From positions 1 through 46,803 of IMG/VR virus record IMGVR_UViG_3300035191_000038: a stretch of 46,803 bases of DNA; one strand, 5' to 3'. Below the pieces are notes generated by a model that was not told the DNA's origin, ran no database searches, and worked only from the letters and a program-made list of their open reading frames with translations. Made by a program: the position numbers and the translations under genes. Origin of the DNA: a virus. The stretch's first letter is position 1; each line of letters starts with the position of its first letter. Below, piece after piece: positions 1 through 46,803 of this stretch.

Positions 1-11
1 TGCTCCGGAAC

Positions 12-764
12 ATGCGGGAGGCGGTCTCGCCGGCCGGCAAGCGAGGGACCTGGCTGAAGCAGCTCTCGAACGACCAGCTCTCGGAGATATTCCACCGGCT
101 CAAGATGGGCCAGTCCTGCCATCGGATCGCCCAGCACGCCCAGGAGGTGTGGGGCATTCAGCCGAAGGCCAGCGCGAAGAGCCTCTCGAGGGCGGTCCGG
201 CAGTTCAAGCATAGGATGCTCGGGGATCTCGAGCTGGTGGCCACGGACGAGAAGAGCAAGGACCGCCGAAAGGAGGGCCGGCGCCTCCTGGAAAGGGGCC
301 GGAGCCAGGTGGCCAAGCTCGACGGCCTGGACCGGATGCGGTGGCTCATAGAGCTGCAAACGGATCGGCTGATCAACATGATGGAGCACGAGGGGATGCA
401 GGGACTGCCCTGGCTGAACTCCAAGGCCGTGAACAAGACGATTGAGACCCTCCAGAACATGCTCGACCGATACCTGAAGATCCAGATCGACCTGGGCATC
501 CTGGACGCGAAGCCCCAGGAGCTTCAGCTCACACTCAAACACCGATTTGACGGCCTCCTCCAGCATACGATCTCGCCCGGGACAGCCCTGACGGACTGGG
601 CGGACAAGCTGCTCGAGAGTGCCGAGAAAGAGGCCCTGACGTTCTCCTTGGCGGAGGACGGATCGTACAAGCTGCTGGGCCCGGGAGGGGAAGATGCAAG
701 GACAGAAGATGCTGCCGATGGAGAAGGCGCTCGATCTGGCGATGGCGACGGCAAAGCAGCTTGA
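12..764 (+). CDS. Probable terminase small subunit / DNA-binding protein
   Basis: A 250-residue protein directly upstream of the large terminase and overlapping its start by about 70 bases, the usual place for the small subunit that recognises the packaging site. Residues about 20-70 look like a helix-turn-helix region (LSEIFHRLKMGQSCHRIAQH), followed by basic and charged helical segments up to about residue 190 and a Gly/Asp/Glu-rich tail. No catalytic motif is seen. No ribosome-binding site is visible before the ATG at 12 and the frame is open to the window edge, so the true start may lie upstream. The assignment rests on position and HTH-like character, not on recognised family identity. 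Confidence 0.6.
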   Translation: MREAVSPAGKRGTWLKQLSNDQLSEIFHRLKMGQSCHRIAQHAQEVWGIQPKASAKSLSRAVRQFKHRMLGDLELVATDEKSKDRRKEGRRLLERGRSQVAKLDGLDRMRWLIELQTDRLINMMEHEGMQGLPWLNSKAVNKTIETLQNMLDRYLKIQIDLGILDAKPQELQLTLKHRFDGLLQHTISPGTALTDWADKLLESAEKEALTFSLAEDGSYKLLGPGGEDARTEDAADGEGARSGDGDGKAA

Positions 765-2724
765 CGCCAGGCTCACCCCCCAGGAGGAGAAGATCGCGGA
801 GCTGGTCGTGCTCTCCTGTCCCCCGATCCTGCTGGACGGGGAGCAGTTCTGCCGGCTCGACGACCTGAAGGGATTTTTGTCCAACTTCACGAAGGCCATC
901 CAGACCAAGGACTCGAGCTTCCTGATGCAGAAGAGGGGCCTGTGGGTTGACAGGGTCGTCGATGTGCAGGAGTTCTGCGAGTCGTACGAATACATGGGCC
1001 AGAAGGGCTACATCCGGCCGAAGGTGATGGAGACCCTGTGGGACTTGTTCCACAGTCCCAACTACATCGAGTGTGTGCTCTCCGGGTCCATCGGATGGGG
1101 GAAGACGTACTGCGCGGACCAGGCCATGGCGTACATGCTCTACCTGCTGAGCTGCTACCACAACCCCCAGGCCGAGTTCGACATGGCGCCGGGCTCCTCG
1201 ATCATCTTCATCCAGCAATCGAAGACCTTCATGCTGGCCAAGAAGGTCGTCTTCGAGCAGTTCTCCGACCGCCTCCGCCAGAACCCGTACTTCAAGAATC
1301 ACTTCCCGTTCGACCCCCAGGTCAAGAGCGAGCTGCGGTTCCCGAAGAACATCTCGGTGCTCCCAGTGGGCGGATCCGACTCCTCAGCACTGGGGATGAA
1401 CGTCTTCGGCGGCGTGATCGACGAGATGAACTTCATGAGCCGGATCCGTGGCTCCGTGGAGGTCCAGTACACGCACGAGGACGAGTACGACCAGGCCGAG
1501 CGCCTGTACTCGACCCTGATCCGAAGGATGAAGTCCCGGTTCATGCAGAAGGGCAAGATCCCGGGCAAGCTCCTGCTCGTCAGCTCGGTCAACTACCCGA
1601 ACGACTTCACCTCCAGGAAGATCGAGGAGGCCAAGACGGACAAAACGATCCTGGCGGTCTCATACAGCCAGTGGGAGGTCCTCGAGGCGAGCCGGTTCTG
1701 CGGGCAGACGTTTCGCGTGGAGATCGGAAACGAGGTCAAGCAGTCGAAGATCCTCGAGGAGGCCGAGGAGGCCGTGGAGCCCGAGACGGTGATCAACGTC
1801 CCGACGGAGTACCGGGCTGAGTTCGAGCGGGACCTCGAGGCGGCCCTGCGGGACCTGGCCGGCGTGACGACCGGCTCCAGGCACCCATTCATCCCGTACC
1901 GGGACCTCCTCCAGAAGGCCGGCGAGACGTACATGACGCATACCAGCGACAGGAGCCTGTTTCGCATGGAGGAGGCCATTCTGCACCTCATCGTGGACCC
2001 GGAGAGGCCGGACTGGTCCGAGATCGTCGATATGGACTACCTCGAGACGTGCATCATGGATCGGGGCGAGCCGTTCGCCCTCCACCTGGATGTGGCCATC
2101 TCCCAGGACTGCTGTGGGCTGGCCATTGGCCGGATCGTGGGCTACAAGCTGCTCCCGAGCACGAAATACTACAATAACAAGACAGGCGAGTTCGTCGAGG
2201 TCCGGGACATCCGGGCGCCCATCTACCAGATCGACGGGGTGCTTCGGATCATGCCCCCTCGAGGGGGAGGCGAGATCGACCTCGAGCTGGTCCGGGACCT
2301 TGTGCTCTGGCTCAGAGGCGAGCTGTTCGTCCGGTGGGGAACCTGCGACTCATACCAGTCGGCCATGCTGATCCAGGCGTTCAGGAAGGCCCGGATCCGC
2401 TGCGGGCTGCTCTCGGTCGACCAGACGATCGCCCCGTACACAGAGGTCAAGCACGCGGTCAAGGACGAGCGGATATGGATGCCCCCGCATTCGACCCTGC
2501 TCAGGGAGCTGCGGGAGCTGGAGAAGGACCCCGAGAAGGACAAGGTGGATCACCCGGCCGGCGGGTCGAAAGACTGCTCGGATGCCGTGGCCGGCGTGGT
2601 CTTCGTCCTCCAGCAGAAGGAGGCGTCCTACGGGCGCCCCTCCTCGGCCAGGAGGCGAAGTTCCGGACAGGGGGGTGCTACGGGCAGGACGCGGAAAATC
2701 CGCTTCAGTACAGGCAGAAAATGA
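694..2724 (+). CDS. terL: Terminase large subunit (packaging ATPase-nuclease)
   Basis: This is the motor that translocates DNA into the prohead and cuts concatemers. The ATPase domain shows a Walker A motif GSIGWGKT (residues 131-138), a Walker B motif with D243-E244 in VFGGVIDEMNF, and a coupling-type LLLVSSVN near residue 293. The C-terminal RNase H-like nuclease has candidate acidic residues D466 (LHLDVAI), D552 (GTCDSYQ) and D630 (DCSDAV). The 676-residue length is large for a TerL, with an N-terminal extension of about 100 residues before the ATPase. The ATG at 694 follows GGGAGGGG and lies inside the end of the upstream gene, which suggests translational coupling. No portal gene follows, contrary to the usual order. 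Confidence 0.92.
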   Translation: MQGQKMLPMEKALDLAMATAKQLDARLTPQEEKIAELVVLSCPPILLDGEQFCRLDDLKGFLSNFTKAIQTKDSSFLMQKRGLWVDRVVDVQEFCESYEYMGQKGYIRPKVMETLWDLFHSPNYIECVLSGSIGWGKTYCADQAMAYMLYLLSCYHNPQAEFDMAPGSSIIFIQQSKTFMLAKKVVFEQFSDRLRQNPYFKNHFPFDPQVKSELRFPKNISVLPVGGSDSSALGMNVFGGVIDEMNFMSRIRGSVEVQYTHEDEYDQAERLYSTLIRRMKSRFMQKGKIPGKLLLVSSVNYPNDFTSRKIEEAKTDKTILAVSYSQWEVLEASRFCGQTFRVEIGNEVKQSKILEEAEEAVEPETVINVPTEYRAEFERDLEAALRDLAGVTTGSRHPFIPYRDLLQKAGETYMTHTSDRSLFRMEEAILHLIVDPERPDWSEIVDMDYLETCIMDRGEPFALHLDVAISQDCCGLAIGRIVGYKLLPSTKYYNNKTGEFVEVRDIRAPIYQIDGVLRIMPPRGGGEIDLELVRDLVLWLRGELFVRWGTCDSYQSAMLIQAFRKARIRCGLLSVDQTIAPYTEVKHAVKDERIWMPPHSTLLRELRELEKDPEKDKVDHPAGGSKDCSDAVAGVVFVLQQKEASYGRPSSARRRSSGQGGATGRTRKIRFSTGRK

Positions 2725-2750
2725 CGTTAAACGCGAACAGGAGGAACGAG

Positions 2751-3002
2751 ATGCCGAGGAAAAAGGGAGTGGAGACCTGGCGGAGGATCCTGACGAACGC
2801 CGAGAAAATTCCGGACATCTTTGTCGACGGCAAGGGAAGCCTATACATCAAGGGCCAGGGCGGGAAGATCGTGCCCCTGGACATTTCGATCCTGGCGACC
2901 ACCCTGTCGTTGGTCAAGGAGGATCTAATGAAACTCGGCCTGGCGCTGAAGAGCAAAGGCAAGAAAGCGAAAAAAGAGGAGGGGAACCATGCAGAAGGAT
3001 GA
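2751..3002 (+). CDS. Small basic hypothetical protein
   Basis: An 83-residue protein with the start placed at an ATG preceded by ACAGGAGGAACG. The reading frame continues far upstream but only as an out-of-frame shadow of the terminase gene. The middle (YIKGQGGKIVPLDISILATT) looks like a small beta-rich fold and the C-terminus is Lys/Glu-rich. It overlaps the next gene by 14 bases, so the two are probably translationally coupled. No family is recognised. Confidence 0.75.
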   Translation: MPRKKGVETWRRILTNAEKIPDIFVDGKGSLYIKGQGGKIVPLDISILATTLSLVKEDLMKLGLALKSKGKKAKKEEGNHAEG

Positions 3003-3315
3003 GAGCCCGAGGCCGAGGATTCGCCACTCCACGATCGCCCGGGACATGAGGGTCTTCCGGAGCCTGCTCAAGGTCTTCGCGGATGAGGTCGAGAAGGAAG
3101 CGATGAAGCGGTTCAAGAAAGGCCATTGGACCGAGTCCTGGAAGTCCATCACCCCGGAGAACCTCCTGGTCCAGCGGAGGGAGATGGTGGCTCGCGTGAA
3201 GCAGGGGATGCTGGAAAGGCGGGATCTGGAGATCGAGATCGCCCTCCAGGCCGCCATCGTGTGGTACCTCCGCCTCGAGGACAACAAACGAGCCAGACTA
3301 TTGGAGCTGTGGTGA
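2989..3315 (+). CDS. Hypothetical helical protein
   Basis: A 108-residue, probably all-helical charged protein, preceded by GAGGAGGGG and overlapping its upstream neighbour. No zinc, nucleotide or membrane motif is visible. It sits in the compact run of small rightward genes after the terminase; this position alone does not indicate a role. Confidence 0.75.
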   Translation: MQKDESPRPRIRHSTIARDMRVFRSLLKVFADEVEKEAMKRFKKGHWTESWKSITPENLLVQRREMVARVKQGMLERRDLEIEIALQAAIVWYLRLEDNKRARLLELW

Positions 3316-3316
3316 T

Positions 3317-3637
3317 ATGAGAATCGTATTCGGAGATGGGAAAATAGCGGTTTCGACGGCCTTGCAGGAGGAACACCCTCTGCTGATCCTGGAGGAGAAG
3401 GGGACGGGTACTGTGGGCCAGGCGGTCCCAAACCGGCGGGCCGGCATGAAGGTCCCGATCGAGGAGCTGGAAGCGGCCCTGCTCATCATGGAGTTCAAGA
3501 GCGTACGGGCCATCGACGTCGTCGTGGAGCAGCTTACAGCCCTGAAGGAGCACCTCCTTCGGGAAGAGGAGAAACCCCTCCGAACGGCCATCGAGTTCGC
3601 CGAGGAGGACGAGGATGAGGAGAATCAAGGGTATTAG
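3317..3637 (+). CDS. Hypothetical acidic protein
   Basis: A 106-residue protein starting one base after the previous stop (TGATATG arrangement), so translation probably continues by re-initiation. The N-terminal half looks beta-rich and the C-terminal half is helical and ends in a run of acidic residues (EFAEEDEDEE). The end overlaps the start of the next small gene. No family is recognised. Confidence 0.75.
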   Translation: MRIVFGDGKIAVSTALQEEHPLLILEEKGTGTVGQAVPNRRAGMKVPIEELEAALLIMEFKSVRAIDVVVEQLTALKEHLLREEEKPLRTAIEFAEEDEDEENQGY

Positions 3638-3755
3638 ATCCTGGAAGATCAAGTGGCCCGAGCTGTGCAGCTACCTGGTCGCACTGGGCCTGGGCGTGAC
3701 CCTCATGTGGCTGTACCTGAAGGTCCTGGCCTGGGCCCTGTGGGACATCTGGTGA
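3615..3755 (+). CDS. 46-residue single-pass membrane protein
   Basis: A short gene in a different frame from its neighbours, with GAGGAGGACG just before the ATG. A basic N-terminus (MRRIKGIRSWKIKW) is followed by one hydrophobic segment at about residues 17-43, which suggests a single membrane helix with the positive end in the cytoplasm. It overlaps the upstream gene by 23 bases and is followed by another membrane protein gene. A holin-like role is possible but nothing in the sequence proves it. Confidence 0.6.
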   Translation: MRRIKGIRSWKIKWPELCSYLVALGLGVTLMWLYLKVLAWALWDIW

Positions 3756-3769
3756 GAAAGGAGGAGACC

Positions 3770-4126
3770 ATGAAAGTGCCTATTTTGCTGATGACCGGAG
3801 TGCTGCTGATCGGCGCGGCGATCGCGGCCTTTTTCGTCTGGTACCTGGTCCCACGGCAGCTGGAGGAGCCGAAGGTCGTGGACACGCCGCCGGCCGTGTT
3901 CAGCCAGACGCCCCAGTCGGCCACCGTGGCGCTGATGGCCGCCGGCAGTGTGAACGCCCTGTACTTCTACGACAACTACGAGAAGGTGGGCCAGCTGACC
4001 TGGGACGACCGGGACGGCGACGGTGAGCTGTCCCTCAGCTGGTCCGGGATGAGTGTGGAGAGGAGCGCGAAGGTCCTGATCGACTTCCTGAAGGAGAGCG
4101 GAAGGGTCTGTACCTGTCCTGAGTAG
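3770..4126 (+). CDS. Membrane-anchored hypothetical protein
   Basis: A 118-residue protein whose ATG follows AAAGGAGGAGACC. Residues about 4-27 (LLMTGVLLIGAAIAAFFVWY) form a membrane anchor or uncleaved signal; the rest is soluble, with an acidic stretch DDRDGDGELS and a C-terminal CTCPE. The frame is open upstream to 3653 but that part is only a shadow. Neighbouring genes also encode membrane proteins, so the group may act together at the envelope. Confidence 0.75.
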   Translation: MKVPILLMTGVLLIGAAIAAFFVWYLVPRQLEEPKVVDTPPAVFSQTPQSATVALMAAGSVNALYFYDNYEKVGQLTWDDRDGDGELSLSWSGMSVERSAKVLIDFLKESGRVCTCPE

Positions 4127-4134
4127 GCGGCGGG

Positions 4135-5268
4135 ATGGAGTGGTCCAACAAGGAGGTGACTGATTTTGTGGGCGGCTTCCTGGCGATGTCGTGGGGGTTC
4201 TTCGCTCTGGGCATTGTGATCTGGACGGCATGGAGAGAGTGGTGGGACGATCATCGGGGCCGATGGCTGACGCAGCGGGTCAAGCTCAAGCTGACGCTCC
4301 TCGTCCTCATGATTGTCCTGGTGATCTGGGGCGGCTGCATGATGATCCTGTACCAGGACGCCGAGGAGGTGGGCCGGCGTAAGGTGCTTGCGATCGCTCT
4401 GAGCTTCTGGGCGTTTTTCGCGTTCTTCATAGGAGATACAGCTCGAAGGATCTGGAAAATAGGATGCAAGAGGGTGGAGGACGAGATGGGCGCTTTGTGG
4501 GATTCGACGCAGATTGGGATGGCGGGCTTCCTGCTACTGTTCATCTCTGTCATGCTCGGCACGACACGAGATGAGTGGTGGCCGTGGTCGAAGAAAAAGG
4601 ACAAGCCAGAGGAGGCAACGGCGGAGCACTTCGAGACCGACCCGGAGGGCGTGGCCAGGGCGCCGGTAGAACTGGAGAACAGCTTCTCGATAGCCGGGGC
4701 GTACAGAGAAGCCCAGAGGATCTGGGAAGGGGAGGAGGACGGCCCATTGGGACCAGAGCCTGTTACCCGAATCAACTATGTAAGCACAACGGCCACGGCG
4801 CCGCTTCCGGATACAACACGTAGAAGAGTTCCGAGACCAGGCGGCGGCCATGATTGGGTGTCCTTTACAGACGAGAACGGAGACCCCGTTGACATAGGCG
4901 AAGCCATTGTAGAGCGACACGGCGACAGTATTACAGCGTGGATGCCGGACGGGGCTATTCACAGTGTCAGGGTTGGGACGGAGGATCCGATGCGACCGAC
5001 CTGGTGGGAGTACGGCCACTCGTCGTCCCCACGGGATATGTCTGAACTGTTCGAGTGGCAGAACAAGCACTGCCCGCGCTGCCCCGACTTCGTGTTCGGC
5101 TCCCCGACGGAGCGGAAGGCGAAACAGGCCCTGGGCTGCTACCGGGCGAAATGCTCGTACTACACCCACTGGCTCAGGAAGAAGAAAAAAGAGGCGTTGC
5201 GAAACCCGAAGTCGGAGCCGGTGCGCGTGATCCGGTTCAAGAGGCGGGGGGATGAGGCGGAAATGTAG
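4135..5268 (+). CDS. Four-segment membrane protein with C-terminal Cys cluster
   Basis: A 377-residue protein with four hydrophobic segments at about residues 8-30, 50-72, 82-100 and 125-142. A long soluble part follows and ends with CPRCPDF and a later CYRAKC, a possible zinc site, then a very basic stretch (LRKKKKEAL). The N-terminal half resembles small bacterial integral membrane proteins but no family is recognised. It starts nine bases after the previous stop and overlaps the next gene by 17 bases. Base composition between about 4700 and 4950 is slightly less GC-rich than around it. Confidence 0.75.
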   Translation: MEWSNKEVTDFVGGFLAMSWGFFALGIVIWTAWREWWDDHRGRWLTQRVKLKLTLLVLMIVLVIWGGCMMILYQDAEEVGRRKVLAIALSFWAFFAFFIGDTARRIWKIGCKRVEDEMGALWDSTQIGMAGFLLLFISVMLGTTRDEWWPWSKKKDKPEEATAEHFETDPEGVARAPVELENSFSIAGAYREAQRIWEGEEDGPLGPEPVTRINYVSTTATAPLPDTTRRRVPRPGGGHDWVSFTDENGDPVDIGEAIVERHGDSITAWMPDGAIHSVRVGTEDPMRPTWWEYGHSSSPRDMSELFEWQNKHCPRCPDFVFGSPTERKAKQALGCYRAKCSYYTHWLRKKKKEALRNPKSEPVRVIRFKRRGDEAEM

Positions 5269-5572
5269 TTGGTGCGAGACACCACTGACCTGGAAGGAGC
5301 GGCTCACGGAGGCGGTCTTCTGCAAGGACTGCCGTTCCCTCCAGATCAAGGCGCGGGTGCTGCCCAGGAGGAAGCCCATGGTCGTCCTCCCGGAGTACAG
5401 CTTCGCGGAGCCGGCCATCCTGGAGTACAGGCGGGAGCGCCTGGCGATCTTCCTCCAGAGGGAGCTGGGGAAGACCACCCTCCGGACGGAGCGCGAGGCC
5501 ATCCTCGAGATGGGGGCGGCGTTGCTCCCATCGGCGTACGTGGAGTACATAACAACGGCCCTGGCGGCCTGA
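5252..5572 (+). CDS. Small zinc-finger-like protein
   Basis: A 106-residue protein with two CxxC pairs near the N-terminus (CSWC at residues 5-8 and CKDC at about 24-27), the pattern of a treble-clef or zinc-ribbon site. The remainder is helical and basic. It overlaps the preceding membrane protein gene by 17 bases. Likely a metal-stabilised nucleic-acid or protein binder; the function is unknown. Confidence 0.75.
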   Translation: MRRKCSWCETPLTWKERLTEAVFCKDCRSLQIKARVLPRRKPMVVLPEYSFAEPAILEYRRERLAIFLQRELGKTTLRTEREAILEMGAALLPSAYVEYITTALAA

Positions 5573-5592
5573 GGGGGAAAGGAGGAAAGGCC

Positions 5593-5925
5593 ATGAGTTT
5601 GAAGGACGAGGACGATGTCCTGATCGATGAGGACGAGCGGAGGTTCCGGGAGTTTCACCGAGAGAATCCCGGCGTGTACGATCTGATGGTCCGGTTCTCC
5701 CGTGAGATGAGGCGGGCCGGCTGGAACCGGTACAGCATCTGGGGCGTGGCCAACCGGGTCCGCTGGGAGACTCACATCCAGACCTCGGATCCGGACTTCA
5801 AGATCAATAACAATCACCTGGCCTTCTACTCCCGCCTGATCATGCAGCAGTGCCCGGACCTGGCCGGCTTTTTCCGCATCCGGGTCATGCGCCGGAGGGT
5901 CAGAGCGTGGAGGGCGACAGGATGA
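5593..5925 (+). CDS. Conserved phage hypothetical protein
   Basis: A 110-residue protein whose ATG follows AAAGGAGGAAAGGCC. The core FREFHRENPGVYDLMVRFSR, then RAGWNRYSIWGVANRVRWE and NNNHLAFYSRLIM, is a pattern I recall from a small uncharacterised protein common in phages of many bacteria. It is rich in aromatic and basic residues and probably helical. The reading frame upstream of 5593 is a shadow of the previous gene. Its function is not established. Confidence 0.85.
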   Translation: MSLKDEDDVLIDEDERRFREFHRENPGVYDLMVRFSREMRRAGWNRYSIWGVANRVRWETHIQTSDPDFKINNNHLAFYSRLIMQQCPDLAGFFRIRVMRRRVRAWRATG

Positions 5926-6311
5926 TGACCAGCTGGGAGGACATCGCGGGGGTGGCGTGCGTGGACTGTGGGAAGGCAGCCACCCACTACTTCGGCCATG
6001 ACCCAGTGTGCTGCCAGTGCCACGGGGGGGATATGTTCACGCACGAGGAGGCCAAGGCAGAGCACGCCCGTGTGCTGTCCGCACGGGTCCACGAGGCTGT
6101 ATCCCACCAGGGGTGGGAGGAGGAGGAGACCATGACGTTTCAGGAACTGACCCAAGAAGTGGCAAAGCGTGAGGGGAAGAAGCAGGAGACCAACATCGCC
6201 CAGATCAGCGAGATCACCAAGATCGTCCTGGAGGTGGTGGCCGAGGGCCTGGCCAATAACTGGGTCAGCACCATCAGCTTCCTGGCCACGTACGCGCCGA
6301 AGGAGGACTGA
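5922..6311 (+). CDS. Zinc-binding hypothetical protein with possible internal start
   Basis: About 129 residues, starting with ATGATG overlapping the previous stop. The N-terminal half has Cys and His residues (CVDCG, HYFGHDPVCCQCHGG) that look like a zinc-binding site. The C-terminal 60 residues begin at an in-frame ATG (6132) preceded by a strong GGGAGGAGGAGGAGACC sequence, so a short separate product (MTFQELTQEV...) may also be made. That segment is helical with a hydrophobic stretch. No family is recognised. Confidence 0.7.
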   Translation: MMTSWEDIAGVACVDCGKAATHYFGHDPVCCQCHGGDMFTHEEAKAEHARVLSARVHEAVSHQGWEEEETMTFQELTQEVAKREGKKQETNIAQISEITKIVLEVVAEGLANNWVSTISFLATYAPKED

Positions 6312-6490
6312 TGAGTTTGGCCAGTGAGCTGAGGGAACTCGAGGCCGCCTGGCGGGAGTTTATCTACCAGCTCCTCAAGTCGGTGGGCGTCGTCTGGCTT
6401 GTGGAGTACCTGACCAGGAGGTTCTCGCGGGACGAACCAGGTAACGAACCCCAGAGCCAGCGGTCACTCGGGGGGACAGAAGGGACCTAA
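6311..6490 (+). CDS. 59-residue amphipathic or membrane protein
   Basis: A short gene starting at TGATG overlap with the stop of the preceding gene and preceded by GAAGGAGGAC. The middle (FIYQLLKSVGVVWLVEYLTR) is a hydrophobic or amphipathic helix; the C-terminus is polar. It is the last gene of the first rightward cluster before the long non-coding region. The function is unknown. Confidence 0.6.
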   Translation: MSLASELRELEAAWREFIYQLLKSVGVVWLVEYLTRRFSRDEPGNEPQSQRSLGGTEGT

Positions 6491-6535
6491 TAGGTACCTA
6501 CCTGTCCCCTACCCCCCACCCCCTACCTCGAGGCT

Positions 6536-6551
6536 TTGCAAGCGCTTGCAA
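6536..6551. promoter_or_regulatory. Perfect palindrome TTGCAAGCGCTTGCAA
   Basis: A 16-base perfect inverted repeat at the beginning of the long non-coding region. Its shape, with a central AAGCGCTT, is like operators bound by LacI/GalR-family regulators. Related copies occur at 14102, 16138 and 21176 in this window. Which regulator binds, host or phage, is not shown by the sequence. Confidence 0.5.
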
Positions 6552-6600
6552 GCTGACCCCCATCGGCCACCCCCTCGAGGGGGCGCCATCCCCAATAGCG

Positions 6601-6954
6601 GCGGGGGGATGAGCAGCCCCAGCTCACGCAATCACGTTTGCATACGTGCCCACCCCCACGAATCGCGGGGGGAAGAGCAACAAGCACATAGACAGAGGGC
6701 AGGGTACCCACCCCCCTACCCCCCCTCCCCCCTGCCATGCCCCCACCCCCTGCCCCCCTGCCCCACGGGCCCAGCCAAACCGGTTAACTTCATCACAGTG
6801 ATTCACAGGGCAGTCAAGAGGGGTGCCCCCTCCCCCGCCCCCCACCAGGCCGGCGGGGCGGTAGAAGCACCCCCGAACCCCCAGAAAGTGCGGGGGGACA
6901 GGAGAAACCCACTACAGGGAGAGTACAAGAGCCCCCCAAGAACTCGCGGGGGGA
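6601..6954 (+). repeat. Four direct copies of GCGGGGGGA
   Basis: Identical GCGGGGGGA blocks begin at 6601, 6665, 6890 and 6946, all on the plus strand in DNA that is otherwise C-rich on that strand. Flanks are partly alike (ATCGCGGGGGGAAGAG and CTCGCGGGGGGATGGA). The spacing is irregular. They resemble iteron-like protein-binding repeats; no protein partner can be assigned. Confidence 0.45.
6707..6770 (-). other. Strong G-quadruplex-forming tract on the minus strand
   Basis: The plus strand reads as a series of C runs of four to seven bases separated by one to four bases, so the minus strand has more than six closely spaced G runs. This meets any usual G-quadruplex pattern. Similar shorter tracts lie at about 6503-6527 and 6824-6845. 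Confidence 0.6.
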
Positions 6955-7293
6955 TGGAAACACCCCTCAGAGAGACTACCCACCCCCCTGGTACCCACCC
7001 AGGAGCCCTGACACACCCCGAGAAGAGCCCGGAGGCCGGCCAGACAAGTCCCCGAGACCGATACCCCAGCTCCCAGGGCCACCCCGGCGCCTTCTGCCTA
7101 CCGACTTTTTGCTTTTTGCTCGAGTTTGAGCCGTTGTTTTACCGCTGGCCTACCCCGGACCCGGTCCGCGAGCCCGCGTGCTACGCAAACGGCGTCTCTT
7201 TCTCAAGTGTCTCATAAGGAGTATTACGTAAACCTAATCGTGCCACGATCGTGTGACGTTTTCGTGCTCGAAAAGTAGCATCAGGTTATACTT

Positions 7294-7488
7294 TTGTGCA
7301 AGGTCTCGCGTGAGATCGACCTCGAGGGACTACCCGAGGAGGAGTCCCAGATTTTCGAGAGGGTGAGGCTCAGCGGGGACCCCTTACATCGCGTGAAATC
7401 GTATCAAATTTTTCGGAATCTGGACCAAGAGGGTGAGCTGCTGTACGGCTCGCGGCCGGGCATCGTGAGCTATCGTGAACGCCAGTGA
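7294..7488 (+). CDS. Possible small protein (doubtful)
   Basis: A 64-codon frame beginning at TTG with no ribosome-binding site. The chain is polar and helical (EESQIFERVRLSGDPLHRVK). Codon choice is less like the neighbours, with CTA, TTA and CGT present. It ends 50 bases before the regulated promoter at 7540. It could be an unused frame or the remnant of a gene. Confidence 0.3.
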   Translation: MCKVSREIDLEGLPEEESQIFERVRLSGDPLHRVKSYQIFRNLDQEGELLYGSRPGIVSYRERQ

Positions 7489-7508
7489 AGTGGAGGAAAA
7501 CCAGGTAC

Positions 7509-7522
7509 TGCAATTTTTTGCA
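7509..7522. promoter_or_regulatory. TGCAA-N4-TTGCA inverted repeat upstream of promoter
   Basis: TGCAATTTTTTGCA has the same half-sites as the TGCAAGCGCTTGCA palindromes but an AT centre. It lies 17 bases before the -35 box at 7540, closer than in the 14102 and 16138 copies. It may be a diverged copy or simply AT-rich upstream DNA. Confidence 0.3.
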
Positions 7523-7539
7523 AAATCCGGAAAAAAGTC

Positions 7540-7568
7540 TTGACAAAGCACTCAAACCTGAGGTAAAA
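7540..7568 (+). promoter_or_regulatory. Promoter-operator (family copy 1)
   Basis: TTGACA is followed by 17 bases and a poor -10 (GTAAAA). The operator-like ACCTGAGGT lies at 7556-7564, at the end of the spacer. Upstream is the AT-rich block AAAATCCGGAAAAAAG shared with the other copies. The weak -10 suggests either a need for an activator or a decayed copy. It precedes the winged-helix gene at 7623. Confidence 0.55.
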
Positions 7569-7622
7569 GGGGAGACAAATGGCGAAGGATCCAGTGGCTC
7601 TGGACCCGAAAAGGAGGCGGCG

Positions 7623-8351
7623 ATGGAGAAAAAGGGACTCGAGGCAGCGGCGGAGATGGGGAGGATCACAGTCGAGGGAAAGCCCCTCACTCGGTACCTG
7701 GACGAGAAGAGGGGGGAGGAGGCTGCCCGGGTGGCAGCAGAGATCATCGAGGAGAGAAGTCGCGGGCTGGCGCGTGGGGTGCCGGCCCGTTTTGTGTTTG
7801 GCGGTAAGCAAGGGGTGGAGACACGGGCCAGGACGTGGACCCCCCGCGAGATTAGAAGGAGGAAAGGGATTATGGCGAAACCGTATGGAACTGTGGCGGA
7901 GAACATCCTGTGGTGTGTGATCGAGAAGGGGCCGCTGACGGCCGGGGAGATCGGCGCCGAGCTGGGCAAGGACACGGGGAACATGACCTCGATCCTCTCG
8001 AGGTTGCACCGGGGGCTGCCGGATCTCATCCAGCCGGACAAGTCGACGAGGCCGTGGGCCTGGCAGGTGACGAAGCCGATCTCGGTCGAACATGCGTACA
8101 AGCGGTTCAAGGCGGGCACGGTGGTCAAGCCGGCGAAGAGGCGGATCGTCCGGCGGCGGAAGCCGGAGGCGGCGACGACCCCGCTGGAGCGGATCAAGTC
8201 GCTGGAGAAGGCGGCGGCTCCGGCGGTTGATGTGGAGGGGCTCGTGATCCGGGCCGTGGAGAAGATGGGGGCAGGGGAGCAGACGATTCATGTGAAGGTG
8301 TCCCACCGGATCGATGTCCGGTTCGGTATCCTGAAGGAAGGAGGCGGTTAA
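7623..8351 (+). CDS. Winged-helix DNA-binding protein
   Basis: A 242-residue protein. The ATG at 7623 is chosen because it follows AAAAGGAGGCGGCG and lies downstream of the promoter at 7540; the frame further upstream would precede transcription. Residues about 87-135 (TVAENILWCVIEKGPLTAGE to IQPDKSTRPWAW) look like a winged-helix domain, with the recognition helix near GNMTSILSRL. A basic linker (KRRIVRRRK) and a small C-terminal domain follow. A second start at 7872 (MAKPYG, preceded by AAGGAGGAAAGGG) would give a 159-residue form. It is a candidate regulator of the phage promoters. The next gene begins immediately after the stop. Confidence 0.75.
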   Translation: MEKKGLEAAAEMGRITVEGKPLTRYLDEKRGEEAARVAAEIIEERSRGLARGVPARFVFGGKQGVETRARTWTPREIRRRKGIMAKPYGTVAENILWCVIEKGPLTAGEIGAELGKDTGNMTSILSRLHRGLPDLIQPDKSTRPWAWQVTKPISVEHAYKRFKAGTVVKPAKRRIVRRRKPEAATTPLERIKSLEKAAAPAVDVEGLVIRAVEKMGAGEQTIHVKVSHRIDVRFGILKEGGG

Positions 8352-9119
8352 ATGAAGAAGAGGAAAAAGGAGGCTCTGGCTCAGCGACAGATCCTCCGGG
8401 CGATCTACAAGGCTGGAAGGAGGGGGGTCACGCCGAAGGAGCTGGAGGTGTTCCTCCCGGAGATGAAGCCGAAGACGGTCTCGGCCGGCACCTCGATTCT
8501 GTACGATCGGGTGGAGCACACCGGGATCCTCACCCGGACGGCGGAGCCCCGGAAGACGTACAGGTACAAACCGGGGACCGGCGGGATCCGGAGGGCGCTG
8601 GAGACGTTCGACAAGACACTGCCGAAGAAGAAGCGGCGGGTGGAGCCGGCCCCCAGGAAGCAGCCGGTCCAACCGGAGCTGCCCGGGATGGTGGCAGAGC
8701 CCAAGGAGCCCCTCCCTCCACCGGAGCCGGAACCGGAGCCAGAGGTCCGGATGGCCACACCGGAGGAGATGGATTCGATGGACCGCTTCGAGACCTTTGT
8801 CCGGTTCCTCTCGAGGGGCAGGAAGATCGAGAAGAAGAAGGGCAAGGCGGAGGGGGTCTTCCAGATGTTCCGCATCTCCCTGCCCGGCGCCGCCCTCGTG
8901 TCCGGCCTCATGAAGTGCCCGAGGTGCAGGTTCGAGCTTCGGAGGACGAGGATCTCGAAGGTGGACCGGAAGAACGGGAAGGTGACGGGGATCGAGTACA
9001 ACTACGACTGCCAGAGGTGTAACCTCATCTGGGAAGGGCTGGTGGAGTGCAGGGAGAAGGACCAGAAAAAGAAGGACGAGGTCGACCTGTCGGTCCTCGG
9101 TCTGGAGGAACTCGTATGA
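8352..9119 (+). CDS. Winged-helix protein with C-terminal zinc ribbon
   Basis: A 255-residue protein placed directly after the previous winged-helix gene. Residues about 8-70 (RQILRAIYKAGRRGVTPKEL to TYRYKPG) resemble a winged helix. A Pro/Glu-rich linker (PLPPPEPEPEPE) follows at about residues 117-130. The last third contains CPRC and CQRC pairs that should bind zinc, with basic residues between them. Nucleic-acid binding is likely, and it may work together with its neighbour. The end overlaps the next start (ATGA). Confidence 0.75.
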   Translation: MKKRKKEALAQRQILRAIYKAGRRGVTPKELEVFLPEMKPKTVSAGTSILYDRVEHTGILTRTAEPRKTYRYKPGTGGIRRALETFDKTLPKKKRRVEPAPRKQPVQPELPGMVAEPKEPLPPPEPEPEPEVRMATPEEMDSMDRFETFVRFLSRGRKIEKKKGKAEGVFQMFRISLPGAALVSGLMKCPRCRFELRRTRISKVDRKNGKVTGIEYNYDCQRCNLIWEGLVECREKDQKKKDEVDLSVLGLEELV

Positions 9120-9343
9120 AAAGAACACCGAAGAAGTCACTGGAGTCCCAGGTCTGGCGGGAGTTCGACCGGATCGCGTGCGAGAAGCATGGCGGCCAGT
9201 TCTTCCTGGTCGGGTACGCGACCGGGGTCGTTGCGGGGTTCGGGGGGCCGGCCAAGGGGAAGCTGCTCAACCTGCCCCGATACCCATCTGCCGTGGCGGC
9301 GCTGAAGGCGGCTACGGCGTCCGAGGGGGAAGATGCCGACTGA
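9116..9343 (+). CDS. Small basic hypothetical protein
   Basis: A 75-residue protein starting at an ATGA overlap with the previous stop. The basic N-terminus (MKRTPKKS) is followed by a mixed alpha/beta chain (GGQFFLVGYATGVVAGFGG). The frame upstream of 9116 is a shadow. No family is recognised. Confidence 0.7.
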   Translation: MKRTPKKSLESQVWREFDRIACEKHGGQFFLVGYATGVVAGFGGPAKGKLLNLPRYPSAVAALKAATASEGEDAD

Positions 9344-9518
9344 GTGGGTGGACCTCGAGGTGGAAATCTTGCGCGAGACCCCCGGGGCCTTTCTGATAAC
9401 GGATGGTGAGAACGAGTGCTGGCTGCCGAAGAGCCAAACGCGCCTTCTCGGGCGAGAGGGCAGGGACGCCCAGGTCCAGGTTCCGGAGTGGCTGGCACTC
9501 ACTGAGGGGTTGATATGA
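9333..9518 (+). CDS. Small phage protein with LPKSQ motif
   Basis: A 61-residue protein overlapping the previous gene by 11 bases. The pattern EVEILRETPGAFLITDGENE then WLPKSQ resembles a small beta-rich protein I recall as common in phages and mobile elements, of unknown function. Most of the chain should form strands. Confidence 0.75.
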   Translation: MPTEWVDLEVEILRETPGAFLITDGENECWLPKSQTRLLGREGRDAQVQVPEWLALTEGLI

Positions 9519-9679
9519 AGAAGAGAATGAGGGGCTGGTGGATCCACGCGGCGCTCATCCTGTCCGGGGGGTTCATGATTTATGGCGGGATCCTGTACCC
9601 GGGGCCGGTGGCGCTGGTATTTTGTGCCCCATTCGTTCTGATCGCCCTGGCGGCGATCGGGCTGGAGGTGAGTGAATGA
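9515..9679 (+). CDS. 54-residue protein with two membrane helices
   Basis: A short gene starting within the stop of its neighbour (TGATATG) and ending in an ATGA overlap with the next. The basic start MKKRMRGWW precedes two hydrophobic segments at about residues 9-26 and 31-50 (VALVFCAPFVLIALAAIGL). It probably forms a membrane hairpin. The function is unknown. Confidence 0.65.
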   Translation: MKKRMRGWWIHAALILSGGFMIYGGILYPGPVALVFCAPFVLIALAAIGLEVSE

Positions 9680-9888
9680 AGGACGTGCTATACTTGGAGG
9701 TCATAAAGCAGGACGAGCCGGTGGTCCGGATCGGATCCTGGAAGCCTCCCGGCGAGCGGATCGACAACTTCGACCAGCAGCGGGACATCGGCTGGCACAT
9801 CATGTTCGCCTTCCAGCAGGGCGCCCGGGAAGTCCGGGTGGTCCGGGCGCCGCCGAGGGAAGAGCAGTGGAAGGGGGTGACGCCGTGA
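9676..9888 (+). CDS. Hypothetical protein
   Basis: A 70-residue protein with ATGA overlap at its start and GTGA overlap at its end, so it is coupled to both neighbours. It is a polar alpha/beta chain (YLEVIKQDEPVVRIGSW, then WHIMFAFQQGAREVRVV). No family is recognised. Confidence 0.75.
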   Translation: MKDVLYLEVIKQDEPVVRIGSWKPPGERIDNFDQQRDIGWHIMFAFQQGAREVRVVRAPPREEQWKGVTP

Positions 9889-10031
9889 AGCTGAAGCACC
9901 TGGCGGTCATGATCCAGCTCGTCACGCTCGGGGTCCGTTGTGCAGTGCGTCTGACCGCATGGTGTCTGTTCGAGTTGCAGGATGCGGTTTGCCTTTGGGT
10001 GAGACAACGGATGGAAGAGGGATCGACATGA
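9885..10031 (+). CDS. 48-residue hypothetical protein
   Basis: Starts with GTG inside the stop of its neighbour (GTGA) and ends in an ATGA overlap with the next gene. A hydrophobic, Cys-containing helix (VTLGVRCAVRLTAWCLFEL) fills the middle, and three to four cysteines are present. It may associate with the membrane. No family is recognised. Confidence 0.55.
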   Translation: MKLKHLAVMIQLVTLGVRCAVRLTAWCLFELQDAVCLWVRQRMEEGST

Positions 10032-10111
10032 AGGTTGAAGAATGGCTGTTCGCAGCGGGGATGTTCTTTGTGATCATGGCTATCATGAGCTGGTTCGGCG
10101 TGTTCTGGTAG
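10028..10111 (+). CDS. 27-residue membrane peptide
   Basis: A tiny gene coupled by ATGA to the one before. MKVEEW is followed by one hydrophobic segment (AAGMFFVIMAIMSWFGVFW) that spans almost the whole product. It is one of several tiny membrane proteins in this window. Confidence 0.5.
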   Translation: MKVEEWLFAAGMFFVIMAIMSWFGVFW

Positions 10112-10128
10112 AAGGAGGGTGAGCATGA

Positions 10129-10353
10129 TTGATCCAGATGCTGCAAAAAATGTTTGACGATGTGAAGCAGCTAGAAAACATCACCAGAAACAAGCGGGAC
10201 CAACTGAGTGGAGCGTTGGAGAAGATCAAATGGGAAATTAGAATGGGGAAGAGATACATCAGGGGCCATCACGGGTTCTGTATAATGGACAGGGCTGAAC
10301 AGATAATCAGAGATGCCCTGGAGGGGGTGAGTCATGAGTCGAAGGACATCTGA
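10129..10353 (+). CDS. Hypothetical helical protein, TTG start
   Basis: A 74-residue protein with Lys-rich helices (LENITRNKRDQLSGALEKIK). GAAGGAGGGTGAGC lies upstream. The best-placed ATG (10125) opens only a ten-codon frame, so the gene probably starts at TTG 10129; ATG 10138 is possible but far from the ribosome-binding site. Its DNA is less GC-rich than its neighbours, which may mark a separate origin. The end overlaps the next gene. Confidence 0.6.
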   Translation: MIQMLQKMFDDVKQLENITRNKRDQLSGALEKIKWEIRMGKRYIRGHHGFCIMDRAEQIIRDALEGVSHESKDI

Positions 10354-10471
10354 ACGGGAACGGCAGAAGCAGGAGGCGGAGCGGCTCTACAACATGGCCG
10401 TGATCATCGCCTTCATCGTGATCGCCGGCGGGCTGCTGATGATCCTGTTCGAGGGGCTGCCGGTCCCGTAA
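10334..10471 (+). CDS. 45-residue single-pass membrane protein
   Basis: The start is preceded by GAGGGGGTGAGTC inside the end of the previous gene. A charged N-terminus (RRTSERERQKQEAER) is followed by one membrane helix (MAVIIAFIVIAGGLLMILF). The N-terminus is probably cytoplasmic. The function is unknown. Confidence 0.65.
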   Translation: MSRRTSERERQKQEAERLYNMAVIIAFIVIAGGLLMILFEGLPVP

Positions 10472-10480
10472 AAGGAGGGA

Positions 10481-10744
10481 ATGATGCACGTTCGCGTTCA
10501 AGTGGTTGTGGGCAAGATGGACAAGACGTGGTACGCCGAGGAGATCGAACTGCTCGAGCCCGAGGAGGACCGGATCGTTTCCATGGCACTCGAGCGGGCC
10601 GAGGAGAGGCTCCGGCTGGACGAGAGGGCGGCCAAGCAGGTGGCGTTCCTGGCGGTCTGGCACATCGAGCGGATAGGAGAAAATGATGGTATTCAGAAAG
10701 AAGGACTGGGTCAAGGCGGTGGAGGAGAGGGCAAAGGTGGATAA
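10481..10744 (+). CDS. Hypothetical acidic protein
   Basis: An 87-residue protein preceded by AAAAGGAGGGA. A beta strand (HVRVQVVVGKMDKTWYAEEI) is followed by charged helices. The last 20 residues are Gly-rich and lie in the overlap with the next gene, where the other frame is the conserved one. No family is recognised. Confidence 0.7.
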   Translation: MMHVRVQVVVGKMDKTWYAEEIELLEPEEDRIVSMALERAEERLRLDERAAKQVAFLAVWHIERIGENDGIQKEGLGQGGGGEGKGG

Positions 10745-10958
10745 GAATTTTCTACGATCCAAGGATGTGGCCAGGATCCTGGACTGCTCCCCGGACGATG
10801 TTCTCGATTGGAGGAGGAAGGGGTTCCTCGAGGGCAGGAAGCTCCGGCCGGGCAGCAGGATCTGGGTCTTCCGGGAGAAGGACGTGCTCAAGGCCCGAAA
10901 AAGGATCCGGAAGCACCAGGAGCTGTGGGGCCGGAAGCGGGTGTCGGCTACGGCGTGA
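10683..10958 (+). CDS. MerR/excisionase-like HTH protein
   Basis: A 91-residue protein. Residues about 24-75 (FLRSKDVARILDCSPDDVLD, then WRRKGFLEGRKL and WVFREKDVLKA) follow the pattern of the winged HTH of excisionases and MerR-type proteins (helix-turn-helix, wing, then a helix starting with a conserved Asp). It overlaps the preceding gene by 62 bases and starts at an ATGATG after GGATAGGAGAAA. It meets the leftward HD gene tail to tail with an 11-base overlap. A role in gene control or recombination is possible; no integrase is present. Confidence 0.75.
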   Translation: MMVFRKKDWVKAVEERAKVDKNFLRSKDVARILDCSPDDVLDWRRKGFLEGRKLRPGSRIWVFREKDVLKARKRIRKHQELWGRKRVSATA

Positions 10959-11376
10959 CACCCAGGATCGCCAGGGCGTTTTCGTAGCGTTTGGCGAGGC
11001 CGCGATGGGTCAGCGGGAGGAGATGCTTCCGGGCCAGGTGGTCGCGGAGATCGGCGATCTTCACCAGGCGTGCCAGGGGGTTCCCGGCCAGGGCCCGGAC
11101 GTAGTCGTTGTAGGCGATCCCGGTGGGGCGGGTCAAGGCCACGACAGCCGCGACGACGTCCTCGGCGAAGCCCCAGGCGCGGAGCTGGCCGGCCGTGACG
11201 ACCGTGTCCTCGAGGATGTCGTGGAGGATCCCGACGGTCCTCTCGACATCGGTGGTGAGCAGGGGGTCGGAGGCCACGCGCAGGGCGTGGGCGTACAGCG
11301 TGTAGCCCGCCTTGTCCACCCGGCGGGCGTACGCGATTTCCGCAATCTTGGCAGCTCTTTCAAGTTCCGTCATCAT
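10948..11376 (-). CDS. MESH1/SpoT-like HD-domain hydrolase
   Basis: A 142-residue protein made almost entirely of a RelA/SpoT-type HD fold. Visible metal and catalytic residues are H30 (YAHALRVA), H52-D53 and E56-D57 (LHDILEDT), and D109 (VKIADLRDHL). This is the pattern of small alarmone hydrolases, which remove the 3-prime diphosphate of (p)ppGpp. No synthetase domain is present. The start was set at ATGATG after GGAGGTGAGAGAG and downstream of its own promoter (11396-11424). It is transcribed alone, convergent to the HTH gene. The hydrolase family is clear; the substrate is inferred. Confidence 0.82.
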   Translation of the reverse strand: MMTELERAAKIAEIAYARRVDKAGYTLYAHALRVASDPLLTTDVERTVGILHDILEDTVVTAGQLRAWGFAEDVVAAVVALTRPTGIAYNDYVRALAGNPLARLVKIADLRDHLARKHLLPLTHRGLAKRYENALAILGVTP

Positions 11377-11395
11377 CTCTCTCACCTCCATTTTT

Positions 11396-11424
11396 AGGAT
11401 ACCAGAGGTGAGGCTTTTTGTCAA
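11396..11424 (-). promoter_or_regulatory. Promoter-operator (family copy 2) for the HD gene
   Basis: On the minus strand: TTGACA, 17 bases, TATCCT. The operator core ACCTCTGGT occupies 11401-11409. The upstream block AAAATCCTGGAAAGGG matches the other copies. The start codon follows about 20 bases after the -10 box. Confidence 0.75.
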
Positions 11425-11440
11425 GCCCTTTCCAGGATTT

Positions 11441-12007
11441 TTATCCCCGGTAGCGTTCGCCCTCGGGGTAGGTCGGCAGGTGCTGGCCGGCCTCGATCAG
11501 TCGCATCTCCTCCCGGAGCACGTACGCCCGGGCCTCCACGGCCTCCAGCTCCTGCTCCCGGACATCGTAGGCGTACTGGAGGTATTCCTTCTCCGCCTCC
11601 TCGAGGGCCCTCTCGTTCTCATCCGCCCAGTCGTTGACGGCGAAGGTGATCGCCTGGCGGAATTTCTTCTTGATCGATTTGGGTGCCTGGGTTGAGAGGG
11701 GTTTGCAAGCATACGGGATCCGGTCGATCTCTGGCTGCTTCGTCCCTTGTGGGTAGAGGCGCCAGAGGCCGTCCGAGTGCCGGTAGGCGTGGGCCGAGAC
11801 CCCGTACTTGAACCCGTGGAGCCAGAGCCCCGTGTCCGTGTTCGCGTGTCCGCTGTGGGCGTTCAGATAAATCTCGTCCCTCGAGGTCGGGGTGATCTCC
11901 ATCTCCCCCAGGAGCTTCTCCTTCTTCTTCCTGGTCTCCTCCCCGACGCCTCCGTAGTAGGCGCTCGGCGGGGCGTAGACAATTTGGATCTTGTCCGGTG
12001 TTTTCAT
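11441..12007 (-). CDS. Hypothetical protein
   Basis: A 188-residue protein starting at an ATG after GAAAGGAGGGACGAC. The N-terminus (TPDKIQIVYAPPSAYYGGVG) and the Trp/His-rich centre (GLWLHGFKYGVSAHAYRHSD) suggest a compact alpha/beta fold; the last 80 residues are strongly helical and acidic. It overlaps the LPD29 gene end by four bases and is the last gene of that leftward operon. No family is recognised. Confidence 0.75.
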   Translation of the reverse strand: MKTPDKIQIVYAPPSAYYGGVGEETRKKKEKLLGEMEITPTSRDEIYLNAHSGHANTDTGLWLHGFKYGVSAHAYRHSDGLWRLYPQGTKQPEIDRIPYACKPLSTQAPKSIKKKFRQAITFAVNDWADENERALEEAEKEYLQYAYDVREQELEAVEARAYVLREEMRLIEAGQHLPTYPEGERYRG

Positions 12008-12582
12008 GTCGTCCCTCCTTTCGCGGCCTCGAGGGCCGCCGGCGCCGGCGCCTTTGTGGTGACCGTGATCTGGTCTTCCTTCCCGGTGACGTTGACGATG
12101 TATCCCTGCTTCTCCAGGGAGTGACAGACCCACTCGAGGTCGTCGAGGCGCCCGCCGTCTTCATTCCAGATCGCAAGGGCGCCGTCCGGGCACTCCTGCC
12201 AGCCGTAACGGTGGCCGCCGAACCCGCGCCTGATCAGAATGTTGAAGTAGTTCTCGATCTGGTCCCGGAGGGTCGGGGGGCCGGCCGTGAGGTCCAGCTC
12301 GCTGACCAGCTGCCAGGCGTACTTGTCGCTCAGCTCCCGGTACTCGTTTGTGTACTGGCTGCCGCACCAGAGGTCGGTCATGATGTCGTCGTTCTTCGTG
12401 TCGTTGTACTGTCCGCAGAAGGCCCGGACGACTGCCTCTGGGGGCCCGTTCACGTAGCGAACGTGGATCCAGTGGGAGGCCGTGCCGCGCCCCTTCGTGA
12501 CCGAGAACTTCACCCCGGGGTATTCGGCCTGGAGGGCCTTCTTGATCTCCTTCGTGGTCTTTCTCTCGTATCCCTGGCTCAT
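12004..12582 (-). CDS. LPD29-domain protein
   Basis: A 192-residue protein. The N-terminal half (TTKEIKKALQAEYPGVKFSV, then ASHWIHVRYVNGPPEAVVRA and FCGQYNDTKNDDIMTDLW) matches the pattern of the large polyvalent protein-associated domain 29, found in phage and plasmid proteins and often in putative DNA-modification or ecology-related islands. No catalytic residue is known. It overlaps both neighbours by four bases (ATGA type), so the operon is translationally coupled. Confidence 0.7.
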   Translation of the reverse strand: MSQGYERKTTKEIKKALQAEYPGVKFSVTKGRGTASHWIHVRYVNGPPEAVVRAFCGQYNDTKNDDIMTDLWCGSQYTNEYRELSDKYAWQLVSELDLTAGPPTLRDQIENYFNILIRRGFGGHRYGWQECPDGALAIWNEDGGRLDDLEWVCHSLEKQGYIVNVTGKEDQITVTTKAPAPAALEAAKGGTT

Positions 12583-13814
12583 TTCTCTTCCTCCTCTTCT
12601 AGCTCCACGATCTTCGTGGGGCGGTTGACGATTGTTTCCTTGCCGTATCCGTTGTCGGCCTTGTGCTCCTTGACCATCGCGTCGAAGTCGTAGGCGAAGC
12701 CTTCGTCGAACTTCGGGGCGGTCCCGAACCAGACCAGCTTGTTGCCGGCTGGGAGGCGGAGCGTCGTGATGTAGGTCCTGCCGTAGTAGCCGTCATGGAC
12801 GTGGACCCGATCGCAGGTGGCGCCCTTGAAGCTCATCCTCTTCCCGACGGTCCCGATGTGCTCGCTCTCGAGGCGTTCCTTCTTCTTCCGTGCGATCCCC
12901 AGGAGTTTCTCCCGGGCGATCTTGTATGCGATCGGGGCGCTCGCCGCCAGCCCGAAGGCCCGGTTGGGCACATAGCCCAGACGGACGATCGTGGCCAGGT
13001 TCGCATAATAATCGTTGTCGATCGTTTCCTGCTTGGCCATTTCGTGGAGCCACCACCAGGCGCCGAAGGCCAGCTCTTCGGCCGCCGCCGTCACCGTGGG
13101 GCGCCTCTCGTTTTTCGGTGGGTTGACGCGGAGGTTGACGATGTCAGCCGTCGCGGCCTTGTCCCACTCTTCCGCCTTGGTCCTGCTGACGTACCCGTTC
13201 TCGAGGGTCTCGTCGGCGGCCTGGCAGAGGACCAGCCAGAGGTTGTCGCCCCGGGGGCCGGCGCCGTAGCCTTCGCCAGGGTCGCCGCCGAGGGTCATGA
13301 TCTCGCCCAGGCACTGGGCAGCCCAGAGGAAGTTCGTGGGGTCGATCCCCAGGAAGTCCTTGAGGCAGGTGGTGCCGACCTGCTTCGTGGTGCCGTCTTC
13401 GTGGCGGACGACGAAGGTGTCCTTCCGGGTCCTGGCGTACCCGCAGTGATCGCAGTCAGGGGCCGCGTCCGCGTACTTGGCGCGGATCCCGTCCGCCGCC
13501 GTCGGGGTCGCGTAGAGCAGGTTCGTGTACTCGCCTTCGAGCAGGTGGTGCTCGATGCGGGCCTGGAAGGTCCAGCCGGCCAGCTTTGGTGGATCGAAGT
13601 CAACCGCGACCGCCCGGAAGTTCTCGGTCGTGGTCACGTCGCAGCGGTTGATCGGATCGTACCCGGTGACGATCTCCTTCGGGAAGGGGGCGCCGACGGT
13701 CCAGTCGAGGATCCCGGCGAGGCCCTTCTTGGCCATTCTCTTCTTGATCTCCGTGAGCCGCTCGATGACTCCGGGGACCTTGTACGCGGGTATGTCCACT
13801 CTGATTTCTTCCAT
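12579..13814 (-). CDS. Conserved accessory protein with CxxC and VGTTCLKDFLG motif
   Basis: A 411-residue protein starting at an ATG after TGAAGGAGGGAGTG. In the N-terminal third, DCDHCGYARTRKDTFVVRHE followed by QVGTTCLKDFLGID forms a zinc-site-like module that I recall from large uncharacterised proteins of phages and conjugative elements. The rest is mixed alpha/beta and ends in EEEEEK. A longer reading frame reaches 13964 but that part overlaps the upstream gene and has no ribosome-binding site. The function is unknown. Confidence 0.8.
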   Translation of the reverse strand: MEEIRVDIPAYKVPGVIERLTEIKKRMAKKGLAGILDWTVGAPFPKEIVTGYDPINRCDVTTTENFRAVAVDFDPPKLAGWTFQARIEHHLLEGEYTNLLYATPTAADGIRAKYADAAPDCDHCGYARTRKDTFVVRHEDGTTKQVGTTCLKDFLGIDPTNFLWAAQCLGEIMTLGGDPGEGYGAGPRGDNLWLVLCQAADETLENGYVSRTKAEEWDKAATADIVNLRVNPPKNERRPTVTAAAEELAFGAWWWLHEMAKQETIDNDYYANLATIVRLGYVPNRAFGLAASAPIAYKIAREKLLGIARKKKERLESEHIGTVGKRMSFKGATCDRVHVHDGYYGRTYITTLRLPAGNKLVWFGTAPKFDEGFAYDFDAMVKEHKADNGYGKETIVNRPTKIVELEEEEEK

Positions 13815-14023
13815 CACACTCCCTCCTTCAGGGCCGCGAGCCCGGGGAACCAGGCCGCCGCCGCTCGGTTTGCAACCTCTCGGACGAAGAGAACCGCCCG
13901 GTCCTCGTTCCACCTCCCGGCGCGGACGGCAGCCAGGGCAAAGTCCTGAGCCTCCCGCCGCCACTCCATCAGGGCCGCCAGAGCCTCATCCCTTCCCAGC
14001 CGTCCCGCGCCTCCCTCTCTCAT
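13814..14023 (-). CDS. Small helical protein, first gene of leftward operon
   Basis: A 69-residue, Ala/Arg-rich helical protein. It is the first gene after the promoter at 14044-14072 and is preceded by GAAAGGAGGGAGAG. Its stop overlaps the start of the next gene. The conserved-looking part is DFALAAVRAGRWNEDRAVLF. No family is recognised. Confidence 0.7.
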   Translation of the reverse strand: MREGGAGRLGRDEALAALMEWRREAQDFALAAVRAGRWNEDRAVLFVREVANRAAAAWFPGLAALKEGV

Positions 14024-14043
14024 CTCTCCCTCCTTTCATCTTA

Positions 14044-14072
14044 ATAATAGCAGTAGGTAAGTTCTTTGTCAA
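14044..14072 (-). promoter_or_regulatory. Promoter-operator (family copy 3)
   Basis: On the minus strand: TTGACA, 17 bases, TATTAT, a near-perfect sigma70 promoter. ACCTACTGC lies at 14050-14058. The sequence from the upstream A/T block through the leader is almost the same as copy 5 on the other strand (16184). It drives the four-gene operon ending at 11441. Confidence 0.8.
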
Positions 14073-14101
14073 GCCCTTTTTCGGATTTTTTCAAAAAAAT
14101 T

Positions 14102-14116
14102 TTGCAAGCGCTTGCA
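14102..14116. promoter_or_regulatory. TGCAAGCGCTTGCA palindrome upstream of leftward promoter
   Basis: A perfect 14-base palindrome whose centre is 37.5 bases before the first base of the -35 box at 14072, the same distance as at the 16138 copy. Read leftward it is followed by AAAATTTTTTT, so it could also form a weak intrinsic terminator for the upstream leftward gene that ends at 14121. Confidence 0.5.
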
Positions 14117-14120
14117 TCAA

Positions 14121-14486
14121 TCAATCCTTCCCGGGGACGTGGTCGAGAGCCTCCTGCTCCCACGGGCCCCAGTGCTCGTGGCGGAGGAGGAGCTGGCGGA
14201 CCTCCTCCGGCTGGTACCGGAAGGTCTTCTCGATCTGGCCTTGGGCGTAGTACGCCTTGGCGTGGGCCACCCAGTTCCGGCCATTCGTGACATCGAGGAC
14301 GGTCCGCCCGTCGGGGGTCTCGAGCCAGGCGTGCCAGTGGCGGATGCCCTCGAGGGGGCCCTCGCCCATCACGAACCCGTGGACCAGGACCAGCTTCTCC
14401 CGGCGCCCCTTCGGGGGGAGGAGGCAGCGGTCCACGATCACCCGGGCCGCCGCCTCAAAACAGTTTCCGGTAGCTTCGTAGGTCAT
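14121..14486 (-). CDS. Cys-His-Asp transglutaminase/papain-like protein
   Basis: A 121-residue protein with C9 (TGNCFEAAAR), H52 (RHWHAWLE) and D65 (TVLDVTNG) in the order and spacing of small transglutaminase-like or papain-like cysteine enzymes. LVLVHGFV precedes the His segment. The ATG at 14486 is chosen because it has the right distance from AAGGAAGG and overlaps the previous stop; an ATG six bases upstream is too close. A peptidase or amidase role is inferred from the triad only. It ends the leftward operon that begins at 15870. Confidence 0.7.
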   Translation of the reverse strand: MTYEATGNCFEAAARVIVDRCLLPPKGRREKLVLVHGFVMGEGPLEGIRHWHAWLETPDGRTVLDVTNGRNWVAHAKAYYAQGQIEKTFRYQPEEVRQLLLRHEHWGPWEQEALDHVPGKD

Positions 14487-14788
14487 TTCCATCCCTTCCT
14501 TGTGGGCAGCTCCGCGACGATCGGGAGCTGGCTCAGGTGGCTGGTTGCCGCCAGGGGTCCGCCGCAGCGGGGGCACACGTACCGGCCCCCGAGGGGGAAG
14601 CTCAGCCCCTTGGCGATCCTCATCCCTTCCGTGACGCCCCTCTTGGAGACGACCATCCTGGTCATCCCCTGGATCTCGTCCCAGACCGCCTGGGAGCAGC
14701 GGCCCGCCTCGAGGTCCTCCTGGGAGACGTACCCGGCGTGCCAGACGAACCGGACTTTGCAGCTGGGGCACTTTGCTTGATTGGCCAT
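14483..14788 (-). CDS. Zinc-ribbon protein
   Basis: A 101-residue protein with CPSC at residues 7-10 and CPRCGG near residue 72, plus an isolated Cys at about 31. Two CxxC pairs suggest one zinc ribbon split by an insertion. It is preceded by TGAGGGGGATCCC and overlaps the next gene by four bases. Probably a nucleic-acid-binding or protein-binding accessory protein. Confidence 0.75.
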   Translation of the reverse strand: MANQAKCPSCKVRFVWHAGYVSQEDLEAGRCSQAVWDEIQGMTRMVVSKRGVTEGMRIAKGLSFPLGGRYVCPRCGGPLAATSHLSQLPIVAELPTRKGWK

Positions 14789-14798
14789 GGGATCCCCC

Positions 14799-15230
14799 TC
14801 AGTCCATTCTGCTGTGGGCGTACGCGGTCACGCCGTAGTCCCCGAGGACCTTGGCGAACGCCCGGGCGTACGCTTCCTTCCGATCGAGGCTCTGGCCCCC
14901 GGCGCTTACCCAGTAACGGTATCCGCCGGCGTAGCTGTCCTTCGTCCAGGGGAGGCTGTACTCGGCGCCGGCGAGGCCGGCCTTTTTCAGCCCGTTCAGG
15001 AACCGCCTGTTCGGGGTGGTGGTCGCCCTGACCTTGATGTCCGCAAACCCGCAGCAGCCGTCCTCGACAATCCACTGCTTGACGACGGGGCTCCCGTCAT
15101 CGAGGGGGTTCACCCTCTGCTGGACGATCATCGGCGTGGGGGTCGCGGCCGCCAGCGCCGCCTCCCCGGCCTCGATCGCCTCCCTGTGAACCTTTGCCGC
15201 GTTCGCGGTCAACCATGCTTTCTTCGCCAT
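14799..15230 (-). CDS. Hypothetical protein
   Basis: A 143-residue protein preceded by AAAGGAGATCGAC. The N-terminal third is an Ala-rich helix (AKVHREAIEAGEAALAAATP). The centre holds CCGFADIKV and the end has GGYRYWVSAGGQSLDRKEAY, which looks like a mixed fold. No family is recognised. It lies in the middle of the leftward cluster. Confidence 0.75.
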   Translation of the reverse strand: MAKKAWLTANAAKVHREAIEAGEAALAAATPTPMIVQQRVNPLDDGSPVVKQWIVEDGCCGFADIKVRATTTPNRRFLNGLKKAGLAGAEYSLPWTKDSYAGGYRYWVSAGGQSLDRKEAYARAFAKVLGDYGVTAYAHSRMD

Positions 15231-15243
15231 GTCGATCTCCTTT

Positions 15244-15609
15244 CTACCCGACGTACGCCACGATTTCGTAGCGGCCGCTCGGCATTTTGTACCAGCTGAG
15301 AATCAGCTGGGCATTTTTGACGGGGGTCCTGGCCAGGTCCGGGAGGCCATCCTCCATCGGAGCCTTCCAGGGGAACCCGCCGATCCCGTCGCCGTAGGTC
15401 CCGAGCAGGAACTCGGTCCGGCCTTCGGCGCCGCAGATGATCCCGGTCCAGGGCAGCCATGCCTCGTCGATCAGCTCGCACCCGTTGGCCTTCAGGATGC
15501 CGTTGATCGCGCCGAGGGGGATCCCGTCGAAGTAGGTGTTGAAGGTCAGCCGGTAGAGCGCCTTGTTGGCCGCCTTCCGGAATTTCGCGGGGAGTCTCGC
15601 GCCTGTCAT
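15244..15609 (-). CDS. Hypothetical protein
   Basis: A 121-residue protein preceded by GAAAGGAGGCATG. The sequence GILKANGCELIDEAWLPWTG suggests a small alpha/beta fold and SGRYEIVAYVG a closing strand. The N-terminus is basic. No family is recognised. Confidence 0.75.
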   Translation of the reverse strand: MTGARLPAKFRKAANKALYRLTFNTYFDGIPLGAINGILKANGCELIDEAWLPWTGIICGAEGRTEFLLGTYGDGIGGFPWKAPMEDGLPDLARTPVKNAQLILSWYKMPSGRYEIVAYVG

Positions 15610-15622
15610 GACATGCCTCCTT

Positions 15623-15718
15623 TCAACCGCCGAGTCCCGGCCACCGATGGGCCAGGATCCAGTATTCGCAGTACCCGATTGCCGCCAAGCAGATTGTGAG
15701 AGCGATTGCCGTTTCCAT
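15623..15718 (-). CDS. 31-residue membrane peptide
   Basis: Starts in an ATGA overlap with the preceding short gene. METAIALTICLAAIGYCEYW is one hydrophobic segment followed by a short polar tail. The longer open frame upstream is a shadow of the previous gene. Confidence 0.5.
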   Translation of the reverse strand: METAIALTICLAAIGYCEYWILAHRWPGLGG

Positions 15719-15870
15719 CAGACCGTCCTTTCGATTCCCGGGAGCCAGAAGCTCTCCGGGGCCAGGGTTTTGGGAGGAGCCGCCACCGCCGCGCCGGCCA
15801 GGAGCACGAGGCCAATCACCAGCCCCGCCAGCCCCCGTCCCGCCTTCCGCCCTTTCGCCGCCTTTCCCAT
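15718..15870 (-). CDS. 50-residue secreted or membrane-anchored protein
   Basis: The first gene after the promoter at 15893-15921, preceded by GAAAGGAGGGAGAG. The basic N-terminus (MGKAAKGRKAGRG) and hydrophobic stretch (LAGLVIGLVLLAGAAVA) look like a signal peptide or anchor, followed by about 20 polar residues. The cleavage-like AVAAPP is visible. Confidence 0.6.
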   Translation of the reverse strand: MGKAAKGRKAGRGLAGLVIGLVLLAGAAVAAPPKTLAPESFWLPGIERTV

Positions 15871-15892
15871 CTCTCTCCCTCCTTTCAATTAT

Positions 15893-15921
15893 AAGGTACC
15901 ATAGGTAATATTCTGTGTCAA
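15893..15921 (-). promoter_or_regulatory. Promoter-operator (family copy 4)
   Basis: On the minus strand: TTGACA, 17 bases, TACCTT, with TATAAT five bases further on. The operator core ACCTATGGT lies at 15898-15906 in a wider GGTACC/GGTA repeat. It drives the leftward genes 15870-14121. Confidence 0.75.
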
Positions 15922-15987
15922 GCATTTTTTCGGGTTTTTTGAAAAAAAATTAAAAAAAATATTCCTCAACGAAATCGGTAGGTTACA

Positions 15988-16054
15988 GGCGCTCTCGCGC
16001 CCGCGCACGCCCGCGCACGCGCCCGGGCGCCCGTGTACGCGCACGCGCACGCGA
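15988..16054. repeat. Alternating purine-pyrimidine GC tract (Z-DNA potential)
   Basis: Mostly GCGC, GCAC and GTAC steps with few breaks, flanked by AT-rich DNA. Such tracts adopt Z-form under negative supercoiling, here between two divergent promoters. Confidence 0.6.
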
Positions 16055-16137
16055 GGTTCCGGGGGATTCCTCGAGGTTCCCTCTCGAGGGCATCGTTTCT
16101 ATTGGTTGTATAGCGTTACGCATATTAGAACACACCC

Positions 16138-16155
16138 TTTGCAGGCGCTTGCAAA
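16138..16155. promoter_or_regulatory. TTTGCAGGCGCTTGCAAA near-palindrome
   Basis: An 18-base inverted repeat with one mismatch. The centre is 37.5 bases before the -35 box at 16184, exactly as at 14102. It is followed by eight T residues on the plus strand, so a terminator-like hairpin is an alternative reading. Confidence 0.5.
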
Positions 16156-16183
16156 TTTTTTTTGAAAAAATTTGAGAAAAGAC

Positions 16184-16212
16184 TTGACAAAGAAGTTACC
16201 TACTGCTATATT
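16184..16212 (+). promoter_or_regulatory. Promoter-operator (family copy 5)
   Basis: TTGACA, 17 bases, TATATT. ACCTACTGC lies at 16198-16206. Upstream is an A/T block (TTGAAAAAATTTGAGAAAAG). The leader TTAAGATGAAAGGAG is almost the same as at copy 3. It drives the rightward genes from 16233. Confidence 0.8.
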
Positions 16213-16232
16213 TAAGATGAAAGGAGAGAGAG

Positions 16233-16445
16233 ATGATGAGAATGGGCGGAAGGAAAGAAGACCTGATCACGCGGCTGCGGATGGTGCGGGCCGCCTCCGG
16301 CCTGACGGTGGCCGAGGCCGTGGCCTCCACCAGCGGCTACAGGCGGAAGACGGTGGCCGAGCTGGCCGCCCTCTGGAACGCTGAGTACGCCGCCGCGCCG
16401 AAGACCGCGAACGGAAAAATTGCCATCATCAAGAAGGAGGGCTGA
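16233..16445 (+). CDS. Small basic protein, first gene of rightward operon
   Basis: A 70-residue protein preceded by GAAAGGAGAGAGAG, about 20 bases after the -10 box. TVAEAVASTSGYRRKTVAEL is a helical segment that could resemble a SAP- or HTH-like DNA-binding unit; the C-terminus is basic. No firm family can be named. Confidence 0.7.
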   Translation: MMRMGGRKEDLITRLRMVRAASGLTVAEAVASTSGYRRKTVAELAALWNAEYAAAPKTANGKIAIIKKEG

Positions 16446-16447
16446 TC

Positions 16448-16798
16448 ATGGAATGGGATGTCATTCACACCTACACGGCGAAGGACGCGGTCGCGGACGG
16501 GATGCTGGTCGAGGTCCCCGAGAAGACCGCGAAGGAGGCCGGCTTCAACTGGCCGGTCCGGATCACCTGCGGCGTGCACGAGCTGTGCACCCCCCCGAAG
16601 AGCAACACGACCCAGACCTACGAAGGGCGCCTCTGGGACGTCCTCTTCCTGGCCTACCTGGCCATCAAGCGGACCCCGGCCGGCGAGGGGCTGGCCACCT
16701 ACAAGGTCAAGATCGGCCGGAAGGTCGAGACCCTCTGGGCGGCGGTCGACGGGACCTGCGGCCCCGCGATCCACATCCTGACCCCTGCGGAGTATTAA
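16448..16798 (+). CDS. DUF6573-like protein
   Basis: A 116-residue protein with YTAKDAVADGMLVEVPEKTA and KEAGFNWPVRITCGV. This is the pattern of a widespread phage and plasmid protein family usually annotated DUF6573, whose function is unknown. The lengths agree. It starts two bases after the previous stop and is preceded by GAAGGAGGGC. Confidence 0.8.
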   Translation: MEWDVIHTYTAKDAVADGMLVEVPEKTAKEAGFNWPVRITCGVHELCTPPKSNTTQTYEGRLWDVLFLAYLAIKRTPAGEGLATYKVKIGRKVETLWAAVDGTCGPAIHILTPAEY

Positions 16799-16808
16799 GG
16801 AGGAAGTC

Positions 16809-17057
16809 ATGAAAGCGAAACGAGTGAGGGCAGGTGCCCGCTACATTTACCAGCCGGTTCCCTACGACAGGATCCACCCCCCGAAGGGGGCGGACGTCGA
16901 GGCCGGCGACACGGTCAAGGTGGTCAACCTGTACGGCTGCCCGAAGGCGAACACGATGGGCCAGTGCTACATCGAGAAGGACGGGGAGTTCGTCGGCATG
17001 GTCTGCACGAACAGCCTCAAGTCCAGGAGAGGAGGAAGCCATGGGACGAGTAAATGA
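16809..17057 (+). CDS. Hypothetical beta-rich protein
   Basis: An 82-residue protein preceded by AAGGAGGAAGTC. It appears beta-rich (GDTVKVVNLYGCPKANTMG, then YIEKDGEFVGMVCTNSL), like a small SH3- or KOW-type barrel. The last residues overlap the next gene. No family is recognised. Confidence 0.75.
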   Translation: MKAKRVRAGARYIYQPVPYDRIHPPKGADVEAGDTVKVVNLYGCPKANTMGQCYIEKDGEFVGMVCTNSLKSRRGGSHGTSK

Positions 17058-17280
17058 GATTTGGCAGTGTCAGGAGATGGACCCGGACGAGACCCTCGAG
17101 ATCCTGATCGCCGAGAACGGCGGGGACTACGGGGACTGTGAGCGGGTGACCCTCGAGTCGCTCGACGAGCACTGGGAGAACCAGGACCGCTGGCCGGTAT
17201 GGAACCAGCTGATGAAGGCGAAGCTCCGCGAATTGGTGGCAGCCGGGAAGCCGTTCTGGTGGTTCACGATCCACTACTGA
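17041..17280 (+). CDS. Hypothetical acidic protein
   Basis: A 79-residue protein whose ATG follows GAGAGGAGGAAGCC inside the end of the previous gene. It is acidic and aromatic-rich (LDEHWENQDRWPVWNQLMKA), probably helical. The longer open frame upstream is a shadow. No family is recognised. Confidence 0.75.
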   Translation: MGRVNEIWQCQEMDPDETLEILIAENGGDYGDCERVTLESLDEHWENQDRWPVWNQLMKAKLRELVAAGKPFWWFTIHY

Positions 17281-17292
17281 AAGGAGGGAGCC

Positions 17293-17562
17293 ATGAGGTT
17301 CAAGAAGTCGAAGACGGGAGTCCGTCACGTCGAGGTCGGGCGGGTGATGGGGATCAAGAGCGGAGAGTATTTCATCCTCTCGGCCCAGAACGGGACCGGG
17401 AACCTGAAGTTCTCGAAGCTCTACAAGTACGGGGAGCTGGTGAAGATCCCGGCCGAGGTCAAGGGGAAGCTCACGAAGGAGGAGCGGGCCCTGGTCGACG
17501 AGATCCGGGACTACGTCAAGAGCACGCGGCACCGGCCCCGGAAGAAAGGAGCCACGACATGA
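17293..17562 (+). CDS. Hypothetical basic protein
   Basis: An 89-residue protein preceded by GAAAGGAGGGAGCC. The first two thirds look beta-rich (HVEVGRVMGIKSGEYFILSA), and the C-terminal third is a basic helix (KSTRHRPRKK). It is coupled to the next gene by an ATGA overlap. A nucleic-acid contact is plausible from charge only. Confidence 0.75.
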   Translation: MRFKKSKTGVRHVEVGRVMGIKSGEYFILSAQNGTGNLKFSKLYKYGELVKIPAEVKGKLTKEERALVDEIRDYVKSTRHRPRKKGATT

Positions 17563-17741
17563 AGACCCTCGAGCAGGAGCTGGTCGACAAGATCAGCGAG
17601 ATGATGACCCGGATCCTCCTGGCCAGGGAGATCGCCTACAAGGTCGAGACGGGCATGTGCCCGGCCAGGCCGGAGGCGGCCCGGGAGCTTCACAGACTTC
17701 TGACCGAGGCGGCCAAGATCGGCGCCGGCCAGGGCCCCTAA
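17559..17741 (+). CDS. Small helical protein
   Basis: A 60-residue, all-helical protein (LVDKISEMMTRILLAREIAY, then PEAARELHRLLTEAAKIGA). It ends the transcription unit that began at 16233; the next promoter follows after 18 bases. No family is recognised. Confidence 0.7.
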   Translation: MKTLEQELVDKISEMMTRILLAREIAYKVETGMCPARPEAARELHRLLTEAAKIGAGQGP

Positions 17742-17759
17742 AAAATTTTTGAAAAGGGC

Positions 17760-17788
17760 TTGACAAAAAGATAACCTATGGTTATCTT
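17760..17788 (+). promoter_or_regulatory. Promoter-operator (family copy 6), most symmetric operator
   Basis: TTGACA, 17 bases, TATCTT. The spacer and -10 box together hold a perfect 19-base inverted repeat, AGATAACC-TAT-GGTTATCT (17769-17787), around the core ACCTATGGT (17774-17782). It is the best model for the operator of this family. A repressor bound here would cover the -10 box. Confidence 0.85.
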
Positions 17789-17809
17789 ATAAGTGGAAGG
17801 AGGGACGAC

Positions 17810-18211
17810 ATGGCGACTTACTTGGTACTTCAGATGGCAGAGTGGGCGACCCTCTGGGATGAGGCCGAGATCGTGGCCCACGCCCTCCGGGAGCCCTACG
17901 ACATTGTGGCCAAGGTGAAGGCCAACGGGCTGGACGAGGTCTACTACCTGACGAACAACATCGAGTCCTCCTGGACCGGGAACGAGGGCGTGACTCCCGC
18001 CCCCAGGTTCGCGGAAGGCTGCCGCTCCAGCTCCGTGGGCGACGTCTTCTACGATGCCGAGGCGAAGGTGGGCTACGCGGTCCTCCCGCTCGGCTTCTCG
18101 AAGCCGATCCGGAACCTCGGCCTGGCGAGGGCTGGGGAGAAGGCGCTCAGCGGGATCGAGGGCCCTCGAGGCAGGTGGTGGAATTTCGGCCCCGCACTCA
18201 TGGGGATGTAG
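17810..18211 (+). CDS. Hypothetical protein with SVGDVF motif
   Basis: A 133-residue protein, the first gene after promoter copy 6, preceded by GGAAGGAGGGACGAC. The centre CRSSSVGDVFYDAEAKVGYA resembles the RSxSVGDV pattern that I recall from accessory proteins of phages and plasmids. No catalytic residues are evident. Confidence 0.75.
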   Translation: MATYLVLQMAEWATLWDEAEIVAHALREPYDIVAKVKANGLDEVYYLTNNIESSWTGNEGVTPAPRFAEGCRSSSVGDVFYDAEAKVGYAVLPLGFSKPIRNLGLARAGEKALSGIEGPRGRWWNFGPALMGM

Positions 18212-18220
18212 GAGGAAGTC

Positions 18221-19750
18221 ATGGCGGCAACGGACAAGGCGATCAAAGGCAAGGTGGGCATCCCGGCGGAATACTTCCTCCGGATGGCCAAGCACGATTA
18301 TGACGACTACCGCGAGGCCCTGGCCCGCGAGTTCTACCAGAACTCGATCGACGCCGGCGCCCGGGAGATCCGCGTCGACGTGGACGAGGAGAGCCGGACG
18401 GTGACGGTCGCGGACGATGGATGCGGGATGACCCGCGACATCCTGATCAACAAGCTCCTGGTGCTGGGAGGGACCCACAAGGCCGAGGGAGCAGTGGGCG
18501 CCTTCGGGAAGGCCAAAGAGATCCTGCTTTTCTCCTGGGCGAGCTACTCGGTCCTGACCTGGAAGGGCTCGGAAGCCTGGGCCGTCCACGGCGCCGGCGC
18601 CGAGTACACAGTCCAGCCAGGGATCCCAGGCGACGAGAAGCCCAGCGGGACCATTATCCAGATCGTGATCCCGAAGGGCGAGGATATATGCGCCATCGGC
18701 CGGGCGTTTCGGACCGTGGCCCACAAGATACAAACCCGAACCAAGATCATTCTCGGCGGGATCCCGATCCTGTGCAACCTCTACCGTGGCCGCCTCCAGA
18801 GGCGGACCGACTGGTGCCGGATTTACCAGACCAAGAAATACACGAACTACAACGCCTCCGTCCGGATCGACGGGATCTGGATGTTCGACTGGTGGATCGG
18901 TGCTGGGTATGGCACGGTGGTGATCGAGCTGGACCGGACGAGCCTCGAGTGCCTGACCTCGAACCGCGACGGCCTGAAGGGCCAGTGGCGCCAGACTGCT
19001 GAGAAATTCCTCCGCGAGCTGGCCATCGACAAGACGAGCGCCCTCCGGGACCGCGAGGAGCTGGTGACCGAGCTGATCCGGGGAACCGGCGCCGTGAACA
19101 TGGCCGACGAGAAGGTCGACCAGATCATCACCAGCTACACGGACGGGGACATCGGGCCCCAGGAAGTGGCCGGCGCCATCGGGCGGGTCCTCGAGGAGCA
19201 GGGCGGCGTGGCTGTCAGCGAGAACCTGGCCGACCTGGCCGCCGAGGCCAAGAGGGTGGGCAGCTGGTACGACCTGATCGGGAAGATCAAGTTCCTGGCG
19301 AACGCCCCGGACTTCGTGATCCGCTACCCCCGGAACAAGCGAGCGGTCCTCCGCCGGTACACCGAGACCGCCCGGGCCCGGACGATCGCCAAGATGTGGG
19401 GCGAGACCGTGAAGCAGGTCCTCGCGGACAACGCCAAGACGAGCGTCAGCTACCGCCCCGGCTTCACCTTCGAGCGCGGGATCGAGGCCCAGATCAAGGG
19501 CACGGCCGACGGCTCGAAGCTGATCCTCTTGAACCCCAAGAACCTGGGCGCGGTCGTCGGGTGCGACAAGCCCCTGTCGAACCGGAAGCTCCTGATCGAA
19601 GAGCTGAAGGACCGGGCGATCCACGAGGTCACCCACCTCGAGAAGGACTACCACGACGAGGACTTCGTCAACGCCCTGTCCCGGATCCGCCTCCGGACCG
19701 TGAAGAGCGACAAGGCGTACTACCAGATCAGCCAGATCAAAGTGAAGTAA
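18221..19750 (+). CDS. GHKL ATPase with C-terminal HExxHx5H motif
   Basis: A 509-residue protein. The N-terminal part is a GHKL (Hsp90/MutL/histidine kinase) ATP-binding domain: N-box E37 and N41 (REFYQNSIDAGA), G1 box D65-D66-G67-C68-G69, and G2-like VGAFGKAKE at 92-100. Near the C-terminus, HEVTHLEKDYH (468-478) has the spacing of the metzincin zinc motif but with Lys where Gly is usual. No histidine-kinase dimerisation region or transmembrane part is seen. It starts after TAGGAGGAAGTC, nine bases after its neighbour. An ATP-driven clamp or chaperone-like machine with a metallopeptidase-like end is the plain reading; its substrate is unknown. Confidence 0.82.
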   Translation: MAATDKAIKGKVGIPAEYFLRMAKHDYDDYREALAREFYQNSIDAGAREIRVDVDEESRTVTVADDGCGMTRDILINKLLVLGGTHKAEGAVGAFGKAKEILLFSWASYSVLTWKGSEAWAVHGAGAEYTVQPGIPGDEKPSGTIIQIVIPKGEDICAIGRAFRTVAHKIQTRTKIILGGIPILCNLYRGRLQRRTDWCRIYQTKKYTNYNASVRIDGIWMFDWWIGAGYGTVVIELDRTSLECLTSNRDGLKGQWRQTAEKFLRELAIDKTSALRDREELVTELIRGTGAVNMADEKVDQIITSYTDGDIGPQEVAGAIGRVLEEQGGVAVSENLADLAAEAKRVGSWYDLIGKIKFLANAPDFVIRYPRNKRAVLRRYTETARARTIAKMWGETVKQVLADNAKTSVSYRPGFTFERGIEAQIKGTADGSKLILLNPKNLGAVVGCDKPLSNRKLLIEELKDRAIHEVTHLEKDYHDEDFVNALSRIRLRTVKSDKAYYQISQIKVK

Positions 19751-19761
19751 AGGAGGAGACC

Positions 19762-19953
19762 ATGGCCTGGAGATGTTTCGAGTGTGCCCTCGGAGAGCAC
19801 GACAACTACGACGACGATGTTCGGCTCGTCGGGATTCGGGATCCTGACACCGGCCGGCTCTACCGCCGGGCCAGGATGTGCAGGGAGCACCGGGAGATGT
19901 ACGCCCAGGACGGCTACATTGTCAACGAGGCAAACAAAGGAGAGGGGACATGA
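19762..19953 (+). CDS. Small Cys-rich protein
   Basis: A 63-residue protein preceded by AAAGGAGGAGACC. CFEC near the N-terminus, with C and H residues in RMCREHREMY, suggests one zinc site. It overlaps the next gene by four bases. The frame upstream is a shadow of the ATPase gene. Confidence 0.75.
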   Translation: MAWRCFECALGEHDNYDDDVRLVGIRDPDTGRLYRRARMCREHREMYAQDGYIVNEANKGEGT

Positions 19954-20225
19954 GAAAACGACGGCTAAGGATGACGGTCGAGTTCGACCTGGAGCCAAAG
20001 GACAACGGCTACGCCCACATGCTCAAGTACCTGATGATCGACGCCCTGGCGGAGTTCTGGAAGAACAGGGATCCGGCGCCCCAGTACGTGATGCGGCGAT
20101 ATGAGGAGATGGAGCTGAAGTGGGTCGAGGCGAAGATCCCCCAGGTCGAGGAGAGGAACGAGGCGGCCCAGGCGATCCTCCACGGGGTCCACAACAATAT
20201 CAAGATCGAGGAGGTCGAGGCATGA
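19950..20225 (+). CDS. Hypothetical helical protein
   Basis: A 91-residue protein starting in an ATGA overlap and preceded by AGGAGAGGGGAC. A basic strand (RKRRLRMTVEFDLE) precedes long helices (LKYLMIDALAEFWKNRD). It is coupled to the next gene by ATGA. No family is recognised. Confidence 0.75.
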   Translation: MRKRRLRMTVEFDLEPKDNGYAHMLKYLMIDALAEFWKNRDPAPQYVMRRYEEMELKWVEAKIPQVEERNEAAQAILHGVHNNIKIEEVEA

Positions 20226-20476
20226 AAAAGCGATTCGGGTTTTACGCGGTCCCGCGCCACGCCATGGAGTTCATCGTGGTGGAGGGCGTCGGGCCGAACG
20301 AGATCCAGATGGAGATCCGGGCGGAGATCGAGGCCAGGAAAGCGAGGCAGCACTACTTCCTGATCCCGAAGGACGTGAAGGAGGCCCTGGACCAGAACCG
20401 CCCCGGGAGGAAGGTCGTGGTCTGCGATTGGACCGGAAAGGCGGCGGGAGATGAAAAAACTCGGAAAAACCCTTGA
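20222..20476 (+). CDS. Hypothetical protein
   Basis: An 84-residue protein, coupled to the previous gene. It contains FGFYAVPRHAMEFIVVEGVG and a helical centre with YFLIPKDVKEALDQ. The stop codon overlaps the -35 hexamer of the next promoter (20473), so the two units are packed without spare DNA. Confidence 0.7.
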   Translation: MKKRFGFYAVPRHAMEFIVVEGVGPNEIQMEIRAEIEARKARQHYFLIPKDVKEALDQNRPGRKVVVCDWTGKAAGDEKTRKNP

Positions 20477-20501
20477 CAAAGGGGGGAACCTGCTGTATCC
20501 T
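20473..20501 (+). promoter_or_regulatory. Promoter-operator (family copy 7)
   Basis: TTGACA, 17 bases, TATCCT, with TATAAT four bases further on. ACCTGCTGT lies at 20488-20496. The leader TATAATTGGAAGGAGGG is like that of copy 4. The -35 box lies at the end of the preceding gene. Confidence 0.75.
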
Positions 20502-20523
20502 ATAATTGGAAGGAGGGTGAGAG

Positions 20524-20604
20524 ATGAAAAAGGCAGCAAAAAAGGCGAGAGTCCGGAGGGCCCGGAGCGGGGCCTTCAGGCGCTGGCGGAAACGGAGGGC
20601 GTGA
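20524..20604 (+). CDS. 26-residue highly basic peptide
   Basis: The first gene after promoter copy 7, with GGAAGGAGGGTGAGAG before the ATG. Half of its residues are Lys or Arg (KKARVRRARSG, then RRWRKRR). It shares TGATG with the next start. It may bind nucleic acid, act as a leader peptide, or be a small inhibitor. Confidence 0.5.
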   Translation: MKKAAKKARVRRARSGAFRRWRKRRA

Positions 20605-20795
20605 TGGCGCTCCTCCGCTGGTACGACATAGACCCAAAAGCCTCGGACCTTTGGGTGATCGAAGGGCCGGCGGACTGGACCCTGGAAGAAGTGAACCGGG
20701 CAGTCCGGGCGACCGGGGATCCCCCTCCGGGAGGCAGGTGGGTGTCGGACTACGAGTGGGAAACCTACCACGGCAAGATGGAGATCGTATCATGA
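20604..20795 (+). CDS. Hypothetical small protein
   Basis: A 63-residue protein with the start in a TGATG overlap with the basic peptide. It is Trp-rich (WYDIDPKASDLWVIEGPADW). The open frame extends upstream past the promoter but the start must lie after it. It is coupled by ATGA to the next gene. Confidence 0.7.
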   Translation: MALLRWYDIDPKASDLWVIEGPADWTLEEVNRAVRATGDPPPGGRWVSDYEWETYHGKMEIVS

Positions 20796-21034
20796 GGAAG
20801 CTCGGAACAGTTCTCGCGGCGATCGTCCTGGCCGCCCAGGTGGCCACGATCCCGGACACGGTCGTCAAGGACCGGACCTTCGTCACCGAGAACGGCAAAC
20901 GGGTCCTCGAGATCCGGGAAGATCCCCTGATCGAGGGGCAGTACCAGATGAGAGATGAAGACGGGAACCAGGCGGGCCACTGGCGACGGGACCCCCTCTT
21001 CCCGGACAGATACCAGTACCGGGAGGGCCCATGA
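20792..21034 (+). CDS. Exported or membrane-anchored small protein
   Basis: An 80-residue protein with an N-terminal signal-like segment (MRKLGTVLAAIVLAAQVATI). The rest is polar with repeated acidic and aromatic residues (DPLIEGQYQMRDEDGNQAGH). It overlaps both neighbours by four bases. The function is unknown. Confidence 0.7.
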   Translation: MRKLGTVLAAIVLAAQVATIPDTVVKDRTFVTENGKRVLEIREDPLIEGQYQMRDEDGNQAGHWRRDPLFPDRYQYREGP

Positions 21035-21621
21035 GGAAGGAGGAAGCCCTGCCCACCCTGCGGGCTGTGGCGTCCTGGCTCGAGGAATCCGGCCAGGACG
21101 TTGTCGTATGCGGCGCCGCCCGGCGGGGGGCCAAGGAGATCGAGCACACGGACATCGTCATCCGGGGCCCCTTAGTGCAAGCGCTTGCAGACCTCGAGGA
21201 GATGTGCAAGCTCGTCAGCCTGGAGTGCGCGGTCCTCGAGCAGGGGGACCAGTACGCGGCCCTGCTCGTCAACGAGATCCAGCTGGCCCTCCATGTCGTC
21301 TACCAGGAAGCCTGGGGGGCTCATATATTATACTATACAGGGAACCAGGTGTTCAGGGTCGCCATGGCGGCCGAGGCGAAGAGCCAGGGCTACAAGCTCA
21401 ACTCTCGGGGGCTCTGGCATCGGAGCGAGCTGATCGCCGGCCGGACCGAGGAGCAGATATTCGACGCCCTGGATCTGGCCTACATCCCGCCCACGCGGCG
21501 GACCTTCCGATGGAAACGAAACCGAAAACCCCTCAGGAGAAAAGGAGAAATCTGTGGCGAAAGTCAGAACGATCCGGATGAAGAACGGCCAGGAGTCGAA
21601 GCCCAAGCTCCGGGAAGGTGA
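21031..21621 (+). CDS. PolX-family nucleotidyltransferase-like protein, active site degraded
   Basis: A 196-residue protein that aligns with the palm and thumb of family X DNA polymerases. CGAARRGAKE (27-36) corresponds to the GSxRRG motif, HILYYTGNQVF (98-108) to the LYFTGS segment, and EEQIFDALDLAYIPP (140-154) to the C-terminal IFxxLxLxYxPP. Of the three catalytic Asp residues of the family, only one is kept: the positions read H39-T40-D41 and Q84 instead of D-x-D and D. The N-terminal 8-kDa and finger regions are absent. Polymerase activity is therefore unlikely; it may be a binding protein or an altered nucleotidyltransferase. The last 25 residues overlap the next gene. Confidence 0.72.
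   Translation: MRKEEALPTLRAVASWLEESGQDVVVCGAARRGAKEIEHTDIVIRGPLVQALADLEEMCKLVSLECAVLEQGDQYAALLVNEIQLALHVVYQEAWGAHILYYTGNQVFRVAMAAEAKSQGYKLNSRGLWHRSELIAGRTEEQIFDALDLAYIPPTRRTFRWKRNRKPLRRKGEICGESQNDPDEERPGVEAQAPGR
21176..21189. promoter_or_regulatory. TGCAAGCGCTTGCA palindrome inside the PolX-like gene
   Basis: A perfect copy of the 14-base palindrome, here inside a coding region (Val-Gln-Ala-Leu-Ala codons, with an uncommon CTT for Leu). No promoter lies nearby. It could be a binding site used for looping or simply chance. Confidence 0.35.
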
Positions 21622-22054
21622 GCAGCGGACCCCCCAGGAGCTGCTGGGCGTGTCCGGGAAGCCGGCGGAACTTGAGGAGGTGGCCGAGGACCTGTCCGTC
21701 GAGGAGGTCCAGCTGTTAATTGACGAGGGTGCCGAACTGAGTGCTGTCAACAAGGAGAACGCCGACCGGGAGAAGCAGATCAAGATCCTCCTCCGGCGGA
21801 ACGCCGAGTTCAACGGCTGGAAGGAGATGGCCGGCCAGGTCGGCCAGTGCAAGATCAAGGCGTCCAGCTCGACAAAGATCCCAGCGATGAAGCTCCTCGA
21901 GAAGATCCGGGAGCTGGGCAAACAGAAACTCTTTGGCTCCGTATTCAAGGCTGATGTGACGGCCGCGAGGCAGTACCTCGGCAAGGACGACATCGAGGAG
22001 ATCGCCGAGATCGAGAAGAAGGAGTACGGATCCGTGTCCCTGAAGCGGCTGTAG
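21554..22054 (+). CDS. Hypothetical acidic protein
   Basis: A 166-residue protein starting with GTG after AAAGGAGAAATCT, 68 bases inside the previous gene. It is mostly helical and charged (ELEEVAEDLSVEEVQLLIDE, then KENADREKQIKILLRRNAEF). It is the last gene before the intrinsic terminator at 22085. No family is recognised. Confidence 0.75.
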   Translation: MAKVRTIRMKNGQESKPKLREGEQRTPQELLGVSGKPAELEEVAEDLSVEEVQLLIDEGAELSAVNKENADREKQIKILLRRNAEFNGWKEMAGQVGQCKIKASSSTKIPAMKLLEKIRELGKQKLFGSVFKADVTAARQYLGKDDIEEIAEIEKKEYGSVSLKRL

Positions 22055-22084
22055 TTACCCACCTGTTCCGATACCCTCCACACG

Positions 22085-22127
22085 TCCCGGCAGGGTTTTT
22101 TTCTCCTTTCCCCTGCCGGGATTTTTT
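22085..22127 (+). terminator. Intrinsic terminator closing the accessory operon
   Basis: An 11-base perfect stem, TCCCGGCAGGG paired with CCCTGCCGGGA, with a 15-base T-rich loop, followed by six T residues. It lies 30 bases after the stop of the last accessory gene and just before the virion-module promoter. Confidence 0.88.
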
Positions 22128-22147
22128 ACCCCCCGGGTAAAATTCGG

Positions 22148-22176
22148 TTGACAAGCCCATATCCCTGTGGTACCCA
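22148..22176 (+). promoter_or_regulatory. Promoter-operator (family copy 8) before virion genes
   Basis: TTGACA, 17 bases, TACCCA (weak -10). CCCTGTGGT at 22163-22171 is the least conserved operator of the set. It lies 22 bases after the terminator and precedes a long run of rightward virion genes with no other visible promoter. The different leader and weak -10 may reflect late expression. Confidence 0.6.
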
Positions 22177-22232
22177 GCCCGAAATTCTTGGTTATATAAG
22201 GGACGGATTGGGGGACAAACGGGGACGGATAT

Positions 22233-22832
22233 GTGACCGACTTACCACGTATTGTCATCAAGAGCGAGGAAAAAAGGCTGGTCTACGGGGAGGTTTACGC
22301 TCCTTTGAGGGTAGATACCGATACGGAGACCATGACCGCCGAGGACATCGAGCAGATGGCCCACGCCTTTTTGGCCGGCGGGAAGACCGACAAGATCGAC
22401 ACCCAGCATAGCTTCGAGGAATCGGGCTGCCTGGTGGTCGAATCCTTCCTCGCCCGGAAGGGAGATCCGGACGGATTCATCGAGGGGGCCTGGGTCCTGG
22501 GGGTGAAGATCCTCCCGGACGAGCTATGGCGAGCCGTTAAAGCTGGAGAGCTTAACGGCTTTTCTTTTGCCGGGCGCCCGGGCGAGAAGGTGCCGGCCAA
22601 GGTCTCCGTCCGCCAGGCGAAGCGCCTGATCGGGGAGACGGAGAAGTCCTCCGACACGGGCCCTGTCCCACCCCATTCCCACGAGGTCAACCTGGCCTTT
22701 GACGAGAGAGGCCGGATCGTTCCTACGAACACCGAGGAATCCCTCGGGCACACCCACCCAGTCCAGAAGGCCACGGCGACGGATCGAGCGATCGATCACA
22801 GTCACCGTATGATTCTCATAGAGAACGACTAA
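22233..22832 (+). CDS. XkdF-like prohead protease
   Basis: A 199-residue protein. LVYGEVYAPLRVDTDTETMT, then EDIEQMAHAFLAGG and HSFEESGCLVVESFLARKGD, matches the XkdF-type putative serine protease of phage heads. H59 (TQHSFEE) and S111 (NGFSFAGR) are the likely catalytic residues. It would mature the capsid precursor and scaffold. The C-terminal third holds an added His-rich part (HSHEV, GHTHP, DHSHRM) that may bind metal. The start is GTG; an ATG two bases earlier is followed by a stop. Confidence 0.85.
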   Translation: MTDLPRIVIKSEEKRLVYGEVYAPLRVDTDTETMTAEDIEQMAHAFLAGGKTDKIDTQHSFEESGCLVVESFLARKGDPDGFIEGAWVLGVKILPDELWRAVKAGELNGFSFAGRPGEKVPAKVSVRQAKRLIGETEKSSDTGPVPPHSHEVNLAFDERGRIVPTNTEESLGHTHPVQKATATDRAIDHSHRMILIEND

Positions 22833-22844
22833 AGGAGACCAGCC

Positions 22845-23951
22845 ATGCCAGTCCGAGTGATCGAGGATACGGTGGAGAAGGACGTGACGTTCCTGAGGGA
22901 TGTGGACGTGAAGTTCGTTTCCCTGGTCCGTCATGGCGCCTGTCAGATGCCGTTCCGGGTGATCAAATCAGAGGGGGAAGGAGGTGATTGTAGAGACATG
23001 ATGATCGTACAGAGTATTCTGGTACCGAAGCACCTGGACCTTGCCGAACTGACCGGGAAGGAGGACCTCGAGTGGCTCTCTGACGCGAACCTGGAGACGG
23101 GGAAGGACTTTGAGGAATACCGAACCTTCGCCCAGGAGGAGGTGGAGCTGTTCGACGTGGAATCGATGAAGATGGTCAAAGTCCATGGCGAGGGAGTCTG
23201 GGCCCTGGCTGGCCAGCTCAAGGACGGCGCCTCTCCCGCGAGGGGGATCGCCCTCGGGCAGACCGAGGAGGAGGCCGCCAAGGAGATTCCCCTCTCACCG
23301 ATGGACACCCCGATCCCGGCAACCGCCGCCGCCTCGGCCGCGATGAGCTTCAAGGAGCTGTTCTACAGGGAACTGGACAACATGCTGGGAGTCGTGACCG
23401 GGACCCTGAACCAGAGCGGTCAGAAAATCCCGACCAGGAAGAAGACCATCCTGAGCGCGGTCGATGCGTTCCGGAGCTTCCTGGTCATGGGGCTCGACGC
23501 ACTCGGGCAGAACGCAGCAAAGATCGACAAGGTAGAGGTGCACAACAAACCACAACCAACGGAGGAGGAAGACATGGCGCTATTCACCACAGAGGAAGAG
23601 TTCGTCGAGGCCATGAAGGGGGTCCTGAAGGACACGATCCCCGGGATGATCGACGAGCACATCCTGGCCCTCCAGAGCTTGAAGGACGCGGAGGAGAAAC
23701 CGCCCGAAGAGCCGGAGACCAAGGAGACGGTCGAGAAGACCGAGACCACGGGAGAGGAGGACAACAAGGTCCTCGAGGCGGTCACCGCCCTCGCCAAGAA
23801 GGTGGACGACCTGGAGAAGAAGTGGGAGAACGACCCGGCCACGGAGGCGACCGGCACCGAGGGAGCCGAGGAGGAGACGAAGAAGGGAGACGAGGAGGAG
23901 GAGACGAAGCCGTCGGTCTTCGGTGGGCTGCTGTATCAGACCCGCCAGTAG
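22845..23951 (+). CDS. Scaffold-like capsid assembly protein
   Basis: A 368-residue acidic protein between protease and capsid genes, where scaffolds usually lie. The N-terminus VDVKFVSLVRHGACQMPFRV is a pattern common in proteins encoded next to XkdF. The C-terminal 140 residues are Glu/Lys-rich and predicted coiled coil (VTALAKKVDDLEKKW). An internal ATG at about 23574, after GGAGGAGGAAGAC, could yield a separate scaffold core starting MALFTTEEEF, as in phages with nested scaffolds. It starts after AAAGGAGACCAGCC. Confidence 0.75.
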   Translation: MPVRVIEDTVEKDVTFLRDVDVKFVSLVRHGACQMPFRVIKSEGEGGDCRDMMIVQSILVPKHLDLAELTGKEDLEWLSDANLETGKDFEEYRTFAQEEVELFDVESMKMVKVHGEGVWALAGQLKDGASPARGIALGQTEEEAAKEIPLSPMDTPIPATAAASAAMSFKELFYRELDNMLGVVTGTLNQSGQKIPTRKKTILSAVDAFRSFLVMGLDALGQNAAKIDKVEVHNKPQPTEEEDMALFTTEEEFVEAMKGVLKDTIPGMIDEHILALQSLKDAEEKPPEEPETKETVEKTETTGEEDNKVLEAVTALAKKVDDLEKKWENDPATEATGTEGAEEETKKGDEEEETKPSVFGGLLYQTRQ

Positions 23952-24014
23952 GCGGTCGTCCAGCTCCGCCGAGTAAAGTTTGACGATCGGCAAAACTGAC
24001 AAGGAGGAAAGTCC

Positions 24015-24953
24015 ATGCCCACCACAGAGGAAATTCTGAACAAGGCTGACCTCGCGGTATCGGATCTCGTATCCAACGGTGGATACCTGAACCCGATGCA
24101 GGCCAACACCTTCATCAGAATGCTCATCGAACAGCCCACCTTGCTGAACGAGATCAGAGTCGTCCCGATGTCGGCGCCGACGATGGAGATCAACAAGATC
24201 GGGTTCACGAGTCGCATTCTGAAGGTCGCGCCTGCCAGCGGCACAGCACTGGCTGCGGCCGACAGGTCGAAACCCGTGACCGACAAGGTCACGCTAACCA
24301 CCAAGGAGATCATCGCCGAGGTTCACATCCCGTACGACGTGCTCGAGGACAACATCGAGCGCGGTCGTCTCGAGGACACGATCATGGCGCTGATCGCGGA
24401 GAGGGCATCCCTGGATCTGGAGGAGCTGATCATCAAGGGCGACACCGGATCGGGAGACGCTTATCTCGCCTTGGCAGACGGCTGTCTCGCGCAGACGACC
24501 AGCCACGTTGTCGACTACGGTGCAACGGCGCCGTCAGTCACGAAGGCCGTGTTCAAAGCGGGCATAAAAGCCATGCCTAACAAATACTTGAGGAATCGAG
24601 CAGCGATGAGGTTCTACACATCGCCGCACGCTGAGATCGAGTATGCCGACAGCCTGGCGAACAGGGAGACCCCTCTCGGTGACGCGAAGGTGACCGGGTG
24701 GATGCCGAACTATGCCTATGGCGTGCCGGTGAAGGCAGCAGCTCTGATGCCTGACAGCAAGTACATCTTTACGTGGCCCAAGAATTTCATCCTGGGAGTC
24801 CAGCGACGGATCATGGTTGAGACGGACCGGGACATCAGGGCTCGCGTACTGATCGTCGTGCTGACCATGCGGATCGACATTAAATGGGAAGAAGAGGATG
24901 CAGTAGTCAAGTGCCTCGGCCTGGATGTTGGCGGAGAGTCAACCACCACGTAG
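24015..24953 (+). CDS. Major capsid protein (HK97 fold)
   Basis: A 312-residue protein after the protease and scaffold genes, with strong AAGGAGGAAAG before the ATG. The sequence has the order expected for an HK97-type capsid protein: a helical N-arm, a long spine helix region (LEDTIMALIAERASLDLEEL, then IIKGDTGSGDAYLALADG), and P- and A-domain strands ending in VLIVVLTMRIDI. It ends in GGESTTT, a short form of the Thr tail seen in other virion proteins of this phage. The fold is inferred from pattern and position. Confidence 0.85.
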   Translation: MPTTEEILNKADLAVSDLVSNGGYLNPMQANTFIRMLIEQPTLLNEIRVVPMSAPTMEINKIGFTSRILKVAPASGTALAAADRSKPVTDKVTLTTKEIIAEVHIPYDVLEDNIERGRLEDTIMALIAERASLDLEELIIKGDTGSGDAYLALADGCLAQTTSHVVDYGATAPSVTKAVFKAGIKAMPNKYLRNRAAMRFYTSPHAEIEYADSLANRETPLGDAKVTGWMPNYAYGVPVKAAALMPDSKYIFTWPKNFILGVQRRIMVETDRDIRARVLIVVLTMRIDIKWEEEDAVVKCLGLDVGGESTTT

Positions 24954-24978
24954 TTGAGCTGATTGGTAGGAGGTAAGC

Positions 24979-25263
24979 ATGTCTAAAGTGTCGAAAGTGA
25001 CACTGCTCGGAACCCCTGGCAGTACATATACGATCGCTTATGGAGCGCGAGAGTACCTGTTCGCTGCTGGCCGTGCCAGGAAGGTTCCTGTCGTGATCGC
25101 CCTGGAGGCACAGAAGAAACGAGACCGGAGAGGGGCCCCGCTTTTTTCCGTGGAGGACCTTCCCGAGATCGTGACCTCGGCGCCTCCCGAGCCGGCCGAT
25201 CCCGTCGAGGAGCCAGAGCAGAATGCACCGGCAGAGGCTCAGCAACCAACATTTGGAATATAG
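24979..25263 (+). CDS. Small virion-region hypothetical protein
   Basis: A 94-residue protein after TAGGAGGTAAGC. A beta-rich N-terminus (VTLLGTPGSTYTIAYGAREY) is followed by a Pro/Glu-rich, disordered C-terminus (PPEPADPVEEPEQ). The place between capsid and adaptor suggests a head decoration or joining protein, but no family is recognised. Confidence 0.7.
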   Translation: MSKVSKVTLLGTPGSTYTIAYGAREYLFAAGRARKVPVVIALEAQKKRDRRGAPLFSVEDLPEIVTSAPPEPADPVEEPEQNAPAEAQQPTFGI

Positions 25264-25266
25264 GCT

Positions 25267-25863
25267 ATGGCACTAAAACTTCACGTCGGAGGCGCGGAGT
25301 CCGATAGCTTCGTCACCGTCCTCGAGGCGGACGATTATCTGGAGAACCTGCCCGACGATACGACAGAATGGGAAGAGCTTTCCACGGAGGCCAAGGAGCT
25401 TCGGCTCCAGCTGGCGGCCCAGCTGATGGGTCACCTGCCCTTCCGTGGGTACACCGTGTATAGGTATCAGAGGCTCTGCTTCCCCAGGACCAGCCAGCCC
25501 TACGGTCGAAGGTTTCAAATCCCCAATGACATCAAACGGGCTCAGGCGTTCGTCGCCTACTCGATCGTTCATCGATCGCTCGCGGCTCGGGCTGCCATGG
25601 GGGAGGACGGGGCCGACGCCTCGTGGGGCACGCCAAGATCCATCTCACTGGCCGGCCTGGTTTCTGTTTCGTTCTCTGGGGAATCCACAGCGACGAACAT
25701 GCTGGAGAACCTGACCCGCTCGATGCCGTATCCCGTCTATACCTTGCTCAAACCCTATCTGTCGCAAATTCGAGGGAGGTCCGTCCCAGACTCGGACGAG
25801 CTGAGGACGTTGTCTACCACAACCACGACAGAACCGCCCGTCGTGACAACGACGACCACGTAG
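25267..25863 (+). CDS. DnaT-like head-tail adaptor with Thr tail
   Basis: A 198-residue protein. SDSFVTVLEADDYLENLPDD and the following helical body fit the DnaT-like phage family found in the adaptor position. The last 15 residues before the stop are TTTTTEPPVVTTTTT, a low-complexity tail (25816-25860) almost repeated at the end of the adhesin gene 20 kb away. No ribosome-binding site is obvious; it starts three bases after the previous stop. Confidence 0.75.
   Translation: MALKLHVGGAESDSFVTVLEADDYLENLPDDTTEWEELSTEAKELRLQLAAQLMGHLPFRGYTVYRYQRLCFPRTSQPYGRRFQIPNDIKRAQAFVAYSIVHRSLAARAAMGEDGADASWGTPRSISLAGLVSVSFSGESTATNMLENLTRSMPYPVYTLLKPYLSQIRGRSVPDSDELRTLSTTTTTEPPVVTTTTT
25816..25860 (+). repeat. 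Thr/EPPVV tail repeat, copy A
   Basis: Codons for TTTTTEPPVVTTTTT directly before a stop. The nucleotide sequence is nearly the same as at 46005-46050, including the codons for EPPVV, which suggests sequence exchange rather than separate drift. Confidence 0.7.
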
Positions 25864-25869
25864 GAGGAA

Positions 25870-26058
25870 ATGATGGCGATCGGAAGACAAGGCTCAGTGG
25901 GGAAGGCCACTTCCAGATCGGGGCCCGTGATCGGACGACAGGGGAAGAAAGCAGGACCGATCGGGAAAACCAAATCGATGCACGCATCTGCTCTGACCTT
26001 GGATCAGGACAGAACGAAGGTCGCGTACCCGACGACGTCGACAACGGCCGCCCCGTAA
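25870..26058 (+). CDS. Small basic virion-region protein with TTSTTAAP end
   Basis: A 62-residue protein after TAGGAGGAA. It is Gly/Lys/Arg-rich with repeated GRQG, and ends YPTTSTTAAP, a short Thr-rich tail. It is probably disordered. It may contact DNA or other head proteins. No family is recognised. Confidence 0.6.
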   Translation: MMAIGRQGSVGKATSRSGPVIGRQGKKAGPIGKTKSMHASALTLDQDRTKVAYPTTSTTAAP

Positions 26059-26070
26059 ACGGAAAGTGAG

Positions 26071-26451
26071 ATGGCAATCTTCTCGCAGATTCGGGCACCA
26101 GTTCAGGCGATGGTCGCTGAACTGATGTCGGATCCGACATTTCGGGAGCAGATCACGTACAAGCGGTACACAGGGCAGACGTTCGACGGTTCACTGGGAT
26201 ACACGATCAACACGTACCAGGAGACCGGCCTGTATGCGGTCAGGATGCGTCACAACCAGAACAGCGTCAAAGTATCCACATCGGATGTTGAAGTGGGAGA
26301 TGTGCTCTTTCTGTTCGATGGGGTGACCTTCCCGGAGGATACTTCGCTGAAGGATGTGATCGAAGATGTGGACGGGAACACGCTGGGGATCAAGGGAATC
26401 GATCCAGTGTTCGACATGGCAGTCATTGTAACGGTGGTAAGCTCCTCATGA
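26071..26451 (+). CDS. Probable head-closure/neck protein
   Basis: A 126-residue protein following the adaptor, with a beta-rich middle (YKRYTGQTFDGSLGYTINTY) and an end with alternating strands (MAVIVTVVSSS). The position and size fit a stopper or head-closure protein. The stop overlaps the next start. The assignment is positional. Confidence 0.6.
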   Translation: MAIFSQIRAPVQAMVAELMSDPTFREQITYKRYTGQTFDGSLGYTINTYQETGLYAVRMRHNQNSVKVSTSDVEVGDVLFLFDGVTFPEDTSLKDVIEDVDGNTLGIKGIDPVFDMAVIVTVVSSS

Positions 26452-26867
26452 TCAATATGGAAATACGACAAGAGGGACTCGAGGAAATACTGAAGGCACT
26501 CCTGGCTGTTCCGGACGCCTTCGACTCTGGAATGCGGCAGGCCGCCCAGACCCTGCGGACCAGGGCAGAAGGAAACACCCCGGAGAGCAACAAGCCCTCC
26601 AGGGGTCGTGCGAAGCGAAGCTGGGGTCAGATCGAGCGGCATTCCTGGGGGTATTCCTTCGAGAATCCCTTGCACTACACGACGATCCTCGAGGAGGGGC
26701 TGTACGAAAGGGTGGGACCACGAACGGTGGAAGAGGGAGGTCAAATCTACTCCAGGCAGGCCATCGGTGGCATCCTGGGACCTCTTCTTCGGGACCAGAC
26801 GGTCCTGGAACGGGTCGCGGCGTTAATCGCGGCCGAGATCATCCGGGGGATCAACCGACATGCTTGA
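26448..26867 (+). CDS. HK97 gp10-like neck/tail component
   Basis: A 139-residue protein with GLEEILKALLAVPDAFDSGM, then MRQAAQTLRTRAEGNTPESN, and HYTTILEEGL. This is the pattern of HK97 gp10-like tail completion proteins. It starts in an ATGA overlap and ends overlapping the next gene by eight bases. Confidence 0.75.
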   Translation: MINMEIRQEGLEEILKALLAVPDAFDSGMRQAAQTLRTRAEGNTPESNKPSRGRAKRSWGQIERHSWGYSFENPLHYTTILEEGLYERVGPRTVEEGGQIYSRQAIGGILGPLLRDQTVLERVAALIAAEIIRGINRHA

Positions 26868-27306
26868 ACGCGAGCAGATCATAGCGGCCCTCTGGGGTCG
26901 GATGGCAGCTGTCGCAGGCGTTCAGCGGACCGCGAGAAATCCCATCAACCCGCCGGCCGAAGGGGATCTTCCGTGTGTCAACATCTTCGAGCTGGGGGAT
27001 CGGGTGAGAGAAGCGAGGAAGCGCGGGGCAACGGCGCCGCCGGCGTACAAGCGAGAGCTGACCGTCATCCTCGAGCCTTTTGTCCTGGGTACATCGGAGC
27101 CACAGGTTACAAACGAGCTGGGCGCCTTCTTGCAGGAGGTGAAAAAGAAGCTCTACGAGGGAGGCACGAACCTCGGCTTGACTGGAGTGGAGGTGGAGGA
27201 GGTGGAGCTGTCCAGCATCTACCGTCCGCCCGGCATGGAGAAGGTCGCCGGTATCGGGATCACGGTCAACATACGGTACGTGGAGGATGTTTCGAGGTTA
27301 GTCTGA
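26860..27306 (+). CDS. Probable tail terminator protein
   Basis: A 148-residue protein directly before the tail-tube gene. An N-terminal helix with IIAALWGRMAAVAGV, strands LPCVNIFELGD and KRELTVILEPFVLG, and a terminal strand IGITVNIRYVEDVS fit a tail terminator (lambda gpU-like fold). The assignment is from position and predicted fold. Confidence 0.65.
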   Translation: MLEREQIIAALWGRMAAVAGVQRTARNPINPPAEGDLPCVNIFELGDRVREARKRGATAPPAYKRELTVILEPFVLGTSEPQVTNELGAFLQEVKKKLYEGGTNLGLTGVEVEEVELSSIYRPPGMEKVAGIGITVNIRYVEDVSRLV

Positions 27307-27334
27307 CGTCAGAGCAAACAAGGAGGAATAAACC

Positions 27335-27880
27335 ATGGCAGGACCAGCAAGCCCATCGACGACCCTATACCAGCTTGGGAGGGGCGTGATGTCGATCGCA
27401 GAGTGGACTGGATCGACACCCCCATCCGCTGGGGATTACGAGGATGTGGGGAACAGCCCTCGCTTCGAGTGTGAGGTGAGCGAGGAAAAGCTGGACCACT
27501 ACAGCTCTCGGTCTGGTATTCGGGTCAAGGACAAATCCGTCACATTGGAAATCGGGTACACGCTCAACTTTGATCTGGACGAGGTGAGCCAGGCAAACCT
27601 GGCCAGGTTCGTCCGGGGGACCGTCTCGGGCGACGAGATCCGGGCCGCCACAGCACTCGACCAGGAGTTCGCGGTCAAGTTCGTCTCCGACAACCCTGTC
27701 GGCGAGAACGAGAAGTGGGAGTTCTGGCGAGTCACGTTGTCCCCAGGTGGAGCGTTCAACCTGATCTCAGATGAGTGGAACCTGATCACGTTCACGGGTG
27801 AGGGACTGGCTGATACGGCGAACCATCCGTCCAGCCCGTACTTCACGGTGACCTGGGTAACCACGACAACCACAGCCTAA
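27335..27880 (+). CDS. Probable major tail (tube) protein with Thr tail
   Basis: A 181-residue protein with strong AAGGAGGAATAAACC before the ATG, suited to high expression. A beta-rich chain (VTLEIGYTLNFDLDEVSQAN) and its position before the tail chaperone genes fit the tail tube protein. It ends TWVTTTTTA. If the tail is exposed, each tube ring would show several Thr tails. Confidence 0.75.
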   Translation: MAGPASPSTTLYQLGRGVMSIAEWTGSTPPSAGDYEDVGNSPRFECEVSEEKLDHYSSRSGIRVKDKSVTLEIGYTLNFDLDEVSQANLARFVRGTVSGDEIRAATALDQEFAVKFVSDNPVGENEKWEFWRVTLSPGGAFNLISDEWNLITFTGEGLADTANHPSSPYFTVTWVTTTTTA

Positions 27881-28001
27881 CAGCCCATTTTTGAAGCTCA
27901 ACGACCGCGCCCCAGGCGCAAGGAGGAGCTGTGAAGGGCACCCTGGCCCCATCAAGTGACCCGTGCAGAAGACTGCACAAGGGTTTGAATGGAGGTGGAA
28001 G

Positions 28002-28409
28002 ATGGCGAAAGCCAAGAAGGACGCCGGGAATGAGCTGGATACATTATTTCCGGGGAAGGAGGTCGCACTAGGAGACGACCAAGCGGTCGTCGTTCGTCCA
28101 TTGTCACTCGAATCCCTGCCGAAGGTGGCCAAAGCCTTCGGCAAAATTATGCGGCTCGCCGAGACCGGCACGCTCCCATCGGAGCTGGCCGTGGCCGGCA
28201 TGGAAGAGCTGCTCCAAATTTTGCCGTTCTGCATCGATCGCCCTGCCAACGAAATCCCATCGACCGTCGTTCCTGAAATAATTGAGATTGTCATCGACCA
28301 GAACCTGACGGACGACGTCGTGGGAAAATGGCAGGCTCTGATTCAGCGGGCCGTGATGCTCCAGGAAGGCGAGGTAGGGGATCAGAGCAAGTCACCTGGC
28401 AAAGAGTAA
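28002..28409 (+). CDS. Tail assembly chaperone (gpG-like)
   Basis: A 135-residue, mostly helical protein between tail tube and tape measure, preceded by ATGGAGGTGGAAG. Near its end lies the slippery heptamer GGGAAAA (28322-28328) in the correct frame, allowing a -1 shift into the next open frame. An upstream extension of the frame (from 27963) is not used. It would bind the tape measure during tail assembly. About 120 bases before it (27881-28001) have no gene, only a short GTGCAG-AAGA-CTGCAC hairpin. Confidence 0.82.
   Translation: MAKAKKDAGNELDTLFPGKEVALGDDQAVVVRPLSLESLPKVAKAFGKIMRLAETGTLPSELAVAGMEELLQILPFCIDRPANEIPSTVVPEIIEIVIDQNLTDDVVGKWQALIQRAVMLQEGEVGDQSKSPGKE
28322..28328 (+). other. 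Programmed -1 frameshift heptamer G GGA AAA
   Basis: In the gpG frame the codons are GTG-GGA-AAA-TGG, so the last G of GTG with GGA and AAA forms X XXY YYZ. Lambda uses G GGA AAG at the same place. The -1 frame opens exactly here and continues into the T extension. Confidence 0.8.
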
Positions 28410-28669
28410 TCGCCTCGCACGTTGAGCTGCTGATCAGTAATGGGCACACGTTCTCGGACATTCGACAGTACAGCCTGCCGCAGCTGCTGCTGTTTATCGA
28501 CCTGCTCGTGGACCGCTGGAAGAGGGAGAGCGATGCGATAAAAAAGGGGGCCAAGGGAACCGATGCCTCAGACGACAGACGTCAAATTAAGACTTCTTAT
28601 CGAAGCCGTAAACAACGCGGGGGCCCAGCTCCAGAGCGTCGGCAATTCGCTAAAAAACGTCGGCGATAG
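28328..28669 (+). CDS. Tail assembly chaperone extension (gpT part of gpG-T)
   Basis: The -1 frame after the heptamer. Fusion would give about 222 residues: the first 109 of gpG plus 113 of this frame. The conserved-looking core is WQRVIASHVELLISNGHTFS, then YSLPQLLLFIDLLVDRWKRE. The last 35 residues are basic and overlap the tape-measure start by 107 bases. No ribosome-binding site serves an independent start. Confidence 0.75.
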   Translation: MAGSDSAGRDAPGRRGRGSEQVTWQRVIASHVELLISNGHTFSDIRQYSLPQLLLFIDLLVDRWKRESDAIKKGAKGTDASDDRRQIKTSYRSRKQRGGPAPERRQFAKKRRR

Positions 28670-31600
28670 GGCACGAGACGCTCAGGGCAAGTTCGTCAAG
28701 ATGGGCAACGAGGGGGCCAAGGGGGCGGACAAGCTCGGCTCGGCGATGGATCGCCTGAAGACCCGGATGGATGGGGTCAAGAAGGCCGGCCAGGCCCTCA
28801 CAGGCATCGGGGCCCAGCTTGGAATAGCTGCCGCAGCTATGGGAGCCGCTACCGCCTTCCCCATTGTACGGGCTGCCCAGTTTGAAAAGACCATGAACAA
28901 GGTCAAGGCGGTCACGGCAGGAACGACCGCCGAGTTCCAGGAAATGGCCGTGGTTGCCCAGAGGCTGGGACGAACCACGAAGTTTACAGCTACAGAGGCG
29001 GCCGAGGGGCTGGTCTTCCTGGGGATGGCCGGCTTGACGGCCAAGGAATCGATTGACGCCCTGGAGCCCTCCCTCACCCTCGCGGCGGCCGGCGATCTGG
29101 AACTGGCAGAAGCTGCTGATATTGCTACCAATGTCCTTACGGGCCTCGGGCTCGAGGTCGACTCTCTGGTACACATCACCGACGTCCTGGCCAATACGGC
29201 GAAGAGCGCAAACACGAATGTCTTACAACTCGGGGAGGCATTCTCGTATGTCGCCGGTACGGTCTCCGTGGCTGGGATGAGCGCCGACGAGGCCGCTGCT
29301 TTCCTGGGAATTATGGCGAATGCCGGCGTCCGGGCATCCCGGGCGGGGACCACGCTCAAGAACATCATTTCGGGCCTGAACCGAGTTCTGCCTCCAGGCA
29401 GGAAGGCGTTCGAGAAGTTGGGCGTGACCATCTCCAAGAATGCAGACGGGACCGTCGACTATCTGAAGACCCTCGAGGACCTCTACAAGGCCGGGGCCCG
29501 CCAGGAAGACTGGATTGCCATCTTCCAGAAGAGGGCCGGCGACCAGGCAGCCATCATCGGCAGGAATGCCGAGGCCGTCCGGGATTTGACGAAGGCCAAC
29601 GAGGACGCCATCGATGTTGCCGTTGAGATGAGGGAACAGATGGAAGAGGGTCTCGTTGGTGCTTTCACGAGGCTCAGGAGTGCCATCGATGGACTGGCCC
29701 AGGCATTCGGTCGCCCGGCCCTAAAGCCTTTAGCTGATTTCGTCGATGCGATGGCCAAGGCCATCAATATGATCACGGAATGGGTGGATCAGAATCCAGT
29801 ATTTGCCTCGGCCCTTCTATTGGTCACAGGAGCCTTCGCCGGCCTCCTGACAGTGATTACAGCCATCGTGGTCCCCTTGGGTCTACTGCTGACCCTGATC
29901 GGAGGAATCGGCGGCGGGCTTCCTGCTCTGGCGGCAGGATTCCTCAGAGTCAAGACAGCGGCTAAGGGATTTCTTGTGGCCCTCACAGGAATCCGGACCG
30001 CCCTTACACTCCTGGTTCCCCTGATGGCAAAGGTGACCATCGCCATCTTCTCCTGGAAGATCGCCGAGCTGGTCTTCAAGCTGATCGAATGGAAGAACGC
30101 ACTCGATGGCCTGTCCAAGGCTCAGCAACGAGCGGCCGTGACGGCCGAGAAGATGATCAGCCGGCTGAACAAATATCGAAATTACACGGTCTCGATCAAC
30201 CTCGAAACGACCAGTAATTGGGAGGATGTTGTCAGGACGGAGGAGGAGCTGGAAAAAGCCATTCAGCTCCAGAGGGCGCTGAAACTGGATGCCCAAAAGG
30301 ACGTTGGAAAGAAGAACATCTTCCGCGAATATACCGAGGAAGCTCTTGAGGCCCAGGTCGCCATTAAGAATGCGAACGTCCAGCTCACGTATCTTGAGAA
30401 GCAGCTAGAACGGGCGCGTATCGCCAAGGGGCGTATCAGTATCGAAGAGGGCGAGCTGGTCGGACCGCCCGTGCCCGACTGGTATTGGGACGAGCTGGAG
30501 AAGAAGCAGGCAATCGATCTCGAGACCGAGAAGATGCGGATCTCCGTGATGGAGGACTCCGCCAAGAAAGTGATGAAGGTTCGGGATCTGGAGCTGGCGG
30601 CCCTGGAGAAGAAATACAAGGAAGGAGAAATATCGGAGAAGCAGTTCGCCGATCGTCGGGCCCTCATCCAGTATCAATCGGGCCTTGAGATCATGGCCCT
30701 CCTACAAGCCGAGGATGAAGCATACCTCAAGCAGCAGGAGAAGATCAGGGGGGCAGAGATTGATCTTCAGGAGGAGGCCGGCAGGGCCCGTCTGGAAGCC
30801 CTGGAGCGGGAGCACGAGGCGGGTCTGATCAGCGTCGAGGCATACATCGAGGAGAAGAAGCGGATCACCCTGGCCGGCTACGACGCGGAGATTGCCGAGC
30901 TGAAGCGGAAGCTGAACGAGGCCGGACTGTCCCTCGACGAGAAGAAAGTCGTCCAGATCCAGATTGAGACCCTGGAGATTCAGCGGACCGCCGCCGGCGA
31001 GGGGATCGAGGCCGAGGGAGTGGACCTGACCGCCGTCAGGACGGAACGGGAGCAGGCCCTCGTCGATGAGACGAAGATGATCCGGGCCGAGCTGTCCGGA
31101 TGGGAGGGCGACCGCCTTCAGGCCGAGCTGGAAGCCCACGATGCCTGGCTCCAGCAGAGGTATGAGCAGGAGAAAAAGGCCGGGACGGACTTGAACATCC
31201 TCCGTGACTGGATGAAGGCCGAGCAGGAGAAGAGGGAGAAGAAAGAGAAAGAAGTTCAAGACGCCTATATGAAACAGCGTCTCCAGATCGTCAAGGACGG
31301 GCTGGGGTACATGGAGTCCATGTTCGCCGATCTGTACGCCGCGAGCGGCCAGGAGATGAAGGCGTTCTTCTATGCCCAGAAGGCCGTGGCCGTTGCCGAG
31401 GCCATCATCTCCACCTACACGGCCGCGAACAAGGCCATGCAGGACACCCCCGGGCCCGGGTGGCTCAAGATGGCCATGGCCACCACGATCGTGGCCGCCG
31501 GTATGGCCCGCGTGGCCAACATCATCGCCACCACGATCAAGGCGGCCGAGGGTGGGATGGTGAGATTCGCCCAGACGACGCAGGGAGCAATCGCCAGAGT

Positions 31601-33854
31601 CGGGGCCACCGTGCCGAGGTTCGCAGAGGGCGGGACCGTGAAGCTCCGGGGGCGGACGATCGAGGTCGGGAAGGTGACGGTTCCCAGGATCCCGCCCGTG
31701 ATCCGCCAGGTCCGGACGGTCGAGGAGGCCATGCGTCCGGTGGGCCGGCCCATCCAGAAGCTCGTCAAGGGTGGACGGGTTGCGCGAGCGCCCACACGCA
31801 GGCGGGCCCGCGAGGTGGTGGGTGAGCCCATCTTCCGGTTTGAAGAGGGAGGCGCGGTCCGGCTTCGGGGCCGAACGGTGGAGCTGGGGAAGATCGTGGT
31901 CCCGAAGGTCCCGCCCGTGGACGTTGTTCGTCGAGTCAAGACGATCCAGGAATCCATCAGGCCCGTGGGCCGGCCGGTGCAGAAGTTTGCCCGGGGAGGC
32001 CAGGTCCGAAAGATTCCGGTAAAGGATCCAACCACCAGGCCAACGGAGCCCGTCTTCAGGTTTTCTAAGGGTCGCACGGTCCGGAAGGTGCCCGTACAGG
32101 TGCCCATCCTCCAGAAACTGACCGAGCCTGTCTTCAAGTTTGCCAAGGGGGGAACGCCCTCGAGGTCCCGGGCAGGGATCCCCGTGGGTCCGGCGATGCC
32201 GTCTCCCACCAGGCTCTCGACGAAGACCACGCCCGCGTCCCTGATGCGGGCCCGGCCCAGGAAGGACAAGATCCCCGCCTGGCTGACGGACAAGGAATAC
32301 GTGATGAGCCGGTCCGCCGTCCGACATTACGGCGCCGGATTCATGGAGAAAGTCAACCAGCGGAAGATCAAGATCGAGGAGTTCGTCAACAAGATCAAGC
32401 GCCGGACCGAGGAGACGAAGCCAGCCGGCGAGGCCCGGACCGTGCTGACCCGGGTGATCTCACCGGTCCAGCGGATGTCCGAGAAGGTCGTCGAGCCTCT
32501 CCTCGGCTTATTGAGACCCAGGAAGGAGCAGGCCCCTGGCCGGCCGGTCGTGGCCGGCGCCCCGGTGGAGCGTCCTGGCAAGGAGCCGAGGAAGCTGCCC
32601 GAGGTGGTACGCCGCCAGGATACCCGGATCACGGATCGGATCAGCCGGCGCCGGCATCGCCTGGTCGAGTTCGTCGATGAGATCCGAAAGAAGAGCGCGG
32701 AGATCCAGCCGGTTCGGGAGGAGAGAACGGCTCCAGACCGGCCGAGGCGTCCAGCCAGGAGAACGCTGGAGAAGCCGGCGCCCGTCCAGGATCTCCTGGT
32801 CCCCCGGAAAGAGCGGCCCCCCAGGCCGCCCGCGCCCGTACGCGCAAGGGCTGGAGAACAGGTCCTGGAAGAGGCGCCGACCAAGGAGATCCGCCGGCGC
32901 GAGACCAAGTTCCTGGAGCAGGTCAGCCGGCGCCGCAACCGGGTCGTCGAGCTGGTCGATGAGGTGAAGAAACGGAGCGAGGAGATCCGGCCATTCCAGA
33001 AGATGCGGACCATCCTGACGAAGGTGTCCGGGCCGTTCCGTCGAGTACGAGAAAAGGAGATCCCCCAGGAAGCGGCGCCTGTGACCAGACGGGTGCTGAG
33101 AACGGGCCGGCGGGAGCGGCAGGAGCCCCTCCTGGTCCTCGAAGCTGGGGTGCCCAGGCCAAAGAAAGCAGTCCAGAGGCCACCAGAAGTGGCCAAAATT
33201 CCGACAGAAACGCCTGCCCCTATACGGATCCCTGTCGAAGTCCAGACCCCCAAAATGCTGGAAATGCCAGAGGTTCGGCGACCGGATACCAGGATCTCGG
33301 AGCAGGTTCGACAGCGCCGGCATCGGATCCTCCAGATGGTCGAAGAGATCCAGAGAAAGAGCGAGGAGCTTCGGCCGATCCGGGAGACCAAGACGATTCT
33401 CACGCGAGTCGGGACGCCCTTGCAGCAGCTCATCGAGGCATCGGAACCGACCCGGCGAGTGGAGAAGCCCAAGGGTGGACAGATTCGAGGCCGCCCCGGG
33501 ATCGACAAGATTCCGGCCTGGCTCCAGGACGAGGAGTTCGTGATCCGGGCCGAGGCCGTCCGCCACTATGGGGTGGCCTTTATGGAGCTTTTGAACCGTC
33601 GGATGGTGGACTTCAACCAGGTGCTGAGAAGCTCGGCCAGCACCTCGAGGCCGGCTGTCTACGCGGAACGGTTCCAGGAGGGCGGCCTGGCAGGTCCTCC
33701 GACAGCGGAGAGAGCCCTCTCCGTCGGTCGGGGCGTGGGCGGGACGACGATCAACGTGCCCGTCGATGTGACCACCGGGGACCTGGACCTGGCCGGCGAG
33801 ATCCAGGACGCCGTGGAGGAGGCCGTCCGGCAGACACTGAGGGAGTATGTATAA
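28563..33854 (+). CDS. Tape measure protein with repeat-expanded C-terminus
   Basis: A 1763-residue protein that sets tail length and is probably ejected with the DNA. Residues about 90-400 match the TP901-type core (QFEKTMNKVKAVTAGTTAEF, then LGRTTKFTATEAAEGL). Hydrophobic segments lie at about 415-515 and charged coiled coils at about 515-960. From about 1000 to 1640 it is unusually basic: repeats of FAEGG/FARGGQVRK and VRPVGRPIQK type, four copies of a block like RRRHRLVEFVDEIRKKSAEI, and two copies of DKIPAWL-x-D-x-E-(Y/F)-V. The final part GGTTINVPVDVTTGDLDLAG is usual for tape measures. The start overlaps the T frame. Confidence 0.9.
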   Translation: MPQTTDVKLRLLIEAVNNAGAQLQSVGNSLKNVGDRARDAQGKFVKMGNEGAKGADKLGSAMDRLKTRMDGVKKAGQALTGIGAQLGIAAAAMGAATAFPIVRAAQFEKTMNKVKAVTAGTTAEFQEMAVVAQRLGRTTKFTATEAAEGLVFLGMAGLTAKESIDALEPSLTLAAAGDLELAEAADIATNVLTGLGLEVDSLVHITDVLANTAKSANTNVLQLGEAFSYVAGTVSVAGMSADEAAAFLGIMANAGVRASRAGTTLKNIISGLNRVLPPGRKAFEKLGVTISKNADGTVDYLKTLEDLYKAGARQEDWIAIFQKRAGDQAAIIGRNAEAVRDLTKANEDAIDVAVEMREQMEEGLVGAFTRLRSAIDGLAQAFGRPALKPLADFVDAMAKAINMITEWVDQNPVFASALLLVTGAFAGLLTVITAIVVPLGLLLTLIGGIGGGLPALAAGFLRVKTAAKGFLVALTGIRTALTLLVPLMAKVTIAIFSWKIAELVFKLIEWKNALDGLSKAQQRAAVTAEKMISRLNKYRNYTVSINLETTSNWEDVVRTEEELEKAIQLQRALKLDAQKDVGKKNIFREYTEEALEAQVAIKNANVQLTYLEKQLERARIAKGRISIEEGELVGPPVPDWYWDELEKKQAIDLETEKMRISVMEDSAKKVMKVRDLELAALEKKYKEGEISEKQFADRRALIQYQSGLEIMALLQAEDEAYLKQQEKIRGAEIDLQEEAGRARLEALEREHEAGLISVEAYIEEKKRITLAGYDAEIAELKRKLNEAGLSLDEKKVVQIQIETLEIQRTAAGEGIEAEGVDLTAVRTEREQALVDETKMIRAELSGWEGDRLQAELEAHDAWLQQRYEQEKKAGTDLNILRDWMKAEQEKREKKEKEVQDAYMKQRLQIVKDGLGYMESMFADLYAASGQEMKAFFYAQKAVAVAEAIISTYTAANKAMQDTPGPGWLKMAMATTIVAAGMARVANIIATTIKAAEGGMVRFAQTTQGAIARVGATVPRFAEGGTVKLRGRTIEVGKVTVPRIPPVIRQVRTVEEAMRPVGRPIQKLVKGGRVARAPTRRRAREVVGEPIFRFEEGGAVRLRGRTVELGKIVVPKVPPVDVVRRVKTIQESIRPVGRPVQKFARGGQVRKIPVKDPTTRPTEPVFRFSKGRTVRKVPVQVPILQKLTEPVFKFAKGGTPSRSRAGIPVGPAMPSPTRLSTKTTPASLMRARPRKDKIPAWLTDKEYVMSRSAVRHYGAGFMEKVNQRKIKIEEFVNKIKRRTEETKPAGEARTVLTRVISPVQRMSEKVVEPLLGLLRPRKEQAPGRPVVAGAPVERPGKEPRKLPEVVRRQDTRITDRISRRRHRLVEFVDEIRKKSAEIQPVREERTAPDRPRRPARRTLEKPAPVQDLLVPRKERPPRPPAPVRARAGEQVLEEAPTKEIRRRETKFLEQVSRRRNRVVELVDEVKKRSEEIRPFQKMRTILTKVSGPFRRVREKEIPQEAAPVTRRVLRTGRRERQEPLLVLEAGVPRPKKAVQRPPEVAKIPTETPAPIRIPVEVQTPKMLEMPEVRRPDTRISEQVRQRRHRILQMVEEIQRKSEELRPIRETKTILTRVGTPLQQLIEASEPTRRVEKPKGGQIRGRPGIDKIPAWLQDEEFVIRAEAVRHYGVAFMELLNRRMVDFNQVLRSSASTSRPAVYAERFQEGGLAGPPTAERALSVGRGVGGTTINVPVDVTTGDLDLAGEIQDAVEEAVRQTLREYV

Positions 33855-34427
33855 ATGAAAATCGGCGGATACGAGATGACCTGGCCCCCGGATCGGTGGC
33901 CGGTCCCGAAAAAGACACGCCACCAGTCGTTCGTGAAGACGTACGAGTCCGGGGTCTTCTTCGACTGGGGGATGTTCGTGATCGGCGGGGAGGTGATCCT
34001 GGAGTGGGACTGGCTGCCCGTCGAGGAGTTCAACCGATTGAGCGAAATATTCGAGCTGTCGGCCACGCAGCTCTGGGAACCGGACCAGGCGGACCGCCTC
34101 TTCCACGGGACGGTGACGGAGGGCCCCTTTGTCACGACGGCTGTGGTCACCGGGCAGACCAGCGGGGCGACCGGGACGATCTCCCTGGTGGATGAGATAT
34201 ACAGCTACATCGAGGTGACCGGAACGACCGGGACCTTCCAGAGGACCGAGGTGATCCAGGACGACAGCGGAACGCCGAAGAGCGCGACCCTGACAACGGT
34301 GGACCAGATCAAGAGCTATTACGTGGAGATCATCGACTTCGCGGCGAAGATGCTCGAGGTGGTCGGGACAGACATCTTTTACCGGAGGCAGGCGAAGATG
34401 CGCCTGCTCCTCATGTCTGAGGCATAA
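33855..34427 (+). CDS. Probable distal tail protein
   Basis: A 190-residue protein between tape measure and tail hub, the usual place of the distal tail protein. Trp-rich beta pattern (WGMFVIGGEVILEWDWLPVE), with an insert rich in Thr and Gly (GQTSGATGTISLV). It starts directly after the tape-measure stop. The assignment is positional. Confidence 0.6.
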   Translation: MKIGGYEMTWPPDRWPVPKKTRHQSFVKTYESGVFFDWGMFVIGGEVILEWDWLPVEEFNRLSEIFELSATQLWEPDQADRLFHGTVTEGPFVTTAVVTGQTSGATGTISLVDEIYSYIEVTGTTGTFQRTEVIQDDSGTPKSATLTTVDQIKSYYVEIIDFAAKMLEVVGTDIFYRRQAKMRLLLMSEA

Positions 34428-34429
34428 AT

Positions 34430-37400
34430 ATGGCACTGACGCTGGACGCGGCCCTGGCGGCCGCTCAGGGATTGCAGAACCGGAGACCCCTCGTGGACAT
34501 CGAGGCGGCCGGCGCGGAGATGGAGGTCCTGCCGATGCCGGCCTTCGAGCTGCAAAGCTCAGCGGAATACGACCAGCACCCGAACGCCCTGATGCTCTCG
34601 AACGGCCGGATCGTGGTGGTCTATGCCGTGGACGCCTCGGCCATCCGGTTCGGGCTTTCCGACGCGGAGCGCCTGGAGCTATCCTTCCAGACGATCCTCA
34701 CTGGCTCTGAGGTCGATTCGCCGGCCATCGTGGAGAGGCCGGATGGCAAGATCGGGATGCTGTACCTGGAGCGGGGGGCGAACAACCTGGTCAAGTGGGC
34801 GGTCCTGGCCGCGAGTGGTGGGGTGGAGGATTCCGGGACAGTGGCCAATTATGGGTCGAGCGACTGGATGAGCGAGCCCTTCGTCATCCTGCTGTCGAGT
34901 GGGACCTACCTGGCCGTGTGGACCGTTCGCCGGGGGCTCGATTACGATTTCCAGACCTCGACCTCGACCGATTTCGAGACATGGACGACAGTGGCCACGC
35001 CCTCCGTCTCGGGCCTGCTCGTCACGAGACACCTGGACCACCCTTCCCTGGTGCAGCTCGACACGGACGATGTGTTCATGTGGTTCGATTATGTGAACGA
35101 GATCGACGAGAACGCCCACGAAATCTCGAACATTTTTTATTCGATTTCGACCGACGACGGATCGACCTGGGGAGGCGCCGTCCAGGCGACCTTCTACGAC
35201 ACGGCCATCATCACGGCCGAACACCCGATTGCATTTCAGGATGATACTGCCTCCCAGTTCGTGGCCTTCACGGAGAAGACGACGGCTCTGCACAAGTCAT
35301 CTGCCGGGGAACAGTACGAGGACGTCGAGTGGTGTGGGGCCGGCGGCGCGACGACCTCGAGCGTGCGGTCCATCGGCTGGGATTGGGTGAATCGAAAGGT
35401 GTACTGCATCAACGGGGAGACCAGAACGTGGCAGCAGTTCAGGTCCGTGATAAAGATGGATCTGGACACCTGGGAGATCGACGACTGCTGGAGCTACACC
35501 TCGGACGGGTACGATCCTGGGTACCACGGTTACTTCGGGAAGAACCCGTGCGATCCGCCGGGACCTTATGGGAACTTCTGCTCAACCAATGTGGGCCTCT
35601 GGAATACCCGGCAGGGACGGAACATCATCGCGGTTGCTTCGGACTCGAGCTATTACGGGGATTTTGAAATAGGCATCGCCGTCCTCGATGGAGAGAACGA
35701 CTGGATCAGGCATTATTGGAATTGGCAACGAACCGACTGGGGAGTCGAGCCAAACCTGGCCGTGATTGGCGAGGGCACGAAGTTTATTGACATCGATCAG
35801 GACCGGATGAAGATGTGGATCTGGACAAGCGGGTATCTGTCGGCGGCCGATCGAATTGGATACATCGATCTCACGCAGACGGTTCCCGACCCGTTCTATG
35901 ATTTTAACCAGTTCACGACGAGGGAGAACTCCTCCGCCACGGATTTTCGGATCTATGAAGACTTGGACATGATGATCATAGGCGGGAACAGCTACGTCAT
36001 TGTGTACTCGATTTCCGAGGGAGGTACGACCCACTCCTTCGGAGCTGGTTCCCCAGGTGGAGAGGACTGGCCCGCGCAGGGTATCCGGAAACTCTGCTAC
36101 ATGGACAACGCGATCTGGGGAACCATCGATTATCTGGGAGAAACGGACGACTACAAGCACGGGCTTATCAGATGTGACCTGGACACGGGCGAGGTATCCA
36201 TGCACAACCCCTTTGCCGAGTGGGGATACCGGGTTCAACCGTGGAGGGTGGAGCCGACACAGGACCACGAGCTGGTGATGACCGGGGGGCAGTACGGCTT
36301 CTACCTGTACGATACACAGGCTGACGAGTGGCTGCATCATGATAACAGCAGCGTGGCCGGCCTCCTGCCGGGGAATCCGGTGGCCCGAGTCTATGCGCTG
36401 GCGTACGACGAAGCGACGGGGACGATGATCGGTGGGGCGAACTTTGGGCAGACCCGGCCATGGCAGGGCGTGATCGCCGTCAACCGGTACGGCCTGCTGC
36501 GAAGCAACCAGTATTTTAACATAACCTATGACGGGGGCTGGACAGTCGGGGCCACCTCCCAGCTCACGGACGGGATTGCAGACTTTCATGCGAGCCCCGT
36601 CCAGGATCCTGACGAAGATTTCCTGTATGCGTTCTGGACGAGGCAGGTCAAGCTCGATTACGACCTGTACTGGGGGCGGGAAGGGACGGAGCTGATCACT
36701 CCGTTCCTGATCGGGGAGGTGAAGAAGACCCAGAGCATCGAGGGGGAGCCGAGCGAACTTTCGTTCTCCCTCGGCCGTGGGCATCTTTTCGATCCGTACC
36801 ACACGACCTCCCTGCTGAGTCCATACATGCAGCGTGGGGCGAAACTGTATCTGCGGTTTGGCGAGTCGGTGTACGAAGACCCTGACTGGGTTGAATACTG
36901 GCAGGACATGGGGACCTTCTACATCGATAACGTCAAGCTCAAGCACGAGCGCGGTACCTATCCGACCATGCAGGTCGTGGCCAAGGACCTGATCATGTTC
37001 ATGGAAGAGGACCAGGACATCTTCACGCAAGAGTATGTCGACACGTATCCACAATATGTCCTTCAGGACGTCCTCGAGACGCACGGGAACCTGGATCCAA
37101 ACACAGAGATCCTGCTGCCGGAGCTGATGGAGAACCAGGCGTACCTCTCGATGCAGTGGACCGAAGAGGACCTGATGGACATCATCGAGGACATCTGTGA
37201 TCGATTCGGTTACTACTGGCGGGTGAATGTCGATGGAAAGTTCACGATCCGGTACATCAACGACGACATCGTCACGAACCCGGTGGACCACGTCTATTCG
37301 GACAGTACGAGACTGCTGCACTTCACGCCCGACTATCAGATGTCTGACTGGACGAACCGGGTGATCATCAAAGGTGAGTCCCTGGAGTGGGAGGATGTGA

Positions 37401-38203
37401 TTCACCAGGAGGAGCCCGTCGTGGAGTCCCACGGGACCTTCGGATGGTGGGGATTCAAGAAGACGTTCACGCATTACTACAGCCCGGACAAGCGGAAGAG
37501 GTGCGTGGAGCCGCGTCTGGAAAAGATCGAGGATGCGGCGAACAGCTTCATCTTTGATATGCTAGGCAACGTCTACATGAAGATCGTCTCGTCGACTGAC
37601 ACGTACGTGGTGGTCAAAGTGGAGGCCACGGATCTGACCGGCGCCCTGATCACGGCGATCGCGGCTGCCTTGGGTTCGCTCCTCATTCCGGACCTGGTGA
37701 TCACGTTTGGGGTTTATGCGACGACCGGGACGACACTGCCGTTTCCCGGGTCGGCGGCTCGAGCCCTGGCTTTTGCCGTGGTCTTCGAGATCCTCTCCTC
37801 GATCGGGAACTACCAGTACCGGGTCCATGCGAGGCCGGTGACGGAGATCCGGAGAGAGTTCTCGGTGATCGTGGACGATCTCGACCTGCAATATGAGATC
37901 GGTCGGATCATCGCCAAGTCATGGGATGACCCTCTCTGCTACACGATCTCCCAGGCCCAGTGGCGGGCGGAGCGAGAGATGAAGATGCTCCAGTGGCAGA
38001 GGAAGCGGGTCAACTTCTCCAAGATCACCCACCTCCAGGACGAGGAAGGGGACATGATCACGGTCCCCCACCCGTACACCGGGGAGACGATGCGGATCTT
38101 CGTGACGAAGCTGACGAGGAAATTCAGGTATTCGGCCAAGGGAGGACGAGCTGGCGGCGGGGGCTACTTCATCGATGACATGGAAGGGTGGATCGTAGGA
38201 TGA
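34430..38203 (+). CDS. Tail hub protein with large propeller-like N-terminal part
   Basis: A 1257-residue protein. Residues about 750-1000 (MGTFYIDNVKLKHERGTYPT, then VVAKDLIMFMEEDQD, EDLMDIIEDICDRFGYYWRV) have the pattern of XkdQ/gp27-type hub proteins, in which a domain binds the tail tube end. The first 700 residues contain repeated short strands with DGSTWGG, SDDGS-like and DLDTGEV turns, like BNR or propeller repeats that may bind sugars. The last 250 residues include a hydrophobic segment (LITAIAAALGSLLIPDLVIT) and a conserved-looking RKRVNFSKITHLQDEEGDMI end. Starts after GGCATAAAT. Confidence 0.75.
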   Translation: MALTLDAALAAAQGLQNRRPLVDIEAAGAEMEVLPMPAFELQSSAEYDQHPNALMLSNGRIVVVYAVDASAIRFGLSDAERLELSFQTILTGSEVDSPAIVERPDGKIGMLYLERGANNLVKWAVLAASGGVEDSGTVANYGSSDWMSEPFVILLSSGTYLAVWTVRRGLDYDFQTSTSTDFETWTTVATPSVSGLLVTRHLDHPSLVQLDTDDVFMWFDYVNEIDENAHEISNIFYSISTDDGSTWGGAVQATFYDTAIITAEHPIAFQDDTASQFVAFTEKTTALHKSSAGEQYEDVEWCGAGGATTSSVRSIGWDWVNRKVYCINGETRTWQQFRSVIKMDLDTWEIDDCWSYTSDGYDPGYHGYFGKNPCDPPGPYGNFCSTNVGLWNTRQGRNIIAVASDSSYYGDFEIGIAVLDGENDWIRHYWNWQRTDWGVEPNLAVIGEGTKFIDIDQDRMKMWIWTSGYLSAADRIGYIDLTQTVPDPFYDFNQFTTRENSSATDFRIYEDLDMMIIGGNSYVIVYSISEGGTTHSFGAGSPGGEDWPAQGIRKLCYMDNAIWGTIDYLGETDDYKHGLIRCDLDTGEVSMHNPFAEWGYRVQPWRVEPTQDHELVMTGGQYGFYLYDTQADEWLHHDNSSVAGLLPGNPVARVYALAYDEATGTMIGGANFGQTRPWQGVIAVNRYGLLRSNQYFNITYDGGWTVGATSQLTDGIADFHASPVQDPDEDFLYAFWTRQVKLDYDLYWGREGTELITPFLIGEVKKTQSIEGEPSELSFSLGRGHLFDPYHTTSLLSPYMQRGAKLYLRFGESVYEDPDWVEYWQDMGTFYIDNVKLKHERGTYPTMQVVAKDLIMFMEEDQDIFTQEYVDTYPQYVLQDVLETHGNLDPNTEILLPELMENQAYLSMQWTEEDLMDIIEDICDRFGYYWRVNVDGKFTIRYINDDIVTNPVDHVYSDSTRLLHFTPDYQMSDWTNRVIIKGESLEWEDVIHQEEPVVESHGTFGWWGFKKTFTHYYSPDKRKRCVEPRLEKIEDAANSFIFDMLGNVYMKIVSSTDTYVVVKVEATDLTGALITAIAAALGSLLIPDLVITFGVYATTGTTLPFPGSAARALAFAVVFEILSSIGNYQYRVHARPVTEIRREFSVIVDDLDLQYEIGRIIAKSWDDPLCYTISQAQWRAEREMKMLQWQRKRVNFSKITHLQDEEGDMITVPHPYTGETMRIFVTKLTRKFRYSAKGGRAGGGGYFIDDMEGWIVG

Positions 38204-39957
38204 AATATGCCGGCAAAAAAATGCTGCGTCGTGCGATGCGTCGTGAGGCAAACCGCCGGACCGAGACGCGGGACGCCGTGATTGCAAGCATAGACACCGA
38301 GAATCGGGTCCTGACCGTGCTGGTTCATGGGTCTCCGTATCCGATCAAGGCCCGATTTGCCAACGACTGGGACGATCCACAGAGCAGGCCCCACTGGGTT
38401 CAGAGGGGAATGTCCGTTCAGATCCGGCACCGTGGAGGGATCCGAAAAAGGGTGGACGTAGTTGGTCCCGGACTCCTGGTTCCAGGGACGACCGTCGTCA
38501 CCGATCCGCCGACCGGAGCGGATGCGGTCATCGAGGGATGCTCGATCCGGCAGGTGGCCGGCGTTGAGGTTATGGCTGTTTGGGTAACGACAGGGTATTA
38601 CCGAATCGACAACGTGGTCTACGAGCTGGAGGCTGTTCCGGTGGGATACGAGATTCCGTCTGGATGGGAGATCCCGATCGCCCTTTGTGCCGGCATCGTG
38701 TATCTGGCCGCGCCGCCGGTGGGGAACGAGTACCGGTTCGATATTATCGTGGTTGGGGCGGATGGAGTGCTCGACCTGGTGCAGGGAGTCCCGGACTCAA
38801 CAAGCCCGGAGATCCCGGACACGCCGGCGGACCACGTCCTGCTCGGATCCATCCTGATGTACCCGGGAATGGTCTGGGCGAGGGCACAGGACATCACGCC
38901 CGACTGGGAGGAGCCGCACCCAGCGATCATCAAGGTAACACCCGAGACGGTGGAGATGCCCTACGAGATGTCCTCGCAGGACATCACGGTGCAGATATGT
39001 GATCAGCGCGGCGTTCCGATGGGCGGGCCGGCTCCAACGGGGTGGTACATCACGCTGGAGTTCGCGGGGACAGGGTCCGGGTATCTGTACTCGCCTGATG
39101 AGGGGATCTCGTACGAGAGCATTGGGTGCTCGACCGGTGCGGCGGCCTCGTCCTGCACGTTCACATATTACCGGGAGAAGGACGCCCCGGCCAGTACACT
39201 GCCCGAGATGGACCATTACACGTATTTCTCAGAGTATTCGGAGGGGACCCAGCCCGATGATTGGTCCCTGCGTTACCAGGGGACAACCTACGGGACCTTC
39301 CACGCCGTATCGCCTGGTCAGGGGTATGGGTCGAAGGTGCTGTTCCACGACTCCAAGGGGAACACGGGGAGGCAGATGTTGTCCTGGGACCCGCTGGATA
39401 ACACGAAGGACCTGTCGATTCTGACAAAAGTTCGTGTCACGGAAACAGCCGGCCACAAGTGCTACATCTTCGCCCGAGCACACGGCACGTATCCCGTGAC
39501 GAATGCCTACTATGTCAGGTTTTCGGATACGGACTTTATCCTGGGCGGGTGGAGGGAAGTCTCCTTTCTTGATCCGTCGGGTGGGTGGTGGATTGCCTCT
39601 ACTCCATTCGTGCCGACAGTCGGAACGGATTACTGGATTCGGTTTCGGGTGATTGCGACGGAACTCAAGGTGAAGCTCTGGGAGGACGGGACCGCAGAGC
39701 CGGAAACCTGGACGTTGGAAGGGACAGATGATGCCTATCAGCACGCGGGATGGACCGGGGTCGGAGGATATGACAGTGATTGGTACTGTGACGCCTTCGG
39801 GGTAAACACAGCACTGGCAAAGATTTACGGGTCTGAAGAGTCCCCCGTTCTCCTGGCGACGCTGAGGTACGAATACGAGATTCGGACCCAGCTATACATA
39901 ACGCTGATCGGAGCCGACGGGGAGGTTGTCCACCCATACGAGGTGTTTGAATCATGA
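38200..39957 (+). CDS. Baseplate spike-like/adhesin protein with one jelly-roll-like unit
   Basis: A 585-residue protein overlapping the hub gene stop by four bases. The basic N-terminus and a region with VLVHGSPYPIKARFANDW and WVQRGMSVQIRHRGG resemble OB-type spike domains. Residues about 340-540 (YFSEYSEGTQPDDWS, then YWIRFRVIATELKVKLWEDG, WTGVGGYDSDWYCDAFGV) are a unit of the same family as those of the adhesin at 42162. The N-terminal M5 (ATG 38200) is preferred over GTG 38188, which lies inside the hub gene. Confidence 0.7.
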   Translation: MKYAGKKMLRRAMRREANRRTETRDAVIASIDTENRVLTVLVHGSPYPIKARFANDWDDPQSRPHWVQRGMSVQIRHRGGIRKRVDVVGPGLLVPGTTVVTDPPTGADAVIEGCSIRQVAGVEVMAVWVTTGYYRIDNVVYELEAVPVGYEIPSGWEIPIALCAGIVYLAAPPVGNEYRFDIIVVGADGVLDLVQGVPDSTSPEIPDTPADHVLLGSILMYPGMVWARAQDITPDWEEPHPAIIKVTPETVEMPYEMSSQDITVQICDQRGVPMGGPAPTGWYITLEFAGTGSGYLYSPDEGISYESIGCSTGAAASSCTFTYYREKDAPASTLPEMDHYTYFSEYSEGTQPDDWSLRYQGTTYGTFHAVSPGQGYGSKVLFHDSKGNTGRQMLSWDPLDNTKDLSILTKVRVTETAGHKCYIFARAHGTYPVTNAYYVRFSDTDFILGGWREVSFLDPSGGWWIASTPFVPTVGTDYWIRFRVIATELKVKLWEDGTAEPETWTLEGTDDAYQHAGWTGVGGYDSDWYCDAFGVNTALAKIYGSEESPVLLATLRYEYEIRTQLYITLIGADGEVVHPYEVFES

Positions 39958-40169
39958 GCGAGATGAAGAGGTTACTGGAGGACATCCTGGAAGAGGTGAA
40001 GGGGATCCGGTCTGATTTTCAGCGGGCTCAGCAGAATGCCGACCCCGAGAAGTTGAAAAGGTACTATGCCGAGCAGCAGAAGAGGGCCCTGAGTGCCTTG
40101 GCCGACGGCCTTCCTGAGAGCATGAGGGCGTCCGTCAACAGTATTATCGAGAGAATGACAGGGAGCTGA
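39954..40169 (+). CDS. Small coiled-coil protein
   Basis: A 71-residue helical, charged protein (MKRLLEDILEEVKGIRSDFQ, then LKRYYAEQQKRALSALAD), coupled by ATGA to the preceding gene. Probably a short coiled coil that joins or chaperones tail parts. Confidence 0.7.
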   Translation: MSEMKRLLEDILEEVKGIRSDFQRAQQNADPEKLKRYYAEQQKRALSALADGLPESMRASVNSIIERMTGS

Positions 40170-40171
40170 CC

Positions 40172-41038
40172 ATGGGAAACAACTTTCACATAGCCTTTGT
40201 CGATTTTGGGACGCTGATGAAGGCGGACCATCTGAACCCCATCGTGTCGGGGCTGGACAGAGGGATCACGTACATGAAGAACGTGATCGTCCACTGTGAT
40301 GGGGAGATCAGCTGGAATCCGTACACAGCCTATCTGAGCTGGAACGACACGATGCGGATCCACTTCACGCGGTCGGATGGGACCCTGATCCAGAATACGG
40401 TCGACGCCGGCTCGATCTACGTGGCCGACGGACAGTTTGCCTACGTCGATCTGGACGAGGTGAACAACACCGTCGTGACGGTCCAGGTGGCAACGATCAA
40501 CACGGGCGCGACCTCGAACACGGTCCTCTGGAACCGGGTCCTGCTCGGGTACCGGAACGTGGCCGCCGATGCGTTCTTCCCGGTTCACCTCCAGGTATCG
40601 TTCGACGCCTCGACCGCCTCGAGGCCCTACGACATTGGGGCGACCTTCGACGGCTACCCGCCGGCCGAGGGCCTCATGGTCCAGCTCCCCATGGTCCGGA
40701 CGGTCGTCTTCCCGGAGGACCTGGCGAACAGCCAGGGATATTGTGCGGTGGACCCGAAAGCTCTGGCGGTCTTCTCGATCAAGAAGAACGGGACCCAGTT
40801 TGCCACGATGCGGTTTGCGGCAGGGGAGAACACGGCGACCTTCGTGTGCGCGTACCAGACCGAACTCGAGGCGGGAGACGTCCTGACGGTAACGGCGCCG
40901 AACCCGCAGGACGACGACCTCCAGGATGTCGGGTTCATCCTGGCCGGAATCCGTGGAACGGCTCCGCCGGCAGCAGCCCCGCCGCCGACTACCACGACAC
41001 AGCCGCCGAGTGCGACAACGACCACCACGACGGCGTAG
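40172..41038 (+). CDS. Beta-rich tail/appendage protein with Thr tail
   Basis: A 288-residue protein, preceded by AGGGAGCTGACC. Strand-rich sequence (VDAGSIYVADGQFAYVDLDE, then VVTVQVATINTGATSNTVLW) and repeated short loops suggest a baseplate or fibre protein. It ends PPPTTTTQPPSATTTTTTA. The Thr codons start at 40988. No specific family is recognised. Confidence 0.7.
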   Translation: MGNNFHIAFVDFGTLMKADHLNPIVSGLDRGITYMKNVIVHCDGEISWNPYTAYLSWNDTMRIHFTRSDGTLIQNTVDAGSIYVADGQFAYVDLDEVNNTVVTVQVATINTGATSNTVLWNRVLLGYRNVAADAFFPVHLQVSFDASTASRPYDIGATFDGYPPAEGLMVQLPMVRTVVFPEDLANSQGYCAVDPKALAVFSIKKNGTQFATMRFAAGENTATFVCAYQTELEAGDVLTVTAPNPQDDDLQDVGFILAGIRGTAPPAAAPPPTTTTQPPSATTTTTTA

Positions 41039-41048
41039 GAGGAGGGTC

Positions 41049-42152
41049 ATGGCACTGGTCTTTTTCGATAACTGTGATTATTACGGCACCAACGAAATCA
41101 TGGATGTATATGATCACTGTGGGAATACGAGCGAACTCAGCATCGTTTCTGGATCGGGAAGGAATGGGACCAACTGCATCCAGATTGACGCTGCGTTTGG
41201 CGCTTCACGATGGCTTGATAAATGTTTTCCAGCGACGGGTACCGTGATCATAGGCCATGCACTGTACCATCTGACTGATGTTGGAAGCCCGTTCGGTATG
41301 CGTTTGTATAACTATCAGGGGGTCCAGGTTACGCTACGAGTGGAGAGCGACGGGTCCCTCGCTTTAAGAAGAGGAGACCATACCGGGACAATCGTTGGGC
41401 AATCGGATGCCGGAGTGATTGCGGTAAATACGTGGTACTTCATCGAAATGAAAGTTGAGATCGGAAATTCGGCGGATTTTTCTGTGAGGGTAGGCGGTCA
41501 AGAGGTGATCAACGAGACCGGAAAGGACACGCAGAACCAGTCAGTGGCAACGGTGAGTCGGTACATATTTTACAACTCGAACAACGAACACGTCCGGTAT
41601 GATGATATGTATATCATCGTTCCGGGCGGGGCGTATAACAACGACTTCTTGGGGGACGTTCGCATCGATACGCTCTACCCGACGGGGGCAGGCTTTCACT
41701 CAGATTTTGTGCCATCGACCGGATCGACGAACTGGAACCTGGTGGACGATCCCTCGACGAGTACCAGCGACTTTGTAACGGCGAATGAGATTGACGACAT
41801 CGACACGTATGAGGTCGGGTCCCTCGACCCGCTGGTCACGGATCAGATCAAGGCGGTTGCTGCGGTAACGTATGCAAGGAAACCAAGTGGTGGGACGGCT
41901 GTCTATAAAGGGGCTGTTCGGTATGGGGGTCAGGATTATACCAAAAGATGCGCCGATCCGACCCGAGGATTTCTGGGAGCTTCATGGAGAAGGAGCCATA
42001 CGATCTGGGAACGGCGACCGTGGGACGGCGATCCTTGGACCCAGGACAACATCGCCGCCTGTGAGTTTGGACAGTCGATGGGAGATCCGCTGGATGTGGT
42101 ATCGACCACGACTACGGCGGCCCCGGTGACGACAACGACAACGACAGCGTAG
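41049..42152 (+). CDS. Adhesin-like protein, paralogue of the next gene's N-terminus
   Basis: A 367-residue protein after TAGGAGGAGGGTC. MALVFFDNCDYYGTNEIMDV, then GVQVTLRVESDGSLALRRGD and NNDFLGDVRIDTLYPTG, matches in order the first 365 residues of the following protein (MALLFFDGFGHY..., LILRRGDYNGTELGR, NNDFLGECYVTMRPT), so the two arose by duplication. The fold is probably a lectin-like jelly roll. It ends STTTTAAPVTTTTTTA. The longer upstream frame is a shadow. Confidence 0.75.
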   Translation: MALVFFDNCDYYGTNEIMDVYDHCGNTSELSIVSGSGRNGTNCIQIDAAFGASRWLDKCFPATGTVIIGHALYHLTDVGSPFGMRLYNYQGVQVTLRVESDGSLALRRGDHTGTIVGQSDAGVIAVNTWYFIEMKVEIGNSADFSVRVGGQEVINETGKDTQNQSVATVSRYIFYNSNNEHVRYDDMYIIVPGGAYNNDFLGDVRIDTLYPTGAGFHSDFVPSTGSTNWNLVDDPSTSTSDFVTANEIDDIDTYEVGSLDPLVTDQIKAVAAVTYARKPSGGTAVYKGAVRYGGQDYTKRCADPTRGFLGASWRRSHTIWERRPWDGDPWTQDNIAACEFGQSMGDPLDVVSTTTTAAPVTTTTTTA

Positions 42153-42161
42153 AGGAAGAAC

Positions 42162-45100
42162 ATGGCGCTGCTATTTTTCGATGGCTTTGGACATTATGCC
42201 ACGGCAGACTTCGGTCAGAAGTATGACGGGACGACTGCGAACAGGATCATCCTCACGGGCGGGACGACGGTCGGAGACGAAGGGGAAGGATACACAGCAC
42301 AGTATTTGCACGTTGAATATGGCGGGTCGACAACGTCGTGGGTAGATTTTTCCCCGTATGCCGGAGGAGCTGTCGATACGGTGATCGTCGGTATTAGACT
42401 CTACAACACGGTCTACCTTGCCGGTACGTTTTACGGGCTCCAGATAAAGAACGCCGATGGCAATCAGGTTACACTTCAGAAAGGGGTGAACGACTTCTCT
42501 CTCATATTGAGAAGGGGTGACTACAACGGGACGGAACTCGGCAGGACAGATCCGGTCCTGCTGGGGACCCATTGGCAGTATCTTGAGTGGAAGACCTACA
42601 TCCACGACACGAATGGGTATTCGGAAGTCAGGGTGAATGGTCAGACTCTTCTTAGGGTCGACGACGTCGATACAAAGTTCCAGTCGAGCAGCGGCGCGAC
42701 ACGATTTGCTCTCCGACGGTCGAGCGGTACAAACCAATATTACAATTCGATGTATATCTGTGATGATTCTGGAACGATGAACAACGACTTTCTGGGCGAG
42801 TGTTATGTAACGATGCGCCCGACGATCTCGGACGGGGACACGCAACACTGGGTTCCGAATACGGGCGAGAGCTGGGATGCCGTAAACGACGAGCAGGCAA
42901 TCGACGAGGATACCAGCTACATCGAAGCATACACGAAGGGCGACAAGACGCTCCACACGTATGCGAACGTGTACGAAGAACATGCCTATGGACACTGTCG
43001 AAATTATGGCGACATTAAGGGGGTGGCGGTCAACCTGTCGACGAAGCTGGACAAGACCGGAACGGGTATGGGCGTTACGGGCGTTGTAACCATCGACGGG
43101 GAAGATTATCTGGCAGACCTGGAAAAAGAGCCTGGGACAAGCTACGAGATTTATCAAGGACTGTGGGAGAGGAATCCAGCGACTGGGTCGGCGTGGACTC
43201 CGTCGAGCCTCGGGACGTCCCAGATCGGGGCGGTTGTCACGTCGTCGCCCTCGAGCACAACGACCACAGACACGCCCCCGCCAGCGACGACGAGCACGAC
43301 TTCAACCACGACGACAGCCCCGCCTGATTACTGGTGGACAGACTTCTCGGAGTACACCTCGGATACGGCTCCAGGCGACTGGACAGAAAGATACAACACC
43401 GGGAGTGGATCGATCACTGTTCGGGACTGGGGGGCGTATGGTGGGAAATGCTTGCAAGTAGATAATAGTGCAAGTGCCCAATACGCCGCCTCGTGGGACG
43501 ACGTTGGGAGTGTGAGGGACCTTGAGATCCTGGCCCGCCTGCGGGTGGTAGCAGACACGAACAGCGCGGGTCGGGTTATCTGGAGGGGATCTGGAGGGGC
43601 CGGGACTGAGAACTGTTATCTTGCCCAACTAAGAAGGACAGACGGTCACTTTGGGGCGGCAAGGTATATCAGCGGAACCTATACAGCCCTGAACAGAAAG
43701 AACTCGACTCTTGCCGAAGATACGAGATGGAACTGGATCCGGGCCAGGATGATCGGGAACAGGCTCCGAGCAAAGATATGGGACGGTTCGATTTCCGCAG
43801 AACCGTCTACGTGGGTACACGATTTTCTCGATACCAAAATCAGCGATGCGGGCTGGGCAGGCGTGATGCAGTATGTGGACGCCACGCACGTCGACTTTTT
43901 CAGCGTGGCGACGAACGGTGGGACGGCGATCGGGCCCTCGACCACAACGACCGGGCCTCCCGAATATTGGGAGACAGATTTTTCGGAGTATGCCCGAGAC
44001 GCGAACGCCTCGGACTGGACCAGGCAGTGGCGTACGACGCAGGACATCAAGATCAAGAAGATCCTGAACTCTGTAGTTGGTGGGAATCAGCTCTTGGTTG
44101 ACGCCTCGGGTTCGGGGTATCTCGCCCATACATGGGATGACATCGGCGATGTAGAAAATGCAGAGGCCCTGGTGCTGTTCATGAAGGGGACGGCCTCTTC
44201 GGGAGAGGACTGGGGAGGCGCCTGCCTGCGGGTTTCTGGATCGAGTGGATCAGAGAATGCCTATTATCTCGCATGGGACCCAGGCGACAATACGATCAAG
44301 CTGAGGACGATCAAGAGCGGGGCGACAGTTCTGGTTGATACGGCGTCGAAGACGATCGGATACAATACATGGTATTGGCTCCGGCTCAAGGTCAATGGGC
44401 ATCTCTTGTACGGGAAGGCGTGGGAGTACGGGACGACAGAACCATCTGCTTGGGATGTGGAATATGCGGATACGACACGTATTCCGGCAGGAAAGGCAGG
44501 GACCTTCTGGTATGATTCAGATACGTACCTTGACCGGATCGATTACTTTGCGGTTGCGACCAATGGAGGAACTCCTGAATGGCCGACGGTTGTAACGACC
44601 ACGACAGCGCCTCCGGAGTATTGGGAGACAGCATTCGATGAATATACACAGGGCGTTCAGCCGTCAGACTGGACGAATCACTGGGATACGAGCGGGATCA
44701 CTTGGACAAAAGAGTTTGGAGGAAAGACAGGCGGAGGGTCGAGGCTGTTTGGGGATCGAACAGCAGACAACGCTTATGGGCTTGGGTGGAATGATACAAA
44801 TGGAACAGATGGGTCGGTTGAAGTTCTGGCTTGTGCCAAGCAACATCATTCAAGTGCAGGAACAGACGCCGGAGGCGGGATCGTAATTCGCGGAGCTGGC
44901 GACGGGGCAAGCGAACGGGGTTACGTATTCAATCTCGATGAAGCCAGCCAAAAGATCCTGCTCAGGCGGTTCGACGCAGCAGGGTATGGGACAACTACCC
45001 TCTCGAATCCCGCCTTCACGATGAGCTTGAATACTTGGTACTGGATTCGATTCCGACTTACAGATGCACAGACCGGAGTAAGGAAGCAGATTCGTGTCTG

Positions 45101-46076
45101 GGAATGGGGGACTACCGAGCCCGGCACATGGAATATCGACTATACGTCTTCAGGAGTAGGGCATATTTCAACGCCTGGGTGGGTCGGGGTCTACGAGCGA
45201 GACGTAGATTCAAGCTGGGATTGCGTTTCGATTGCGACGGGTGGAGGGACACCGTACCAGTGGGCACAGACGACCACCTCGACCACCTCGACAACGACCA
45301 CCACAACGGCTCCGCCTCCACCCCCGACGACCACGACGATTCCGCCCCCGACCACCACGACTCTGCCGCCGGCTACGACAACGACGACCACGGCGCCTCC
45401 GCCGCCGACGACGACGACTTCGCGGCCGCCGGACTGCTGGTATGACGACCCCTTCAACGGAAGCAACGGGTCCCCCGCCGACGCCGAGAAGTGGGAGTAC
45501 GTCTCGCCGGCCACGACCACGGACTTCCAGATCCAGAGCAACCAGCTCCGGGCGTACATCGATTTTGACGACACGACCCGCGAGATCCAGAGCCTCTGGG
45601 AGCTGACCGGGGACTTCGACATCCGGGTCGACCTGGACGCCTCTGGGAATCCGACGACGAACAGCTGGTGGATCGGGTTCGGGATCCGGAGGGGCGCCTA
45701 CAAGGTCAAGGTTTTCAGAAAGTATTACGGCCAGCACGGGTACCGGACGGATTTCGACGGGTCGACCGAGGATCACCACCCGTACGCAGAGACGGACTGC
45801 AAGTTCCGGATTGCCCGGGCCGGCTCCACGGTCACGGTCTACCGATGGACCGGGTCCGACTGGTCCCAGCTCCGGAGCGAGACCTGGGGCGCCTACGATT
45901 GCGAGGTCTTCTTCGAGACCCAGAGCTGGTCCGGGAATCCGACGGCGACCGGGTACTTCAATAATTTCGATGTGTTCGAGGGATGCGAAAATATTGATCT
46001 GATTACAACCACGACGGAACCGCCAGTCGTGACCACGACCACGGCGCCGCCGGCCACCACAACCACGACGGTATAG
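42162..46076 (+). CDS. Large multidomain adhesin with Thr/Pro linkers
   Basis: A 1304-residue protein. Residues 1-365 are like the preceding protein. Then follow Thr/Pro linkers and four units: U1 from about 43325 (DYWWTDFSEYTSDTAPGDWT), U2 from about 43963 (EYWETDFSEYARDANASDWT), U3 from about 44614 (EYWETAFDEYTQGVQPSDWT), U4 from about 45436 (DCWYDDPFNGSNGSPADAEK). U1-U3 end alike (VATNGGT, VATNGGT, IATGGGT). Linker four (45270-45434) is a long mix of TTTT and PPP. The protein ends TTTTEPPVVTTTTAPPATTT. Each unit is probably a concanavalin-like jelly roll that binds glycans. It is likely the host-recognition fibre or a head/tail decoration. Confidence 0.75.
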   Translation: MALLFFDGFGHYATADFGQKYDGTTANRIILTGGTTVGDEGEGYTAQYLHVEYGGSTTSWVDFSPYAGGAVDTVIVGIRLYNTVYLAGTFYGLQIKNADGNQVTLQKGVNDFSLILRRGDYNGTELGRTDPVLLGTHWQYLEWKTYIHDTNGYSEVRVNGQTLLRVDDVDTKFQSSSGATRFALRRSSGTNQYYNSMYICDDSGTMNNDFLGECYVTMRPTISDGDTQHWVPNTGESWDAVNDEQAIDEDTSYIEAYTKGDKTLHTYANVYEEHAYGHCRNYGDIKGVAVNLSTKLDKTGTGMGVTGVVTIDGEDYLADLEKEPGTSYEIYQGLWERNPATGSAWTPSSLGTSQIGAVVTSSPSSTTTTDTPPPATTSTTSTTTTAPPDYWWTDFSEYTSDTAPGDWTERYNTGSGSITVRDWGAYGGKCLQVDNSASAQYAASWDDVGSVRDLEILARLRVVADTNSAGRVIWRGSGGAGTENCYLAQLRRTDGHFGAARYISGTYTALNRKNSTLAEDTRWNWIRARMIGNRLRAKIWDGSISAEPSTWVHDFLDTKISDAGWAGVMQYVDATHVDFFSVATNGGTAIGPSTTTTGPPEYWETDFSEYARDANASDWTRQWRTTQDIKIKKILNSVVGGNQLLVDASGSGYLAHTWDDIGDVENAEALVLFMKGTASSGEDWGGACLRVSGSSGSENAYYLAWDPGDNTIKLRTIKSGATVLVDTASKTIGYNTWYWLRLKVNGHLLYGKAWEYGTTEPSAWDVEYADTTRIPAGKAGTFWYDSDTYLDRIDYFAVATNGGTPEWPTVVTTTTAPPEYWETAFDEYTQGVQPSDWTNHWDTSGITWTKEFGGKTGGGSRLFGDRTADNAYGLGWNDTNGTDGSVEVLACAKQHHSSAGTDAGGGIVIRGAGDGASERGYVFNLDEASQKILLRRFDAAGYGTTTLSNPAFTMSLNTWYWIRFRLTDAQTGVRKQIRVWEWGTTEPGTWNIDYTSSGVGHISTPGWVGVYERDVDSSWDCVSIATGGGTPYQWAQTTTSTTSTTTTTTAPPPPPTTTTIPPPTTTTLPPATTTTTTAPPPPTTTTSRPPDCWYDDPFNGSNGSPADAEKWEYVSPATTTDFQIQSNQLRAYIDFDDTTREIQSLWELTGDFDIRVDLDASGNPTTNSWWIGFGIRRGAYKVKVFRKYYGQHGYRTDFDGSTEDHHPYAETDCKFRIARAGSTVTVYRWTGSDWSQLRSETWGAYDCEVFFETQSWSGNPTATGYFNNFDVFEGCENIDLITTTTEPPVVTTTTAPPATTTTTV
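43245..43324 (+). repeat. Thr/Pro linker between adhesin N-domain and unit 1
   Basis: Codons for a chain of Thr, Ser and Pro (TTTTDTPPPATTSTTSTTTT), made mainly of ACG/ACC/ACA repeats. The same type of codon block lies at the end of several other virion genes. Confidence 0.7.
45270..45434 (+). repeat. Long Thr/Pro linker between adhesin units 3 and 4
   Basis: About 165 bases coding for alternating Thr runs and Pro runs (TTTTTTAPPPPPTTTTIPPP and onward). The DNA is a degenerate ACN repeat, likely prone to slippage and recombination. Confidence 0.75.
46005..46073 (+). repeat. Thr/EPPVV tail repeat, copy B
   Basis: Codons for TTTTEPPVVTTTTAPPATTT and three more residues before the stop. The first 45 bases are nearly the same as 25816-25860. 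Confidence 0.7.
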
Positions 46077-46087
46077 GAGATCAGTGA

Positions 46088-46408
46088 ATGGAGGAATCCA
46101 GACCGTACAGGAGGGACGGTGCCGGCCACCCAATTCCCGGGGGATCCAAAATCTCCGGGATCTTCAACGAGTACGTGGACGGGTCGACCTGGCGAACGGT
46201 GAAGATTCCCGCCAGCCAGTTCTGCAAGGCCCTGCTCTGCAAGCTCCGCTCTGGAAACCGCTGGAAGGCCCGGAGGGTGGGGGAGACGGACTACATCACG
46301 ATCGAGGAAATGCTCAGCCTCGACATCGCCCTCGAGGCCGGCGAGAACCTCTTCCAGGTTCAGACGGAATCCGGCTCGGACACGTTTGAGGTCCTGCTGC
46401 TCGATTAG
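46088..46408 (+). CDS. Small virion-region protein
   Basis: A 106-residue protein after TAGGAGATCAGTGA. It looks beta-rich (WRTVKIPASQFCKALLCKLR, then ESGSDTFEVLLLD) with a polar N-terminus (MEESRPYRRDGAGHP). It may be a small capsid or tail decoration protein. No family is recognised. Confidence 0.65.
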   Translation: MEESRPYRRDGAGHPIPGGSKISGIFNEYVDGSTWRTVKIPASQFCKALLCKLRSGNRWKARRVGETDYITIEEMLSLDIALEAGENLFQVQTESGSDTFEVLLLD

Positions 46409-46417
46409 GAGAAGGAC

Positions 46418-46803
46418 ATGGGAAAGAAGGTCGCGTGGGACACGTATGGAGACCACCCGACGGGGAGCCCGCCGCCGGGATGGACGAAGCAGGTCGAGGA
46501 GGAGACCCTCGTCTCCGATGAGGTCGTGACGGACGCCGGCCAGCCTGGGGGGAAGGCTCACGAGATCCAGACGGACGCGGCCACGGACGGGGAGATCGTC
46601 TACACGATGGACGTCTTTGGTGACGGGTCCACAATCGAGATGCTGGGCCTGCTCAAGACGAACAACACGACCGGGGAGCAGTTCAAGCTCGTCGGGCGCC
46701 TCGAGGAGGTCGGCGGGGTCAAGGCGTATTACAAGGTCTCGGTCCAGAATGGGGACATGCTGGTGATCTCCTCGGTCAAGGGGGCGAACTACATCGTCAT
46801 CGA
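46418..46803 (+). CDS. Adhesin-like protein (3-prime partial)
   Basis: The frame starts at an ATG after TTAGGAGAAGGAC and is open to the window end (128 residues seen). The beginning VAWDTYGDHPTGSPPPGWTK and the following G-KAHEIQTDAATDGEI pattern resemble the start of the jelly-roll-like units in the adhesins upstream. It is probably one more member of the group, which therefore continues beyond the window. Confidence 0.7.
   Translation, partial: MGKKVAWDTYGDHPTGSPPPGWTKQVEEETLVSDEVVTDAGQPGGKAHEIQTDAATDGEIVYTMDVFGDGSTIEMLGLLKTNNTTGEQFKLVGRLEEVGGVKAYYKVSVQNGDMLVISSVKGANYIVI

Follow-up and report, generated by a model that had tools for sequence, protein, structure and literature searches.

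The repeated element SPBRE of phage SPbeta was recognised in silico long before its repressor, MrpR, which has a tyrosine-recombinase fold and represses dispersed units (PMC10516654). In the cluster A mycobacteriophages, stoperators are not restricted to promoters and also occupy non-promoter intergenic spaces (PMC9283540). Here, we analysed a stretch of 46.8 kb (46,803 nucleotides, hereafter the window), i.e., the record IMGVR_UViG_3300035191_000038 of an uncultured phage, with a GC content of 0.61, in which a short element with an ACCT core is repeated within promoters. We propose, as on balance the probable reading, that the ACCT element is the predicted site of a phage-encoded sequence-specific protein which co-regulates dispersed promoters at gene starts in this phage and its close relatives, most likely by repressing them. 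This suggests that one phage-encoded protein may switch many phage genes together.

Head proteins and a terminase of the kind found in the DLP5/VHS1-type family of large siphoviruses are encoded in the window, and a megablast search against cultivated phages gave no match. A near-identical, overlapping contig of 50 kb (G001) brings the sequence searched for this phage to about 57 kb, about half of the genome lying outside the contigs. Searches with polA and RecA proposed L341, from the same sample, as the missing part of the genome; its RecA matches that of G002 at 57%, and it was judged to be another phage because its GC content differs (0.545). The relatives were picked by capsid similarity from partly incomplete records, and their GC content spans 0.33 to 0.63; among them, L340 is closely related to the window phage but was obtained from a different sample. 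Promoters were called with simple patterns. In this family, DLP3 and DLP5 are temperate (PMC7326821, PMC5834331), and VHS1 shows unstable lysogens and superinfection immunity (PMC10671443). Moreover, capsid-gene relatives are found in long bacterial contigs, i.e., L403 (Roseococcus pinisoli, 668 kb) and L405 (Reyranella, 367 kb), which suggests integrated or carried phages. A repressor is therefore plausible in the family.

The preliminary description had listed eight promoters, on both strands, sharing one embedded operator, and each of the eight quoted variants is present at its quoted position. Six of these promoters are strong (TTGACA-N17-TANNNT), while those at 7540 and 22148 are weak because of their poor −10 boxes (GTAAAA/TAAAAG and TACCCA, respectively). 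In promoter 7540, the element ACCTGAGGT (7556–7564, plus strand) places ACCT at offset 10 after TTGACA. On the minus strand, ACCTCTGGT (11401–11409; −35 edge at 11424) precedes an HD-domain gene (10948–11376), ACCTACTGC (14050–14058; −35 edge at 14072) precedes a leftward operon with a phrog_2319 gene (12579–13817), and ACCTATGGT (15898–15906) belongs to the promoter whose −35 edge is at 15921. On the plus strand, ACCTACTGC recurs at 16198–16206 in promoter 16184, before a 70-aa ORF (16233–16445); ACCTATGGT recurs at 17774–17782 in promoter 17760, this best copy lying within an inverted repeat (17769–17787); and ACCTGCTGT (20488–20496) lies in promoter 20473. The weakest member, CCCTGTGGT (22163–22171, plus strand), belongs to the promoter-like site 22148; this site precedes the virion module, whose proposed inclusion in the regulon depends on it. 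The putatively regulated genes include those of an LPD29-domain protein (12004–12582) and of a GHKL-type ATPase (18221–19750). Promoters 15921 and 16184 are divergent, and the region that separates them contains a long alternating CG-rich stretch (15980–16060).

The strict pattern TTGACA-N15–19-TANNNT, which misses the promoter-like site 22148, matches the window six times versus 0.21 expected (none of 100 shuffles reached six), and all six promoters carry ACCTNNKGY. ACCT stands 8–10 bases after 7 of the 14 TTGACA of the window (0.18 expected). With a position weight matrix (PWM) built from the eight listed sites, and first-order Markov resamples as background, 11 matches scored at least as high as the weakest listed site, versus 0.47 in the resamples. 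They are the eight listed sites, a reverse reading of 7556–7564, and two minus-strand matches at 7288 and 27109, the latter within the virion region. By these counts, shuffled or coding DNA does not hold as many matches as the promoters, and the first outcome that the preliminary description had named as refuting it thus did not occur. The match at 7288, absent from the initial list, is the extra candidate ACCTGATGC (7278–7286, minus strand); it is embedded in TTGCAC-N18-TACTTT and has a PWM score (14.4) above those of two of the eight listed sites; it points left into a non-coding stretch (6.5–7.2 kb), in a promoter-like intergenic arrangement. The region 6450–7250 contains repeated C and G runs resembling hairpins; an Rfam search that included it gave no match at E ≤ 0.1.

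The element had been described as a symmetric ACC-N3-GGT. Its invariant part is the left half, with CCT in eight of eight copies and an A before it in seven, whereas the right half varies (GGT in five, TGC in two, TGT in one) and in part overlaps the extended −10; the symmetric description thus fits part of the set. The "perfect 19-base palindrome" announced at 17769–17787 is really AGATAACC-TAT-GGTTATCT, i.e., two 8-bp arms around a non-symmetric TAT centre. As the clade motif also has a weak dyad score, symmetry does not, overall, support dimeric binding. The spacer positions 9–17 given initially apply to three promoters, in which the element starts at position 9, whereas it starts at position 10 in four others and at 11 in one. 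Its offsets are 8, 9, or 10 bases to the −35 box and 8 or 9 to the −10 box; since both vary, it stands as a unit separate from either box.

Within the window, similarity is not limited to the spacers (0.58): the upstream A-tract (0.77) and the downstream Shine-Dalgarno region (0.74) are alike too, and the 14072 and 16184 promoters agree across about 90 bp. Cassette duplication therefore inflates the similarity observed inside the window, and the independent evidence has to come from recurrence in other genomes. In the strict scan, ACCT-core promoters number six in the window, four in G002, and three each in G006, G012, and L340, while six permuted cores, scanned in the same way in the window, G002, G006, and G012, gave 0–1 promoters per core. 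ACCT is retained before the orthologous gene beside the DNA polymerase, in the replication operon, of G002 (84721), G006 (51751), and G007 (38333). In unrelated phage contigs, ACCT at −8 is rare (7 of 105 promoters over four positions). A loose-pattern scan of IMG/VR returned at least 120 stretches, with one match apiece among the matches listed, and was uninformative; it was superseded by a stricter pattern, which recovers just 19 stretches across IMG/VR, G002 and G006 accounting for four. On sequence grounds, the existence of the element, its enrichment and position, and the fact that a clade conserves it are thereby established.

More distant relatives without ACCT carry their own spacer motif, repeated in several to sixteen promoters, e.g., ATGATTTTAACCGGTGT in G013, ATTGCCTTAAAAGGAAT in G018, AATTNANTCAATCTG in G027, and AAACAAATCAAACGAC in the cultivated phage VHS1; no clear spacer-motif cluster was found in G004, G034, and DLP5. 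The mean within-genome spacer similarity is 0.48, versus 0.376 ± 0.009 with permuted genome labels (0 of 2000 permutations reach 0.48). The position of the motif differs by genome, i.e., near the −10 box, in the middle of the spacer, or over the −35 box. G002 (L252, L253) also has a second repeated promoter type, TTGACGAAAAGAATAACATAGGGTAAATT, found in seven promoters, e.g., after palindromes 35659, 37943, and 40227. From these comparisons, the ACCT element looks like the operator of a lineage-specific regulon.

Three other explanations have to be weighed, each of which we consider unlikely. The promoters could be alike by common descent alone, as duplicated cassettes (A-tract, promoter, Shine-Dalgarno) that are still undiverged. 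Flanks as alike as the spacer in the window promoters and the long agreement between 14072 and 16184 speak for such duplication. However, similarity is higher in the spacer than in the flanks in G002, G012, L340, G013, G027, and VHS1, and ACCT stands out amid diverged neighbours at the orthologous promoters of three genomes. The element could also be a part of the promoter itself, a spacer or extended −10 that the host RNA polymerase prefers, without the intervention of a regulator, and we find this equally improbable. Its nearly fixed distance of 8–9 bases to the −10 box and the extended −10 TG of several copies would agree with such a preference, but G006 and G012 retain ACCT despite having mostly lost this TG, the offsets to both boxes vary, and the relatives carry different motifs at different positions of their core promoters. 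Moreover, the range of GC content among these relatives makes a common host preference unlikely.

MerR proteins classically activate from within the spacer, and a MerR-like gene lies within the replication module of relatives. The element may thus be an activator site, through which a phage protein, possibly the MerR-like one, would activate transcription at a given moment. This reading, to which we give as little credit as to the two others, is opposed by the near-consensus −35 and −10 boxes spaced by 16–18 bp, with which activation should be unneeded, and by the motif position, which differs between genomes. A repressor role for the reader of ACCT is favoured by three features: the overlap of the element with the core promoter, the one- or two-base shifts of its offset, and the varying position of the motif among relatives. 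Such positional freedom would be easier to reconcile with steric repression than with a polymerase contact or with an activator bound at a fixed position. We infer the reading by a protein, its phage origin, and the repression together: the phage protein would bind the ACCT element and cover the spacer and the −10 box, RNA polymerase would then be unable to open the promoter, and all the units would be derepressed at once if the protein were lost. The earlier proposal of one dimeric regulator silencing all the units is strengthened by the conservation of ACCT in relatives and by the genome-specific motifs found elsewhere, while its dimeric part lacks symmetry support.

Several proteins could be considered as the putative repressor. 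By HMM, a small MerR-like protein is found in DLP5, VHS1, G002, G007, G004, G013, G018, G025, G027, L340, and others, its gene lying between helicase and RecA wherever the neighbourhood was read. Pfam MerR_1 is above cut-off for the proteins of L340, G002, DLP5, and L355; compared with the PDB, the profile of the protein matches MerR DNA-binding domains (best E 7e-7); and MerR structures rank first among the matches to the L340 model (pLDDT 87.6), at E-values no better than 1e-3. The HMM search did not find this gene in the 57 kb of the window phage, and it is missing at the expected place in G023, G034, and RcZahn, G023 showing repeated spacer motifs despite this. Since the gene was not found in these 57 kb, nor at that place in some relatives, its link to the motif is a proposal: tentatively, the reader may be this MerR-like protein, the best of the candidates, encoded in the uncovered part of the genome, which we regard as possible rather than probable. 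An [IV]QTIR helix in the regulator accompanies A[CT]CT in the spacers of G002, L340, and G007 (partly in L343), but we did not use this covariation as proof because phylogeny confounds the comparison.

Two proteins encoded in the window also deserve attention. The preliminary description recognised no known repressor family there; Pfam, run on part of the window proteins, does recognise a 91-aa HTH_17/MerR_1 excisionase-like protein (10683–10958, plus strand), which passes the HTH_17 cut-off and equals that of MerR_1. It is distinct from the MerR-like regulator of the family, with which it shares a weak 34-column match, and is a possible regulator. The other is a candidate DNA-binding protein (7623–8351, plus strand), encoded by the first sizeable gene after promoter 7540. 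Its match to MarR is weak, G002 and G003 have homologues of it, and its AlphaFold model is of low confidence (pLDDT 56.9); the preliminary description had put it forward as a candidate, as it had the protein of 8352.

A second, dispersed type of repeat accompanies some of these promoters. Genome-specific palindromes of 14–16 bp occur in many copies in G002, G004, G006, G007, G012, G014, G018, and G034, with about 18–22 copies per genome in the richest ones. The window has four copies: TGCAAGCGCTTGCA at 14103–14116 and its variant TGCAGGCGCTTGCA at 16140–16153, each 30 bp upstream of the −35 box of promoters 14072 and 16184, respectively, and TGCAAGCGCTTGCA again at 6537–6550 (intergenic) and at 21176–21189 (within ORF 21031–21621). 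In each of five genomes of the ACCT group, palindromes located at most 120 bp upstream of ACCT or ACCT-like promoters exceed those at random places (P 0.0005–0.004). Across the family, some palindromes lie 1–34 bp upstream of the −35 boxes of shared promoters. The family also encodes ParB-like proteins, in which Pfam recognises ParB_N alone (G012 and DLP5, with a match under the cut-off for G002) and no DNA-binding domain. One may imagine a two-operator silencing of the KorA/KorB type, in which a fast-evolving repressor (the MerR-like protein of the helicase–RecA interval, perhaps) would act on the core-promoter operator and a second protein on the palindrome, leading to genome-wide repression and heteroimmunity; we hold this scheme to be rather improbable.

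If the proposed regulation by the ACCT element holds true, a family of phages of 80–100 kb, some of which are temperate phagemids (DLP3, DLP5), would use genome-specific operators embedded in promoters, a system on which our literature search found nothing. Regulons and immunity groups would then be predictable from sequence alone. The promoter sites defined here, and one candidate protein, can be submitted to a direct test of binding.

Classical MerR-activated promoters have a spacer of 19–20 bp with a dyad at its centre. The ACCT promoters share with the MerR family the location of the element between the −35 and −10 boxes and a MerR-like protein widespread in the phage family, but their spacers are of 16–18 bp and the clade motif is only weakly dyadic. 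The lambda CI operators are clustered, whereas the ACCT sites are single and dispersed. As in the KorA/KorB system of RK2 (PMC11790492), a predicted core-promoter operator coexists with a dispersed, putative palindromic operator, found in association with promoters in five genomes, and ParB-fold proteins are encoded; the operator sequences, however, are unrelated. Like the operators and stoperators of cluster A phages (L5, TipsytheTRex; PMC9283540), the ACCT sites are many and asymmetric, with a lineage-specific sequence. The comparison with stoperators made in the preliminary description is nevertheless weak, the PWM finding almost no window sites away from promoters: nine of the 11 matches are listed or reverse-read sites, one is promoter-like, and one lies in the virion region. 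With SPBRE/MrpR, the likeness is that one element is repeated in many promoters of a phage, as found here, although the sequence and placement of SPBRE are unrelated to those of the ACCT element. By its way of working only, and with membership in neither assigned, the ACCT system would thus resemble SPBRE/MrpR and, less closely, the L5 operators.
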